A stretch of DNA of 64,000 bases from Acholoe squamosa (taxonomy: Eukaryota; Annelida; Polychaeta; Phyllodocida; Polynoidae): assembly GCA_949317995.1 (NCBI GenBank), contig OX439046.1, positions 55,841,774 to 55,905,773 of the forward strand, written 5' to 3'. Positions within the stretch are counted from its first letter, which is position 1; each line of letters starts with the position of its first letter. Under the pieces are notes generated by a model, which was not told where the DNA came from, did not search any database, and was given only the letters and a program-made list of their open reading frames with translations. The translations under genes and the position numbers were made by a program. Shown piece by piece: positions 1 through 64,000 of this stretch.

Positions 1-2671
1 ATCACCTCAAGCAGATAGTCAAAGGTGTCACCACAACTGCGGGAGCTAATACTTGCATTGACTTGATCTTTACTAACTGTGATAATATTGTATCTGCCGG
101 TCCTATGAACATACACTTAAGCGACCATCTCCCGGTACATATTTTAAAGAGAAGCCCTAAAATTAAAAAAACACATAGAAAATTCTTCGGCAGGTCTTAC
201 CGAAATCTGGATATGAATAAGTTATTGTTGGATTTTGAAAATTGTGATTGGACTTATTTTGATAATTGTCAGGACTCCCAGGAGTGTTGGGATACTTTTG
301 AAAACTTGCTCAAGAGAATGCTAGATATACAATGTCCAGTTAAGTGCTTCAAGGTTCAAGACAAACCATCGCCTTGGATGACTAATTATTTGTTAGAAAG
401 AATTAATGATAACAACTTGGCGCTAAAGGAAGCAAGACGTTCATTGTCTATTATCAAGTGGCATGACGCCAGAGAGATTAAAAATGCTGTGAATATGGAG
501 GTTAATATAGCTAAGCAAACATATTACAAAGACCTAGCTGATGCCAATGTAAAGGATTCTAAGCAGTTCTGGACCACTATCAAAGACATTTTACCTTCCA
601 GTAGAGCTAAATCTAACAGTATAAATTTGGTTAATGATGATGGGGACTGCATCTCTATAGAAAATACCTCTGATTTTATTAATACCTTCTATGCCGAAAT
701 CGGACCTGGACTGGCTTCAGCTCATCATTTACCATATGTATTCCAAGGTGTTAGATGCATAGAGGATATGCCTGATTTTGATTTTTCGGATGATGATATT
801 ATGAAATGTGTCCAAGACATTGATACGTCAAAGTCCTCTGCTATTCAGTATTTGCCTACATATATTTTTAAATCAGCAGCTCTACATATGCCTACCAAAT
901 TTGTGAAGATTATCCGGCTTTGTGTTGACAATGGAGACATCCCTGATACATGGAAAATAGCAACCGTCACACCTCTACCTAAGGGGGGGGATCCCACCAA
1001 CGTCTCTAACTATAGACCCATTAGTATTCTACCTGTTCCTGGAAAAATTTTAGAAAGATTAATACATACAGCCATTTCAAACTATTTAGATTTACATTCA
1101 ATTTTATCAAAAAATCAAGGTGGATATCAAAAGAAAAAATCTACTTTAGACTCAATCTCCAAACTTGTTGACGACATTCTTGAAGAGAGAAACAAAGGTA
1201 ATGTCACCTTAGCAGCTTTTATTGATATTAAAAAGGCCTTTGACTCTGTAAACCACATTATACTTCTGGACAAAATTGAGCAATATGGGATTAGAAACAG
1301 AAATCTGACCTTGATTGAAAATTACCTGTCTCGTCGCCAGCAATGCTCCATTGCCAACCATAATAAGTCTGCTAACTTGCCTTTGGTCTGTGGAGTACCC
1401 CAAGGATCGATATTAGGACCTCTTTTTTTCTTATTATATATAAATGATTGTATAAATCAAGATGATGATCACTCTACTATGCTCTATGCTGATGACTCGG
1501 TCCTTTATGTGTCTGGAAAGGCAATTGATACTATTTCTGACACGCTGACAACTGCTTTAGGGGGTTTCTACCACTGGTCTTCGAAAAATAAGCTTACTAT
1601 TAATGAATCAAAAACCAAATTAATGCTTTTTGCCAGCAAAATCAAACTTAGAAACTTGAGGAAGCCAAAAATCAAATTGAATGGCAAGGTCCTAAAATAT
1701 GTAGTCTCTTATAAATACTTGGGTGTGCTCCTAGACCAGGAACTAAATTTTAATATGTATGTTAGAAATATTATAAACAGGTTGCGCCACAAGTCTTTTC
1801 TTTTATATAAAACCAGAAAATACATGTCAACTGGAGTTCGGTTAAAAATTTACAAGAGTTATATGTTACCTATAATCGACTACTGTGATATTCTTTATAT
1901 GGGATCTAGTGTTATGAACCTGGAGGAGCTGCAAAGAATGCAGAATAAGTGTATTAAGACCTGTTTGTCTCTCGATATTTTGACTCCAACTGTACAAATA
2001 CACAAAGAGGCCTGCCTACCAACGCTAGAAAATAGGAGGTTATTTCATATCAAGTCTTTTGCCCATAAGAGATCCCAATTAAGACAATATATCAGACCAG
2101 TGGTCAGGCCAACCAGGCTAAACCAAGCACCCTTATTGAATTATCCAACCCCTAGGTGTACAGCATTTGAAAAATCTCCTATGGTACTCACTGCCTCTAT
2201 TTGGAATAGTCTTTGTACTGAGGTAAGAAATATAGATGATTACGACGTGTTCAAAAACAGGGCCAAATTGGATATGATAGCATCGATTCCCATCTAATTT
2301 AATTCCTTAAAGGAACTAGTCATATTATTTTATGCATTACATTATTATCTTATTACTACCAGTTTTGTTAACAATTTTCTTTTTAAAAGGGAGTCTGATT
2401 GATAATAATTGTAAAATGACAGTTTGCCTATGCCTTCTCTCAACGTTAACTTGTTATTCTTATCCTACTTGTTTCATTGAGGTTATGATCATATTACTTC
2501 ATGATAGCATTCATAAAACAGTTTACTGACAATGCTATCATTAACTTTATTGACCAGTATAACCTTTACATATCCCAAAGAATGGGAGAATTATTCTGTG
2601 GTTGTCAAATGTCAAATTAATTGTTTGGTCAAATAAAAGTTTAAATTGTTCAAAAAAAAAAAAAAAAAAAA
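1..2671 (+). mobile_element. non-LTR (LINE) retrotransposon, 5' end outside window
   Basis: One open frame runs from the left edge to 2297. It is followed by about 370 bases of 3' UTR, an AATAAA-like signal near 2630 and a pure A tract at about 2652-2671. A poly(A) tail directly after an endonuclease-RT frame is the 3' signature of target-primed LINE integration. No LTR is visible. The upstream part (ORF1 and most of the endonuclease) lies beyond the window, so full length and 5' TSD cannot be judged. The long uninterrupted frame suggests a fairly young copy. Confidence 0.9.
3..2297 (+). CDS. LINE ORF2: AP-type endonuclease C-terminus plus reverse transcriptase (partial)
   Basis: The protein nicks target DNA and reverse-transcribes its own RNA at the nick. 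The frame is open from base 3, so the start is upstream. The first 40 residues contain LDLIFTN-like and SDHLPV motifs, the last conserved block of exonuclease-endonuclease-phosphatase nucleases. The RT domain follows: a TPLPKGGDP...NYRPISILP block near nt 960-1030, AFIDIKKAFDSVNH near 1220, GVPQGSILGPL near 1390 and the catalytic YADD near 1485. The C-terminal region ends in a W-N-rich block typical of CR1/Jockey-group elements. No RNase H domain is evident. The frame has no internal stop or shift. The exact clade (CR1, L2, Rex/Daphne) is not resolved by eye. Confidence 0.93.
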   Translation, partial: HLKQIVKGVTTTAGANTCIDLIFTNCDNIVSAGPMNIHLSDHLPVHILKRSPKIKKTHRKFFGRSYRNLDMNKLLLDFENCDWTYFDNCQDSQECWDTFENLLKRMLDIQCPVKCFKVQDKPSPWMTNYLLERINDNNLALKEARRSLSIIKWHDAREIKNAVNMEVNIAKQTYYKDLADANVKDSKQFWTTIKDILPSSRAKSNSINLVNDDGDCISIENTSDFINTFYAEIGPGLASAHHLPYVFQGVRCIEDMPDFDFSDDDIMKCVQDIDTSKSSAIQYLPTYIFKSAALHMPTKFVKIIRLCVDNGDIPDTWKIATVTPLPKGGDPTNVSNYRPISILPVPGKILERLIHTAISNYLDLHSILSKNQGGYQKKKSTLDSISKLVDDILEERNKGNVTLAAFIDIKKAFDSVNHIILLDKIEQYGIRNRNLTLIENYLSRRQQCSIANHNKSANLPLVCGVPQGSILGPLFFLLYINDCINQDDDHSTMLYADDSVLYVSGKAIDTISDTLTTALGGFYHWSSKNKLTINESKTKLMLFASKIKLRNLRKPKIKLNGKVLKYVVSYKYLGVLLDQELNFNMYVRNIINRLRHKSFLLYKTRKYMSTGVRLKIYKSYMLPIIDYCDILYMGSSVMNLEELQRMQNKCIKTCLSLDILTPTVQIHKEACLPTLENRRLFHIKSFAHKRSQLRQYIRPVVRPTRLNQAPLLNYPTPRCTAFEKSPMVLTASIWNSLCTEVRNIDDYDVFKNRAKLDMIASIPI

Positions 2672-3096
2672 AGTATGGAAAACTCTTTTTGAGATTTAAA
2701 AAGACATGCACATTTTCTCTAAATGATAATCTAGCAAGACAAAAACATGCACATTTTCTTTCTTGGTTCATGTTTCTTGCCAAAACATAACAAGGAAGAA
2801 CCTTTTGAATATTTTCAGAGAGTACTAAGCAAAAAGTGAATGGCTTAACTCGTTTTCACAGTGTTGACAAATAGTTTTACCTTGGAATGTATGTAAAACA
2901 CTTCATGAATAGAGTAAAGAAACATGCACGTTTTACCTTCCCAGTCTGATGAGAATTATTTTGGCAATACCAAAACGTGCACATTTTAATTTTTGGTTCA
3001 CATTTAATATTTGGCAAGAACCTCCAGGGGACTACCGTTTGTAGTTGCTTAGCGTCTCTAAAAACGGCCTTAAGATTATCTAAACAAGAGCATTAT

Positions 3097-3184
3097 ACCC
3101 ATAGTCCACTGGGCCTCTTTGGCCGACTTTTGTGTAGGAAATGTATGGCCAAAGTTGGCCGAAGAGGCCCAGTGGACTATGGGT
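3097..3184. repeat. near-perfect inverted repeat, MITE-like
   Basis: Arms of about 28 bp (3097-3124 and 3157-3184) are reverse complements apart from one mismatch in a CTCTTTGG/CCGAAGAG stretch. A 32-bp loop repeats GGCC-rich motifs. It would extrude as a stable cruciform. Length and structure suit a very short MITE, but no TSD is clear. Confidence 0.65.
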
Positions 3185-3361
3185 CTTACCACCCTTCAGG
3201 GTATAGACATGTAAAAGGTTGGAGGTTGTCTCGATAACATATCTCGAATCAGCAATACCTACCGATGTATTTTCAAGTAGCCATGTGATGTAAGTGGGTC
3301 TTATTGACACAGACAAGACAGGGGACTTTGTGAGTGACTGACCCTGAGAACAACGCTAACC

Positions 3362-3517
3362 ATTTAAAGGCGGCTAATGCAGGAGTGCATCATGCCCATT
3401 GGTCGTCATAATGCTTCAATCAAGTGCTGGCATGCAAGCAGTCTAGCCAGCACTTCATTGATACATCATGACGACCAATGGGCATGATGCATTAATGCAT
3501 CAGCGGCCCTTACATGG
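3362..3517. repeat. MITE-like hairpin element
   Basis: The arms read inwards from CATTTAAAGGCGGCTAATGCA and its imperfect complement. They continue through GCATCATGCCCATTGGTCGTCA, which is exactly repeated in reverse complement on the other side. Related sequence with CCCTTTAAGGG-type ends occurs at 5518-5686 and about 9240-9447, so this is a small local family. TTAA-containing ends recall piggyBac-type MITEs; that assignment is tentative. Confidence 0.6.
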
Positions 3518-3571
3518 CTAAGTAGATCTATATGCTTGGTAGTTCCCTGCCTGTGATCATGATACACTTAC

Positions 3572-3717
3572 CCAGCATACACCCCTTTTGTTGATCTTGT
3601 CCCCGGTACAGACATGCCCATCATTGATTTCGTTTCCATAGTCCTTCTTGCATTGCCCTTGAGTGTAGACTGTAATTTTAGCCTCCTGGAGGATTTTAGG
3701 CGGAGGTACTCCATAGA
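3572..3717 (-). CDS. S1 serine protease exon (segment before the catalytic Ser)
   Basis: Flanked by an acceptor (TTGTAG) and donor (G|GTAAGTG) on the minus strand, the 146-nt exon begins with two bases of a split codon and ends in phase 0. It encodes about 48 residues with the trypsin-family pattern ILQEAKI, C-x(3)-YG and V-C-T-G, ending at the conserved Cys just before the active-site Ser exon. The split codon fits the phase-1 end of exon 4659-4833. The following exon (GDSGG) is not found downstream in this window. A matching phase-0 GDSGG exon lies 12 kb upstream at 15706-15864 and should belong to a second copy. Confidence 0.85.
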
Positions 3718-4658
<941 letters not shown>

Positions 4659-4833
4659 TTTTGTATCCCCAGCCCATGATCCAGCAGTCATCATTTCCTG
4701 CAGGGTCTGTTGTGCCATCAGCCATTCGGATAGAACTAGCATTAGACCCAAAAGTAATGTCCACAGCTTCTTCAAATTGGACTACAGCGATGTCATTAGG
4801 AGAGAGCCCTGGACCGATATCATATGACTCGTG
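4659..4833 (-). CDS. S1 serine protease exon with catalytic Asp
   Basis: This exon has acceptor TTTTTAG, donor AAAA|GTAAGT, a phase-0 start and a phase-1 end (175 nt). It encodes HESYDIG, then LSPNDIAVVQF, whose Asp is the catalytic-triad aspartate (DIAL block of chymotrypsin-like enzymes). The conserved CWIMGWG block is near its end. Length and splice phases fit the neighbouring exons 5856-5931 and 3572-3717. The product would be a secreted digestive or extracellular endopeptidase. Confidence 0.92.
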
Positions 4834-5855
4834 CTAAAAAGATTTTAAGATGAGAATTTGTAATGAATTCTTAAAAAAATAAAGACTTAGCAGGATTAAT
4901 CATCAGAAGGAAATATTCAAAGCTATTCACTGCAGCCCTCCTGGAGGGGGGCAGATTTTACCCATTAAATAGATAAAATTTTTATCTAATATCTGTTATC
5001 AGTGATAACTACTGGTAATCAGCTTCATCAATGGCTGTGCCCATTGAACAATACGCTACCTTGGTATAGAAGGGAGGGAGAGAGTGCTGAATCTATACCA
5101 TAATGCAGCTTCGAGTCTTCACTTTTATTTGTAACATATATATCATGGTCTGAGGAGAAATGAAGTCATTCGCTGCAATTTTGTCATCCATTCCCGATGA
5201 CATGTCAAACATTATCTTCGGAAATGGATGATAAAAGCGTTTGGTTGTTGGCAATTTCATCGGCCCCAAATTCTATTGCCATGTGGACACATGGCTTAAC
5301 AAACAGAAGCAATCAAAACCACTGAGATCAAACGGTCTGTCAAATTGTGATATAGACTAATGACATTTTTTAGCACCTCTAAGTTAGCCCTTTAAGGGCA
5401 GAGCAAAAATGGTTGTCCTGGCCATGAGGACGACCTCTGAAAAAAATTCCTATAAGAAGAGCCTGTTTTCAATTCCTATACAAATCCTATATATTGGGCA
5501 TCAACTATAGTGAATGCTAACCCTCAATAGGGGTGTATAATGGTCGGCTTGCCAGCATTTCATTGGATCATAATGCCAATCATCTGGGGATGTATTGACC
5601 CCATCGATTTGACAGGATACATTAATGCATCAAGATTACCAAGGGCATCATGATGCATTATTGCATTAGTTGCCCCTAAAGGGTTAAGTAGCTGGTGCTC
5701 ATAGATTTCAATTATCTTGAGACCAACATGTATCAGAGTTTTTAGTGCTTAAGATTGCTGCTATTCAGTGTGCTTTCTCAATCATAGCGATTATATGAAA
5801 TCCCAGCTCTTAAATGTAACAGTGTTGATTAAGAAAGAACGTAGATTCATACTAC
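4834..5855 (-). other. intron of the serine protease gene with MITE insertions
   Basis: No coding signal was found. It contains a CCCTTTAAGGG-bounded fragment near 5393-5430 with a small inverted repeat, and the MITE-like element at 5518-5686. Confidence 0.6.
5518..5686. repeat. MITE-like element with TAACCCT...AGGGTTAA ends
   Basis: The left end reads TAACCCTCAATAGGGG and the right end GCCCCTAAAGGGTTAA. The interior shares GCATCATGATGCATTATTGCA-type blocks with 3362-3517 and with about 9240-9447. TTAA at the ends suggests piggyBac-like target preference. No transposase is present. Confidence 0.5.
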
Positions 5856-5931
5856 TTTATAACTCCTGAGATTAACAATCTGACCTCCACTGAGGCGGTC
5901 ATTTGTTCCAAATCGGGCAGTCAAGGAGCTC
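5856..5931 (-). CDS. S1 serine protease exon between His and Asp regions
   Basis: A 76-nt exon with acceptor TTTTTCAG and donor AAA|GTAGTA. Its first base completes a split codon. It encodes LTARFGTNDRLSGGQ followed by a VNLRSYK block, the usual strand between the His loop and the Asp loop of trypsin-like proteases. It joins exon 4659-4833 in phase 0. It needs a preceding phase-2 exon carrying the catalytic His, which was not found. Confidence 0.85.
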
Positions 5932-8165
5932 CTGAAAAAGAAACCATAGAAACAAGAAATCATTTCATGTATCTTTAGGGACTTTAATTATCAAATATAG
6001 CTGCCAGCAATTTAGCCTACACATCATCATGACAACCTCTAAAGGAGTGGCCATTTTGTAACAGGTGGTGGACTACTACTACTTCTAACTACTACTACTA
6101 CTACTACTACTCTAGCAAATCATATCAGCATGCATTACATAGAGGATAAATATTTGAAGGAAACCCTGACCACTGCTGCCTCTACATCAAAAGAGAGTAA
6201 AATCTTTAGCCAAAGTCTAGCTCATTAGATGTATTTAAATGAACTCATCTGCACCCTTAATAAGCCACCTTTTGAAAGACCAGCAGATAAGATCTCAAAA
6301 CTACCCACCATGCGATAGTATAGCAAAATCCATGCCTATAACTTTATGTGATGGGGTGGAAGTCTGTCAATTGCAGGTATTGAAATAACCTGCACCAATC
6401 ATTTACCCAGTGATATGGAGTGCACAGCATATAGGACTTAGTATGGAGGCCTAGTGGAGCTGCCATTTTGAATTTCACTGGTTGAGGTAAAACCCACCGA
6501 TAAGACCTACCATGATGGGTACTTTGTCCCTTGTTAACACCAACATCCAAGGACATGCCAGTATCATCTTATCAGTTCTTATCAGTGTGTGTTGCCGAAC
6601 CAGCTCCAGACCAGCAAGTGGCCAATACTAAAGGAAACAACACACTTGGTGCACAGTGGCATTTCAATAGGGACAGCATTATTATAATACCACTGCCCCC
6701 AGTGGTAGCAGTTGAAAATGAAAAGTGGAAAATCAATTGCTGTTATGAGTGGGCTACCACAGCCACAGGCTGAATGGATAGTGGACTATAACAAGGTCAC
6801 AAGATTGGCCAAAACTGCTATCACCTGTTGGGGAGGGTGATATTAGGTCCTTTTGAATTTACCTCTGGTTAACTTGGCAATACACACTGTTGCACTCTCT
6901 CCATAATGATAGTATAAACCTCTGTGTCGAGAATGGTACAGGGTACCTACTGTATATAGTACACAGATCTAGATGCATAAGGCCATTTGAAATTTGAAAT
7001 AGACTCCTGAATAATTTACTTACACAGATTTTCTACTGACACAGTGGGCACCTGTTACGCCCCAGGTGGGGGAGATGAGGGAAAGGCCACAGTAATGGAG
7101 ACCATCTATCCTCAGAGATCCCTAATGAAGTGAAGGACAAGACAAAATTTGCCATTGAGATAATTTAAAAACATCTGTTGACAGTAATATTTTGTGCTGT
7201 CGGCCATCCAGGTCAGCAGTCTATAGCATATCAATGTATTTTTTTAATATGGTACTGTGCAAATGACCAATTTCAGAGGTAGTCTAAGAAGAAAGTCAGT
7301 GGCCTACAGAATAAGGCCGAAAAAAAAAAGAAGTTGTGTTTCCAGTTACATGCCTCAAATATCTAGGGTTGGTAGGTCAGGTTTTTTTTTATCCTTTTTT
7401 TTAAATTTTGTATTGAAATGTATGGGCAGACATGTTGGATTCTATGATTTTACAGTAGAGTTATGAAAAACACAAGGAATGTGAAGCTCATGTAAAAAAT
7501 ATGAATGAATGTTACAGACTGTATACCAATAGATAAAGACCTAGATTAGCTACACGAAAAACTGATGAAAGATATAAAAAATCATGGGAAAAATTGCCAA
7601 AAAAAATGTTAAAAATTCACAAAAAAATTTTTTTTCCAGGATTATCCCTGTTTTGCTAGGGTCGGTCAGGTAACTGGAAATAAACCGTTTTTTTAGGCCT
7701 AGGCTACTGTCCATTGGCTACTGGGCCAGTGTCAGTGTTTGCTCCTGCTGAAGTGTTTGGAAAATGTGATACACGATTTAATACAGTTAATAAAATTAAG
7801 AAAACATTTATGACCCAGAGTGCATTAAATAAAAACATTTTAGCAAGGCAATATAACATGGATAGACCAGCACGCCTAATTATCCAGTGTTTTTTTTCTG
7901 TGCCTAGACTACAGCCTCTAGAGTGGACAATATAACAGGCGTTAAGTGTGCATATATAGATACAACAGTCATCAGGTTTGGGTATACAGCGTAGACATGA
8001 TAACGTCCTTTGGCCTATTTGGAAAGCTTATACACTATTTAGAAATATTTTGTAGTGCCCAATTTACTGTATAATACACTACAGACTCCTAAGAGGATGG
8101 GCTGATGAACAGAACAATTTTAAAAATATGTGATAAGAGAAGGATTTATATGAGACAAATATAAC
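5932..8165 (-). other. intron region where the His exon is expected but not recognised
   Basis: Exon 1 (8166-8270) ends in phase 0, whereas exon 5856-5931 begins after two bases of a codon. At least one further exon with the CGGSL/TAAHC motifs should therefore lie here. I searched the minus strand for TGTGG-Gly-Gly and Ala-Ala-His-Cys codons and saw none. The stretch contains an (ACT)n run near 6070-6115, AT-rich sequence and short mononucleotide runs. The exon may be lost, making the gene a pseudogene, or too divergent to spot. Confidence 0.5.
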
Positions 8166-8270
8166 CTGATGTGGGTATTTCCCTGCAACCGTAACATCAT
8201 CTCCACCGATGATGTATGGATTATGGGCCATGGCGACCCCAACGCACACAAGCAGGACCAAGAACTTCAT
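8166..8270 (-). CDS. S1 serine protease exon 1: signal peptide and activation site
   Basis: The start ATG at 8270 opens a 35-codon exon ending CAG|GTTATA in phase 0. Residues 1-15 form a typical signal peptide (MKFLVLLVCVGVAMA). The short propeptide HNPY is followed by IIGGDDVTVAGKYPHQ, the new N-terminus of an active S1 protease. There is no Arg or Lys before IIGG, so trypsin-type activation is not obvious. A TATA box lies about 65 nt upstream. Confidence 0.93.
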
Positions 8271-8331
8271 GGCGATTCTTCAGACTGGGAGGATCAAGTT
8301 GAAGTATGAATTTACCTGCCACACCTTCTTC

Positions 8332-8339
8332 AATTTATA
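8332..8339 (-). promoter_or_regulatory. TATA box of the serine protease gene
   Basis: TATAAATT on the minus strand, 62-69 nt before the start codon. It would place initiation near 8308 and give a 5' leader of about 40 nt, typical of highly expressed digestive protease genes. Confidence 0.6.
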
Positions 8340-11300
8340 CTGGCTATGGGCGCCTCAAGTACCTGGGAAAATGAGTTTATCAAACATGTTTCTTAAGATA
8401 AGGAGCCTCAGACAAATCAGTGTTGTAGTTTCAGTGCACAGCTGAAATTTTGTTCCTAAACATATATTGCCCCATTTTTATTCATATCACAAATTGGTGA
8501 CTATTTGATGTTCATACGATAATATGAATATTCTACAATGCAGAAGAAATGTATGCAGATAACCAGACACTATTGCTTCACAAATGTCATTAAAGGAACT
8601 AGACTCTGAAAACAGGAAACACCTCTTGGCCTTAGGTGCACACAGCATGCAGTATTACTCATGGTAACATATTGCCCCTTGGACGTATTATGATTCATAA
8701 TGCTTAATCATAACAGAGGCGTATGAACCAAATCTTGATGGGGGGGGGGCCCAGGGTCAAGCCCAGGGGGGCCCTGTTGCACCGATCGTAATTCATCGGA
8801 TAGAGTGGGCTGACACTTATTCATGGGTACATAAGATATATGTATTAAAATATTTCTGATGACTTTTGCCTGTGATTTAAAGTCCAGGCTCCCCCTTTTT
8901 CCATTCTGCTACCATATTTGTGAAAAATATGGGGGAAATCCTTGTATTTTATAATGGGTCTTGACAAATATTGGGGGGCCTAGACATATTCAGGCCCCAC
9001 CTCCTCTGGGTTTGGGGGGCCTGGGCCCCCTGGCCCCCCTTTTCCTACACCTCTGCATACCCTCTATTTTTGAGCAAATTCTGGGGTCCAAAATATGTAA
9101 TCAATCTCTCAAATACTGGGAAAAAGGGGGTTGTGCATGCCTCCTCGCCCTCACTCTAAATCTGCCATTGATGCATTGCAGAAATAAGGAGCTGGTGAGC
9201 AGACTTGCCAGCACTATATTGATGTCTGGTAAATGATTAACCAATGGATTACCAGTCTTTAAAGGGTTGGCATAATGCCCTTGAAAGGTTGGCATAATGC
9301 CCTTGAAAGGGCTATATTCATGCATCATGTCAACCCTATGCAGCTAATGGTTTGTATGATGTACGTACAAATTGCTGATGAGCAGACTCACCACCACTTC
9401 AATGGTGCATAATGAGGCAATCCTGCAGTAGAAGCCCCTAAATGGTTAAGGCAGTGTGAATTATTGTGCTGCATATCAATGACAAATGAAATATGTTTAG
9501 TAACCAAACGCTGTGATCATTATCACAAATCTTATCTAAACCTTCCTTTCCTGGGAATTTGAACAGTGCAATCTCAGGTCACCAGGTGTACGTCTGGGCC
9601 CAACCCTGCTGGAAATACTATATTTCCTCTGAGGAGCATTCCAATAATTATGTACGCATCAATTTTTGGCAAAATTGGAGATGGTCTTTACTTTACAGTT
9701 AGCACTGGTGTCCACTTGATCTCTTGTGACATTTTTAAGGAACAATTTAACTTTATTACTTTGTCAATTTTTTTTAATGATATCATAACGCTACAATCAT
9801 TCTCTTCGACTAGTTTGTCCGGTCTTGCTTTATCACAGTACTTTTTGTGTCATTGTTATGGCGTTGTATCAATTCATGAGATCATAGAATGAAGTAACAT
9901 TTTGAATCAATACAAGTCTGTTTTGGTATCACACATGTAACACTTGTTAAAACATCGTAGGTTGCATCAGAGAGGCCAGCTGACTGCCCTTTTATTTCAT
10001 GTTGATAAGCCTGAGATACTGACAGCCCATAGGTTTAACAGTGCAGCTCGGAAACCCCCCCCCCCCCCCCGCGAGATAACCCATCCCCGTATCTCACTGC
10101 CTGGAACAGCACTCAAAATGACATTAAAACATGTAAATAATCATCATTTTATATTGTTTTAAATGAGTTTTGATCATTTCTGGGTCAGATAACATGAAAT
10201 AAATAGACAAAGGTTCACGAGTAGTGGGTCTGACTGAGGGTCGTGAATTGAAGAGGTTGTCTTTTCCTTTAAATAAACTCTTGACAACATGTATTTTATC
10301 AATGGCATCTGATAATCATGCAAAGTTTTGAATCTTCAATGAAAAATAACTGCCTGTCTACTTCAGTATTTACCTCCTAATACTAACTTGAGATGTTCCA
10401 GTTGCCAAAGCAACCAATTACAATGACTTCAAAATGACTGAAAACCAATATGCAATATGAATAGGCCTTTCTGCATTTACTGCTACCCATGTAGCAAGCC
10501 CGCTTAGGGCCAATTCAGTTTTAGCTCAGATAAGCTGGTTCAAAGCAGGCAGAATACTATTCATGGTTTTAGATTGGACAAATAGTGGGTTTCCAGTCAG
10601 GTCCACATTCGATTGCCCTAATAGGGCAAACTGAACTTAGACTGTTGGGCTCCCAACAGTTTTTGTCCTCAGCAGGTTGTGTGGGCCACATAAGGCGAAC
10701 TGTTTTGGGCACAGAGCAGCTTCAAAATGGGCAAACACTTTGGGCACAGATTGGTTTCAAGATGGGCACCCCGAATCAGGCATAGATCAGCTCCAAAGAT
10801 AATTCCCCAGACAGAGTTGAGGATGTGTTTGCACAAGGCATACTGAGCTGGGAGTTCTGAACTTTGACACTAGATGACCCCACTGTGTCTGATGTACGGC
10901 TTTCCCTCCATGTCAGTATTGATTTTCTTTAGTATGATATAACAGAAATAGGCTAATGAATCATATAAATCATAACAGTACACACATTTTCTCAGCATTC
11001 TGTGGTATCATAGCTAATGTTAAATTAAAGATAGAAGATCTTATTGATCATACGCTGTTAAAAGAAAATGGTGGTTCATCACTAACTTTGAGATGAAGTA
11101 TTCCCTGTTATTTTACCAGAGATTCCTTGTAATGGTATGCTTTACTGTACTCCAACATTGTTATATCTAGGCCAAGTTAGCAGGTCAATGTGGGCCCAAT
11201 AGTGTCGGGGGGTTGTCATTTTTTTCAATGTTGGCTGAAGTACCTTTTGTCTGGCTAAATAAGCATTATACCAACATCGGGACAAAGTGATGGGGGCCAT

Positions 11301-12236
11301 TCACAAATGACTTCATACTGGAGGGGGGAGGGGGGCGGTCAGGCCCAGCATGAGAGAATCAATTTTCAATATACCTTCAGCATTGCAAAATTGACAAAAA
11401 CCTGACAGGGGTGGTCAAAAATGGCCAGATTTTGTTTGAAGTCATTTATGGATGGCCCTATGTTGGCCCGACATTTGACCAACCAAATGTTGAGCCAAGA
11501 CTGATGTTAGGATTTAAGAGAGCTCTCCTGGCTCTTGGGATTTGTTTTGGTCCAATTAATCTTTAATGCTATTGTTATGCATTATGCATGGCAACAGAGT
11601 AAGGTATGGAATACATCCTAAATGTATTTGGATTTATTGAAGACATGGCTGCCAAAGGTCAGAGACAATCATCTCCATATTTTCATCTTAATCTCAGCTT
11701 TATTTGACAAAGCTTTCTTGACAAGAAGTGAAACATAGTCATCTCACCCCTTAGATCTCATGTATCCATCATTATCCACAAAATGATGTCCCTAAAGAAA
11801 TATAAATTTGTGAATGGATAGTTCTAGTTTTAAAGGCGCACTGATACAAGCATCTATATCCACCAACATTTGCACTGTGGTGACGTCACGGATTCAGAAC
11901 ACCTTTAAAATGCAGTAAGTCCACCTTTGATCAGATCAAAAGTATTAGCATGCATTCCTCATGATTTATGAGGGATTTTCTGAACTAAATATTTTTTTAT
12001 ATAGCTCACCCTGCTCCCTAGTGAGGGTTGGGTATTTGGGTATTTAATATTTTGTCAACGTTGGGCCAACATTTATTACTTTCCCACTTTTGGAGGACTG
12101 CCAACATTGGTACTTCATTTGCTAACATTGTCATAACACAGGAGATCACTGGGAGTGTTGCCTGCCAACATTGTTACAATGTAAATTTTCCATAGCGACA
12201 CTGCTGGACCAATGTCCTTGTAAACACATATTAAGC
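8340..12236. other. intergenic DNA, no gene recognised
   Basis: Short open frames here lack codon bias, domains or splice sites. The stretch holds G/C homopolymer-rich low-complexity sequence (8740-9060; C tract near 10053), a member of the TTAA-type MITE-like family (about 9237-9447, with an internal duplicated TTGGCATAATGCCCTTGAAA), GGGCACAGA repeats (10640-10790), and dispersed copies of a GCCAACATTG/CAATGTTGGC motif between 11148 and 12175 that looks like a degraded fold-back element. Confidence 0.5.
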
Positions 12237-12346
12237 TAATAGATCATGGATATCAGTGCCCTAGGGCTGTACTTCTGTATATACAACAGCGGCGAGGGTA
12301 TATACAGAATGTACAGCCCGTGGGCACCGATATCCATGACCTATTA
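12237..12346. repeat. 110-bp inverted repeat, MITE-like
   Basis: Arms of about 47 bp start TAATAGATCATGGATAT and TAATAGGTCATGGATAT (reading each inwards) and continue through GGGCTGTAC and TGTATATAC blocks. The loop is a short GC-rich spacer. No coding content. Confidence 0.8.
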
Positions 12347-13129
12347 GGTTTATACCACCATTAACTCCATTTTGTATTAATTTCTTACCTGATATCCACA
12401 GAATATAGCCAGGAGAAGAAATTTTGTAATTGCAAGTGATACGGCCCGGGTCGCTCTGTGCGAAGCCACTGTTTTTGTTCCTTGCCCGGAGAGGTACCGC
12501 TGTGTTTACACACACTTTTCGTATCAAATCCAACCATGACAAATCGAGAAATTAATAGGTACACACCCTTATATAGTCTAGATGATCCCTTCATAGTTAT
12601 TATGTCCAATATATTCAAAGTAAAGAAGAATCAATTGATTTTTCAAACCGGTCCGAAAATTTTCAGCGTCTTTCTCGTACAACGAGAAGATGACCTATAT
12701 CTACATCCGGGCCACTGACACACTTTCGTCGGACAAGGAGGCGGGTGGGAATGGCTGGACTGTGACTCACTTACAATATAAAAATCGGATCGAATACTTC
12801 TTGGGATTTTGATATTATAACATGACAAGGTTGGAATCAAGACGAAAACTGAGTGTAAACCTAGGACTAGGACTACAGGTTAAAACTTATTTACTTTCGC
12901 ATTGGATTTCATCACCATACAGCTATGGCTAACGTCCTTGCCAACCAGCACTGCGGCCGGGGTTCAATTCTCCTACGAGTTGGGACGATTTTTCACATTG
13001 AAACAATGGTGAGATTGAATTTGTGTATCTAAGTCCAACTTGACCTCGAAAAAGTATATACCAAAAATTTCAAAAATGCACATAGGTGGTATATTGAACA
13101 AGTAACCAATGGATAACTCATGACGCATG

Positions 13130-13193
13130 TGGGTTAGGGAAGGATAATGACACGAGGCCGTAGGCCGAGTGTTATTAGCCTTCGCTAACCCAC
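13130..13193. repeat. short hairpin repeat
   Basis: GTGGGTTAG and CTAACCCAC form the ends, with GGATAA.../TTATTAGCC inside and a central CGAGGCCGTAGGCCGAG palindrome. This kind of small palindromic interspersed repeat is common in marine invertebrate genomes. Confidence 0.55.
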
Positions 13194-13240
13194 AAAAATT
13201 ATTCCCCCTCCCCGGGACTCGATGCCAGCCATTGTGTGTG

Positions 13241-13700
13241 TACACAGGTACATACACCTCCTCGCCCGGCAGCGGACAGGGACAGCAGCCGTCTCGGTTC
13301 GGACAGGCAGCGTCACACGGCTAAAGCTTTGAATGCGTCTTGCTGTTATGTTTGTGTATAATACACCTCGTCGCCCGGCAGTGGACAGCGACAGCGCACA
13401 CGGCGGAAAAAAAAAGACGCGTCTTGCTGTTATGTTTGTGTATAATACACCTTGTCGCCCGGCAGCGGACAGCGACAGCGCACACGGCGAAAAAAAATGC
13501 ACCCAGACCAGGACGCGATCCACGGACGTCTCACTGCTGAGCGCAACATGCTAACCGCTAGACCACAGCGTCTCCTCCCTCTGCGCCCGGCAGCGGACAG
13601 CGACAGTGCACACGGCGAAAAAAGACGCGTCTCGCTGTTATGTTTGTGTATAATACACCTCGTCGCCCGGCAGCGGACAGCGACAGCGCACATGGCTTTG
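13241..13700. repeat. GC-rich minisatellite, five units
   Basis: A unit of about 84 bp contains GCCCGGCAGCGGACAGCGAC and TTGCTGTTATGTTTGTGTAT. The former anchor recurs near 13264, 13376, 13460, 13587 and 13670. Open frames on both strands here are repeat translations. A tRNA-like SINE head (13497-13580) is inserted between units three and four. Confidence 0.85.
13497..13580 (-). mobile_element. tRNA-derived SINE head with Pol III terminator
   Basis: The minus strand reads an A-box-like block (GTGGTCTAGCGGTTAGCATG), about 35 nt later a B-box-like GGATCGCGTCC, then a run of eight T that would terminate Pol III. The acceptor arms do not pair, so it is not a functional tRNA gene but a SINE head or tRNA pseudogene lying in the minisatellite. 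Confidence 0.6.
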
Positions 13701-13744
13701 TATCATATCCAGACTTGGTTCGAACCGAGCATTTCTCGTCAGTC

Positions 13745-13830
13745 CTTGTGGCGCAGTGCATAAGGAGTTGGATTTGGGATGTGAGACTGCAGGTTCGATC
13801 CCTACCCTGGCCTGGAAAATTTTGTGGGTT
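13745..13830 (+). mobile_element. tRNA-derived SINE fragment
   Basis: GTGGCGCAGTGCATAAGG (A-box-like) and GGTTCGATCCC (canonical B box) are spaced about 30 nt apart, as in a tRNA gene. The 5' and 3' ends do not form an acceptor stem, and the sequence runs on into GGAAAATTTTGTGGG. This is the pattern of a SINE promoter region. Confidence 0.65.
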
Positions 13831-13867
13831 TTAACATGTAACATATGACATGGGAGGACATGAGAGG

Positions 13868-13945
13868 TGTGCGGTTATCCTGGATAACCGCACGCCTTAC
13901 ATGGATAACCGCACGCCTTACATGGATAACTGCAAGCCTTACAAA
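13868..13945. repeat. three tandem 27-bp repeats
   Basis: The unit CATGGATAACCGCACGCCTTA is repeated about three times with drift. The first copy is preceded by its own inverse (GTGCGGTTATCC|GGATAACCGCAC), forming a 24-bp palindrome. Confidence 0.85.
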
Positions 13946-13949
13946 ATTG

Positions 13950-15700
13950 AAGTTACAGCCTATAGGGTGTGCAATATCGACAGATATGTGTATGGGAATA
14001 GCCACGAAAAAGCACTGTGTAAGCCAGAAATTGTGGTATAAACCTGTATAATGCAGTGCTGATATGTACATATCAGCACAGGAAGTGCCAGAATCGTGGT
14101 ATAATCATAAATGAACGCTGAACAGAGGTATATCTAGAAAAAATCTTGGTTGCAACTACATAGTTTTACTTGGTATGAAGACGTTCAAATGTTTAGGTTT
14201 ATGTATGTTCTAGATATGTAGATATTTTCTCCAGCCAAACATCTACAAAAAGGAGAAAAAATTAAAATAAAAACCCTAAAAACGTTAGAAGTAGATTCAT
14301 CAAGGTGGACCTTGAACCTATAGGACCCTCCACATCTGATTCCTACATGCTACCACTGTACTACATATTCTGATGGAGTGTTCATGTGAAAAGGCATCTA
14401 ATTCTGTTTGCCTCATACCTACTGCAAAGACAAAACAAGGCTGGGCTGAACGGATGTGCTTAAAATATAAATAATGTGTCATCATGCATCACCTCTTTCT
14501 TTAGTAATATGCCAATATAAATAATGAATATCAAAATCTATGGACTAGCAAGTCTAGGTTTACAGCTATTAGCAAACAAATACCATCGCCTTTTTGTGAC
14601 TTATCCCTCAGAATTATAGATAGAGTGACTTTTGAAAATCCAAGATTGCGGCCATTTTTCAAGATGGTCACCAGGTTAACCTTTCAAACCTTGTTTCTTT
14701 CATAAAAAGTGAAGTAGTTCTTTATGCATCTTGATTCTAGTGTCACTATTTGTGTTTTCAAACCTGCTGTATAGAGAAGTTCAAGCTTGATGCCTAAGGA
14801 CCAGCAAGAAATTAAAACTGTGTGTTGGCATGGCAAGTATTGGGAGTATTGTATGAAAAGTCCCCCTTATATCAGGGTCAACTGCTATGGCATGTTCTCG
14901 ATTGTGAATTACATCACATGGAGAGCAAAGAAATCTTCATGACTAAGATGAATAAGCAGTAATGAATTTTAGAGAGTGTCTCTGATGCTGGTTCCTGTTG
15001 GTTACGTAACATGCAGCATAGCAAGCGTGACCAAAACAAAAATATAAACGGGGACCTCAGGGAGCTTTGACATCAATCTTTGAAGGATTTTAAGTGAAAA
15101 ATATGGGTTGTTATTGATACATTTTGAAAAAAGCATGGAATAAGAAGGGAACTAGCTACTGTGGCATAGGAAACCATGTCCCTAATGAGAGACCTGTGGT
15201 CCTTCCCTTGGGAAAAACATGGTCACATCTGTTACGACAGGTAGTTCCCTTAATAGTCCATCATATCAATGCAGATCATATATTTAAGGCCAAACTCCAC
15301 TAGGCAGCATGGTGCGGCAGCGTTACATGCGGCACAGGTTTTCCTTTATTCTGTTTGTTGTTGTTGACATTATCCGTCAGTTTTGCATGAATGTAGCGGC
15401 AATTTCACTTTTCACTTTTGTGATTTAAAATAACCTGCCCGATGAATAACAGTATGGTGCCTTGTGGCAGGTTGGAGGAGTGTACCTTCCTGGGCCAACA
15501 GATTTGGCTGCAGGCCAATAGATTTCTGGCTGTTTGTCTACCCCTGTTATGTATTACACTCATTTTGTTTGCCTTGTATTATGTAAGACAAAATCAAATT
15601 ATGATATGGTTATAATTATGTTTAATGTCTAGCAAGAGCACATAAAACTCATCACATTATAACAAGCAGATCTTTCATTTAGAACTATGTTTACTGACTC
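13950..15700. other. AT-rich intergenic or intronic DNA, nothing recognised
   Basis: No open frame of note, no domain and no strong repeat. The segment lies downstream of the isolated protease exon at 15706-15864 and could be its 3' flank. Confidence 0.5.
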
Positions 15701-15705
15701 TTTCT

Positions 15706-15864
15706 TTACACTCCAGAGTTGGTCCTGATCCATTCCCTGAAGTAGCCAACACAGCTGCACACTGAGGGCATATTTGTAGAACAGCCCAACATGCCCCATG
15801 ATGTGGCGCCGACCAGCTCATAGCGGCCGTTCACCTTGCAAATCAGAGGGCCACCACTGTCCCC
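15706..15864 (-). CDS. S1 serine protease terminal exon with catalytic Ser (second copy)
   Basis: Acceptor TATTTCAG precedes GGGGACAGT. The exon encodes GDSGGPL, then ELVGATSWG and a final FREWI helix, followed by a stop (51 codons). GDSGG holds the active-site Ser, and the SWG block lines the substrate pocket. It begins in phase 0, matching the end of exon 3572-3717. It lies upstream of that gene's exon 1 on the same strand, so it must come from a second, tandem copy or a rearranged locus. A degraded piece of the preceding exon lies at 16333-16380. Confidence 0.85.
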   Translation of the reverse strand, partial: GDSGGPLICKVNGRYELVGATSWGMLGCSTNMPSVCSCVGYFREWIRTNSGV

Positions 15865-15899
15865 CTGAAATACACATAGAATATTGAAACATAAGTTCA

Positions 15900-16890
15900 C
15901 ATAATCGATTTCAATTTAAATCTCTACTAGTTTACATCCCACAGTTGGGATTTAATGTGAGTCTCTAAAAAGTTAGTTGAAAGACAGGTGCAAAGGTGGC
16001 AGGATTCTCTGCCTCAAAATTTTGCTAGATGCCTGAAATCTTACCATCTCACTATCAATAAAAAAATATTTGTCGGCCCTGTTTTGCACTGTTCGAAATA
16101 ACCATATATATTTATCCTTTGAAGGCACAAATTCATTATGCTAACTTTTCAGCAGGAATTTCTGGCAAGTAACTTCTGGCACCAAGCTGGTAATTCTGTG
16201 TGGATGTCTTTTCTTTACTCAAATATCATACTTTAATTAACTCACATTCTTACATTTAGCAGAGTCACTACCACTTCATTAGTGTATAAACCATGCATTC
16301 TTGTAAAATTTACAGTGAACCATAATGATTGTTTTGAAGTGAAGTGATCTTAGCCTCCTGGAGGATCTCAGGCAGCTCAAATGTCCACAAAGATAAAATA
16401 AAGGATTATTTTTAGAATACTTTTGATATAATCACATAGACAACTATGAAAGGTTTACCAAATCTATGCATGACATGACAATACCATTTCATTATTCTTT
16501 TACATTACTTATTAGAATCAAGTGAGAGGGGTGGTCGCTTTCGGTCATTAATTTTTTTTAAAACCCCGGAAAAATAAGGGCCATATGAAAACCAAATATG
16601 CAGCTGCACTACCAGAGAAACCTCTGTCAAGGAACTCATAGATAGTTACTCACACAGAGGAATGAATGATTTGACACTCGGGACATGGTTTGGGTTGTTC
16701 AGGTCCTGAGGTCTGGTCAAATCTGATGCTAGAGCAGGTGTTTAAGGAGTGCATTGATAAAGTCTGGCCCTGAAAAAAATTGGGTACATCTGCAGAAGTC
16801 GACCACGTGCCCAATGTGTCATGTGATGAGACCTGATTATTTTGCCCTGGGTCTGACTCCTGGCCCTGGTTTGAGGTAAAATAGGCACTT
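15900..16890. other. non-coding around the second protease copy
   Basis: Apart from the degraded exon at 16333-16380, no exon or repeat was recognised. The sequence becomes TTTGGCA-rich towards 16900, where the satellite begins. Confidence 0.5.
16333..16380 (-). pseudogene. degraded protease exon fragment
   Basis: The minus strand reads LPEILQEAKIT. At DNA level it matches the start of exon 3572-3717 closely (GCCTCCTGGAGGAT block), but homology then stops and a stop codon follows within about 12 codons. It sits about 470 bp upstream of the GDSGG exon, where that exon would be expected, so the second copy seems broken. Confidence 0.65.
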
Positions 16891-16899
16891 CTTCACTAG

Positions 16900-17765
16900 G
16901 ACTGAGTGTTGATTTGGCAATATGCCAGCCGGTCAATTCTACTCTAGGTGCTCATCTGGCACATTGCCAAATCAACACCCAGTCAAAGGGACTAAGTGCT
17001 GATTTGGCACAATGGCAGAAAGACACTCCCATGCTTTGTCTTAGTGTCTGTTTGGCAAATGGCCAAATAATGTTTTAGGCACTAGAACTGAGTGCTTTTT
17101 TGGCAAATGGCCAGAAAGTCACTCACAAGCATAGCCCTGGTGTCTATTTGGCAAATGGCCAAATGATGTTCTAGGCACTAGAACTGAGTGCTTATTTGGC
17201 AAATGGCCAGAAAGTCACTTACAAGCTTAGCCCTGGTGTCTATTTGGCAAATGGCCAAATGATGTTCTAGGCACTAGAACTGAGTGCTTATTTGGCAAAT
17301 GGCCAGAAAGTCTCTCACAAGCTTAGCACTGGTGTCTATTTGGCATATGGCCAAATGATGTTTTAGGCACTAGAACTGAGTGCTTATTTGGCAAATGGCC
17401 AGAAAGTCACTTACAAGCTTAGCCCTGGTGTCTATTTGGCAAATGGCCAAATGATGTTCTAGGCACTACGACTGAGTGCTTATTTGGCATATGGCCAGAA
17501 AGTCACTCACAAGCTTAGCCCTGGTGTCTATTTGGCAAATGGCCAAATGATGTTCTAGGCACTACGACTGAGTGCTTATTTGGCAAATGGCCAGAAAGTC
17601 ACTCACAAGCTTAGCCCTGGTGTCTATTTGGCAAAAGGCCAAATAATGTTGTAGGCACTAGAACTGAGTGCTTATTTGGCAAATTACCAAAAAAAAAACA
17701 CTCACAAGCTTAGCAATTATGTATATTTGGTAAATGGCCAAAAGGTGACTCCAAAGCCTAGCCAA
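16900..17765. repeat. 96-bp tandem satellite
   Basis: Phase-locked copies recur every 96 bp (aaatgatgtt at 17161 and 17257 and onward). Each unit has two TTTGGCAAATGGCC motifs, GGCACTAGAACTGAGTGCTT and CACAAGCTTAGCCCTGGTGT. About seven good copies lie in the centre, with divergent ones at both edges. The TTTGGCAAATGGCCAAA palindrome occurs once per unit. Confidence 0.95.
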
Positions 17766-17927
17766 AGTGCCCAACTGGTGCAGGGTCAAACAAATTCTGC
17801 AACATTGCCAAATGAGGTCAGTAGCCCCTGAACCGGGTGCTGATATGGCCCAGCCATTTCAATATTGGACAAAGTAGTTCTATATATGCCAAGGAAAAAC
17901 AAACTGACAAAACTTTTTTTTCGTTTT

Positions 17928-17933
17928 TTTATT
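17928..17933 (-). terminator. AATAAA polyadenylation signal overlapping the stop codon
   Basis: The TAA stop of the 124-codon frame is the middle of AATAAA. An A-rich run follows immediately, so the 3' UTR would be only tens of bases. Confidence 0.55.
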
Positions 17934-18303
17934 GCACACTAACAGCGAATGGATGTCTGAGTCGACAATTCTCTGCAACTATGTTACAAACATACATTGC
18001 CATCAAGCGATTCAGGGTCTCAATTTCTACATCAGTCAATGTGATCATGTCAATTTCTCTGGTGTAACACACTGGGAAGTTGTAAAACGTTGGCCCACCA
18101 TCAGCTTTCTTCACCAGTAAATGGAGGGGTTGGGACAATTCTGCCCCGAGACTGTTGAAGTCGTCTCGGATCTCGTTCATATTTCTCAAGGTCATGATCT
18201 CATCCTCCGATGGTGTCACATGGTAAAATTTGGCGTATAGTTCTGCCAATCTGGATCCTCGGTTGGTGGGAGGCCCAAAGTCGGCTTCTTTGTTGTGTTC
18301 CAT
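17929..18303 (-). CDS. uncharacterised 124-residue protein, intronless
   Basis: I do not recognise the family. The frame opens at a favourable AACAAGATGG context and encodes an acidic N-terminal half (EHNKEADFGPP, a TPSEDEIMTLRNMNEIRDDF stretch), then a VEIETLNRLMAMYVCNIVAENCRLRHPF segment that may be helical. A TATA box lies 75 nt upstream. The stop codon overlaps an AATAAA signal followed by an A-rich run. It sits between two satellites with no homologous neighbour. It could be a small host gene, a processed retrocopy or a TE-encoded protein. Confidence 0.6.
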   Translation of the reverse strand: MEHNKEADFGPPTNRGSRLAELYAKFYHVTPSEDEIMTLRNMNEIRDDFNSLGAELSQPLHLLVKKADGGPTFYNFPVCYTREIDMITLTDVEIETLNRLMAMYVCNIVAENCRLRHPFAVSVQ

Positions 18304-18377
18304 CTTGTTAAACTAGTATCTCAGCATGCCAACCATTTGTGCTCCCACCAAGTTGCTGACTTCAGTTTTTGCATAAC

Positions 18378-18385
18378 TTTATATA
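18378..18385 (-). promoter_or_regulatory. TATA box for the 124-residue gene
   Basis: TATATAAA on the minus strand; initiation would fall near 18350, giving a leader of about 45 nt. This supports the downstream frame as an expressed gene. Confidence 0.5.
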
Positions 18386-18469
18386 CTTGAGAATCACATG
18401 ACCAAATAAGAATTTGGGTTAGTCGGTACAGCATACTAGATCACCAGTCATGTGATCTTATTTGGATAT

Positions 18470-20560
18470 TTATCCAGTTTGGGTGAGGTGACCTACTTCC
18501 GTGTATATGAGCCTACGAAGTTTTCTCTCCGTAGGTAGATCTATGGTATGTGTAGGCTTCTATCACTGGGTATGGGGGCTGACGGAACCTGCGTGGGAAA
18601 TATCCCCATGCGAGGGTTGGGGCAATGTATCCGAACATTTCTGACCCAGTTTGGGTGAGGTGACCTACTTCCGTGTATGTGAGCCTACGAAGTTTTCTCT
18701 CCGTAGGAAGATCTATTGTATGTGTAGGCTTCTATCACTGGGTGAGGGGTCTGACGGAACCGGTGTGGAAAAAATCCACATGGGAGGGTTGGGGCAATGT
18801 TTCCGAAAATTTCTGACCCGGTTTGGGTGAGGTGACCTACTTCCGTGTATGTGAGCCTATGAAGTTTTCTCTCCATAGGTAGATCTATTGTATGTGTAGG
18901 CTTCTATTACTGGGTGAGGCGTTCGACAAAACCTGTGTGGGGAAAATCTCCATGGGAGGGCCGGGCCAATGTTTCCAAACATTCCTGACCCAGTTTGGGT
19001 GAGGTGACCTACTTCCGTGTATATGAGCCTACGAAGTTTTCCCTCCATAGGTAAATCTATGGTAGGTATAGGCTTGTATCACTGGGTGATGGGTCCGACG
19101 CAACTGGCATGGGGAAAATCCATATGGGGGGGTCGGGGCAATGTATCTGAACATTTTTTATCCGGTTTGGGTGAGGTGACCTACTTCCGTGTATATGAGC
19201 CTACGAAGTTTTCTCTCCGTAGGTAGATCTATGGTATGTGTAGGCTTCTATCACTGGGTATGGGGGCTGACGGAACCTGCGTGGGAAATATCCCCATGCG
19301 AGGGTTGGGGCAATGTATCCAAACATTTCTGACCCAGTTTGGGTGAGGTGACCTACTTCCGTGTATGTGAGCCTACGAAGTTTTCTCTCCGTAGGAAGAT
19401 CTATTGTATGTGTAGGCTTCTATCACTGGGTGAGGGGTCTGACGGAACCGGTGTGGGAAAAATCCACATGGGAGGGTTGGGGCAATGTTTCCGAAAATTT
19501 CTGACCCAGTTTGGGTGAGGTGACCTACTTCCGTGTATGTGAGCCTATGAAGTTTTCTCTCCATAGGTAGATCTATTGTATGTGTAGGCTTCTATCACTG
19601 GGTGAGGGGTTTGATGGAACCGATGTGGGAAAAATCCACATGGGAGGGTTGGGGCAATGTATCCGAACATTTCTGACCCGGTTTGGGTGAGGTGACCTAC
19701 TTCCGTGTATGTGAGCCTACAAAGTTTTCTCTCCATAGGAAGATCTATTGTATGTGTAGGCTTCTATCACTGGGTGAGGGGTTTGATGGAACAGATGTGG
19801 GAAAAATCCACATGGGAGGGTTGGGGCAATGTATCCGAACATTTCTGACCCGGTTTGGGTGAGGTGACCTACTTCCGTGTATGTGAGCCTATGAAGTTTT
19901 CTCTCCATAGGAAGATCTATTGTATGTGTAGGCTTCTATCACTGGGTGAGGGGTTTGATGGAACAGATGTGGGAAAAATCCACATGGGAGGGTTGGGGCA
20001 ATGTATCCGAACATTTCTGACCCGGTTTGGGTGAGGTGACCTACTTCCGTGTATGTGAGCCTATGAAGTTTTCTCTCCATAGGAAGATCTATTGTATGTG
20101 TAGGATTCTATCACTGGGTGAGGGGTCTGACGGAACCGGTGTGGGAAAAATCCACATGGGAGGGTTGGGGCAATGTTTCCAAAAATTTCTGACCCGGTTT
20201 GGGTGAGGTGACCTACTTCCGTGTATGTGAGCCTACAAAGTTTTCTTTCCATAGGTAGATCTATTGTATGTGTAGGTTTCTATCACGGGTGAGGGGTTTG
20301 ATGGAACCGATGTGGGAAAAATCCACATGGGAGGGTTGGGGCAATGTATCCGAACATTTCTGACCCGGTTTTGGTAAGGTGACCTACTTCCGTGTATGTG
20401 AGCCTACGAAGTTTTCTCTCCATAGGTAGATCTATTGTATGTGTAGGCTTCTATCACTGGGTGAGGCGTCCGACAAAACCTGTGTGGGGAAAATCTCCAT
20501 GGGAGGGCCGGGCCAATGTTTCCAAACATTTCTGACCCAGTTTGGGTGAGGTGACCTACT
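18470..20560. repeat. 172-bp satellite array, left block
   Basis: About 12 units with exact 172-bp spacing share GGGTGAGGTGACCTACTTCC, GAAGTTTTCTCTCC and TGTGTAGGCTTCTATCACTG. The block ends abruptly in a unit split by the BEL LTR at 20561. Because 172 is not divisible by three, the recurring 63-codon minus-strand frames are repeat shadows. Confidence 0.97.
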
Positions 20561-21225
20561 TGTAGTGTAAGATTGAGAATGGTATAGGATTGTATGGATC
20601 ATGTTAGAACATTCTAGAATAGTGTAGCATAAGCTTGCTTGTGTGTGGTTCATGGTGATGTTAGTAGAATGTTCTGGAAACATATAGAACACCATGGTAT
20701 GTGTAGGATCCATCCTTTGTCTTCCACATAATACAGGAACTTTCTAGAATTACTAATGCTATGATTTATAAGGGCCTCCTTCTAGTTCCCCATTCATTCA
20801 ACAACACTAAGTCAGACCTGACACATGGACATTATTGGATTACTTGCTGACATTGGACTTTGTACCTGAGGACTATAGGAGGCAATATTCTTTGTATAGG
20901 TTACATCAAGGTTATACATGTACACAGGTTACATCAAGGTTATACATGTACACAGGTTACCTCAAGGACACTGTACCTACTACATGTTAAAGACTATATC
21001 ACCTGTGGATTATATTGTGCTACTGTGACATCTATAGGAAATAAGCATCTACCAGTGGGATTAGATCTCCTATGGACAATTTCTGTGTGACTGCAGGGCA
21101 TTTATCAACTCTATGAGAGTACTTATGCACCTGTACCCTGCTGTTGTGTGGATTAAGGAATAAACAGTAGTAAGTTTAACTTGTCACAAGGACTTTGACT
21201 CAATTCATTGGCTTTGGCCACTACA
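20561..21225 (+). repeat. 5' LTR of the BEL/Pao element (665 bp)
   Basis: It runs from TGTAGTGTAAG to GGCCACTACA. It contains two tandem copies of an ACATCAAGGTTATACATGTACACAGGTT unit near 20902-20957. A short TTGGGTACAAAG directly after it is the candidate primer-binding site; the primer tRNA is not identified. Confidence 0.96.
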
Positions 21226-21287
21226 TTGGGTACAAAGAATAGTCTTCAAGAACCAGGATATTAAGCAAGGATCCCAAGCACATCAAC

Positions 21288-23563
21288 ATGTCACAGACTG
21301 GAGCCAGGCATAGAGAACCAAGCAAGATGCTGGACCCAGATAGTGTTAGGTTGGAGAAAATGGTCACATTATGCCGTTCAAGAGGTGGCCATGCTGGTGC
21401 ATTCACCAAGAAGGTCAATGACTTAATGCATTAGATGGACTGTGGTGTTGATTTACCTGATGTTCAAGTGGCACTTGAGAAAGCTACATCTGCATTTGTG
21501 CTGTTCTCTAAAGTGCATATGGACTATATGAGTCTGGTTATGGACATTGAGCCTCATAGCGCCCTCAATGAAGACACCATATATACCAAACTTGAGGAAA
21601 GGTATAATGAGGCCAAGAGACAGTATACCTCCTTTGTTGAACAACATCAACTACAAGACAGTATTACACCTCATGACAGTGTGTCCCAGGCTGGTACTGG
21701 TGCCACATCAAGGGCTTCACGTGCATCAAGTACCCGAGTGAAGGCAGCTGCTAAACGGGCTGCCCTTGAAGTCAAAGCTAAGGCTCTTCAGGAGATGCAG
21801 GAGCTTGAGCTTATGCAGCTACAAATGGAACAAGAAGCTGAAGAGCAGCGAGCTGAGGCACGTCGCCGATGAGCAGCAGCGAGCAGAGGCACGCCGCCGA
21901 GGAGAACTACAGCAAGCAGAGGCATGCCGCCGAGAAGAGGAGGCTGTACGTCAGCAGGAAGAGGCTGAGCTTCAGCAGGAAGAGGCTGAATATCAAAGCA
22001 GGCAGAGGGAGCGGCTTCTTGAGCGCGAAAGAAAGAAGCTTGAACTACGCCGTCAGCAGCTACAGATGAAGGCTGAAATGGATGCTGCGGCAGCAGAAGA
22101 AGAGGTTCTGACCAAGTTCACTGAGTACCTTGATTATACATATAAGGGATCAAAGGTCAGTCAAAATGTTACTGATAAATATCTTGGTAATAGCATTGCT
22201 TCTGTGTCTAAGAAACATGTAGCTAGAGTTGATAGTGATGTAAAGTTGCAGTGTGGGGGGATATTTGATTCTACTACTGAAAATGAAGTCTCACAGCATC
22301 TGGGGGGTCCTATAGGTACTAGTACTGTCAGGAAACGTACCACCTCCAGCTTAGATAAGAATCACCCAGGAGTTGTAGAAAAGTCAATCCTCAACCCCCT
22401 TGCAGCTGAGTGGACAGGATCACCTATACCAGGAAATACTGATAGAAAGTCAGATGGGCAGTTCAGCTTTGAACAAGTAGCTAGGATCATTGAACTAGTT
22501 AAATCACCACAAGCATCAGTCAAGGATAGTGCAAAGCAGTCACCTGAGTCTGTTCCTAAGGATTTTGGTCAAAACAGCCAGGGGACTGATTATGCAGCCC
22601 ATGAGTCTCAAATGATGTTACAACGCCAGATGATTGATGTCATCCGTCTCCCAAAGACAAGCCTGATAAAGTTTGATGGGGACCCTATGAAGTACTGGAC
22701 CTTTATGAATGCCTTTGATACCAGTGTGGATAAGGCCAACATTGAGGCTAGTGATAAACTAACTAGGCTGTTTGAGTATTGCACAGGAAAGGCATTAAAG
22801 GTGATACAGCCGTGTGCACTAATGATCCCATCAGAAGGCTATAAGAAGGCAAGAGAACTCTTAAAGCAGAGATTTGGTAATGACTTCATGATCTCAAAGG
22901 CATGGATCTCAAAGATTACTGAAGGCCCAGCTCTGAAGCCAAATGATGGTGAAGCCCTGCAGGACTTTGCTGATGATGTTAGGGGCTGCATGGAAACACT
23001 ACGAGCTATGAACAAGCTAAAGGAGGTAGACTCTCAGGATAGAATGGTAAAAGTCATGACAAGACTTCCAATGTACCTCCAAACTAGATGGCGTAAGGAA
23101 GCTTATAGGATCCGAGAGAGATTTGGTGAATATCCAAACTTCCACGAATTTGTGCAGTTCCTTGAGATGGCTGCCAGAGAGGCCAATGACCCAGTATTTG
23201 GACATGTAGTGTCAGCAGCCAAAGAACCAAAGGTTAAGCCTTCTGTGCCAAAGAAGAAGGGATCAAGCTACAATGTGAATGCGACAGATACTGGCACTTT
23301 AAGCCAAGATGGCAAAACTACACCTGATCCACCCCAGAAGGAGAATAAACCCAAGGAGTACAAGTGTCGGATTTGTGATGCCGATGGTCACAGAGTTAGT
23401 GGATGTGACAAATTTAAGAAGATGACCCTGGAAAAGAGACGAGAAGTTGTAAAAGAAAAAAGACTGTGTTTCAATTGTCTTGACTACAGCAATCATAGCT
23501 CCAAGGAATGTAAAAGGCCTAGAGCCTGTCAAGAAAAGGATTGCAAAGGGAAACACTCAACAT
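21288..23563 (+). pseudogene. gag: BEL/Pao gag, broken by a stop and a frameshift
   Basis: The frame starting at 21288 hits an in-frame TAG at 21432 and continues to a TGA at 21869. A single extra base in a duplicated GAGCAGCGAG-type stretch moves it to another frame, open to the fold-back insertion at 23564. The protein has a long Glu/Gln/Arg-rich coiled coil (nt 21780-22090) and a DUF1759-like region (LIKFDGDPMKYWTFMNAFD, near 22665). Its C-terminal CCHC-like knuckles (CRICDADGH, CFNCLDY...C) are typical of BEL elements, and the usual KHxTLLH junction is cut by the fold-back insertion. It would form the particle and bind RNA. Confidence 0.88.
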
Positions 23564-24050
23564 TACGGAGCCCTGGAAAGGACATCTGTTTTCTACACAT
23601 TTATTTCTAGAGTTTGTTTCCGCAAGAAGTATTTTCGTTTCCGCAAGAAGTATTTTTGTTTCCGCAAGTAGTATTTTCGTTTCCGCAAGTTTTATTTTCG
23701 TTTCCGCAAGTTTTATTTTCGTTTTCGCAAGTTTAATTTTCGTTTTTGCAACTTATACTTTTATATCCACAACTTAATAGTTTTTCTTTGTGCATAGTCA
23801 ATCAATTGTGAATGTTAAGTTGTGGAAACAAAACATAAAGTTGCGAAAACAAAATGTTTAGTTGCGGAAACAAAATATAACTTGCGGAAACAAAAATAAA
23901 AAGTTGCGGAAACGAAAATAAAACTTGCGGAAACGAAAATAAAACTTGCGGAAACGAAAAATAAAACTTGCGGAAACGAAAATAAAACTTGCGGAAACAA
24001 ACTAGAGAAAAAAATGTGTAGAAAACGGATGTCCTTTTAGGGGCTCCGTA
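23564..24050. mobile_element. 487-bp fold-back element inside BEL gag-pol
   Basis: The outer inverted ends are TACGGAGCCCTGGAAAGGACAT and its imperfect complement. Inside, each arm holds about six to seven tandem copies of a 21-bp unit (GTTTCCGCAAGTTTTATTTTC or its complement), and the centre is a short AT-rich loop. A 6-bp TSD CAACAT flanks it (23558-23563, 24051-24056). The host gag-pol frame is interrupted exactly at one conserved motif, confirming the boundaries. No coding capacity. Confidence 0.92.
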
Positions 24051-24055
24051 CAACA

Positions 24056-25984
24056 TTGCTGCATCAACCAGTAAAGGTCACCACTACTCAGTCCAGAAAG
24101 GATGGAGACCAAAAGGAAGAACAGAAGTCTCAAGACAAGCAGGTAGAAGAAGCCAAAAGTTATGCATGTGGGCAATCGAATGTTGAAAGCACAAAGGTTG
24201 CCTTACCTATAGTTTCTGTGTATGTCAGAGGGAAAGGTCAGACTAATTACACACGCATATATGCTCTGCTTGATCCAGGAAGTAACAAGACCTTCTGTTC
24301 AAAGGACTTGGTCCAGAAACTTGACCTTAAAGGACAAACAACCTGTCTGTCCCTAGAAACCCTTGGTGAAGGTAAAAGCACAGATGCCCTAGAAGTTTCC
24401 CTGGAAGTGACAGCCACTACAGGCCCCAAGAAGAAACGCAAAGTGGTTCAGCTGGAAAAGGTCTATGCACTGGCCAGGTTCCCTAACCTAAGGGACAACA
24501 TACCATCTGCAGCAGACGTTAAGAAATGGGATCACCTTAAAGATTTGACATTGTTCCCGAAGGAGAAGTCAGATGTCACTCTACTCATTGGGCAAGATGT
24601 CCCAAGTGCTCTGATTCAACTTGAAGTTAGACAGGGAAGAGAGGGTGAACCTTATGCCACTAGAACAAGTCTAGGATGGACACTCAATGGACCGCTACAA
24701 AGTGGGAATCCAAAAGACCCTGCTCTCTGTCATTTCATACAGGCCAATCAAGGACCAGAAGTAAGCTTAGAAGCTCAAGTGGAGCAGTTCTGGAAGCTGG
24801 ACGTGGGTCAGACTTTAGCTGGTAGCCTTCCACAAATGTCACAAGATGACAAAAGAGTTCTTGATGTATGGAATAAGTCTATCCGGCTCAAAGATAGACA
24901 TTATGAGATGGACATACCCTTTAAGGTTACACCTCCAGAGCTACAAGACAACAAGAAAATGGCAGAAAAACGCCTACAAAGCCTTGGAAGAAGACTATCC
25001 AAGAACCCTGAACTTCATAGCCTTTATAAGGCAGGGATAGAAGACTTAGTCCAGAAAGGATATGCTGAACCTGTTCAGGAGGATGAGAATGATCAAGGTA
25101 ATGGAATCAAGTGGTACATTCCTCACCATTCTGTCACAAGCCCAAACAAGCCAGGAAAGCTTCGAACCGTCTTTGATTGTGCAGCAGAATATGATGGAAC
25201 ATCACTGAACAAACAAGTGCTGCAGGGCCCTGATATGACCAACAAACTTATTGGTGTGCTTCTAAGATTTAGGGAAGACCAAGTAGCAATCATGGGAGAT
25301 ATAGAAGCCATGTTCCATCAAGTGCGAGTATCTCCGCAGCATAGAGATGTACTAAGGTTCTTGTGGTGGAAAGATGGTAACCCTGATCTTCCCCTAGAGA
25401 CTTACAGAATGGCAGTACATTTGTTTGGTGGGGTATGGAGCCCCAGCTGTGCAAGCTTTGCTCTTAAACGTACAGCTGAAGACCACAAGACAGAGTTCAG
25501 TGAAGAAACAGTGAAAACTGTAATAGAAAACTTCTATGCTGATGACTGCCTTAAATCAGTATCGACTGTGGATCAAGCAAAGAAGCTGGTGAGTGATCTC
25601 TGTCAGCTGTTGAACCTTGGAGGTTTCAGGCTCACCAAATGGATCTCTAACAGCAAGGAGGTAATAGAATCCATTCCAACTGAAGAGAGAGCTAAAGAAG
25701 TAAAAGACCTTGACCTTGACTCAGCAGCACTTCCTGTGGAGAGAGCACTAGGTGTCCAATGGGATACTCAAGAAGACATATTCAGCATCAAGATCAAGCA
25801 GAAGGAAGCAACCTTCACCAGAAGAGGTCTTCTCAGAGTGGTCAGTTCTGTGTATGATCCACTGGGATTTGTAAGCCCATTCATACTTCTAGCAAAGAAG
25901 ATATTCCAAGATGAGTGTAAAAGAGATAAAGGATGGGATGATAAACTGGAGCCTGACAATGCAAGGAAATGGAAAAGTGGTTAG
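24056..25984 (+). pseudogene. pol: BEL/Pao pol, first part: protease and reverse transcriptase
   Basis: The frame continues from gag beyond the fold-back element. An aspartic-protease site reads ALLDPGSNKTF (DPG instead of the usual DSG/DTG) near nt 24270. The RT palm includes VAIMGDIEAMFHQV near 25290 and FYADDCLKS (catalytic YADD) near 25535. The region up to 25970 is the RT thumb and connection to RNase H. The frame ends at 25984 because one base appears missing just before it. The next frame begins within the same conserved segment, so this is a frameshift mutation, not a natural gene boundary. Confidence 0.9.
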
Positions 25985-28110
25985 AAGACTTGCAACAATT
26001 GGAAGAGTTCAAGGTGAGACGTTGCCTTGTGCCGCAAGACTTTGGCAAATGTGTAACAATCGAACTTCACCACTTCTCTGATGCTTCAGAGGAAGCATAT
26101 GGCACAGCTTCCTATCTGTGCATGGTCAATGAACAAGGAGAGCTTCACTGCTCATTTCTGTTAAGCAAATCAAGACTTGCTCCCATCAAGCACATGACTA
26201 TTCCAAGACTAGAGCTATCAGCAGCTGTGGTTGCTGTCAAGATGGATAGCCTGCTCCGTAGAGAGCTATGCCTGGAAATCGGTGAATCCATCTTTTGGAC
26301 TGACAGCATGATCGTCTTACAGTATATCAAGAATACTACCAAGAGGTTCCAGACTTTTGTTGCTAACAGAGTTGCAGTTATCCATGATGGATCATTGCCA
26401 AGTCAATACAGGTATGTAGACACCAAGTCCAACCCAGCTGATGATGCTTCTCGTGGTATCAGTGCCAAAGAAATCCTGCGTAGCAAAAGGTGGAAACAGG
26501 GGCCGGACTTCTTGTGGAAGGATGAGTCCCAGTGGCCAGATGTACCTCCAAGATCCCCTGACCTACTAGATGATGACCAAGAAGTCAAGAAGGAAGCCAA
26601 GGTGTGTGTCACCCTCACTGAAACAGAAGATCACTTGGAACAAATGTTCAAGAGGTATTCAAGCTGGTACCGTCTAAAAAAGGCTGTTGCTTGGCTAAGT
26701 TGCTTTGTTCAATGGCTCAAAAAGGGAAAGCCTAAACTCAAATCTGATCTCAGTGTGGAAGAGCTACAAAGGGCTGAGAAAGACATTATCAGATATGTAC
26801 AAAGGACATCTTATGCAGATGAGCTCAGAAGCCTAAAATCAGGCAAACAAGTCTCACAAAGGAGCTCCATCTACAAACTAGATCCGTTCAAAGATGCTGA
26901 TAACATGCTCCGAGTGCAGGGCAGGCTCCAAAGTGCACCAATAACTGACTCTGCCAAACATCCTCTCATTTTGCCAAAGGACCATCATATTGCTGAACTC
27001 ATTGTGAGACACACACACGAGTGGACTTCCAGGCACTCAGGACGAGAGTATGTCCTGTCCAAGGTCAGAGAGAAATACTGGATACCACAAGGACGTCCCT
27101 TGGTAAACAAAGTGCTACAGAACTGTGTAATATGCAAGAAATTGAGAGGGAAGTTAGGTTTTCAGAGAATGGCAGACTTGCCTACAGACAGAGTCACACC
27201 TCACAAGCCACCCTTCACCTATACAGGAGTGGACTGTTTTGGCCCATTTTATGTCAAGAGGGGCCGGAGCCAGGAAAAGAGGTATGGTTGTCTATTCACC
27301 TGTTTGACCACAAGAGCCATACACATTGAAATCCTGAGCTCAATGGATGGGGACTCATTCATCAATTCCCTGATAAGGTTTATCGCTCGCAGAGGAGTTC
27401 CTGAAAAGATCAGATCAGACAATGGAACCAACTTTGTTGGTGGCAACAAGGAGCTGCAGGAGTCAATACAGAAGTGGAATGAAGATCACAAGACAAAGGA
27501 GAGTCTTCTGATCAGAGAAATCAAGTGGGAGTTCAACCCACCAGCTGCATCCCACATGGGTGGAGTATGGGAAAGACAAATCAGGACAGTGCGCAAGGTA
27601 TTGAATTCCATACTCAAAGATCAAGTCCTTGATGATGAGAGGTTAAGCACAGTATTCTGTGAAGTTGAATACATTGTCAATGGTAGACCTTTGACCCCTG
27701 TATCAGATGACCCAAAGGACTTGAAACCTCTAACCCCAAATGACTTGCTTCAACTAGGTGTAGGACTCAGAGCTTCCCCAGGAACCTTCCAAAAGGAAGA
27801 CATGTATGGTCGTAGGTGGAGGCATGTACAGTACCTGGCAGACCAGTTCTGGAAACGGTGGGTAAAAGAGTATCTCCCTACACTGCAGCTTAGACAGAAA
27901 TGGTTAGACACAAAGAGAAATATCCAATCTGATGATGTTGTATTGGTTATGGATGAAAATCTACCTAGAAATAGTTGGCCACTTGCCCATGTTGTCAAAA
28001 CCTTCCCAGGTAAAGATGGTCTAGTTAGATCTGTTGAGGTCAAAACTGCTACAAATGTACTTGTCAGACCAATTGATAAAGTTTGTCTGCTTGAGTCAGT
28101 CACATCATAA
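25969..28110 (+). CDS. pol: BEL/Pao pol, second part: RNase H and integrase
   Basis: RNase H starts with HHFSDASEEAYG (nt about 26070) and includes an LELSAAVVAV block and a TDS motif near 26300. An HHCC-type zinc-binding region is followed by the integrase core: GVDCFGPF (first Asp), IRSDNGTNF (second Asp) and SHMGGVWERQIR (Glu). The C-terminal WPLAHV and VRSVEV blocks match the DUF5641 tail of BEL elements. The frame is intact to its stop at 28110. It is linked to the preceding frame by a one-base shift. Confidence 0.93.
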   Translation: MEKWLEDLQQLEEFKVRRCLVPQDFGKCVTIELHHFSDASEEAYGTASYLCMVNEQGELHCSFLLSKSRLAPIKHMTIPRLELSAAVVAVKMDSLLRRELCLEIGESIFWTDSMIVLQYIKNTTKRFQTFVANRVAVIHDGSLPSQYRYVDTKSNPADDASRGISAKEILRSKRWKQGPDFLWKDESQWPDVPPRSPDLLDDDQEVKKEAKVCVTLTETEDHLEQMFKRYSSWYRLKKAVAWLSCFVQWLKKGKPKLKSDLSVEELQRAEKDIIRYVQRTSYADELRSLKSGKQVSQRSSIYKLDPFKDADNMLRVQGRLQSAPITDSAKHPLILPKDHHIAELIVRHTHEWTSRHSGREYVLSKVREKYWIPQGRPLVNKVLQNCVICKKLRGKLGFQRMADLPTDRVTPHKPPFTYTGVDCFGPFYVKRGRSQEKRYGCLFTCLTTRAIHIEILSSMDGDSFINSLIRFIARRGVPEKIRSDNGTNFVGGNKELQESIQKWNEDHKTKESLLIREIKWEFNPPAASHMGGVWERQIRTVRKVLNSILKDQVLDDERLSTVFCEVEYIVNGRPLTPVSDDPKDLKPLTPNDLLQLGVGLRASPGTFQKEDMYGRRWRHVQYLADQFWKRWVKEYLPTLQLRQKWLDTKRNIQSDDVVLVMDENLPRNSWPLAHVVKTFPGKDGLVRSVEVKTATNVLVRPIDKVCLLESVTS

Positions 28111-28340
28111 ATGTCAGATTGAGTTGTGTTTGTAAATAAAGATGTCAGATTTGATGTAATATTTGAGTCAAAGATGCATATTGTACCAACATTATAAGAG
28201 GTATATGAGACATTGTCATTTCATATTGTATAAGGTTTGTACTATTATCATTTGTTTCTGTTCATGTTTGAACTGTGTTTCTTGATATTGTATGAATAAA
28301 GTAAAAGGTTTGTAAATGTTCACTTCTAAGGTTCACATTT

Positions 28341-28353
28341 AAGGGGCCAGGAA
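28341..28353 (+). promoter_or_regulatory. polypurine tract of the BEL element
   Basis: AAGGGGCCAGGAA lies immediately before the 3' LTR and would prime plus-strand DNA synthesis. Confidence 0.7.
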
Positions 28354-28453
28354 TGTAGTGTAAGATTGAGAATGGTATAGGATTGTATGGATCATGTTAG
28401 AACATTCTAGAATAGTGTAGCATAAGCTTGCTTGTGTGTGGTTCATGGTGATG
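28354..28453 (+). repeat. 3' LTR of the BEL element, first 100 bp
   Basis: Identical to the start of 20561-21225 up to GGTTCATGGTGATG, where the Ty3/Gypsy element is inserted. The rest of this LTR resumes at 33303. The two pieces together total 665 bp after removing the 5-bp TSD, the same length as the 5' LTR. Confidence 0.96.
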
Positions 28454-28615
28454 TGATGTATTGTAGGGTGTAGATTATTGTATAATCATGTATTTTAATG
28501 AAGAACTGACTCAGGGACAAGTGTAGACGTTCAGGCCGGAAGTAGAGGTGTCTCACTGTCTTTATTTAACCTTGTAATGTTTACGTTATCCGGTGGAGTT
28601 TTCGCGGTCACAACA
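28454..28615 (-). repeat. 3' LTR of the nested Ty3/Gypsy element (162 bp)
   Basis: Matches 33136-33297 base for base by eye. Very short for a Gypsy LTR. Confidence 0.95.
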
Positions 28616-28746
28616 TATCTCCCTTTCTCAAACCAGATACGGAGTATCGTAATACATATAATATCAACACCAGTAGTAAATGAAACATAGCACAACAATC
28701 TTTGTTGATATCAATATGAAAAATGAACTCGCAGTCTATATGTTAT

Positions 28747-31700
28747 TTATGTCTCATAATCGTTGAGTCTCTGTGGAGGGCGCCTAATGCGTGCTCCACG
28801 TCTTTGGACGTTTTCATTAGGGACCGGCTGTGCCACCCTAGGTACATTGTTTTCATTTTGGACTGGTTGTGCCTGCTGTGGCATAACTGGTAAAGGTTGA
28901 ATGTTCTCATCGTTTTCTGCCAACATGTCCATGTGGTACCAGTCATCAAACTCATACTCATTATTTTTGACTTGGACCTTGCACAACCTAGAAGAGTTCC
29001 ATTTCTTACCATCTTCTAACATTATACAATTACCATTTACCTGTTTCACCTTTAGAGGTTTTGAATATCTCATCCCCCCTTTTAAAACATGCCTTGGATT
29101 TCTTACCCGGACATAATCTCCGACACCAATCTGGTGTTCCTTGACACCAGGCTTGCTGTCAAACTTTGCCTTATAGCTGGCTTGAGCAGCATCTACTTTT
29201 GCTTTAACATTTTTATGATGAACATTTTCATCTTTGGATTGGAGTATTTGAACCTTAGTGCGTACCTGTCTACCTCGCATTAGCTCGAATGGAGTCTTAC
29301 CTGTAATACCATTTGGTGTCGCATGATACGCTACTAACCTTTCCCTAACAGCCTCAGTAGGAGTCTTACCCTCAAGTTTACCAATTTGAATTCCCTCCTT
29401 TATTGTACGGTTCATTCTCTCAACTAGGCCATTGGCCTGTGGATGGTACAAAGCAACCCTGCAATGTGTTATATTGCGTTCTGAAAGAAAAGACTTCATT
29501 TCTCGTGAACAAAATTGTACACCATTATCTGTAACAAGATATTCAGGAAAACCTTCGCTTGCAAAAACCATGATAAGAAAGTCCTTGACTTTGGCAGTTG
29601 TCACCTCAGTGACAAATGAGACTTCACACCATTTAGAATAGTAATCTACTAATACAATGGCGAATTTGTACTTTGTATTAGGAAATGGACCAACAATATC
29701 CATAGCAACCTTTTGCCACACTCTCTCGGGTAGCGGAACTGGGGTGAGTGGTGGCGTATGAAAAGTATAAGGTTTGTCACTCGCAATGCAATATGTGCAG
29801 TTTTTCACAGTCTGTTCTATGTGGCGATCCATTGATGGCCACCAATAGTACTGGCGTAGCCTCCGTTTAACCATTGTCATACCGAAGTGTCCTTCATGGG
29901 CGAGCTGTATCACTCTGGCCTGTAGTGAGTCAGGAATGATGAGGCGCTCACCTCTGCGTAACATACCGCCCTCAAAGGACAGTTCATTAGCAACACTATG
30001 AAACTTAGCCACCTCACTTGGAAGTGACTTTACTGAAGGCCATGAAGATATAGTGTACTCAATAACACTTTGCAAGTTGGTGTCATTTTTAACGGCATCC
30101 CGCAGTTCATTTGCGGTAATGACACCATTCGTAACTTCCTGTATGTGTGCAATACTCTCATCCATGGGAGAATCATGGCAGAACTCATCAGGAGATCCTG
30201 GTACCGGAAGGCGTGATAGACAGTCAGCTATCTTGTTATTGGCACCGGGAACATACGTAGCATGGAAGTTGTACTCAAGCAGTCGTGCAGACCACCTGTT
30301 GATCCTGGGACTTGTTCTGTCGGATGAGAAACCTTTTGTCGTTAGTATGTCAATCAAAGGTTTATGATCAGTACGTAGTGTATAGGGTATTCCCCAGAGG
30401 AATGTGCGCAGGCGCTGAGATGCCCAATAGCATGCTAGCATCTCTCTTTCAATGGTAGAGTACCTTTTCTCAGCGTCTGACAACGTGCGTGAGATGAAAG
30501 CAATAATTTTCTCCGAACCACCACTGACCTGAGACAGTACGGCACCAAGACCGTACCCACTTGCATCTGTAGTAACAATCGTCTCAACAGAGTCAGAAGT
30601 GTCGAATGCATGTATAAGTGGTTTTGACATGATTTCGGATTTCAGATCCGAGAATATCTGGTCATGCAATTTCTCCCACTTGAAGTTTACATCCTTCTTC
30701 AGGATTTCTCGTAGTGGAACAACTTTTGAAGCAAAGTTCTGGATAAACTTAGACATATACTCGCACAAACCCAAGAATGAACGAAGTTGATCCTTGTTCT
30801 CAGGAGTCGGAGCATCCATGACTGCATGTACTAGGTCGTCCTTTGGTCGAATACCCTCGTGTGTAATTGTATGTCCGAGGTACTCAACCGACTGGACTCT
30901 GAACTGGCACTTCTCCTTGCTTACCGTAAGTCCATGGTGTCGCAAGCGAGTAAGCACTGTTCGCAGAATGTCATCATGCTCTGTCTGGGTTTTTGCATAG
31001 ACCAGAACGTCATCTTGAAAGTAACGGACTCCTGTAGTGTCCTTGAAAATATGGTGCATCATACGCTGGAACAGCGAAGAGGCTGACGCTAGCCCAAATG
31101 GAACTCGAGTGTAGCGGTAAAGTCCATCTGGGGTGATGAAGGCAGTAATGTCTTTAGATTTCTCAGTGAGCGGAATCTGGTGGTAAGCAGAACTGAGATC
31201 TAATTTTGTGAAGATCTTAGCATCTCCCAGTGTGCTAAGCATTTCATGGATGTTAGGTATGGGGTGCGTTTCAACGACAATTTTCGAATTGACGTCCTTA
31301 AGATCGACACATATGCGAATGCGGCCATTACTTTTCTTTGCAATTACTATGGGTGAAACCCATTCGGAAGCCTCAATAGGCTCTATCATACCTAAATCCT
31401 GTAGTCTCTGAAGTTCTTTGGTGAGGGCAGGTCGTACGGATAGTGGAACATTGCGCACTCGGTGCTGGACGGGAACTTCACCCTCTTTCCAGCGAATATC
31501 GTGTGTAAAGTATTTTGCTGCTTTAGTCGCACTCTCATCAAAGACGTCTGAGAACTCTTCAACGAAGCTCGGTGCTGTGTGTAGAACTGGTTGCGACAAA
31601 GTTGGGTCAAGCACAATTGAAAGCTTGCATTGGGTAGGCCAACCAATAATAGTGGCACCTTTCTTAGATACATATACCTTTTCTGTAGTGGACCGCTCCT

Positions 31701-32079
31701 TGTACTGAATGGTTGCCTTGAAAAAACCATGAATGGTAATGGGAATGCCCTCGTAACCACCAGGATGAATATCACTCTTATGTAGCGGACAGTGACTGAA
31801 TAGCGAGTCGTAAAGCGACTTTGGCAATATAGTGTACATGGAACCGGAGTCGACAAGAATATGTACGGAAACCCCTTCAATAAGTATGTCACACCGTGGC
31901 ATCTGACTGTCATGTATAGAATTAATCGTAAGGACCACTTGCTGTAACTCATCGTCGACTTGGTTTACCTGTCCGCTAAAACATACACTGGCAAAATGTC
32001 CTACTTTCTGACATTTGGTGCATTTTTTACCTATGGCCTTACAGTTAGGGTCATTGGCGTAATGATCAGGGGAACCACA
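28747..32079 (-). CDS. pol: Ty3/Gypsy pol: protease, RT, RNase H, integrase
   Basis: The frame is open from the codon after the gag TGA (32079) to the stop at 28747. Its first residues complete a CCHC knuckle and a second KCTKCQKVGHFASVC knuckle. The protease site is HILVDSGSMYTILP. In the RT, the YxDD box reads FQDD (VRYFQDDVLVYA). RNase H has TTDASGYGLGAVL and YSTIEREMLA. The integrase has HEGHFGMTMVKRRL...C-x2-C, MDIVGPF, TDNGVQF and HPQANGLVERMNRTIKEG. The C-terminus has GVGDYVRVRNPR and a conserved tail without chromodomain. All catalytic residues seen are intact. Confidence 0.96.
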   Translation of the reverse strand, partial: CGSPDHYANDPNCKAIGKKCTKCQKVGHFASVCFSGQVNQVDDELQQVVLTINSIHDSQMPRCDILIEGVSVHILVDSGSMYTILPKSLYDSLFSHCPLHKSDIHPGGYEGIPITIHGFFKATIQYKERSTTEKVYVSKKGATIIGWPTQCKLSIVLDPTLSQPVLHTAPSFVEEFSDVFDESATKAAKYFTHDIRWKEGEVPVQHRVRNVPLSVRPALTKELQRLQDLGMIEPIEASEWVSPIVIAKKSNGRIRICVDLKDVNSKIVVETHPIPNIHEMLSTLGDAKIFTKLDLSSAYHQIPLTEKSKDITAFITPDGLYRYTRVPFGLASASSLFQRMMHHIFKDTTGVRYFQDDVLVYAKTQTEHDDILRTVLTRLRHHGLTVSKEKCQFRVQSVEYLGHTITHEGIRPKDDLVHAVMDAPTPENKDQLRSFLGLCEYMSKFIQNFASKVVPLREILKKDVNFKWEKLHDQIFSDLKSEIMSKPLIHAFDTSDSVETIVTTDASGYGLGAVLSQVSGGSEKIIAFISRTLSDAEKRYSTIEREMLACYWASQRLRTFLWGIPYTLRTDHKPLIDILTTKGFSSDRTSPRINRWSARLLEYNFHATYVPGANNKIADCLSRLPVPGSPDEFCHDSPMDESIAHIQEVTNGVITANELRDAVKNDTNLQSVIEYTISSWPSVKSLPSEVAKFHSVANELSFEGGMLRRGERLIIPDSLQARVIQLAHEGHFGMTMVKRRLRQYYWWPSMDRHIEQTVKNCTYCIASDKPYTFHTPPLTPVPLPERVWQKVAMDIVGPFPNTKYKFAIVLVDYYSKWCEVSFVTEVTTAKVKDFLIMVFASEGFPEYLVTDNGVQFCSREMKSFLSERNITHCRVALYHPQANGLVERMNRTIKEGIQIGKLEGKTPTEAVRERLVAYHATPNGITGKTPFELMRGRQVRTKVQILQSKDENVHHKNVKAKVDAAQASYKAKFDSKPGVKEHQIGVGDYVRVRNPRHVLKGGMRYSKPLKVKQVNGNCIMLEDGKKWNSSRLCKVQVKNNEYEFDDWYHMDMLAENDENIQPLPVMPQQAQPVQNENNVPRVAQPVPNENVQRRGARIRRPPQRLNDYET

Positions 32080-32775
32080 TCAATAACATCTACCTTTCGT
32101 AGGTTTACTTTTTGGGGCACCCTGCTGACTGGCCTTTTGTACGTTACCAGGATTCTGCTTTTTACCTTTGTATTTCCCTTTTACTGAGTTCACTGTATCA
32201 TCAAAGGTGGAACTGTTTGTCGCCTGTGCATTTTTTGAAGCACTTTCAATTCTTTTTGCAATTTGAATGGCCCTATCTAGTTCAAGATCATCTTCAGCAT
32301 AGAGTCTCTCTTTAATTTTGTGACTGCTCACCTTTTCTATCAGCTGATCACACACAGCTTCATCCAGAAAATCACCGAAATCACATGTAGAAGCTAGATC
32401 TCTAAGAGCGGCGACAAATTCGGAAATAGTCTCACCAGGTTTCTGTTTCCTCAGCCTGAAAATAGCTCTCTCAGACCTTTTGTGCTTTGAAGTTTTGAAC
32501 TCATTTCCCATTTTCAATTTTGCCTTGTCTAAATCAGTGGCTGCAGCTGGGTAATTTGGAAGTTCTTTTAATTTGGTATACCTCCTCTGACCTTCAGTAC
32601 CCAGATAATGTAGTAAAATGCACACTTGCCTTTTTATGGGCACCTTGTCAATGTCAGGGGAAGCCTGTAGAAAATTGTCAAATAAATTTACCCACTCCTC
32701 CCATGGGATAGGAGGTCTGCCAGGCACATCCAGAAATTTTGGAATAGGGTCTAAGGGTATGTAAGCAGCAGTCAT
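32080..32775 (-). CDS. gag: Ty3/Gypsy gag (ends at TGA inside the first zinc knuckle)
   Basis: 231 codons. A capsid-like domain includes WEEWVNLFDNFLQ, LLHYLGTEGQRRY and the RLRKQKPGETISEFVAALRDLA block (retrotransposon gag family). A Lys-rich linker leads to a first CCHC knuckle whose second position is occupied by TGA at 32080-32082. The same frame then continues into pol without another stop. The stop is either a recent substitution (a CGA-to-TGA transition is the simplest route) or a readthrough signal. Without suppression the product lacks both knuckles. Confidence 0.92.
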   Translation of the reverse strand: MTAAYIPLDPIPKFLDVPGRPPIPWEEWVNLFDNFLQASPDIDKVPIKRQVCILLHYLGTEGQRRYTKLKELPNYPAAATDLDKAKLKMGNEFKTSKHKRSERAIFRLRKQKPGETISEFVAALRDLASTCDFGDFLDEAVCDQLIEKVSSHKIKERLYAEDDLELDRAIQIAKRIESASKNAQATNSSTFDDTVNSVKGKYKGKKQNPGNVQKASQQGAPKSKPTKGRCY

Positions 32776-33135
32776 GGTGAATATGTAGATCTAGTAGTAA
32801 TAGTGCAACACACTGTAGGTATAGCCAGTAGGCCTAGAAATGTACATGTATTTGTGGATTGGCACTAATTTCACCAAAGTTGGCACTACAAAATTGTCAG
32901 TATGCCACTGTCTCCCAACAACACTTGTAAATTGTAGATAGTCTGAAGCCAGTCTGTAAACCAGACTCAGGTGCAGTTTGTAGTAGTATTACACAATGTT
33001 GGGGCTGCAGTGAAATTTTGGAGCCAAAATTGATGTCACTTCACTCACCAATATTTCCACTTTGGAAGATCAGAAATGGCTCAAAATCACTTCCCTGATA
33101 TTCTCCAGCGTAGATTCTTTATCCTCGTCGCCATT
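32776..33135 (-). other. 5' untranslated leader of the Ty3/Gypsy element
   Basis: About 360 bases between LTR and gag start, with no open frame of note. It presumably holds the packaging and dimer signals. Confidence 0.7.
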
Positions 33136-33297
33136 TGATGTATTGTAGGGTGTAGATTATTGTATAATCATGTATTTTAATGAAGAACTGACTCAGGGAC
33201 AAGTGTAGACGTTCAGGCCGGAAGTAGAGGTGTCTCACTGTCTTTATTTAACCTTGTAATGTTTACGTTATCCGGTGGAGTTTTCGCGGTCACAACA
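33136..33297 (-). repeat. 5' LTR of the nested Ty3/Gypsy element (162 bp)
   Basis: Copy of 28454-28615. The internal region begins directly with TGGCGACGAGGATAAAG on the minus strand, the probable primer-binding site; I could not match it to a particular tRNA. Confidence 0.95.
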
Positions 33298-33302
33298 TGA
33301 TG

Positions 33303-33867
33303 TTAGTAGAATGTTCTGGAAACATATAGAACACCATGGTATGTGTAGGATCCATCCTTTGTCTTCCACATAATACAGGAACTTTCTAGAATTACTAATG
33401 CTATGATTTATAATGGCCTCCTTCTAGTTCCCCATTCATTCAACAACACTAAGTCAGACCTGACACATGGACATTATTGGATTACTTGCTGACATTGGAC
33501 TTTGTACCTGAGGACTATAGGAGGCAATATTCTTTGTATAGGTTACATCAAGGTTATACATGTACACAGGTTACATCAAGGTTATACATGTACACAGGTT
33601 ACCTCAAGGACACTGTACCTACTACATGTTAAAGACTATATCACCTGTGGATTATATTGTGCTACTGTGACATCTATAGGAAATAAGCATCTACCAGTGG
33701 GATTAGATCTCCTATGGACAATTTCTGTGTGACTGCAGGGCATTTATCAACTCTATGAGAGTACTTATGCACCTGTACCCTGCTGTTGTGTGGATTAAGG
33801 AATAAACAGTAGTAAGTTTAACTTGTCACAAGGACTTTGACTCAATTCATTGGCTTTGGCCACTACA
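33303..33867 (+). repeat. 3' LTR of the BEL element, remaining 565 bp
   Basis: Continues the LTR after the Gypsy insertion and ends CACTACA at 33867. It carries the same two tandem ACATCAAGGTTATAC units as the 5' LTR. Confidence 0.96.
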
Positions 33868-34725
33868 CTACTTCCGTGTATATGAACCTACGAAGTTTTC
33901 CCTCCATAGATAAATCTATCAGTTGCGTCGGACCCATCACTGGGTGATGGGTCCGACGCAACTGGCATGGGGAAAATCCATGTGGGGGGGTCGGGGCAAT
34001 GTATCTGAACATTTTTTATCCGGTTTGGGTGAGGTGACCTACTTCCGTGTATATGAGCCTACGAAGTTTTCTCTCCGTAGGTAGATCTATGGTATGTGTA
34101 GGCTTCTATCACTGGGTATGGGGGCTGACGGAACCTGCGTGGGAAATATCCACATGGGAGGGTTGGGGCAATGTATCCGAACATTTCTGACCCAGTTTGG
34201 GTGAGGTGACCTACTTCCGTGTATGTGAGCCTACGAAGTTTTCTCTCCGTAGCAAGATCTATTGTATGTGTAGGCTTCTATCACTGGGTGAGGGGTCTGA
34301 CGGAACCAGTGTGGGAAAAATCCACATGGGAGGGTTGGGGCAATGTTTCCGAACATTTCTGACCCGGTTTGGGTGAGGTGACCTACTTCCGTGTATGTGA
34401 GCCTACGAAGTTTTCTCTCCATAGGAAGATCTATTGTATGTGTAGGCTTCTATCACTGGGAGAGGGGTTTGACGGAACCGATGTGGGGAAAATCTACATG
34501 GGAGGGTTGGGGCAATGTTTCCGAAAATTTCTGACCCGGTTTGGGTAAGGTGACCTACTTCTGTGTATGTGAGCCTACGAAGTTTTCTCTCCATAGGTAG
34601 ATCTATTGTATGTGTATAGGCTTCTATCACTGGGTGAGGGGTCAGACAGAACCGGTGTGGGAAATGTATACAAACATTTCTGACCCGGTTTTGGTGAGGT
34701 GACCTATTTCCGTGTATATGTTTAC
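33868..34725. repeat. 172-bp satellite array, right block
   Basis: About five units in register with the left block, becoming more divergent to the right and fading after GACCTATTTCCGTGTATATG. The first unit contains a perfect hairpin (33921-33963). Confidence 0.95.
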
Positions 34726-35660
34726 ACCTCTCTTTGATCTATAGTAGCGCGCAGGCTTTTTTTACTAAAAAGAGGGTGAAATTTTTTAGCCCCCCCTCAA
34801 CAGGGCTCAAATTTTTTTTAGCCCCCCTCCTCAGGAGGGGTCTGAAAATTTTAGGCCCCCTCTCAAACCCAATTTTTTTAGCCCCCCCCCCTCAGGAGGG
34901 GTCTGAAAATTTTAGGCCCCTGTCAAACCCACCACCCCCGTTGATAAATAATGAGCACTCCCTTACCGGTAAGAATAGAAAAGATGGGGGTTCTACTCTT
35001 TGGTGCTGTGTAGTGTTGAGAAGTGCCAAAGTGCATGATGTACACTGTCCTGAGAGTACAAGTATGATTTAGCCCCCAAATGCGTAAAAGTTGAGAGCTG
35101 GCAAACCCTGTGGCCACACTGGCCCCAGTTCGTAGTCTACCGATTGCCCACCAAACTAGGTCGCCGGAGAAGTTGCCCTGTGGCACCGCTCTGTTCATAA
35201 ATATTTGGAGTGGCCCCCCCAGCATAGTTCCAAAGTCAAGTACAGATGGCAGCAGGGGTGCATCCAGCGCCGCGGCGATTACGCAAGCAGCAACTTCGTA
35301 GGACTCTCTAGCACATACCCGGTCACTGGCTTGCTGAAAAGAGGGTCATGTTTTTCACGCCCCCTCCCTCGAGAAGGGTGAAAGTTTTTACGCCCCCCCC
35401 CCTCCCTACACCGTCTGTCATGCCCCAATGACTGTAGCCAACGTAACAAGTTCTTTCTCACTGCATTGTGCCGCCCTCTACTGTGGATTCGGATAAACTA
35501 CGTAAATACACAGAGCGTGATGACGTAGTTCACATACGTCGTCGGAGTATTACGGATTAAGCGATAATCTGCACATGAAGATAACGATTTAAAAGTTCAT
35601 TTACAGCATTTGCTGCAGTATTTAGCGCGTCAGTAAGTAGGCTTTGTTGTCTTTCATAAC
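34726..35660. other. low-complexity flank and putative promoter region
   Basis: 34750-34935 holds GCCCCCCTC-AGGAGGGG-TCTGAAAATTTTAG repeats (three to four drifting units). 35330-35410 has a similar CCCCCTCCC element. From 35500 to 35660 there are CpG-containing blocks, TGACGTAG and ACATACGTCGTCGG (CRE-like cores), upstream of the exon at 35661, consistent with a TATA-less promoter. No gene was recognised in 34726-35640. Confidence 0.5.
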
Positions 35661-35798
35661 ATGGATGCGAAGGGTTACAGTGACAGTTCTTCAGATTTCA
35701 CAAATAGTACTTTTGATGATGAGTCACCCTCGAAAATAGCATCGCTCCGCTCGGACCGGTCCCGTCTCGGAGTCGGAATCAAAAACAAAGGTCTCAAA
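35661..35798 (+). CDS. putative first coding exon of a host gene
   Basis: ATG at 35661 opens 46 codons ending exactly at a strong donor (CTCAAA|GTGAGT) in phase 0. The peptide is Ser/Asp-rich and then basic (MDAKGYSDSSSDF, FDDESPSK, LRSDRSRLGVGIKNKG). I do not recognise the family. An upstream region with CRE-like motifs supports a promoter. A phase-compatible exon lies on the same strand at 61482-61593, with the giant LTR element in between. The pairing is inference. Confidence 0.55.
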
Positions 35799-36515
35799 GT
35801 GAGTCATTAATAAACTTAGGACATCATCATTTTGGAGCTCAGGAACGTGTAGTAGGCACCTGACAAGCAGTCCAAGTTCACTACTATTGGAGTATTAGTG
35901 GGAACATCAGCAGGGAATCACACTGCGGTACCAATTTACAATTTTTTATTCATTCACATCCTCATCAGAGTGACAGAGACATACTCACATAGGCACGGAC
36001 ATATAAATGAATGCAAATACTTAAAACAGAAAACCCAGAAAAAGATCAACTTAGTGCCTGACTACGTACATTGATTTGTAGTGGAACACAAAAGTATACG
36101 GTGTAAAGACGGTGTGAGATATAGGACGCTGTCGTATCCCAGAAGTTGGCGCATCCCAGAAGTTGGCTACGCATGCGCAATCCATGTTATAAGCCTATTA
36201 TCGCTCACGGGCCACAAAAATCAATGAAAATAAATAATTTTTTGAAAACATAAAAACCATGATAACATCCCTCTCTTCTTATAGAATTTGAAAGGACAAC
36301 AACCCTAATGATACTGTCCCTACGCCGTAGAAATATGAAATGGGTAAAGTTATTTTGAAAATTACGGCCAACTTCTGGGATGCTCGACTTTCGGGATACG
36401 ACAACGCCACACTACCTACGGTATCTAAATTGACTAGTCTACTAGTGTGTCATGTATGTGACGTACTGTTAGTGTTAGTTGGTAATCATGCTTGCTTTTG
36501 TTTTGATATTAGCCT
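35799..36515 (+). other. putative intron start, with a fold-back element
   Basis: 36137-36408 has inverted arms made of GTCGTATCCCAGAAGTTGGC-type repeats: two copies at left (36137-36172) and complementary ones at right (36368-36408). The core (about 36263-36350) is shared with 60648-60730. The rest shows no coding content. Confidence 0.6.
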
Positions 36516-36523
36516 AGGTTTTC

Positions 36524-36951
36524 TAGCTTAGAAAACTAAACTCTCATCTCTGTACCCGCCGTGAGAGTTTAGAAAAGCTGCTTTTCCCCAGTGGGAGAAC
36601 GGCCGCGTATACTGATCAAAACCGCACTTTTTCGGCCATTTAGAATCAGAATTTTTTAAAAATTCCAAGTTCCCTGAATAGGCTAATGTGTTGACTACAG
36701 ACTCACCGATTTTTTAAATCGGATGGCTTATAATAAAGATTTGAGAGCAGATTTCCTGCACAGACCTCTTGTTATTCTACCACCTTCTTGGCTGAGCGGG
36801 AGAATGGTGGAGGTATAAATAGACCTGAAAGTAGGTTAGAAACTCTGTGCTTCCTCCCCTCCACACTGGAGAGCTCTTTGTCCATCTGTAAACATCCGCT
36901 TTCCTAAACTCTCACGGCGGTACAGAGATGAGAGTTTAGTTTTCTAAGCTA
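36524..36951. mobile_element. hAT-like MITE, 428 bp with 8-bp TSD
   Basis: TIRs of about 50 bp start TAGCTTAGAAAACTAAACTC and continue CTCATCTCTGTACC. An 8-bp TSD AGGTTTTC flanks it (36516-36523, 36952-36959). An 8-bp TSD is characteristic of hAT elements, though the TIR start is not the canonical CAGG. It contains a TATAAATAG motif but no open frame. Confidence 0.8.
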
Positions 36952-37006
36952 AGGTTTTCAGGGTTGGGCAGCTGTCGCAGTTACTGGAACGATGACCCAA
37001 AGGAAC

Positions 37007-37656
37007 TGTCAACGGACGGTTACATGTGGTGAAGTGAATGTACACGAAATCCAGGGAAGTTCAGTTGATCCTTTTATTGCATAGCTGACATGAGTGTTTC
37101 ATAAAGGTGGTAACAATGATAACACTCGCCAAGATCTAAGCTCTGCCTCTGATCCTATAGCTCAACCTGTCGTAGGTTCTAGGTATAGGTGTAAGGTGTA
37201 AGTTGGGAGAGATGACTGGGAGCTGCTCAAGCTGCCTTTTATATGAAAGACTTGAGCAGCTCACAGTGTTGTGAAATATTCTATACACGTGGCTCAATGA
37301 AATAGGGACACGTGTCATAGGGAGAGATTGCCACCTGTGTGTTAGTCATGTTGATGAGGGTTGAGAGGAGATTGTGAAATATTCTCTCATTCCAAATATG
37401 GCACCACAGGTGGATCGCACTTCCTCCAGTTACACTGTGTATGCGTACATAAGGTTGGAATGTTATTACATCCTTGTACCTTATGTCACAGAGTGTCATC
37501 GTGGAAGTGTGTTTGTGATGAGTAATGGATCCTGGTTCCTGTTGGGGAATGCAGGATGTTATTGAGTGTAGATCATGGGCAGAGCTCAGGTTTTATATGG
37601 CGAAGAATTTAGTAAATATGAAAAATAATTATAATACCCAGAATGGTCCATTGACA
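37007..37656 (-). repeat. 3' LTR of the giant element (650 bp)
   Basis: TGTCAACGGACGG to CATTGACA on the plus strand; paired with 55190-55839. A PPT-like AATGTGGGGATT abuts it on the minus strand (37657-37668). Confidence 0.96.
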
Positions 37657-37668
37657 AATCCCCACATT

Positions 37669-38532
37669 CCTACTCGTCTCTGCACGAGTGTAAAGGGAGA
37701 AAAATAAGCAGAAAAATAAGGCTTTGCCAAGTCCATTGACAATTATGGGTATTATGGTACATATACAAGGTTTTTGTGAAAATCTGACGAGTTTACATAA
37801 CATGCGGTATAATAAAAACGCTTCTTTCTGGGTTTGCAAGAATACGGTTCGTGTGGATCAGGTGACTTAATCTATGTACAGGTTATAAAGGTTACATGTT
37901 ATATGCTTATAATGTGTGCGTATGCCTGTTGTTTTGAAAGGATGGGAATTTTCTTGGTTTGGCGCATTGATATGCCAGGACTTGTTCATGTGAAAATTAA
38001 CTGGGGTCGGTAATTCTTGGTACTGTGGGGTCAAAGATCGGCACAAGAATGATTAATTTTTGGCTCCACACTACCAAGTTTATCTTGCAAAGTTAGTTAC
38101 GAGGTGAAAATTAAGGTGGAGTAGTGTATAACAGGGACGCAAAATATTCATCAAATATATATGAATGGGGTAAATAAAAACTTATTGCTATGGATTGCTA
38201 CTATGACTAAAACTCATAAATACATTTCATGGTTGAGCTTGAAAAACAATGGTGAAGGTGATGAACTTTATAGCGCCTAGAGTTAAACCAGGAGGCCATT
38301 TTGGTTTTTAGTCTCATAATGTTCATCAAAGGAGAGAAATCTTAAGCTAATATATACATTTGGCCTAAACAAAACAGGCTTTTTGAAGAATCCAGTGAAA
38401 AGGATTTGACATACTTGATAGAAAAAAAAAACTTTTATGTTCACAGAAAACAAAAGATACGTATAGGCATGGGGGTTGTTTACAACCGTATCTCAATGGT
38501 TGGGTAGTACAAGGATTGATTCTGTGAAATGT
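37669..38532 (-). other. 3' non-coding region of the giant element
   Basis: About 860 bases between the last accessory stop and the PPT. No open frame of note; it is AT-rich. Confidence 0.7.
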
Positions 38533-39232
38533 CTATTTGTGTGTTCTGAAATGTCGATTAGGGTGTATGCTATTTGGAGGTAGGTTTTGGTGTTCTTTGA
38601 TGTTGAAGTTCTTAAACCTGCCTTCAGCTTTACGATGGTTCCTGGATCTGATGGGTCTGAATTTTGAGATGGTAATGTCCGAAAAGTCTAGGTGTACTGA
38701 TGCTAAGTCACCAGCAGTGGCCACATCTGATCCGTCCTCTGAGGTTGTGTCTGTCTCTGTGGTGGGGCTAGGTCGAGCTGGCATGGGCCTCCACATGGTT
38801 CTGGGTGGGGACTGTTGCCTGTTGCCGCCTGGCTTAGGTTTATTGTCATAAGCGCAAGGGCACAGGAACCCATTTGGCTGATGGTAACATGGTATACAGA
38901 GTTTGGCGGCGGATACCTGTCCATTGATGTGGCGGCAGTAATTATTGGCGTGCCTGTAGGTTGGGGGCATGGGTGTCCCAGGCCTACGAGCTGCCGACAC
39001 ATAGGTTCCCCTGGGTGTTAGATGGGGCTTCCTAGCTGGCTCCCTCCACTGGCTGGTGGAAGTTGCTGCTGGGGCTCGGGGTCCGCGGCTGGTGGGGTTG
39101 GATTTGGCTTGACCTCTTCCATGCTGCTTCTTCTTCCTGTCGCCTTCCTGGACGATGATAGCCCCGGCTCGTCTTTCTCCAGGGCTGGAGGGCCGACGGA
39201 TGGTAGGGCTGCCAGGTCTCCAGAGGAGGGGT
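38533..39232 (-). CDS. giant element accessory ORF 2 (3' exon, basic, Cys/His cluster)
   Basis: An exon begins at 39232 after a strong acceptor (CTCTTCCCTACAG). In this frame about 233 codons follow. The N-terminal half is Arg/Pro-rich with a GDRKKKQHGRGQAK nuclear-localisation-like block. A CRHINGQ...C-x2-C-x12-C-x-C cluster in the middle may bind metal. The C-terminus is Ser/Thr/Asp-rich, then basic, with an LDFSDITISKF motif. The frame is set by the phase-2 donor of the leader exon at 44561, or an in-exon ATG at 39264 if unspliced. The family is not recognised. By position and character it resembles regulatory proteins of complex retroviruses; this is inference only. Confidence 0.6.
39018..39231 (-). 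CDS. alternative C-terminal env exon in an overlapping frame
   Basis: If the donor inside the env 3' end (40580, GATG|GTAGGT, phase 1) joins the acceptor at 39233, a second frame of about 70 codons opens, ending TAA at 39018. It is Pro/Ser/Glu-rich (PSVGPPALEKDEPG, PQQQLPPASGG), as expected of a cytoplasmic tail. It overlaps accessory ORF 2 in another frame. Inferred from splice signals only. Confidence 0.4.
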
Positions 39233-39720
39233 CTGTAGGGAAGAGAGCCGTGAAAACAAAGCATTAACAGAGGTGTGAAATCCTGCTTGGGTCAGCTGGT
39301 GGCCTTGTCAATACAGGATAACCAATAGGTGCTATGAATTTCAGCTGTTTGACACATAATATTAACTTGACAGAGCTCAATATGATTGCAAGAATAGAAA
39401 GCGGTAAGTGTAACTAAGCAAGCTTAGTTGGTTAATTTGTATCACACTGGGTGGCGGTACCGAGCTGTCGCTTCACCGTGCTGAACCTGATTATTCAGAT
39501 AAAAATCCTGAAAAATATTTCGAATAGTGGCCTAAAGTTTTATGAAGGTGGTTGAAAAAGGTCTTGGAAAATTTCGAGTTGTGGCATTCTGTTATACGGT
39601 ATGTTAACTGAATTTGAGGGTGGGGGTCGCGGGTTTGAAATAAATTTTGAGTTTTGATGCCTATAGCCTTGGTCCTATATAAGATATGGGTGCCGGCTAT
39701 CTTATCAGTAGTTACGCAAG
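39233..39720. other. non-coding, ends in the promoter of an antisense gene
   Basis: No retroelement frame is seen. On the plus strand CCTATATAAG lies at 39671-39680, about 30 bases before a TCAGT initiator-like motif (near 39706) and 41 bases before the ATG at 39721. Confidence 0.5.
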
Positions 39721-39968
39721 ATGGAGATCGTCCAAGGCGTTCTCCATTTCCCGGACGGTCGCGCCCTGTTGATCACAGTGTTCATCAACGAGGACGGGAC
39801 GTAAGTAATTTTGAATTGGTGGTTGTGTGAATTTATTTTGGAAAATTTTGAATCAGAAATTTGTTACGGGCTTTTTGGTAATTTCAATTTTGGATTTGTT
39901 TTTGTAGGATACATCAGGTCACCTACCTACTGCTGGCGCCTCAGGTGCCGGCAGTGAACGGCTTTTAG
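39721..39968 (+). CDS. small spliced antisense gene inside the giant element, 46 codons
   Basis: Exon 1 (39721-39800) ends GGAC|GTAAGT in phase 2. Exon 2 starts at 39908 after TTTTTGTAG and continues in frame to TAG at 39966-39968. The peptide starts MEIVQGVLHFPDGRALLITV and has a hydrophobic second half (VTYLLLAPQVPAV). A further donor (AAGAC|GTGAGT at 39976) and acceptor (TTGTTTTCAG, exon from 40038) suggest a non-coding third exon. With a TATA box upstream and three consistent splice junctions, an expressed gene is likely. It is antisense to the retroelement. No homologue recognised. Confidence 0.5.
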
Positions 39969-40547
39969 GAAAGACGTGAGTAATCCCTTTTATCATGAAG
40001 CTAGGTTGTTTGCACGTGTTGATGTTGTTGTTTTCAGTCTATGTATCGAGTCACGACGATCATGTGACCGAAACTAATGGACATTTGCATATCACGAAGC
40101 TCTTTAAAAATGGCGACGCCGGGTCGCGACTGGCGCGAAAATTTTGTGCAGACGTTATGACTGCGTTTGTGGTTTGTGGAACGGCCTTGCGTCGTCATTG
40201 ATAAGATTCGGTGATGTGCAAAGTGAAGCAATGGCGGGATATTGCGATTTTGTGGGTATGGTTATGTGTGGTCGGGATGGGGCCCTATGGGGGGGTCCTC
40301 GGGGGGTCTCGGGGGGATCTCGCCGGATAGGAGGGGGATCCCCACATCAGCGTCTCAGGGCTATCCGGTCTGCTATGTAGCGCTGTTCAGCACCTGCCAT
40401 CCCCACATAAGGGTGGTGGTACCGTCCAGCGCTGTCACCGGGCCTGTGGGCGCTGGGGACAGTCCATTATGGGAGGAACCTCGGGGGGTGGCCGGTGGAG
40501 GTCGATGAGGACGCTGAGCGTACCCAACGATCCCCACATCAGCCGAA
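39969..40547 (+). other. third exon and G-rich tail of the antisense transcript
   Basis: An acceptor at 40037 starts sequence with no long frame. 40274-40337 carries runs of four to seven G separated by short loops (potential G-quadruplex on the plus strand), overlapping the region just downstream of env on the other strand. Confidence 0.4.
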
Positions 40548-43378
40548 CTAATGGTTTAAAGTTTTAAAGAAAAACCTACCATCTATGGTGTTAATGGCCC
40601 TCTCAGCCAGTGTAGGGTCGAATAGGTATAGATCCTTGGGTGGTTGGGTTTCCCTGAGTTGTAGCAGGGCCATCTCTGCCGGAGTTGTCCCACTGGTGGA
40701 GGCTTTAGGGGCTTCCCGCCTGCTTAGGTCTTTTCTCCGTGTCAGAGGTGGCACTGGTTTGTAGCTGGCTGATAGTTCATATTCACTTGGTGTGAGTTGG
40801 AAGTCGGGCTGGTTTTCCTGTACAATGGCCAGGGTGACCGTGTGGGGTCTCGATCTGAGGATGATTGTGAGGGGGATCCACCAGAGCAAAGGGCAACTGG
40901 GGTATCTCTCCAGCCTCACCGTCCTCAGTCTTCCACCAATGATCATTCCGACGTCCGACTTCCAGTGCGCATCAAGATGACGGGCTAGGGGGAAAGTTAA
41001 CCTGGGTGGTGCTAGTTTGGGTGCCAAGATGGATGCTGGCCAAAGGTTCCTTCCATACACCATTAATCCCACTGGAAAGGCATATGTGTGCCCTCCAGAG
41101 TGTATCTTCAGCACGAATCTTGGTGTTCCGGGGGCGGGGTCCTGTCTGCCGTAGGGCCAATGCCTAAGACAGCGTCTTCCCGCCGCCTTGATGAATAACA
41201 AGCTGAGGATGATGCCTAGGAAGGCAATCATGGAATCATACCTTCCTGGCATCTGAATCCAGTCAGGTGTAGTGATCTCCTGGGGTGTGGTCCGCGTGGG
41301 CCAATTTTGGTTGGTATTTTTGATCATCTCTTTAAGCTTATTCCAAGATGCTGCGTCGGCCATCGTTGCTCGACTGTGAATGGTCACTAATTGGGCTAAG
41401 TATACCACGCGCATGTGTATGCGACACGTGATCAGGCAGCACAAGATGGCGATGGCTGGCGACAACAGGTGTAACCAAGGGGAGAACTCCAGGTGATATC
41501 CTAGATGTATGAGTGAGTTGGAGCTCAGGATGGATGATTTGTCATGAATTTTGGTGGCAGCGCCTTTTAAGTCTAAAATGTCCTTGAATAGGGGTAGGAA
41601 TTTTTGGTTGTGAAGGCGCTTCAGGCGCTGAAAATTTGGTAGGTCTAGGTGGGTCGGAGTGGTTGCTATGGTTACTCCTGATATGTTGTTTGGCGGGTTA
41701 CCAAAATGCTGCCATAGAGCCAAGTTGAAGGGCACTTTGGCGATAGGTTCTAAAGTAAAGTTTTGGGCGCAGGACAGGTCTGAGTTAATCATTATCATGC
41801 CTCTGTTTTTAAGGGAGCAGAGGCATGGTACTGAAATAATAGAGTAGGCTGCATTTTTTATCTCAATTTGGCCTGAGTTTGAGCATTGCATTATTGAAGG
41901 TGAAAAACTAGTGATGAGCAAGTAGGAGCTCTGGGAGATGGGCTTAGCAATGTTGGGAATTTGTGCTGTCATGTGGACCCGAAAATTGCAGGTGTTATGT
42001 ACAGCGTTGGGTAGGTCTAAAAATAAGGATAAGCTGCAGGTGGGGTGCCTAGGAGATAACATGGGCAGGGGCAGGTTGCATGTTATGAAAACATTTACAT
42101 CACAAAGATCTAAGTCAGAGTGATCCAGTTCAATGTAGTGTGACTGGGACGCAGACATGGCTATATAATCAGGCAATGGCTGTACTCGTGTAAACCCAGT
42201 AGTGTTTACATTGGTGGTATCAAATGGGACTGGGAAGGCCTCCGCTCTATATATGGAGTAGATATTGTCCCCCAGTCCTATGGGTATAGGCACTGTGATG
42301 TAAAGTTTGTTTTGGTCCTGCCAGTGCACATGCACTCTCCTTTGGTAGTAGAAACCGGTGGGTACCTTTAGAATTTTGATACCATTGTTGGATTCATACA
42401 AAGAGCTTGATAGATTATTAAGTCCATCTTCCATGACTTTATGTGGAATTAATTTTGGAGGTAGCTCGCCTTCCATTAGAGTGGTTAGTGAGTCCAGTAG
42501 GGTGTCTAAATCATTTTGCAGATTCATTAGCGCTTCAATTTGAGAGTTAGCAGCGGTAAATAACATCGAGTGATAGGTGTCCTGTCTGCTCTGTTGTTCC
42601 AGGTTGAATAAGATGTTTGATACATTCTTAGTCAACAGTTGGAGGTTGGAGCTGAGCAGAGCCAGGGCGTCATCCGTATCATTTTGCATGCTGGAGAAAA
42701 TACTCAAAGATTGATAATTAAATTCAGAAATGTTCAAGAGAAAATGTGTGGCTAATTCTACCACGTGCATTTTGGTGGCTAGAGTTTTCTCTAAGTCGAA
42801 CATTTCGGAATTCAACAAGTCTACTTCAGGTTGCGTGCTCAAGCCAATTGATGCTCTTAAAATATCACCTATGATTTGTCCTGGGGCGCCTCTGGGTGAC
42901 CTAGTTTGGGGATGTTCCAAAAATTTTATTAATAGGGCTAAAGATTTTTGAGATTTTTGGTAGAGATTTGCTAAAATTAGGTCTAAAGTTTGGGCGGTTT
43001 GTTTGTTTGTTTGTTTGTTTGTTTAGTTTTACGTCCGGGGGCCATCGAGGAACTCAGACATTCAAGGTTTCTCGGACATTAAGTCCTTTCTTTTTTTTTT
43101 TGGACAGGGCGGTTTCCAAGATAAAGTTTGGGGCGTTTTTGCTGATTTGGTAGGTTAATTTGTCCGGTCGCTGCAAGGATTGATTGAAGGATAGGTCTAA
43201 AGTGAAAACTAATGGGTAATCCATATATCCTGAGATCATTTTCTGGGGTATTTTGGTGAATAAAACACCATAGTTTGGCCTGAAGATGGTTTCTTCATTG
43301 GTTACAAAATCCTGTGCTCCTGACTGGTGGGTCTGGGCGCACAAGATTAGGAGGAGTGCTGCCAAGGAGGCTGCTGTC
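40548..43378 (-). CDS. env: F-type envelope-like glycoprotein of the giant element (interrupted)
   Basis: An acceptor (TTCTATTTTTAG, exon start 43378) opens a frame beginning with a hydrophobic LAALLLILCA signal-like segment; the start codon is expected in the leader exon at 44622. A 106-bp retroposed insertion (43001-43106) shifts the frame, and the reading resumes beyond it. From the resumed open frame (42920): a basic RSPR cleavage-like site at residues 7-10 followed by a Gly/Ile-rich fusion-peptide-like stretch; a long helical region (35-175); a Cys-rich region (273-384); a membrane segment (about 482-500); and another (562-580) with a 200-residue tail. The layout resembles the F/errantivirus envelope family, which mediates membrane fusion. 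Identification is by architecture, not by a search. Confidence 0.7.
43001..43106 (-). mobile_element. short retroposed insertion in env with (AAAC)n tail
   Basis: On the minus strand the insert ends in six AAAC units after GGCCCCCGGACGTAAAACT. It is flanked by a 9-bp TSD GGGCGGTTT (42992-43000, 43107-43115). The other end has an A tract. Size and tail suit a truncated SINE or LINE 3' end. The insert plus duplicated site is 115 bp, so it shifts the env frame. Confidence 0.8.
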
Positions 43379-43781
43379 CTAAAAATAGAAATTTAGATAA
43401 GCTTGTGAGAGATCGATCATATGAGGCTGAGATAGGACTGTTGTCTGGGGTGAGTCGGGTGTTCTAAGGGTGGGGTTGGGGGGGGGGGTTGGCTTTGTGT
43501 GAGGTATGTTTGTGTAGATTGGGCGGTGGTCGTCCTATACGTGTTTGGGTGTGTTGTTGGTTCAGTGTAGTGTGAATGTGGCGCTTCTGGGCGTGTTTAT
43601 TTAAAAGGTTATCAGTTTGCTAAGCTGATGCCTTAACTAGTAATGATGTCTCCATCTTAGTCATGTAAAAAGGTCGCGAGAAGAGAAAGGGGAAATGAAT
43701 TGAGGGGATTAATTGATTTTTCACGTCGTGAATGTGTAAAGGGGAGGGGGGGTAGAATGGGTCAATTTAGGGTTGATAGAG
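43379..43781 (-). other. intergenic segment between accessory ORF 1 and env
   Basis: Contains the polypyrimidine tract and acceptor of env near 43379. A G-rich run (43470-43490 on the plus strand) is the only other feature. Confidence 0.6.
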
Positions 43782-44265
43782 TTAACTGTATAAGTGGGAG
43801 TATCTAGCCATTTCAAACGCTGCCAGCTGAGTCTGAAGATTTGTTGATTGAATTATGACATTGTATCTGCCGATGCCTGTTTCATATCTTGGTAGCTCTT
43901 TAAGTGGTTTCTCTGAGGTAATCAGAGTCCTGGCACATAGGAGTGCTATATAGCTTGATGTTTCCTCACTGAATCTGTCCCACAATGGGACTGTGGGGAA
44001 ATCTTTGCATAGATCGAATATCATGGCCTTGGTGGCCGACAATATAATTGGGTCTTGTAGGGTGAGCTCTTTTTGAACTGTTTTGTTGTTTAGGTATACA
44101 CCTAAGTCGTCGCTGGATATACGTTTGATCATGTCTTTGTGCTCCATGATAGTTATTCTGATCTCGAACAGATCCATGGCCTTACTTTTGATGCCGTTTG
44201 GGCCTAAAAGACTGTGGATGGTCCACCCTGAGTTGGCTCCATGTCTAATCTCTGGGGCTCTAAGG
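43782..44265 (-). CDS. giant element accessory ORF 1, 3' exon
   Basis: An acceptor (TTATTATTCACAACAG) starts the exon at 44265, and 160 codons follow to a stop at 43782. With the leader exon the product would be 181 residues. It is a mixed alpha/beta-looking, non-membrane protein: RAPEIRHGANSGWTIHSLL near the start, MDLFEIRITIMEHKDMIKRI, and LAAFEMARYSHLY at the end. No Cys pattern or known domain was recognised. Its place between pol and env is where complex retroviruses carry small regulatory or infectivity genes; function unknown. Confidence 0.65.
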
Positions 44266-44560
44266 CTGTTGTGAATAATAAGAGAAAAATTTTGATAGGT
44301 TCGTTTTTAGACTAAGATAGAGGAAGGGGCTGGTGGGGGGTATTGTCAAGAGGTTGATAAATAAGGTTGTGAAAAGTCAGACTGCCATACATGGTTTTGA
44401 AAAAGGACTGCAAATTCAACTATTGCATTTTACAAAGCACTCTGGGCGCACACTACCATTGGCATGTAATGGGTATCTGGGCAACATGATGGTAGATTCC
44501 ATCATTGTCATGCTAGAACGATTGATGACGCTACTAATGGACACATAAGACAGATCCTAC
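44266..44560 (-). other. intron of accessory ORF 1
   Basis: Between donor CCCAG|GTAGGA (44560-44559) and acceptor CAACAG (ending 44266): 295 nt, with stops in all minus-strand frames. Confidence 0.55.
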
Positions 44561-44622
44561 CTGGGCTTGTTGCATGGCAGTCCCGACACTTGGGTCCTGT
44601 GGTCTCCGGATGCTTGCTCCAT
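44561..44622 (-). CDS. leader exon with shared start codon
   Basis: ATG at 44622 sits in an optimal CCACCATGG context. Twenty codons plus two bases (MEQASGDHRTQ..., ending Asn-Lys-Pro) run to a donor CCCAG|GTAGGA. The phase-2 end is compatible with three downstream acceptors: 44265 (accessory ORF 1), 43378 (env) and 39232 (accessory ORF 2). An acceptor-like CACACCCAG lies just 5' of the start, and a TATAAG motif about 65 nt upstream, so the exon may be reached by splicing from the 5' LTR or by an internal promoter. Confidence 0.6.
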
Positions 44623-45542
44623 GGTGGCTGGGTGTGGTGAGTTTGGTTATTGTTTTGGAAGTGGATAAGATAGGGGTGGTGTGAGGCTTATAAGCATTTC
44701 ATGAGGTTGGCTAATTCCTCATTACATGCCTCCCGATGAGGTATGTCTCACCCATATGTGGCACGGGGCCTGGCTATTGGTTGGTTTGCATGCACGTGTA
44801 CGTTGTGATATGCAAAATTTGATGGGCCTTCTAGAGGGGCGTGGATGATCATTGGGTGATCTGAATATTGTAGTAATAATGGGGGGTTGATGGTTGTGGT
44901 GCTGAGATTAGTCAGCTTGTGGGGGTGCACTTGTTCCTGTTATGATAACACAGCAGGGAACTGTGCTGAATTATTTGAATAAGTGTCTCACCAAACATTC
45001 CAGTACCGGTGGTAAACAGAGGCATAAACACGGATCAGGATGTATAGGTGCTGCTCTCCTACAATAGGTGGTCATTTGGTAATACTTTAAGGTATAGAGG
45101 AGCCCTGAGCTTGTAACAAACCGGCGCATGCGTGTTCTTAAAATTAGGATTCACGAACCGAGAATACACTGTGACCTTGGGTAATTTATGTGGCGTGCCA
45201 ACCTTAATCAATCATTATATGACTGTCTGAGTCTCAAATCCTAGATAAGATTCTTGACAATGTCTCATCAGTAGAAGTAAGCCAGAAGGCTTTTGGGGTG
45301 TTGTGTAGAAATTGTGACGTTAAAGGTAACTGGTATGTGGTTTGGATAATCAGATGAAAAATAAAAAAAAATTGTGGGGGAAAAACATCACTGCATGAAA
45401 TAACACGTGGCCAAAATTGCCACTGGTGTGGGTGAAGGTAGGGGGGTATGTGTAGATGTGGGGGGGGGGGGGGTGGTTGTGGTGGGGGTCTTGGGGTGAA
45501 AAAGGAGGGAGAGAAAAAAAAAATTGTGTGTTTTCTGAAAAT
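44623..45542 (-). other. pol-to-env intergenic region
   Basis: No supported frame. On the plus strand 45436-45490 is a G-rich run (GTGGGGGGGGGGGG and GGTGGTTGTGGTGGGGG). The region holds whatever acceptor or promoter serves the leader exon. Confidence 0.55.
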
Positions 45543-48500
45543 CTATTTCTTTTTTTCTGTGGACTTTTTCCTTGTCTTCTTCTTTGGGGAAGGGGCAAAG
45601 GTGACAAGTCCTTTCTTTGCAGGTCGTCCTCTTTTCTTTTTGACTGCGGGGGATTCTGGTTCACCAATATGGGTGGAATCCAGATCAGGGTCATACAAGG
45701 TGTTGATTGGCCCAGACTGCAGTCTTTTGATTACAGCCTTGGCGCTAGCCTTGGTGATTGGTCTCCTTAATCTGGATACATGTATTGATTTTTTTAGTAC
45801 TTTACCATCTTGAAGCCTTTTTAATTTTGCAGTTACTGGTGAAGTCATTTTCATTATGATGTATGGTCCACTATAGGTGGGCTGCAGCTTTTTGCTCGTT
45901 TGTTTTACCAACAGGTTAGGTATGTGTAAATACACAAGCTGGCCTGTGTTGTAGGTGCATGGGGAAGCAGTGGCGTCAAATCTGGCTTTCATCTTTTTAT
46001 GGTGTTTGACCATGCTCTCAGCTGCCTTAAGTTGGATGTCATCTCTTAAGCTGAGTAAGGCGGTGACCAATTTTTCCTTGTCTTTGATCTCTTCAGTTTG
46101 TTTGACCAATGACAGGGAGGACTCAGTTGGGAGATGTGATTGCTTTCCAAACACCAAAAGACTGGGTGAGTATCCTAACACGCTGCATACGGTGTTGTTT
46201 ATGCTGAATGCTATAGCCTGTAGGAAGGTCGACCAATGTTTCTGTGATTTGGAGACAAAGGCTCTGAGTGAAGATTCTATTGTTTGATGTTGACGCTCAC
46301 ATAGACCTTGTGATTTTGACCAATGTGCACTCCCTGTCACATGTTTGATGCCGAATTTATCACAAAAAGATGTGAAATATTTGGACACATACTGTTTTGC
46401 GTTATCTGTGTTCAGGACTGACGGGGTTCCAAAAACACAGATAACCCTTTGGAAAAATCCTAGCGCTACTTCGGCGCTGGTGTTATCCTTTGTGGACCAA
46501 ACAGTGATGTGCCTGGTAGCATGATCTGTGACAACATGGATAAATGAGGATCCATCCACAGCAGGTGTGAAAGGACCGATGGTGTCCATGGTGAGGTGAG
46601 TGTAGGCTGTTAAAACAGGGTCTCTCAGGGTCATTGGGGTTCTCAAGTGTTTTGGTCTTTTCTTTGTTGTGAGACATGTGTGGCAAGTGCCACAGTAGTC
46701 AAAAACATTTTTGAACATGGAACGCCAATAATACCTGGATCTGATTGCTGCATACGTTTTAGTGGGACCAAGGTGTCCTCCTAATGGTGAGCAGTGTGTG
46801 GCCTCAATTAGTGATTCTGCCCATTTTTCTGGCATCACTATTTGTAGTGTAGGCTCCAAACTGTCTCCATAGGTTGATTTGGTGATCCTGAATAAAACTT
46901 TGTCTAAAATCATGAACTGGTCATGGTTTAGCAGTATCTGTTTACTAAGGCTTGGGTCCTCTGGTAATTCACCCTTATTGATGTATGACAGCATGGAGTT
47001 TGAGAAAACATCCTCCTGCTGTGCCTGTATCAGTGTCTCCCTGGATGGGGTTAGGGAGTGGTGTTTACATAGCTGGCTTATCACTCGTTCAGCCATGGGT
47101 AGCACTTTGTGTGATAGCTTAGCCCTTCTGGTATTAGCTAATTTCACTGATACTCTGGGTGACCTAGATTTTGGTGGTCGGCCCCTTGTTTTGGTCTTGG
47201 TGTCCTTGACGTTAGGGGGGCAGGTCTGTTTACTTCTGGTTGATTTGCTGGGCTGAGGGGGTGTGACTGGATCTGGTAACTTGGCTTTAGATCGAGTCAG
47301 AATGCACAGCTCGGGCACGGTTTGATTGGAGCTGAGTTTTTCTCTCTCAGAGCTACCTTTCTTGGCAATCACACCCTTTGGCTTCTTGGAAGTGCTACCC
47401 CAAGTCTGTCCTCCTTTTAGTATGGACCTAGGTGGTCCCATGAGGACTGGATTTTTGGGAATTGGGTCGTTTGATTTGAAGACTTTGGTCATGGTAATGT
47501 CGGAGAATCTGACTGATTTAGGAGGGAGTATTATTCTACCTTGAGACCTGATGGGAATTGGATCATCAGAGCTGGGCGGGTATTTCCTTCTGGAAAGGAA
47601 GTCTGCCACAATGTTGGCTCTGCCTTGCAGGTATCTGACTTCAAAGTCGTAGGACATGACTGTGTCGACCCACCTGGCTAACCTTCCATTGGTTATGTTT
47701 TCCTTTTTGTTGAAAAGGGAAACCAGGGCGGTGTGGTCCGAGTATACCTTGAAGTGAGTTCCATCCACATAATGGTGGAACTTTTTGACTGCAAAAACTA
47801 TTCCTAACAGTTCTTTGTCAGTTATCCCATACCTAGACTCTTGAGGTGTCAAGCCTCTCCCTGCAAATTCAATCGGTCTATAGAAACCATGGTCGTCTAC
47901 TTGAGTGATTACAGCTCCTAGGCTGTAGTTGCTCGAGTCAGTAAAAATGACAAAAGGTCTATTATAGTCCGGGAATTTCAGCACAGCTTCAGTACAGATA
48001 GCAGCTTTAATTTTCTCAAAGGCTCTCTGGCACTCAGTGGTCCATTTAAAGGTGCTTTTCGTCGCCTCATAAAGGGGCTTCATGACATGAGCAAAACCTC
48101 TGATGAACCTTTTGTAAAACTGCGCCATACCATTGAAACATCTAAGATCATGGATGTTTTTAGGTGGGGGGAAGGTTTTGACAGGTCCTATTTTGTCCGG
48201 GGATGGTGACAAACCATGCTGGTCTACATTGAAACCCAAAAATTCCATTTTGGTAGTTCCAAATTCGCACTTTTCTGATTTCAGTTTGATGTTACCTCTG
48301 ATAAAAAGTTTTAAAACCTCGTCCAGATCTTGTAAGTGCCTTTCCCACGTGGGGCTGTAAATGGCTACATCATCTACATATGCTACAGCATTTTTATACT
48401 TGCATTTCATGAGAAGTTGCTCCATTACATTCATGAAGGATAGGCCTGAAGTTTTGAGTCCCATAGGGAGAACTTTTGCCATGTATCTCGTGCCATTGGC

Positions 48501-50048
48501 GGAGAAGGTGGTAAGTGGCCTAGATTCTTCTGCTAGGGGAATCTGGTGGTAGGCGCTGTAGACATCCAATTTGGAAAAATACTTGGCGCCCGTTCTGCCT
48601 ATCTGCTGCATGAGGTCGTCAGCTCTGGGGAATGAGTAAGAGAAGGTTTTTAAATTCTCATTTACCCATCTGTTGTCAACTACAATTCTCCAACCAGAGG
48701 CTACTGACCTGTCACCTTGTGGTTTTGGCACTAAAAAGGCGGGTGAGTTCCACTCACAGGGTTTGGTACACTCTTCTATTATCCCCTGTTCTAAATGTTT
48801 TTTCAGGAGTTCCCTTTGAAAAATTTCTTTGTGAGGGGACATCCTATACGACGGTCTGTTGCAGGGTTTGAAGTCTGGCTTTAATTCCAGCTTGACTTCA
48901 TTTTCTACATTGAGACCTATGGCGCTTTCATTTAGGACAAAGGCTTGCCTATTGGCCTCAACAATGTTTTTGATCTGTTGTCTTTGAATTTCAGAGAGTT
49001 TTTCACAGATTTTATACTTCAAAGGTTCATTCCCTTTGGGGAGTTGGTCCATGGGATCCTCTCCACAATTGATTGGGAATAAGTCCTTTTCTGTTGTTAC
49101 ACTGTTGAGTGAATGGGCGCTATTGAGTGCACCAATGGGTACAGCCTTTTTGATGTTGAAAAGTCTAAATACACCGAGGTTCATGTGTCTTTTTATCTTG
49201 ATGGGGAAGTCATTTGGGTTAGCTACTGTTACTGGTACTATTTTAAGGTCTGATCTAGGTTTAACTATTGCGTGCTTAATAAGTACCGGTAGGGTAGAAC
49301 CTGAGTTCTCAGTCAATCCAGTTTTTCCCACAATGTTGCTATTCCCTATCACGACCGCATTGAAAGTGGCTTCAGTGTTTGGTGGGATATCAACATTTTT
49401 GTTCGCCCTGATGTAGTTGGGCGATGGGGGGGTCGGTCCAAAGGAAATTTTGGCTTTGTATTTGGTCATGAAGTTTACTCCTAAAATTAGGGGATGGTTC
49501 AGTTCAGGTACCACATGGAATCTGGATCTGAATTCATGGCCACCAATGAGGAAAGTTACAGTCATGGAGTGATTTACTTGGATGGGGGTTTTATCAGCCA
49601 ATAAAACTGTCAGTCGCGCGCGTCTCCCGTGTTTAAAATTTGGTGTGCTCGCGATTTTGTCAGCCATTTTTTGGCTAATAAAGGAAAGTGAGGCGCCTGA
49701 GTCAACAAGAGCTCTATACAAGTGGTTATTTATGTCTACAGAAACTGCACCTTTGGTTAATTCTGTATCAACGTAAATGGCCTTACCTTGCTGCCCATAC
49801 TGCTCAGATTTGATCCGCAGTTTCAGGATTGAAGTCCTTTGGCTCTGGTCCTCGTACTCGTCCTCGTCATCACTGGAGTCTGAAGTCTCATTGGTATTCA
49901 AGAAGTTGGTATAATCCGAACTGGATGATTGGGAGTCTACTGAATTCATTTGTGCATCAGCATCTCGAGAAGTGTCCTTGGATAATTCGATGGTCGTGGT
50001 CCGGTTGGGGTCGGGGTCACTAGGTGCTTGAGTGCCTTCCCCTGATCC
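45543..50048 (-). CDS. pol: giant element pol: protease, RT, RNase H, integrase
   Basis: The frame follows the in-frame TAG at 50049. Numbering from the first Met (49949): acidic leader; protease LVDSGASLSF (83-85 DSG); RT with AFLVPKP, LDVYSAYHQIPL and YVDD at 524-527; RNase H with FTDSSNYSLGAV near 670; an unusually long linker (about 800-950) with KSVRFSDITM and an AT-hook-like RGRPPK; integrase H...H...C-x2-C (near 1052-1092), MDTIGPF, NTDNAKQY and GLCERQHQTIESSL; and a basic tail with a second RGRPAKK. All catalytic residues are present. The last 30 residues are Lys-rich. It makes and integrates the cDNA. Confidence 0.96.
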   Translation of the reverse strand, partial: GSGEGTQAPSDPDPNRTTTIELSKDTSRDADAQMNSVDSQSSSSDYTNFLNTNETSDSSDDEDEYEDQSQRTSILKLRIKSEQYGQQGKAIYVDTELTKGAVSVDINNHLYRALVDSGASLSFISQKMADKIASTPNFKHGRRARLTVLLADKTPIQVNHSMTVTFLIGGHEFRSRFHVVPELNHPLILGVNFMTKYKAKISFGPTPPSPNYIRANKNVDIPPNTEATFNAVVIGNSNIVGKTGLTENSGSTLPVLIKHAIVKPRSDLKIVPVTVANPNDFPIKIKRHMNLGVFRLFNIKKAVPIGALNSAHSLNSVTTEKDLFPINCGEDPMDQLPKGNEPLKYKICEKLSEIQRQQIKNIVEANRQAFVLNESAIGLNVENEVKLELKPDFKPCNRPSYRMSPHKEIFQRELLKKHLEQGIIEECTKPCEWNSPAFLVPKPQGDRSVASGWRIVVDNRWVNENLKTFSYSFPRADDLMQQIGRTGAKYFSKLDVYSAYHQIPLAEESRPLTTFSANGTRYMAKVLPMGLKTSGLSFMNVMEQLLMKCKYKNAVAYVDDVAIYSPTWERHLQDLDEVLKLFIRGNIKLKSEKCEFGTTKMEFLGFNVDQHGLSPSPDKIGPVKTFPPPKNIHDLRCFNGMAQFYKRFIRGFAHVMKPLYEATKSTFKWTTECQRAFEKIKAAICTEAVLKFPDYNRPFVIFTDSSNYSLGAVITQVDDHGFYRPIEFAGRGLTPQESRYGITDKELLGIVFAVKKFHHYVDGTHFKVYSDHTALVSLFNKKENITNGRLARWVDTVMSYDFEVRYLQGRANIVADFLSRRKYPPSSDDPIPIRSQGRIILPPKSVRFSDITMTKVFKSNDPIPKNPVLMGPPRSILKGGQTWGSTSKKPKGVIAKKGSSEREKLSSNQTVPELCILTRSKAKLPDPVTPPQPSKSTRSKQTCPPNVKDTKTKTRGRPPKSRSPRVSVKLANTRRAKLSHKVLPMAERVISQLCKHHSLTPSRETLIQAQQEDVFSNSMLSYINKGELPEDPSLSKQILLNHDQFMILDKVLFRITKSTYGDSLEPTLQIVMPEKWAESLIEATHCSPLGGHLGPTKTYAAIRSRYYWRSMFKNVFDYCGTCHTCLTTKKRPKHLRTPMTLRDPVLTAYTHLTMDTIGPFTPAVDGSSFIHVVTDHATRHITVWSTKDNTSAEVALGFFQRVICVFGTPSVLNTDNAKQYVSKYFTSFCDKFGIKHVTGSAHWSKSQGLCERQHQTIESSLRAFVSKSQKHWSTFLQAIAFSINNTVCSVLGYSPSLLVFGKQSHLPTESSLSLVKQTEEIKDKEKLVTALLSLRDDIQLKAAESMVKHHKKMKARFDATASPCTYNTGQLVYLHIPNLLVKQTSKKLQPTYSGPYIIMKMTSPVTAKLKRLQDGKVLKKSIHVSRLRRPITKASAKAVIKRLQSGPINTLYDPDLDSTHIGEPESPAVKKKRGRPAKKGLVTFAPSPKKKTRKKSTEKKK

Positions 50049-51151
50049 CTATTCATCTTGTGTGTTATTGGGGCTGTCATTGTCGGCTTCAGACTGAGAC
50101 CCTGAATGGCTTCTGGAGTAGTTCCTGCCTGGGGTTGGATCTCTGGATTTCTTCAATGACTGTTGTACCCAATTGTCTGGGATGGTGAAGTCAGCTGGGA
50201 CCATGAAGGAGACATTCTTATTGTTGTTTGGCTGTCCAGCAACTGGTATGAAGACGAAACTTTTGTTGCTATCAGAGGATCTTGATCTTTGTTCTGATCT
50301 ATCTTTTGACCTATCTCTTCCTGGGGACTTATAGTCGGATCTATTTTTGGAATTAGATCTGTAGTCCTTTGGATTGGATTTGTCTGAGGATTTGGACCTT
50401 CCTCTGTAGCCGTTTTTGAATTTATTTTCATACTGTTTGTTGTAATTACTACTGGGCAGTCTGTCTTCTTTCTTGTGGTCGCGCTGATATTTATCCTTTC
50501 TGGATCTGTCGTCGTTCTTGTTGTAGCCTACAGCACATAACTCTGCTGAGCTGTTCTGAGCAATTTTTATGGCTTCGAGGTTTAGTTCTTGATTTATGGC
50601 CAATTGTTCAGCTTCCAGCAAGGTTTTGGGAGATTTGGCTACAACAACATTTTTCAGCTCGGGTCTGAGGCCATTTACAAGGTAGTCCACTTGTGAGGCC
50701 TCGTCCAGGCTGCTGTTGGACAACAACATGGTCATGTCTGCTAGGTAGTCCTCAGTGGTTTCATTTGGCTTTTGCTTCCTGGCTCTGTATCCTTTGAGGA
50801 TGGTGCTGAGGTCGGGAGTGCCAAACCTCGCCAAGAAAGCTTCATAGACGGCGTCATTGTTTTGCATGATGGGCTTGTCCATTATATTGCTGAAAAACCA
50901 CTGAGCTGCCCTTCCTTTGAGAAAGGTGTACAGGCAAGTTGCATGTAGGTCGGGCCTCTTGGCGTGCACATTCCTTATGAAGAATTTAAATTCAGTCAGA
51001 AATTTTGCTGCAGACCTGTAGGGCGTTGGTTTGTCAAAGGGTTCAGGCTTATTGAATGATCCTAGCTGGGCAGATGTGAGCTTGTCGCTGTCAATTCTAC
51101 TAGGGGGAAATCTGGTATACTCAGCGCCATGGTATCCTCCCTGGTGCACTA
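49025..51151 (-). repeat. 2127-bp tandem duplication, 3'-proximal copy
   Basis: Matches 51152-53278 with only a few differences (for example ATCAACGTAA/ATCAATGTAA and TTACACTG/TTACCCTG). The junction at 51151/51152 joins GTGCACTA to GTTCATTCCC with no clear microhomology. The length is 709 codons, so the reading frame is kept. Confidence 0.97.
50049..50051 (-). other. second in-frame UAG (duplicated gag-pol stop)
   Basis: Same context as 52176-52178 (GAA TAG GGA). It precedes the frame encoding the main RT. Confidence 0.9.
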
Positions 51152-52175
51152 GTTCATTCCCTTTGGGGAGTTGGTCCATGGGATCCTCTCCACAATTGAT
51201 TGGGAATAAGTCCTTTTCTGTTGTTACCCTGTTGAGTGAATGGGCGCTATTGAGTGCACCAATGGGTACAGCCTTTTTGATGTTGAAAAGTCTAAATACA
51301 CCGAGGTTCATGTGTCTTTTTATCTTGATGGGGAAGTCATTTGGGTTAGCTACTGTTACTGGTACTATTTTAAGGTCTGATCTAGGTTTAACTATTGCGT
51401 GCTTAATAAGTACCGGTAGGGTAGAACCTGAGTTCTCAGTCAATCCAGTTTTTCCCACAATGTTGCTATTCCCTATCACGACCGCATTGAAAGTGGCTTC
51501 AGTGTTTGGTGGGATATCAACATTTTTGTTCGCCCTGATGTAGTTGGGCGATGGGGGGGTCGGTCCAAAGGAAATTTTGGCTTTGTATTTGGTCATGAAG
51601 TTTACTCCTAAAATTAGGGGATGGTTCAGTTCAGGTACCACATGGAATCTGGATCTGAATTCATGGCCACCAATGAGGAAAGTTACAGTCATGGAGTGAT
51701 TTACTTGGATGGGGGTTTTATCAGCCAATAAAACTGTCAGTCGCGCGCGTCTCCCGTGTTTAAAATTTGGTGTGCTCGCGATTTTGTCAGCCATTTTTTG
51801 GCTAATAAAGGAAAGTGAGGCGCCTGAGTCAACAAGAGCTCTATACAAGTGGTTATTTATGTCTACAGAAACTGCACCTTTGGTTAATTCTGTATCAATG
51901 TAAATGGCCTTACCTTGCTGCCCATACTGCTCAGATTTGATCCGCAGTTTCAGGATTGAAGTCCTTTGGCTCTGGTCCTCGTACTCGTCCTCGTCATCAC
52001 TGGAGTCTGAAGTCTCATTGGTATTCAAGAAGTTGGTATAATCCGAACTGGATGATTGGGAGTCTACTGAATTCATTTGTGCATCAGCATCTCGAGAAGT
52101 GTCCTTGGATAATTCGATGGTCGTGGTCCGGTTGGGGTCGGGGTCACTAGGTGCTTGAGTGCCTTCCCCTGATCC
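50049..52175 (-). CDS. duplicated protease/gag-C chimera created by the tandem duplication
   Basis: Beginning after the TAG at 52176, this frame reads the protease region (LVDSGASLSF) as in the main pol. At the duplication junction (51151) it enters a second copy of the gag capsid and Arg/Ser-rich region and ends at a second TAG (50049). Translation through both UAGs would give a polyprotein with two gag-C and two protease units. Not a natural gene arrangement; the result of duplication. Confidence 0.9.
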   Translation of the reverse strand, partial: GSGEGTQAPSDPDPNRTTTIELSKDTSRDADAQMNSVDSQSSSSDYTNFLNTNETSDSSDDEDEYEDQSQRTSILKLRIKSEQYGQQGKAIYIDTELTKGAVSVDINNHLYRALVDSGASLSFISQKMADKIASTPNFKHGRRARLTVLLADKTPIQVNHSMTVTFLIGGHEFRSRFHVVPELNHPLILGVNFMTKYKAKISFGPTPPSPNYIRANKNVDIPPNTEATFNAVVIGNSNIVGKTGLTENSGSTLPVLIKHAIVKPRSDLKIVPVTVANPNDFPIKIKRHMNLGVFRLFNIKKAVPIGALNSAHSLNRVTTEKDLFPINCGEDPMDQLPKGNELVHQGGYHGAEYTRFPPSRIDSDKLTSAQLGSFNKPEPFDKPTPYRSAAKFLTEFKFFIRNVHAKRPDLHATCLYTFLKGRAAQWFFSNIMDKPIMQNNDAVYEAFLARFGTPDLSTILKGYRARKQKPNETTEDYLADMTMLLSNSSLDEASQVDYLVNGLRPELKNVVVAKSPKTLLEAEQLAINQELNLEAIKIAQNSSAELCAVGYNKNDDRSRKDKYQRDHKKEDRLPSSNYNKQYENKFKNGYRGRSKSSDKSNPKDYRSNSKNRSDYKSPGRDRSKDRSEQRSRSSDSNKSFVFIPVAGQPNNNKNVSFMVPADFTIPDNWVQQSLKKSRDPTPGRNYSRSHSGSQSEADNDSPNNTQDE

Positions 52176-53278
52176 CTATTCATCTTGTGTGTTATTGGGG
52201 CTGTCATTGTCGGCTTCAGACTGAGACCCTGAATGGCTTCTGGAGTAGTTCCTGCCTGGGGTTGGATCTCTGGATTTCTTCAATGACTGTTGTACCCAAT
52301 TGTCTGGGATGGTGAAGTCAGCTGGGACCATGAAGGAGACATTCTTATTGTTGTTTGGCTGTCCAGCAACTGGTATGAAGACGAAACTTTTGTTGCTATC
52401 AGAGGATCTTGATCTTTGTTCTGATCTATCTTTTGACCTATCTCTTCCTGGGGACTTATAGTCGGATCTATTTTTGGAATTAGATCTGTAGTCCTTTGGA
52501 TTGGATTTGTCTGAGGATTTGGACCTTCCTCTGTAGCCGTTTTTGAATTTATTTTCATACTGTTTGTTGTAATTACTACTGGGCAGTCTGTCTTCTTTCT
52601 TGTGGTCGCGCTGATATTTATCCTTTCTGGATCTGTCGTCGTTCTTGTTGTAGCCTACAGCACATAACTCTGCTGAGCTGTTCTGAGCAATTTTTATGGC
52701 TTCGAGGTTTAGTTCTTGATTTATGGCCAATTGTTCAGCTTCCAGCAAGGTTTTGGGAGATTTGGCTACAACAACATTTTTCAGCTCGGGTCTGAGGCCA
52801 TTTACAAGGTAGTCCACTTGTGAGGCCTCGTCCAGGCTGCTGTTGGACAACAACATGGTCATGTCTGCTAGGTAGTCCTCAGTGGTTTCATTTGGCTTTT
52901 GCTTCCTGGCTCTGTATCCTTTGAGGATGGTGCTGAGGTCGGGAGTGCCAAACCTCGCCAAGAAAGCTTCATAGACGGCGTCATTGTTTTGCATGATGGG
53001 CTTGTCCATTATATTGCTGAAAAACCACTGAGCTGCCCTTCCTTTGAGAAAGGTGTACAGGCAAGTTGCATGTAGGTCGGGCCTCTTGGCGTGCACATTC
53101 CTTATGAAGAATTTAAATTCAGTCAGAAATTTTGCTGCAGACCTGTAGGGCGTTGGTTTGTCAAAGGGTTCAGGCTTATTGAATGATCCTAGCTGGGCAG
53201 ATGTGAGCTTGTCGCTGTCAATTCTACTAGGGGGAAATCTGGTATACTCAGCGCCATGGTATCCTCCCTGGTGCACTA
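51152..53278 (-). repeat. 2127-bp tandem duplication, 5'-proximal copy
   Basis: Counterpart of 49025-51151. It contains gag-C, the UAG and the acidic leader/protease. Confidence 0.97.
52176..52178 (-). promoter_or_regulatory. in-frame UAG between gag and pol, probable readthrough site
   Basis: gag and pol lie in one frame separated only by TAG. The next base is G (TAG GGA), the context of known UAG readthrough in gammaretroviruses. Six bases later a GGGG...CCCC stem with an inner CACT/AGTG stem can form (about 52135-52170). The open pol frame runs 34 codons before its first Met, which argues that pol is made as a gag-pol fusion. Confidence 0.65.
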
Positions 53279-53513
53279 CCGGTGTGGAGTGTGCTATATG
53301 ATCATACCTAGGAGGATATGGTAGTCCAGAATGGTTGCTTGTGTGTCCTTGGGGACTGTTTACAAACACCATTAACCACATGGCCACCGTGTTGATTTGG
53401 ATTAGGCGCAGTGTTACAAGACGTTGTCGCCCCCTGGTGGGTGTTTGGTGCACCAGCTGTTGGAGATTGGTGCAGTGCATGTGATGCTGTGTATTGATTG
53501 TCTTTGAAGGCAT
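52176..53513 (-). CDS. gag: giant element gag, C-terminal part (capsid and RS-rich tail)
   Basis: Contains the retrotransposon gag domain: FDKPTPYRSAAKFLTEF, AAQWFFSNIM, YEAFLARFGTPDLSTILKG, ARKQKPNETTEDYLADM and VDYLVNGLRPELKN. The C-terminus is Arg/Ser/Asp/Lys-rich (SPGRDRSKDRSEQRSR) with no CCHC knuckle, so RNA binding is probably by the basic tail. The frame overlaps the upstream gag frame by about 200 bases with a one-base offset. A frameshift, programmed or mutational, near 53310-53400 joins them. Confidence 0.9.
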   Translation of the reverse strand: MPSKTINTQHHMHCTNLQQLVHQTPTRGRQRLVTLRLIQINTVAMWLMVFVNSPQGHTSNHSGLPYPPRYDHIAHSTPVVHQGGYHGAEYTRFPPSRIDSDKLTSAQLGSFNKPEPFDKPTPYRSAAKFLTEFKFFIRNVHAKRPDLHATCLYTFLKGRAAQWFFSNIMDKPIMQNNDAVYEAFLARFGTPDLSTILKGYRARKQKPNETTEDYLADMTMLLSNSSLDEASQVDYLVNGLRPELKNVVVAKSPKTLLEAEQLAINQELNLEAIKIAQNSSAELCAVGYNKNDDRSRKDKYQRDHKKEDRLPSSNYNKQYENKFKNGYRGRSKSSDKSNPKDYRSNSKNRSDYKSPGRDRSKDRSEQRSRSSDSNKSFVFIPVAGQPNNNKNVSFMVPADFTIPDNWVQQSLKKSRDPTPGRNYSRSHSGSQSEADNDSPNNTQDE

Positions 53514-55137
53514 GTGGTGGGCTCATACCTGCTCCTGTCATGTCGTTGTGGCTGGTGCTGTAGTCAGGTGCCGTGGGGTAAGGTGGAGTGGATTGTGCCT
53601 GTCCTGAATTACCTTGGGCGCCGGTGGCGGTTTGGTTGGAGTTGGTGGCGTCGGCACCGTTTGAATGGCTTTGAATGGCCCTCATTAGGTCAAGCCTCAT
53701 TGAGTCCATGTTTTTGCTGAGCTGGTCAGTCATTTGATATGTGAAATCCTCGGATCTTCTGAGAACTTCCATATTGCTCTGTTCTGCCTGCCTGAAATTG
53801 TGGGCGGTGTTGCTTTCCATATGCTCCTTCCAACGTTCCATGTCATCTAACCTGAGGTGTACTCTAGCCAATTGGTCTGAGTGTTCCTGTCCATGATTTT
53901 TAATTTCAGTGGATAGGGTGCTCACGTGCTTGGCCAGTAGCTCAGAGAGAGATTCGCTGACGGCGCTTGTACAGTCTCTGACAAGACTTCTTCTCATGTC
54001 CTCCTGGTCATACTGAGGGGGGTGACCTCTGGACATTGCCATGTTGGGTCGGAGGGGAAAGGTCACTTCAGTATCTCCTCCAGGTGAATTGATGAGGAGA
54101 GGTGAGTTGTAAGGCGTCCTATTGCCTCTGTTGAGTAGCGGGGTTGTAGCTACGAGGTGAGACCTACTTGTAGCTCCGTCCACACTTCTCAGTAGTCTGT
54201 AACCAGTGGGGGTTCTTCTTCTAAGAGGTGAATTTGATTGGACCCTCCTTCTAAATCTAGAGCCTTGTCTTGGTGGTGAGTCCACTGACCTGGTTCTAAG
54301 TGGCTGTGTAGGTGTGTACACAGGTGGGGGGTACGGGTCCTCCTCTTCAGAAGTGGATTGGTATCGGTTTGGCTGGGTAACGGTAGGGTCAAGCCACTCG
54401 TCCAATAGTCTATTAATGTTGAGTGAGAAGTTTGGATTGTCTCCTACCGGGTGTCCAGAGTTGTTATTGGAAACCCTGCCTACACCGTTTTCATAGGCTG
54501 CTCTCCACCTAGAAACTGCTGATCCGATTCTGTCTCTCCAGTAATCAGCGTCCAGGGAAGCGTCAGAGTCTGTGTCTACAACCACTGGCTCCTCACAAAC
54601 TGGTGGTTTATGTGAAGTTACACTTGGGTCAGTTTGTGCTGCAGATGCAGCTTCACTAGGTGTTGTGGGTTGTGGGGGAGTTATGTCCTGGAGGGCGGCT
54701 TGAAGCTCTGGTGTTCTGTCCTCCAGGTGTGGGTCGAGGTACAGGTGGCTTTGTGTATTGTCCACAGGTACTTCAGAGGTTGGGCTAGTTATACCAGAAA
54801 GTCTTAGTGGCGGTGAATTTACTTGTGAGTAACCAGGTAAGGTGATGTCTAATCCTGGTGCAGGTAGTGATACTGGGGTACTGGTGTGTGCTCCAGTGTT
54901 GTGATCCACTATTGTAGAGGAAAATTGTTCAATACCGGTACTCACAGGTTGTAATACGTGGGCTTGCAGTGCTATAGGTAAAACTGGATCCAATGTCAGT
55001 GCGTCTGGAGATGAAGTTTGTCTCTGGAGGGGATGTGTAGTATCACTTGTGGGGTGGTTGGGCGCGTCTAGCCCAGGTGATGTAAAGGTGCGTTGTTTTG
55101 AAGCTGGCTCCTTAGGTGATGTCTCACTATTGCTCAT
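53308..55137 (-). CDS. gag: giant element gag, N-terminal part
   Basis: The start ATG at 55137 (AACATGAGCAA) lies about 50 bases from the LTR. 609 codons, Pro/Ser/Thr-rich and disordered in the first 350 residues (TPPQPTTPSEAASAAQTDP), Arg-rich around 290-320, then a coiled-coil-like segment (near 410-490, DDMERWKEHMESN, QLSKNMDSMRLDLMRAI). No domain is recognised before the capsid region in the next frame. Very long for a Gypsy gag N-terminus. Confidence 0.85.
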   Translation of the reverse strand: MSNSETSPKEPASKQRTFTSPGLDAPNHPTSDTTHPLQRQTSSPDALTLDPVLPIALQAHVLQPVSTGIEQFSSTIVDHNTGAHTSTPVSLPAPGLDITLPGYSQVNSPPLRLSGITSPTSEVPVDNTQSHLYLDPHLEDRTPELQAALQDITPPQPTTPSEAASAAQTDPSVTSHKPPVCEEPVVVDTDSDASLDADYWRDRIGSAVSRWRAAYENGVGRVSNNNSGHPVGDNPNFSLNINRLLDEWLDPTVTQPNRYQSTSEEEDPYPPPVYTPTQPLRTRSVDSPPRQGSRFRRRVQSNSPLRRRTPTGYRLLRSVDGATSRSHLVATTPLLNRGNRTPYNSPLLINSPGGDTEVTFPLRPNMAMSRGHPPQYDQEDMRRSLVRDCTSAVSESLSELLAKHVSTLSTEIKNHGQEHSDQLARVHLRLDDMERWKEHMESNTAHNFRQAEQSNMEVLRRSEDFTYQMTDQLSKNMDSMRLDLMRAIQSHSNGADATNSNQTATGAQGNSGQAQSTPPYPTAPDYSTSHNDMTGAGMSPPHAFKDNQYTASHALHQSPTAGAPNTHQGATTSCNTAPNPNQHGGHVVNGVCKQSPRTHKQPFWTTISS

Positions 55138-55189
55138 GTTTAATGAGAGGTTGGTAGTGGGATATTCTTGGAGGGTTCATCCACCATCG

Positions 55190-55839
55190 TGTCAACGGAC
55201 GGTTACATGTGGTGAAGTGAATGTACACGAAATCCAGGGAAGTTCAGTTGATCCTTTTATTGCATAGCTGACATGAGTGTTTCATAAAGGTGGTAACAAT
55301 GATAACACTCGCCAAGATCTAAGCTCTGCCTCTGATCCTATAGCTCAACCTGTTGTAGGTTCTAGGTATAGGTGTAAGGTGTAAGTTGGGAGAGATGACT
55401 GGGAGCTGCTCAAGCTGCCTTTTATATGAAAGACTTGAGCAGCTCACAGTGTTGTGAAATATTCTATACACGTGGCTCAATGAAATAGGGACACGTGTCA
55501 TAGGGAGAGATTGCCACCTGTGTGTTAGTCATGTTGATGAGGGTTGAGAGGAGATTGTGAAATATTCTCTCATTCCAAATATGGCACCACAGGTGGATCG
55601 CACTTCCTCCAGTTACACTGTGTATGCGTACATAAGGTTGGAATGTTATTACATCCTTGTACCTTATGTCACAGAGTGTCATCGAGGAAGTGTGTTTGTG
55701 ATGAGTAATGGATCCTGGTTCCTGTTGGGGAATGCAGGATGTTATTGAGTGTAGATCATGGGCAGAGCTCAGGTTTTATATGGCGAAGAATTTAGTAAAT
55801 ATGAAAAATAATTATAATACCCAGAATGGTCCATTGACA
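55190..55839 (-). repeat. 5' LTR of the giant element (650 bp)
   Basis: Carries a TATAAAAG box (55419-55426, minus strand) placed between the arms of a perfect 12-bp inverted repeat (GAGCTGCTCAAG, 55403-55414; complement 55434-55445). The primer-binding site candidate, just inside, reads TGGTGGATGAACC (55175-55187) after a 2-base spacer; tRNA not identified. Confidence 0.95.
55419..55426 (-). promoter_or_regulatory. LTR TATA box in an inverted repeat
   Basis: TATAAAAG, the probable core promoter of the element's genomic RNA. The flanking 12-bp arms are exact reverse complements and conserved in both LTRs. Confidence 0.65.
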
Positions 55840-56276
55840 GAACGATGATCCCACAGGAACGATGATCCCATTTTCTTCTCCCCAGGAATGATGATCCCAT
55901 CTTAAGGAACCATGATCTCACTTTAGAATATCTCTCATACCTTATGTTTGCTGACCCCTGTACACTAGTATTTCATGATTTGTTGGTGATTTTTGCATAG
56001 AAATGATGAATAATAATGACCAAAAAAAACATACCTATAGAACTAGATCTATCATTGGGGTGATGTTTTCTTAATTTTACTTATTTCATACATTTATTTT
56101 TCTTAGATCTATTTATTTCATTTAATTATTGGAGATAGATATCACTAACATGGGTAAATTATAGGATTGTAATGAGTACTGTACCTACACACAATAGCCT
56201 GCTGTCAGTGTCACTCTACTGTCTGTACTCTCACTTAAAATTCTTCTTAAATTCCACGAAAAAATCTTCATCAAAA

Positions 56277-56572
56277 TACCGTAATCTCCCGCGTATAAGG
56301 CGCAGCCCGCGTATAAGGCGCACCTAGAGTTTTGGAAAATTCTCAAAAAAATGAAAAATACATAACTTTGGTTCTACAGAATGAATTTTCAAAATTCAAA
56401 AACCTATGGGTAGCTTGGGCCACCTTGGGCCCTCCTGGGCCCCATTTTGTCCTATTTTGACCAAGGGGGCATGTAAGATATCAAAAGAAAGGTCTTGGTG
56501 TCCCCCTTGTGGATCCAATGAGAACTAAAACCCCCCCTATAAGACGCGCCTTATACGCGGGAGATTACGGTA
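56277..56572. mobile_element. inverted-repeat element with TACCGTAATCTCCCGCGTATAAGGCGC ends
   Basis: Left and right ends are reverse complements over about 27 bp, with a second GCCCGCGTATAAGGCGCACC copy at left and a partial one at right. It has no coding capacity. A decayed relative appears near 61634-61685. It lies in the core of the 36980-56747 fold-back element. Confidence 0.8.
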
Positions 56573-56756
56573 CCACTTTGTCAATAACAATTAACATGGT
56601 CAGGGATAAGAGTCAACCCCAATATTATGAATATAGGCATATTCTAAAAATGTGACCATCATTTCTTTAGGATGGGATCATGGTTCCTCAAAAGGTGGGA
56701 TCAGCGTTCTGGGATCATCGTTCCTTGGGATCATCGTTCATGTAATCGCTGTCGCA

Positions 56757-58400
56757 ATGTGCGACAGAGAGCTTTAGAAATGCGTCAGTGACATGGAAGA
56801 TGATATGAGCTTTCTATATCTGCAAGAATTTTGTAAATATTCCAAATAGAACCAAATTTATGAGCTTTTCAATATATACCCAATATCCCTAAAATATCAT
56901 ATAGAACACTGACCAAAACAATTCAAAGGAAGACTTTCTATACTTCCTCACACTATCTTATCATCAATCTAAAGGGAGAGGTCTTGGAGAAATATCAAAT
57001 CCTCATTTGCTCCGAAATCTTCTGGAATGGATACCTGTTCAGATTTTGAAGGAAGACTGAAAATTTTCTTGGAGCAATATGCCTCCAAAAATATCAAGAT
57101 CATAATCAATTTTATATGCAAATCTGAGGATTCACTTGGAGGAATAAGCCTCCAATAACCTTAAGATCACATTGATTTTAAAGGCAGAATCTGATATCTT
57201 TTTTTGTAGCAGTTTGCCACCAAAATCCCTAGAACACACAATGCTTTGAGGTAGAATTGAGTAATTTGGACATATTTGTCTCTAAATCAGGTAGAACACA
57301 CCAATTTTCATTTACATCAACTTAAAACATATGCAATGGGGAGGAGTTTTCCACAAAGATGTTGCAAACACATTCATTTTAAACGTAAGAGGGTAAATTC
57401 TGAGATATGCACCAATTACAAAATAATTGAATATAAGGAAACCTGAGATAAGTTGTTGTAGACATCAATACCTATATGTGGGTATACTTTTAGTCATGCA
57501 TATTGGCATTGAAGGAACATTGGTGAATTATTGAACATAAAAAGTAGGCAAAATGACGATGTCTTTTCACAGAAAACAAAAGTAAATGTTTAGGAAAAAT
57601 GAAATGTACATTGAACCACTATTGACATCATTTTTTTCTGAGACATCATGTTATATAATCAAACTAAAGGATGTTAATAACAGGCCAGTGTAGATTATCT
57701 GATAGAAAAAAAAAATGAGAAATTAGTATATGTTTTGAGATATGTCCGTTACCATGAAAGTAGTGCCTTGGTTGAAGGGTAAAATAATATCTAGATATCA
57801 TAATTTTTATATCAAAATGCAGCCAATGAACCACTCCGTTTGCCCTGTTAAAATCGTTCTGGTATCTTTAATAGTTTTTTTATGTAATAACCATCTAACC
57901 AAGGGCCCTCTTGAATGTCCAAAACTTGAGAATCTTCTGACAATGATTTGCCATCTGTTCCTCTAAAACACCATTAAATGTTTTGAGACTGAATCTGAAA
58001 ATGTCCTCAAAGTAATCTGCCCATTAAATTCTGTAGGACACAACCTTTTTTTTTCTTTTTTTTTTTTTTTGGGGGGGGGAGAGGGACTATGCCTCCCAAA
58101 ACCCCCAAATATTGATAAGTAGAAGCTGAAAATTTTCTCAAAGCGATTTGCCCACTAATCCCATTGAATACGCATTGCTACACTGATTCGTATGTTTGCT
58201 CCAGCATTTCGCAATATGCCCACCCCTGGTTTTGTAGACCTGCCAACGCAAAAGGGTTACTTCTTGCAGAATTAAACTGGCCCTCCGTGGAGACGAATAT
58301 TGCCTGAACTCATCTGAATTTGAATTACATTCAGATGAGATCATCTGAAACTTATGGAAACTTAAATGGAAGATTATAATGAAAACAGTCAGAAGTGTGT
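56757..58400. other. AT-rich DNA with degenerate ~75-bp periodicity
   Basis: From about 57000 to 57310 and again 57975-58180, segments like AATCTGA(A)AAT-TTTCT-(C/G)AAGCAATTTGCC(A/C)CCAAAA-CC-AGA-CACA recur at roughly 75-80 bp. This looks like an old, decayed tandem repeat. A C/T-then-G homopolymer run lies at 58045-58085. No gene recognised. Confidence 0.5.
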
Positions 58401-58811
58401 GACACCCAGGGGGGCACTTCAATTTTTTTTTGATACGAGTGTGTGGCTGAACCCCTGACTACCCTTACCCTTGCTAGGGCACTCGTTCGCGGGTTTTTTC
58501 TTCAAAACCCTACCCTTGCTAGGGAACTTTTAACATAATAGTCTAAGATTTTGCTAAAAATATCTTAAACTGACCTTGTTTGGGAGAAAATTTGTATTTT
58601 CTTCATGCTATTTTCATGAAAACTTGATTTTCATGAAAATTTCTGAATTTTCTGTGTTAATCGGGTATTTCGCTGAAAGTTAACCCTTGCTAGGGACATT
58701 TGTTGTTGAAACAGGAGGCTTGCTAGGGACTTTTCCTTGAAAAAGTACCCTTGCCAGCCGCACATATGTGTATATATTACATAGAGAGTGCCCCCCCCCC
58801 AGGGTGTGACA
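58400..58811. mobile_element. MITE-like element with CACCC(A/T)GGGGGGCAC ends
   Basis: Ends ACCCAGGGGGGCACT and AGTGCCCCCCCCCCAGGGT are inverted, flanked by GTGTGACA on both sides (possible 8-bp TSD). The interior holds five to six copies of ACCCTTGCTAGGGAACTT-like units. Confidence 0.7.
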
Positions 58812-58886
58812 GCATGGTCCCACCACGTCCCTGAGGAACTGAGGCGGCGTGAATGTTTGTCTCCAGTACAGAGCTCCTTGAGCGGC

Positions 58887-60477
58887 GAAGGATACCGATG
58901 ACAGCGGTTTAGCTAGTCCTCAGGGCTACAGCGCCTGCCGCGTCCGCGCTGACGTAGATACGCGCAGACAGACGCGGTGCGGATGGGGGCGTAGTCCTGA
59001 GGACTACCGCTAGTAGAAGACACACGCTCATTTCTGAAATTCCAATAGCCAATGCCTTCCAGGTTTCTAGTCTTGGGGACTAGAGCCTGTCCTAGGGACT
59101 ACCCTTTTAGTCCTGCAGGACTGAAAGTGTAATTTTCAAGTTGTCAGCACTAATGTGTGGTCCTCAGGACTATGGATGTAGTCCCGAGGACTACAGTCTA
59201 GTCCTGAGGAGGCCTTGATTGATTTCTAGCCCTCAGCACCATTTCTCCAGCCCAAGACCTACACTTTTAGTCCCTAGGACTACAGGTCAGGACTAACATC
59301 TAATCATCATGAATGTGTAGTGGACCTCCCGAGGACTAAAGTCTAGTCCTCAGGACTACATCTTTCGTCTCTAGGACTAAAGATCTAGTCCGAAGGACAT
59401 AGGATTTAGACCTGAGGACTAAAGATTTAGTCCTAAGGACTGTTTATAAATCCCCAGGACTACCATTCCAGGCTGAAAAAAAGACACTGAAAGTCCTAGG
59501 GACTACAGATAATAGTCCTGGGGACTTTACTTTAGTTCTGAGGACTAGGTAAGTATATATTTAGTCCTCAGGACCAAACAGAGGTAGCCCTGGGACTATG
59601 AATCTAGTCCCCAGGGGACCATGACTGTTTCTCGCGTCTTGGGGACTACAGATATAATGGTCTAGTCCTGGACTGACTAGTCCTGAGGACCACTATACAG
59701 TCCTCAGGCCTAATGTTCTATCCCAGGGACTATGGAACAATGGCTGCTTTTTTGCGCCCAGGGCTATACCTATTTGACTGTACAAACATGTTAACATGCA
59801 CCCCTGGGGCCTAGGGCATTGGTCCCAAGGACTGTGTCTCTAGTCCCAAGGACAATGTTCTAGTCCCCAGGACTGTATCTTTAGTCCATGGGACTACACA
59901 AAGCAGTCCTGGGGACTTAGAAGTAGTCCTCAGGACTAAATTTGAAGTCCTGGGGACTACATCCCTAGTCACAACTACATTAGACATCAATCAATGAATT
60001 AGTCCTCAGAACCACATGCATTAGTCCTGAGGACTAGGCAGATGTTTTTGTAGTCCTCAGGACTAAACAAGTAGTCCCTGAGTCTACGAATTAGTCCCCA
60101 GGTCTAAAAGCTTAGTCCTGGAGACTAAAAGCACAGTCTTATACAAAGTCATGGGGTCTGCAAGGTAATTCATGGGAATGTACAATTAGTCCCTAGGACA
60201 ATATCCTCATATTCTTAGTCCTGGGGACTAGGCTTTAGTCCTTAGGACTATGCTTTTATCCCCAGGACTTGACCGGTATAGTTTAGTTGTGGGCTAAACG
60301 ATCACCTAGTCCCCAGGACTAAGGATTATTAGCTATAGTCCTGAGGACTACCACTACGCCCGCGCACCTATGCTCACCGCGGGAGGCTCCGCGTAGAGTC
60401 CGCGTATTTAGGTCAGCGCGGACGCGGCAGGCGCTGTAGCCCTGAGGACTAGCTAAACCGCTGTCATCGGTATCCTG
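58887..60477. mobile_element. 1.6-kb Mutator-like fold-back element packed with AGTCC-N-GGACT palindromes
   Basis: Long terminal inverted repeats (at least 64 bp identical: GGATACCGATGACAGCGG, TTTAGCTAGTCCTCAGGGCT, ACAGCGCCTGCCGCGTCC...) are followed inwards by a GC-rich part and by about 45 copies of a 13-15-bp palindrome (TAGTCCTGAGGACTA and variants) every 30-40 bp. A TSD CTTGAGCGGC (9-10 bp) flanks it (58877-58886, 60478-60487). There is no open frame of note. Confidence 0.88.
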
Positions 60478-60534
60478 CTTGAGCGGCAGACGGTGTGGAA
60501 ACCCCCACACTAAAGTTTTGGGGCTCTTCGGCTG

Positions 60535-60895
60535 TGGGACAGTTGGACAGATCGGCGGTTCACCAGGTCTGCCAACTGGACAGAATTTTACATCTCAGAC
60601 AATTGGACAGGACGATTCGACAGATTTGGGTGCAGTGCAAACCATCATAATATCCCTCTCTTCCTATAAAATTTGGAAACACAACAACCCTAATGATACT
60701 GTCACTACGCCGTAGAACCATGGAATGGCAAAAATGGGGCTTGAAAAATTAAATTAATCATTTTAAAATATGATTTGTATCAATTTAAAACCTGTCGAAA
60801 TGTCTAAAAAATCTGTCCAATAGTCTTTTCAATTTCTGTCCAACTGTCCTGTCGAATCGTCCTGTCGAATCGGCAATCTGTCGAATTGTCCATTT
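60535..60895. mobile_element. fold-back element with GACAGTTGGACAGAT-type arms
   Basis: The left arm has copies of ACTGGACAG, AATTGGACAGGACGATTCGACAG; the right arm has the complements CTGTCCAACTGTCCTGTCGA and ATCTGTCGAATTGTCC. The core 60648-60730 (ATCCCTCTCTTCC...CTACGCCGTAGAA) is shared with 36263-36350. A GCTCTTC motif at both flanks may be a decayed TSD. Confidence 0.7.
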
Positions 60896-61481
60896 CCTAG
60901 CTCTTCTCAAATTTGGACTAGTGATCTCGAGAATAAATTGTCAATACAATAAAAAATTCAAGGTTTCTATGGGGAGCGCAGGCTATACCTGCACCTCATA
61001 CCTGAGGTATAATTAGGGACGAGGGGCTTGTTAGATATAGCAGCTCATAGCCTTGTAAGGGTTTTTTGTGTTGTTGTTTTTTTTTTAAAAAGAGCCCCTT
61101 GGACTTGGTGGGGAGGGGCAACACTCAATAAACCTTCATAATGAGGGGGTCAAAACTAAATATGGGCAATTCAAATAGCCACCATGACGCGTCATTCCAC
61201 GTATGCAATCGATTTTTTGGGGGGTAATTTTGCAAAACCAGTTCTTAGTGGGGGGATCGTGATTATTTTACTCATAGTGGTGGGGGGGGGGTTGGAAAAA
61301 ATCTGCCGATTGGCCAAAATTCATCTATGATCTAGCCCTCCCAGCTGGTAATAAATTACTCGTCCCGTACATTAGATAGCAGTAATACTTCTGCTGGTAT
61401 TTCAAAAATAATTGAAATCAAATTTGATTTAAATGTCCAATTCAGTTATTATCAATGACCTTTATGATTTAACCATTACAG
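60896..61481 (+). other. putative intron end, low complexity
   Basis: T- and G-homopolymer stretches (61075-61095, 61282-61292) and no repeat family recognised. A polypyrimidine-poor but usable acceptor (CCATTACAG) ends at 61481. Confidence 0.5.
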
Positions 61482-61593
61482 AAGATGGCAACAGAGAAGA
61501 CTTTCATCGCGGCAGTGGAGGAGAAGTATGCGGACTGTGACATGGCAGTGTCAGACTCCATGTTTGTGTTAAAGAACATGGATGTAGCAGGAA
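61482..61593 (+). CDS. putative internal coding exon of a host gene
   Basis: 112 nt between acceptor ATTACAG and donor GGAA|GTAAGT, phase 0 start and phase 1 end. It encodes KMATEKTFIAAVEEKY, ADCDMAVSDSMF and VLKNMDVAG, a soluble helical-looking segment I do not recognise. The start phase matches the donor of 35661-35798 on the same strand. In-frame Met at codon 2 also allows it to be a first coding exon. Confidence 0.55.
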
Positions 61594-61770
61594 GTAAGTT
61601 CAGGTACTCTAAATAAGTTCTCAAGTATAACTACCGTACCAATACCCCACGTATACGGAGCACATTGTATAGCGCACCTTATAGAAGCAGGAAAAGTCTT
61701 GGAGGACGGGTGAAGGACTCCTTGCCACCTTGACGCTACCTAATCAAATGAGGCTGTTGCTAGCCTAGCC
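61594..61770. other. non-coding with decayed TACCGTA...GCGCACC repeat
   Basis: TACCGTACCAATACCCCACGTATACGG and GCGCACCTTATAG near 61634-61685 resemble the ends of 56277-56572. Nothing else recognised. Confidence 0.45.
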
Positions 61771-61961
61771 CACTACGTTGCTATACAAATCTCCCATCAT
61801 GCAATTGTTGATAAACAAAGGATGTGACATCACAAATGATCAACAGCCAATCACTGAGGATCTCTGCCTGTGGAGTTACACTCCCCCAGCACAGTACTCT
61901 ATAATCCCAGCATGTTTTAGGATTGACTCTAAGAAATTTTCTAGAGTGTGATGTATTGTTA

Positions 61962-61994
61962 GGTTTCGACCCATATGGTCTCATCAGGTGTCTT
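61962..61994 (-). ncRNA. hammerhead-ribozyme-like core
   Basis: The minus strand reads CCTGATGAG, then a GACC-loop-GGGTC stem II, then GAAAC: the invariant core of hammerhead ribozymes, correctly spaced. Penelope-like elements are known to carry such ribozymes in their terminal repeats. I could not close stems I and III convincingly in the flanks, so it may be a decayed or minimal version. Confidence 0.55.
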
Positions 61995-62362
61995 GCATTG
62001 AGGTGTAAAATTAGGCTTATGACAATGTCACAATTTTCATCTATACCAGAATTAAATTCTAGTTAGGGATTTGCCACTCTGTGGAAAAAAATGTTTAACA
62101 GGGAGATTCTAGCTGAAATAAAATATGGATCTGAGTCCATAGAAATTTCCTATTACTGCACCAGATGTTTGAATTCACAAAATTAGGCCAATCCATTGAA
62201 GTGGGGATTTATTTTGGAACTAAACAAAATGGTCCTTCATTGATGGATCATCGATGGAGGGGGGTCCTGTAACATCGTGTGTTTTTGGACGGGGCAAAGG
62301 GGACCCCCCTCCCCCCCCCTTTTTTATGTGTTCGGGGGAGGGGTGTTGGTGCAGTAAGGACC

Positions 62363-62519
62363 CTAATAGTTTGGTGCATCTATTAGGTTCAGACCATACG
62401 GTACCTGGGTCTTCATTTTGAAAATCCAATTCCGCTCTATTTTGTTGCGTAGGTTCTGTGCAAAATTTGAGTGTGGAGCTCTGTGTATAAACTCCACAAG
62501 GCCACACCAAATTAAATGA
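62363..62519 (-). pseudogene. Penelope endonuclease C-terminus beyond the fold-back insertion
   Basis: In one minus-strand frame EFIHRAPHSNFA, NLRNKIERNWIFKMKT and VPYGLNLID are read before a stop at 62363. This is the typical end of Penelope proteins (E-x-x-WI...GLN). It shows that the coding region originally continued across 62520-62928. Confidence 0.75.
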
Positions 62520-62928
62520 TTGGTCTATGGATTTCCCGCATCTTATTTTTCAAAATACAAATTTTATTTTTTTAAGAAAATATATTTGTCTATGGATTCC
62601 GCCCGCATCATTTTTCTGGGAAATTGCAGATTTTTTTTTTTTTTTTTTGGCACTGAGCTACATAGTCAACCAATGAAAGTACAGAAAAGGCAGACCACTC
62701 ATTGGATAGGTAAAAATTTCACTGGTGTCATATAGGCGTATGCTGCATTTAGAAAAAAAATAAATAGAACATATGAGCAAAGGAACCCCCCCTCCAAAAA
62801 AAAAAAAAAAATGCCCTCTCCACATCTTCAACATGCAGAATCCATAGACAGATATATTTTCCCAGAAAAATAAAATAAAAATTTTGCCCTCCCGCTCCAT
62901 TTTCTAAAAATGAAAATCCATAGACCAA
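62520..62928. mobile_element. fold-back element with GTCTATGGATT arms
   Basis: Ends TTGGTCTATGGATTT and AAATCCATAGACCAA. A second GTCTATGGATTC (about 62589) and its complement (about 62841) lie inside each arm, so the arms have two repeats each. The A/T- and C-homopolymer-rich core carries no frame. No exact TSD seen. Confidence 0.75.
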
Positions 62929-63120
62929 CTTTTTTATTTGGACTGGCCCAATATGGATTTCCATGTCTAGGAGGCCTTGGTGGCCATTTGTGTTAAAATG
63001 GAACCCCATTTGGGTCCTGAGATGTTTGTTTCTCACATTCCCTACATGGGTACTGAAGCGGTTCGGATCCTTAGGGTTTGGCCCACATATTGCTTCTTGC
63101 ACCTTTTGCAGGATAAGCAA
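62929..63120 (-). pseudogene. Penelope GIY-YIG region in a shifted frame
   Basis: Downstream of the YVGQT motif the homologous reading (FSTHVGNVRNKHLRTQM, FHFNTNGHQGLLDM) is in a different frame from the RT. A small indel near 63060-63070 has broken the endonuclease. His and Asn residues typical of the GIY-YIG domain are visible. Confidence 0.75.
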
Positions 63121-63998
63121 TATATCAAGTTACTACTCTTGCAAGATACATTTATTTTGCTGGAGTAGGTCTGGCCAGTGGCCCCAGATGTGACCTGTCC
63201 ACTGGTGTCTAGGAGTGAGCAGTAAATGCAATTCCTTGTAGTGCATTCATTAGAAAGTCTGCCCCCCAGGGCAGCCCGATGTTTATTGGGCTTTTCTGGG
63301 TCGAAGTCCACCTTAGCATGCACAAGAGAATTTCTTAGGGAAGGTGGTTTCCTCAGCCCCACAACCAGACGATGGTCATGGATGTGTTTGGTTCTGGCTG
63401 AGGTGGACAACACATCCCAGTTCTTTTTGACAATCTTTTGGACGTCATTGAAGCTGGGATGGAATGTGGTTACAACTATGACAGAGGGTTCTCCATCTTT
63501 GGTTTTGGCCGTCTGGCCGTAGTTGGCGGGGTCTGGTCTGGGTTCCAAAAGTGCCCTGACTAGACTCTCAGCTACCAGGGAGTCCGGGTAGCCCCTGCAT
63601 TTGAAATGTGTGGCTTTCACAAGGCTTTCCTTTATGAAGTCATCTTCGAATCGGCGAATCCGTAGAAATTGGCCATAAGGGATCCCCCTCTTACAATGCA
63701 GGGGATGTGCCGACTGGTAGTGTAGATAGTTATGAGCATCTGTCGGCTTATTGTGTAACATAGTTACTATTTGGTTTCCCACTAATTTCACCTCAGTATC
63801 TAGGAATGGAACTTTATCCCTAGATATCTCATGGGTGAATTTAATGGTGTCATGAACAGTGTTCAGATGATGGACAAATTTATCCAGTTCCTCCCTCCCA
63901 TGGTCCCATAGAAGGAAGATGTCGTCTATGAAACGAACCCACATAGTCGGTTGCTTTTCATAGGTGTAGACATGTCTGTCTTCAAAATCTGCCATGAA
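63042..63998 (-). CDS. Penelope-like reverse transcriptase plus start of GIY-YIG endonuclease (partial)
   Basis: The frame is open to the right edge of the window. The RT catalytic block reads WVRFIDDIFLLW, followed by the conserved VPFLDTEV and HNKPTDAHNYLHYQSAHP blocks of Penelope elements. Then come a Cys cluster (CTTRNCIYC), the NLIYCLSCKRC segment and YVGQT, which form the zinc-finger-like linker and the GIY-YIG signature. The last residues (after YVGQT) are out of frame with the family. The element uses RT and the nuclease for target-primed integration. Confidence 0.93.
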   Translation of the reverse strand, partial: FMADFEDRHVYTYEKQPTMWVRFIDDIFLLWDHGREELDKFVHHLNTVHDTIKFTHEISRDKVPFLDTEVKLVGNQIVTMLHNKPTDAHNYLHYQSAHPLHCKRGIPYGQFLRIRRFEDDFIKESLVKATHFKCRGYPDSLVAESLVRALLEPRPDPANYGQTAKTKDGEPSVIVVTTFHPSFNDVQKIVKKNWDVLSTSARTKHIHDHRLVVGLRKPPSLRNSLVHAKVDFDPEKPNKHRAALGGRLSNECTTRNCIYCSLLDTSGQVTSGATGQTYSSKINVSCKSSNLIYCLSCKRCKKQYVGQTLRIRTASVPM

Positions 63999-64000
63999 CA

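What the first reader, a model, noticed from the sequence alone, without database searches (positions are those of the whole stretch)
37007..55839. 18.8-kb env-bearing Ty3/Gypsy element with complex-retrovirus layout
Seen: 650-bp LTRs, 4-bp TSD, gag, pol, a leader exon, two accessory frames and a large F-envelope-like frame, all on the minus strand. Known: errantiviruses have a spliced F-type env but are usually 7-9 kb and lack accessory genes. Inferred: an infectious or formerly infectious retrovirus-like lineage of an invertebrate with its own regulatory genes. Size, accessory genes and splicing together look undescribed.
Basis: partly seen in the sequence, partly recalled or inferred. Interest (0 to 1): 0.88.

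Follow-up and report, generated by a model that had tools for sequence, protein, structure and literature searches.

The report
Worm retrovirus-like element with extra genes
A worm genome (probably an annelid's) carries many copies of a roughly 16.5-kb virus-like jumping element that has an envelope gene, two extra genes of unknown ancestry kept intact by selection, and signs of a built-in second promoter and splicing plan, a layout better known from complex vertebrate retroviruses.

Summary
The element is real: Ty3/Gypsy gene order with a Baculo_F-type env, 650-bp LTRs (2 differences), 4-bp TSD. Its 18.8 kb is inflated by a 2,127-bp tandem duplication and a ~0.1-kb insertion in env, neither seen in the sister copies checked; four sisters measure 16.2-16.6 kb. 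This copy's gag and env frames are broken; 42 of 72 (Gag) and 40 of 57 (Env) scored copies have long open frames. Both accessory frames match in 150 of 150 scored places each and look constrained (dN/dS 0.17 and 0.26; pol 0.16, env 0.14-0.16). Searches for relatives of the two found nothing reliable.

New here: gag and pol share one frame across a UAG kept in 7 of 7 copies; a leader exon with a Kozak-type ATG fits in phase three acceptors (p131, env, p243); CCAAT and TATA motifs lie upstream, suggesting an internal promoter. Splicing, readthrough and promoter are inferred, not shown. Two other env families of this genome measure 8.9 kb without such genes. Verdict: new variant of a known kind.

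The parts
37007..55839 (-). whole provirus-like element (this copy)
   Evidence: LTR pair and TSD
55190..55839 (-). 5' LTR, 650 bp; TATAAAAG at LTR position about 414, AATAAA at 579
   Evidence: motifs by pattern only
37007..37656 (-). 3' LTR, 650 bp, 2 differences from the 5' LTR
55840..55843 (.). target-site duplication GAAC (other copy 37003-37006)
53308..55137 (-). gag, N-terminal part (609-aa frame; frameshifted against the next part in this copy)
   Evidence: 42 of 72 scored places have an uninterrupted 996-1020-codon frame; dN/dS 0.32
52176..53513 (-). gag, C-terminal part with capsid domain, ending in UAG
   Evidence: Retrotrans_gag E 2e-6; dN/dS 0.08; UAG kept 7 of 7
51152..53278 (-). 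first unit of the 2,127-bp tandem duplication (second unit 49025-51151), not found in sister copies
   Evidence: 99.9% identity; single in 5 of 6 sisters, no hit in the sixth
50049..52076 (-). hybrid frame made by the duplication: protease followed by a second gag capsid
45543..50048 (-). pol (PR-RT-RNase H-IN-SH3), in the same frame as gag and directly after its UAG
   Evidence: Pfam; frame relation; dN/dS 0.16
44770..44784 (-). CCAAT motif of a putative internal promoter
   Evidence: CCAAT kept in 27 of 27 copies
44684..44698 (-). TATA motif (TTATAAG) of a putative internal promoter
   Evidence: TATAA kept in 25 of 26 copies
44561..44622 (-). putative shared leader exon: ATG in GCCACCATGG context, 62 nt, donor CAG|GTAGGA at 44560
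   Evidence: ATG 27 of 27, GT 28 of 28 copies
44400..44560 (-). strongly conserved non-coding block behind the donor (pi 0-0.03, 0 indels in 27 copies)
   Evidence: no coding signature; no unusual fold (z 0.46)
44265..44266 (-). acceptor A1 (AG), in phase with the leader and with p131
   Evidence: AG kept 35 of 35 copies
43782..44177 (-). accessory gene p131 (131 aa from its own ATG), inside the env intron
   Evidence: 150 of 150 scored places match, 142 without a stop; dN/dS 0.17
43379..43380 (-). acceptor A2 (AG) for env, in phase with the leader
   Evidence: AG kept 15 of 15 copies; no Met before the signal peptide in 5 of 5 sister frames read
43054..43378 (-). env, N-terminal part (signal peptide and F2-like part)
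   Evidence: dN/dS 0.16 for 43380-43108
43001..43106 (.). about 106-bp insertion in env, flanked by GGGCGGTTT repeats; private to this copy
   Evidence: absent from 14 of 14 sisters
40548..42920 (-). env, main part: fusion-peptide-like start, Baculo_F domain, two hydrophobic stretches, long C-terminal tail
   Evidence: Baculo_F E 2e-9; dN/dS 0.14
39233..39234 (-). acceptor A3 (AG) inside p243, in phase with the leader
   Evidence: AG kept 34 of 35 copies
38533..39264 (-). accessory gene p243 (243 aa from its ATG; pI 10.9; Cys/His cluster; acidic stretch)
   Evidence: 150 of 150 scored places match, 131 without a stop; dN/dS 0.26

Best explanation
A young, multi-copy, env-bearing Ty3/Gypsy (Metaviridae-type) endogenous retrovirus lineage of an animal, probably an annelid, normally about 16.5 kb, with two accessory genes of its own. 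Likely working (inferred): the LTR promoter makes genomic RNA that gives Gag and, by reading through an in-frame UAG, Gag-Pol. A second promoter between pol and env starts a shorter transcript whose small leader exon supplies the start codon; alternative splicing of that leader to three acceptors in the same phase gives a p131-coding message, Env and p243. p243, basic with a conserved Cys/His cluster and an acidic stretch, would be a nuclear regulator (transactivator or RNA-export factor); p131 a small soluble helper of unknown role. Shown: the anatomy, the copies, the conservation and the dN/dS. Inferred: promoter, splicing, readthrough, protein functions. The window copy itself is defective.
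For: Domains; LTR, TSD. p131 and p243 matched in 150 of 150 scored places each, 142 and 131 without a stop. dN/dS in frame: gag 0.32 and 0.08, pol 0.16, p131 0.17 (0.05-0.46), env 0.16 and 0.14, p243 0.26 (0.18-0.38); 13 of the 14 shifted frames of these regions >= 1.0, the other 0.62. UAG in the same frame as pol, kept 7 of 7. Env frame has no Met before the signal peptide (5 of 5 sister frames read). Leader ATG 27 of 27, donor GT 28 of 28, acceptor AGs 35 of 35, 15 of 15, 34 of 35; all three acceptors have the one phase that fits the donor. CCAAT 27 of 27, TATAA 25 of 26. Residues of p243 before acceptor A3: 3 of 11 invariant, after it 141 of 232. 0-3 LTR differences in 650 bp in four sisters.
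Against: No RNA evidence at all. Motif matches are weak evidence: four distinct-or-duplicated sites score above the leader donor in my crude scan (strongest AAG|GTAAGG at 49786/51913, kept 7 of 7) and A2 ranks 17th among acceptors. The stretch that A1 would add to p131 shows no constraint (2 synonymous, 14 non-synonymous variants), so p131 may start at its own ATG; p243 keeps its own ATG in 35 of 35. The leader's own codons show no coding signature (3 synonymous, 5 non-synonymous). No significant fold behind the UAG (z -0.76 and 0.83). Non-coding stretches also gave dN/dS down to 0.36 (12 frames, 0.36-1.56), so p131's upper bound overlaps them. Genome searches score the best candidates only, which favours intact copies.
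Confidence: 0.72

Rival explanations
1. Same element, but env and the accessory genes are made from LTR-driven transcripts that are spliced (perhaps twice), as in errantiviruses and complex retroviruses; there is no internal promoter.
For: Conserved donor-like sites exist upstream (49786 kept 7 of 7; GTGAGA at 55128 kept 7 of 7) and an AG lies just before the leader's Kozak context in 26 of 26 copies. Cer1 makes its CERV by splicing from the main transcript (passages).
Against: Sites near the 5' end score poorly (best 2.7); the strongest donor lies within pol, behind gag, where upstream gag would be translated first; the stretch before the AG is not pyrimidine-rich; a TATA motif lies about 70 nt before the leader ATG.
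Confidence: 0.4
2. The accessory frames are captured or left-over sequence without a role of their own, carried along and kept open by youth of the family.
For: The family is young (LTR pairs differ at 0-3 of 650); no relatives of either protein were found; p131's confidence limits overlap non-coding values.
Against: Within the same copies, non-coding stretches carry indels and divergence while p131 has 0 indel positions in 43907-44206 of 15 copies; p243 dN/dS 0.26 (0.18-0.38) with dS 0.12 over up to 35 copies, shifted frames 1.66 and 1.02.
Confidence: 0.1
3. An ordinary errantivirus-type element of the same clade as the other env families in this genome, merely enlarged.
For: Baculo_F env, apparently spliced; 4-bp TSD.
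Against: Pol of three other env families shares 34-48% identity among themselves but 21-34% with this one, like an env-less gypsy of the window (23-31%). Two of those families measure 8,863 and 8,919 bp with no comparable extra frames.
Confidence: 0.2
4. The 18.8-kb size and the odd gag-pol layout are an assembly artefact.
For: The 2,127-bp duplication is tandem, 99.9% identical and seen in this copy only.
Against: Concerns the duplication alone; the 16.2-16.6 kb layout recurs in four other chromosomes' copies.
Confidence: 0.1

Closest known systems
Errantiviruses / insect env-carrying gypsy elements (gypsy, ZAM)
   Same: Ty3/Gypsy gag-pol with an F-type env, env apparently made from a spliced message (splicing of errantivirus env recalled)
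   Different: About twice the length; two constrained accessory genes; leader exon between pol and env instead of near the 5' end; gag-pol by in-frame UAG; Pol only distantly related to three other env families of this genome
Metazoan envelope-carrying gypsy elements of Chary and Hayashi 2025 (eLife 108449)
   Same: Env-carrying gypsy elements outside insects; 289 representative metazoan errantiviruses are mentioned in passages of PMC13172572
   Different: Not known: the paper itself was not held, so I saw nothing of it; it may include relatives of this element
Cer1 of C. elegans with its CERV protein (PMC10309623, passages)
   Same: Ty3/Gypsy element whose extra gene, from a spliced message, is a nuclear protein with a Cys finger required for genomic RNA export
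   Different: CERV stands in place of env and shares N-terminal exons with Gag; Cer1 gRNA has no stop between gag and pol; sequence similarity of p243 to CERV was not tested
Burro giant gypsy-like elements of planarians (PMC6431247, passages)
   Same: Invertebrate gypsy-like giants with env homology and accessory ORFs
   Different: Burro exceeds 30 kb, has env inside one huge polyprotein between gag and pol, with cellular domains; here separate genes of small size
Foamy viruses and foamy-like fish ERVs (17 kb; PMC6431247, passages)
   Same: gag-pol-env plus downstream accessory gene; large size; an internal promoter (recalled for foamy viruses)
   Different: Family Retroviridae; other Env; here the putative promoter lies before env and drives env as well
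Murine leukaemia virus gag-pol (PMC5778647, abstract start in listing)
   Same: gag and pol in one frame separated by UAG, pol made by readthrough
   Different: Here readthrough is inferred only, and no significant fold was found behind the UAG

Membership tests
Metaviridae (Ty3/Gypsy) | PR-RT-RNase H-IN order in pol, RT/RNase H of gypsy type | tested here: met
   RVP, RVT_1, RT_RNaseH(_2), Integrase_H2C2, rve in order
Metaviridae (Ty3/Gypsy) | LTRs with TG...CA and 4-6 bp TSD | tested here: met
   650-bp LTRs, GAAC TSD; exact 4-bp TSD in 2 of 4 sisters, 3 of 4 letters in the other 2
Errantivirus | F-type (baculovirus F-like) env | tested here: met
   Baculo_F E 2e-9
Errantivirus | env from a spliced message | tested here: inconclusive
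   no Met before the signal peptide and a conserved in-phase acceptor; no RNA data
Errantivirus | Pol inside the errantivirus clade | tested here: inconclusive
   21-34% identity to three other env families, which share 34-48%; 5-row tree unresolved
Errantivirus | simple gag-pol-env, about 7-9 kb | tested here: not met
   16.2-16.6 kb with p131 and p243
Complex Retroviridae (spumaviruses) | second, internal promoter | tested here: inconclusive
   conserved CCAAT/TATA motifs before the leader exon; consensus only
Complex Retroviridae (spumaviruses) | retroviral Pol (dual RNase H, tether) | not tested
   only Pfam matches were read; the region was not examined for a tether
Complex Retroviridae (spumaviruses) | accessory regulatory genes under selection | tested here: met
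   p131 and p243; a regulatory role is inferred, not tested
Troyka | 3-bp TSD, CG...CG termini | tested here: not met
   4-bp TSD, TG...CA; definition from the abstract of PMC12440569

The most novel reading that the evidence does not exclude
A Metaviridae lineage in an invertebrate that evolved, independently of vertebrate retroviruses, the whole regulatory plan of a complex retrovirus: a constitutive or regulated internal promoter, one coding leader exon spliced alternatively to three in-phase acceptors (p131, Env, p243), an early regulator (p243) feeding back on expression or RNA export, and readthrough Gag-Pol.
Probability: 0.35. Interest if true: 0.88.

Novelty: new variant of a known kind. 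Interest (0 to 1): 0.72.

Why it matters
Complex regulation (accessory regulators, a second promoter, alternative splicing) is textbook for some vertebrate retroviruses. A young, many-copy invertebrate gypsy element with the same kind of plan would show that it arose more than once, in an animal group where no exogenous relatives are known to me, and would give a system in which the order of acquisition of env and regulators can be read from related genomes. Two accessory gene families without detectable kin are candidates for new RNA-export, transactivation or host-interaction proteins.

Tried and rejected
Rejected: the 609-aa frame as a separate leader gene (it is Gag N-terminus in most scored copies); the 114-aa frame at 45350-45694 as a gene (variable); further hidden genes in the intergenic stretches (every 240-nt window scanned had stops in nearly all frames and no consistent constraint); a splice from the GTGAGA site at 55128 with gag's ATG to env (wrong phase, from the sequence); a structured readthrough signal and a structured RNA element in the conserved block, neither better than shuffles; LTR-like motifs in the internal promoter (shared words about as expected); Rfam (0 matches at gathering scores), PHROGs and NCBIfam (nothing for p131, p243). 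The single PDB match to p243 (E 0.035, a dioxygenase) was taken as chance. Viral contigs: no relative of env, p131 or p243. Structure prediction never ran, so no fold evidence exists for p131, p243 or the Env tail. Host species: the mitochondrial gene order nad3-nad2-cox1-cox2-cox3 with code 5 fits annelids by recall; it is not the Harmothoe impar assembly, whose chromosome lengths differ (passages of PMC10541532).

Limits: the Baculo_F genome search scored 72 of 191 candidates and does not list the window's own env, so it is incomplete. The rows are best-scoring subsets. For dN/dS I used the window, six copies in pieces, eight env loci, one gag locus and 20 p243 pieces; loci L001-L007, L016 and L018-L021 were left out (L001-L007 are the same copies; the others were not needed).
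Full report
What is there. On the minus strand of 37007-55839 lies a complete-looking LTR element: two 650-bp LTRs that differ at 2 sites, TG...CA ends and a GAAC target duplication. Pfam names gag capsid, aspartic protease, RT, RNase H, integrase with an SH3-like tail, and Baculo_F. The gene order gag-PR-RT-RH-IN-env is that of Ty3/Gypsy elements.

This copy is not typical. 49025-51151 and 51152-53278 are a tandem duplication of 2,127 bp at 99.9% identity. In 5 of 6 sister copies examined the stretch is single; the sixth gave no hit there. About 106 bp at 43001-43106, bounded by GGGCGGTTT repeats, interrupt env and are absent from 14 of 14 sisters. Four sisters with both LTRs fetched measure 16,601, 16,514, 16,194 and 16,506 bp; their LTR pairs differ at 3, 3, 2 and 0 of about 650 sites; TSDs are exact in two and agree at 3 of 4 letters in two. 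So the family is young and about 16.5 kb long.

Gag and Pol. The 609-aa frame is the N-terminal part of Gag: of 72 scored places, 55 have a frame of 996-1020 codons, 42 of them without a stop. One place has a 2,248-codon frame, i.e. gag open into pol. Gag ends in UAG and pol follows in the same frame; the UAG and its context are kept in 7 of 7 copies read. Readthrough, as in murine leukaemia virus (abstract start seen in a listing), is the likely reading, but the sequence behind the stop folds no better than shuffles (z -0.76 and 0.83).

Env. Of 57 scored places, 40 have a frame of 903-934 codons without a stop. In 5 of 5 sister frames read, no Met precedes the signal peptide; directly upstream stands TTTCTATTTTTAG|G (one copy TTTGTAG), and the AG is kept in 15 of 15 copies. 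A protein search gave three relatives at 23-27% identity, two of them marked Baculo_F (7,997 candidates scored); PDB gives only a weak match to a viral fusion protein (E 0.013).

Accessory genes. p131 (43782-44177): 150 of 150 scored places match at 95-100%, 142 without a stop. p243 (38533-39264): 150 of 150 at 90-100%, 131 without a stop. These lists hold the best-scoring places only. Pairwise dN/dS pooled over copies (bootstrap limits over codons): gag 0.32 (0.20-0.49) and 0.08 (0.04-0.14), pol 0.16 (0.11-0.21), p131 0.17 (0.05-0.46), env 0.16 (0.06-0.46) and 0.14 (0.10-0.20), p243 0.26 (0.18-0.38). The 14 shifted-frame controls of these regions run from 0.62 to 5.32, 13 of them at or above 1.0. 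Twelve frames of non-coding stretches run from 0.36 to 1.56, so p131's limits overlap the lowest of them; its lack of indels (0 in 43907-44206 over 15 copies) and of stops adds support. p243 is basic (pI 10.9) with a mostly invariant Cys/His cluster and acidic stretch; p131 has 117 of 131 residues invariant. No relative of either was found in Pfam, PHROGs, NCBIfam, PDB (45 gave one chance-like match), the protein collection (29, 93) or viral contigs (52, 53). None of these holds annotated animal genomes, so kin in other animals cannot be excluded.

A shared leader and a putative internal promoter. Between pol and p131 lies an ATG in GCCACCATGG context (44622), 62 nt before a CAG|GTAGGA donor (44560). 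The donor leaves two letters of a codon, the phase needed by the env acceptor. The same phase fits an acceptor at 44265 leading into p131's frame and one at 39232 inside p243. Over the copies the ATG is kept in 27 of 27, GT in 28 of 28, the three AGs in 35 of 35, 15 of 15 and 34 of 35. The block 44400-44619 has pi 0-0.03 and no indels in 27 copies, while 44280-44399 has 0.04-0.12 and 44620-44919 0.015-0.30, with indels in most 20-nt windows. Upstream stand CCAAT (44780, 27 of 27) and TTATAAG (44692; TATAA in 25 of 26), some 70 nt before the ATG. TATAAR occurs at 11 places of this copy's sense strand, CCAAT at 34, so the pair is suggestive, not proof. Against the plan: the leader's codons and the stretch A1 would add to p131 show no coding constraint; p243's own ATG is kept in 35 of 35, although its first 11 residues are less conserved (3 of 11 invariant against 141 of 232); higher-scoring donors exist elsewhere. 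An LTR-driven, multiply spliced alternative remains open.

Surroundings and comparison. The genome (1.48 Gb, 63 contigs) holds other Baculo_F env families with repeated frames of 713, 664 and 727 codons (72 of 191 candidates scored; the window's own env is not in the list). One copy each of the first two measures 8,863 and 8,919 bp and shows no comparable extra frames; the third's LTRs were not in the piece fetched, env follows pol directly. Their Pols share 34-48% identity with one another and 21-34% with this element, which an env-less gypsy in the window matches at 23-31%. A five-row tree was unresolved. So this is a separate lineage within Ty3/Gypsy as far as tested. The mitochondrial contig reads nad3-nad2-cox1-cox2-cox3 under code 5, an annelid order by recall.

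Literature. Passages read show precedents for parts: CERV of Cer1 for a spliced nuclear RNA-export protein in a gypsy element (PMC10309623); Burro for giant env-containing gypsy elements with accessory ORFs and foamy-like fish ERVs of 17 kb (PMC6431247); ORF3 capture in rotifer elements (PMC5408684). Passages of two annelid surveys mention no element of this kind (PMC8556966; PMC8220671). The paper most likely to hold relatives, Chary and Hayashi 2025, was not held. The statement that this combination is not in print rests only on the searches in an open-licence library.

Verdict. Real, corrected in size, and more structured than reported: a new variant of a known kind. Structure, copies and constraint are shown; splicing, readthrough, promoter and protein roles are inferred.

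Noticed in passing
window 20561-33867: BEL/Pao element (DUF1759 gag, Peptidase_A17, RT, integrase; + strand) with CTACT on both outer sides, inserted in a 172-bp satellite array (18477-20561 and 33868-34664); its LTR ends match at 99.8-100%.
   Followed up: partly
window 28451-33298: A small env-less Ty3/Gypsy element (LTR 166 bp, 99.4%, minus strand, 1063-aa Pol) nested in the 3' LTR of the BEL/Pao element.
   Followed up: partly
window 23564-24050: Palindrome-like inverted repeat of about 490 bp (81.7% to its own reverse complement) between two BEL/Pao frames.
   Followed up: no
window 16991-17742: Tandem array of a 96-bp unit, 7.8 copies.
   Followed up: no
window 63-2297: 744-aa frame with a reverse transcriptase domain (RVT_1 E 2e-34), probably a non-LTR element.
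   Followed up: no
window 44400-44560: Non-coding block behind the leader donor with almost no subfamily differences among 27 copies; no coding or folding signature.
   Followed up: partly
L062-L065: Other env-carrying gypsy families in the same genome, two of them 8.9 kb, with Pols closer to one another than to the window's element.
   Followed up: partly
window 40548-41400: Env has a long tail behind its hydrophobic stretches with a short motif (LKIHSGG / LEITSGG) shared with two distant relatives.
   Followed up: no
G000:C7:48391797-48398858: Three p131 copies about 3.3 kb apart on one strand, a local tandem amplification inside or near one copy.
   Followed up: no
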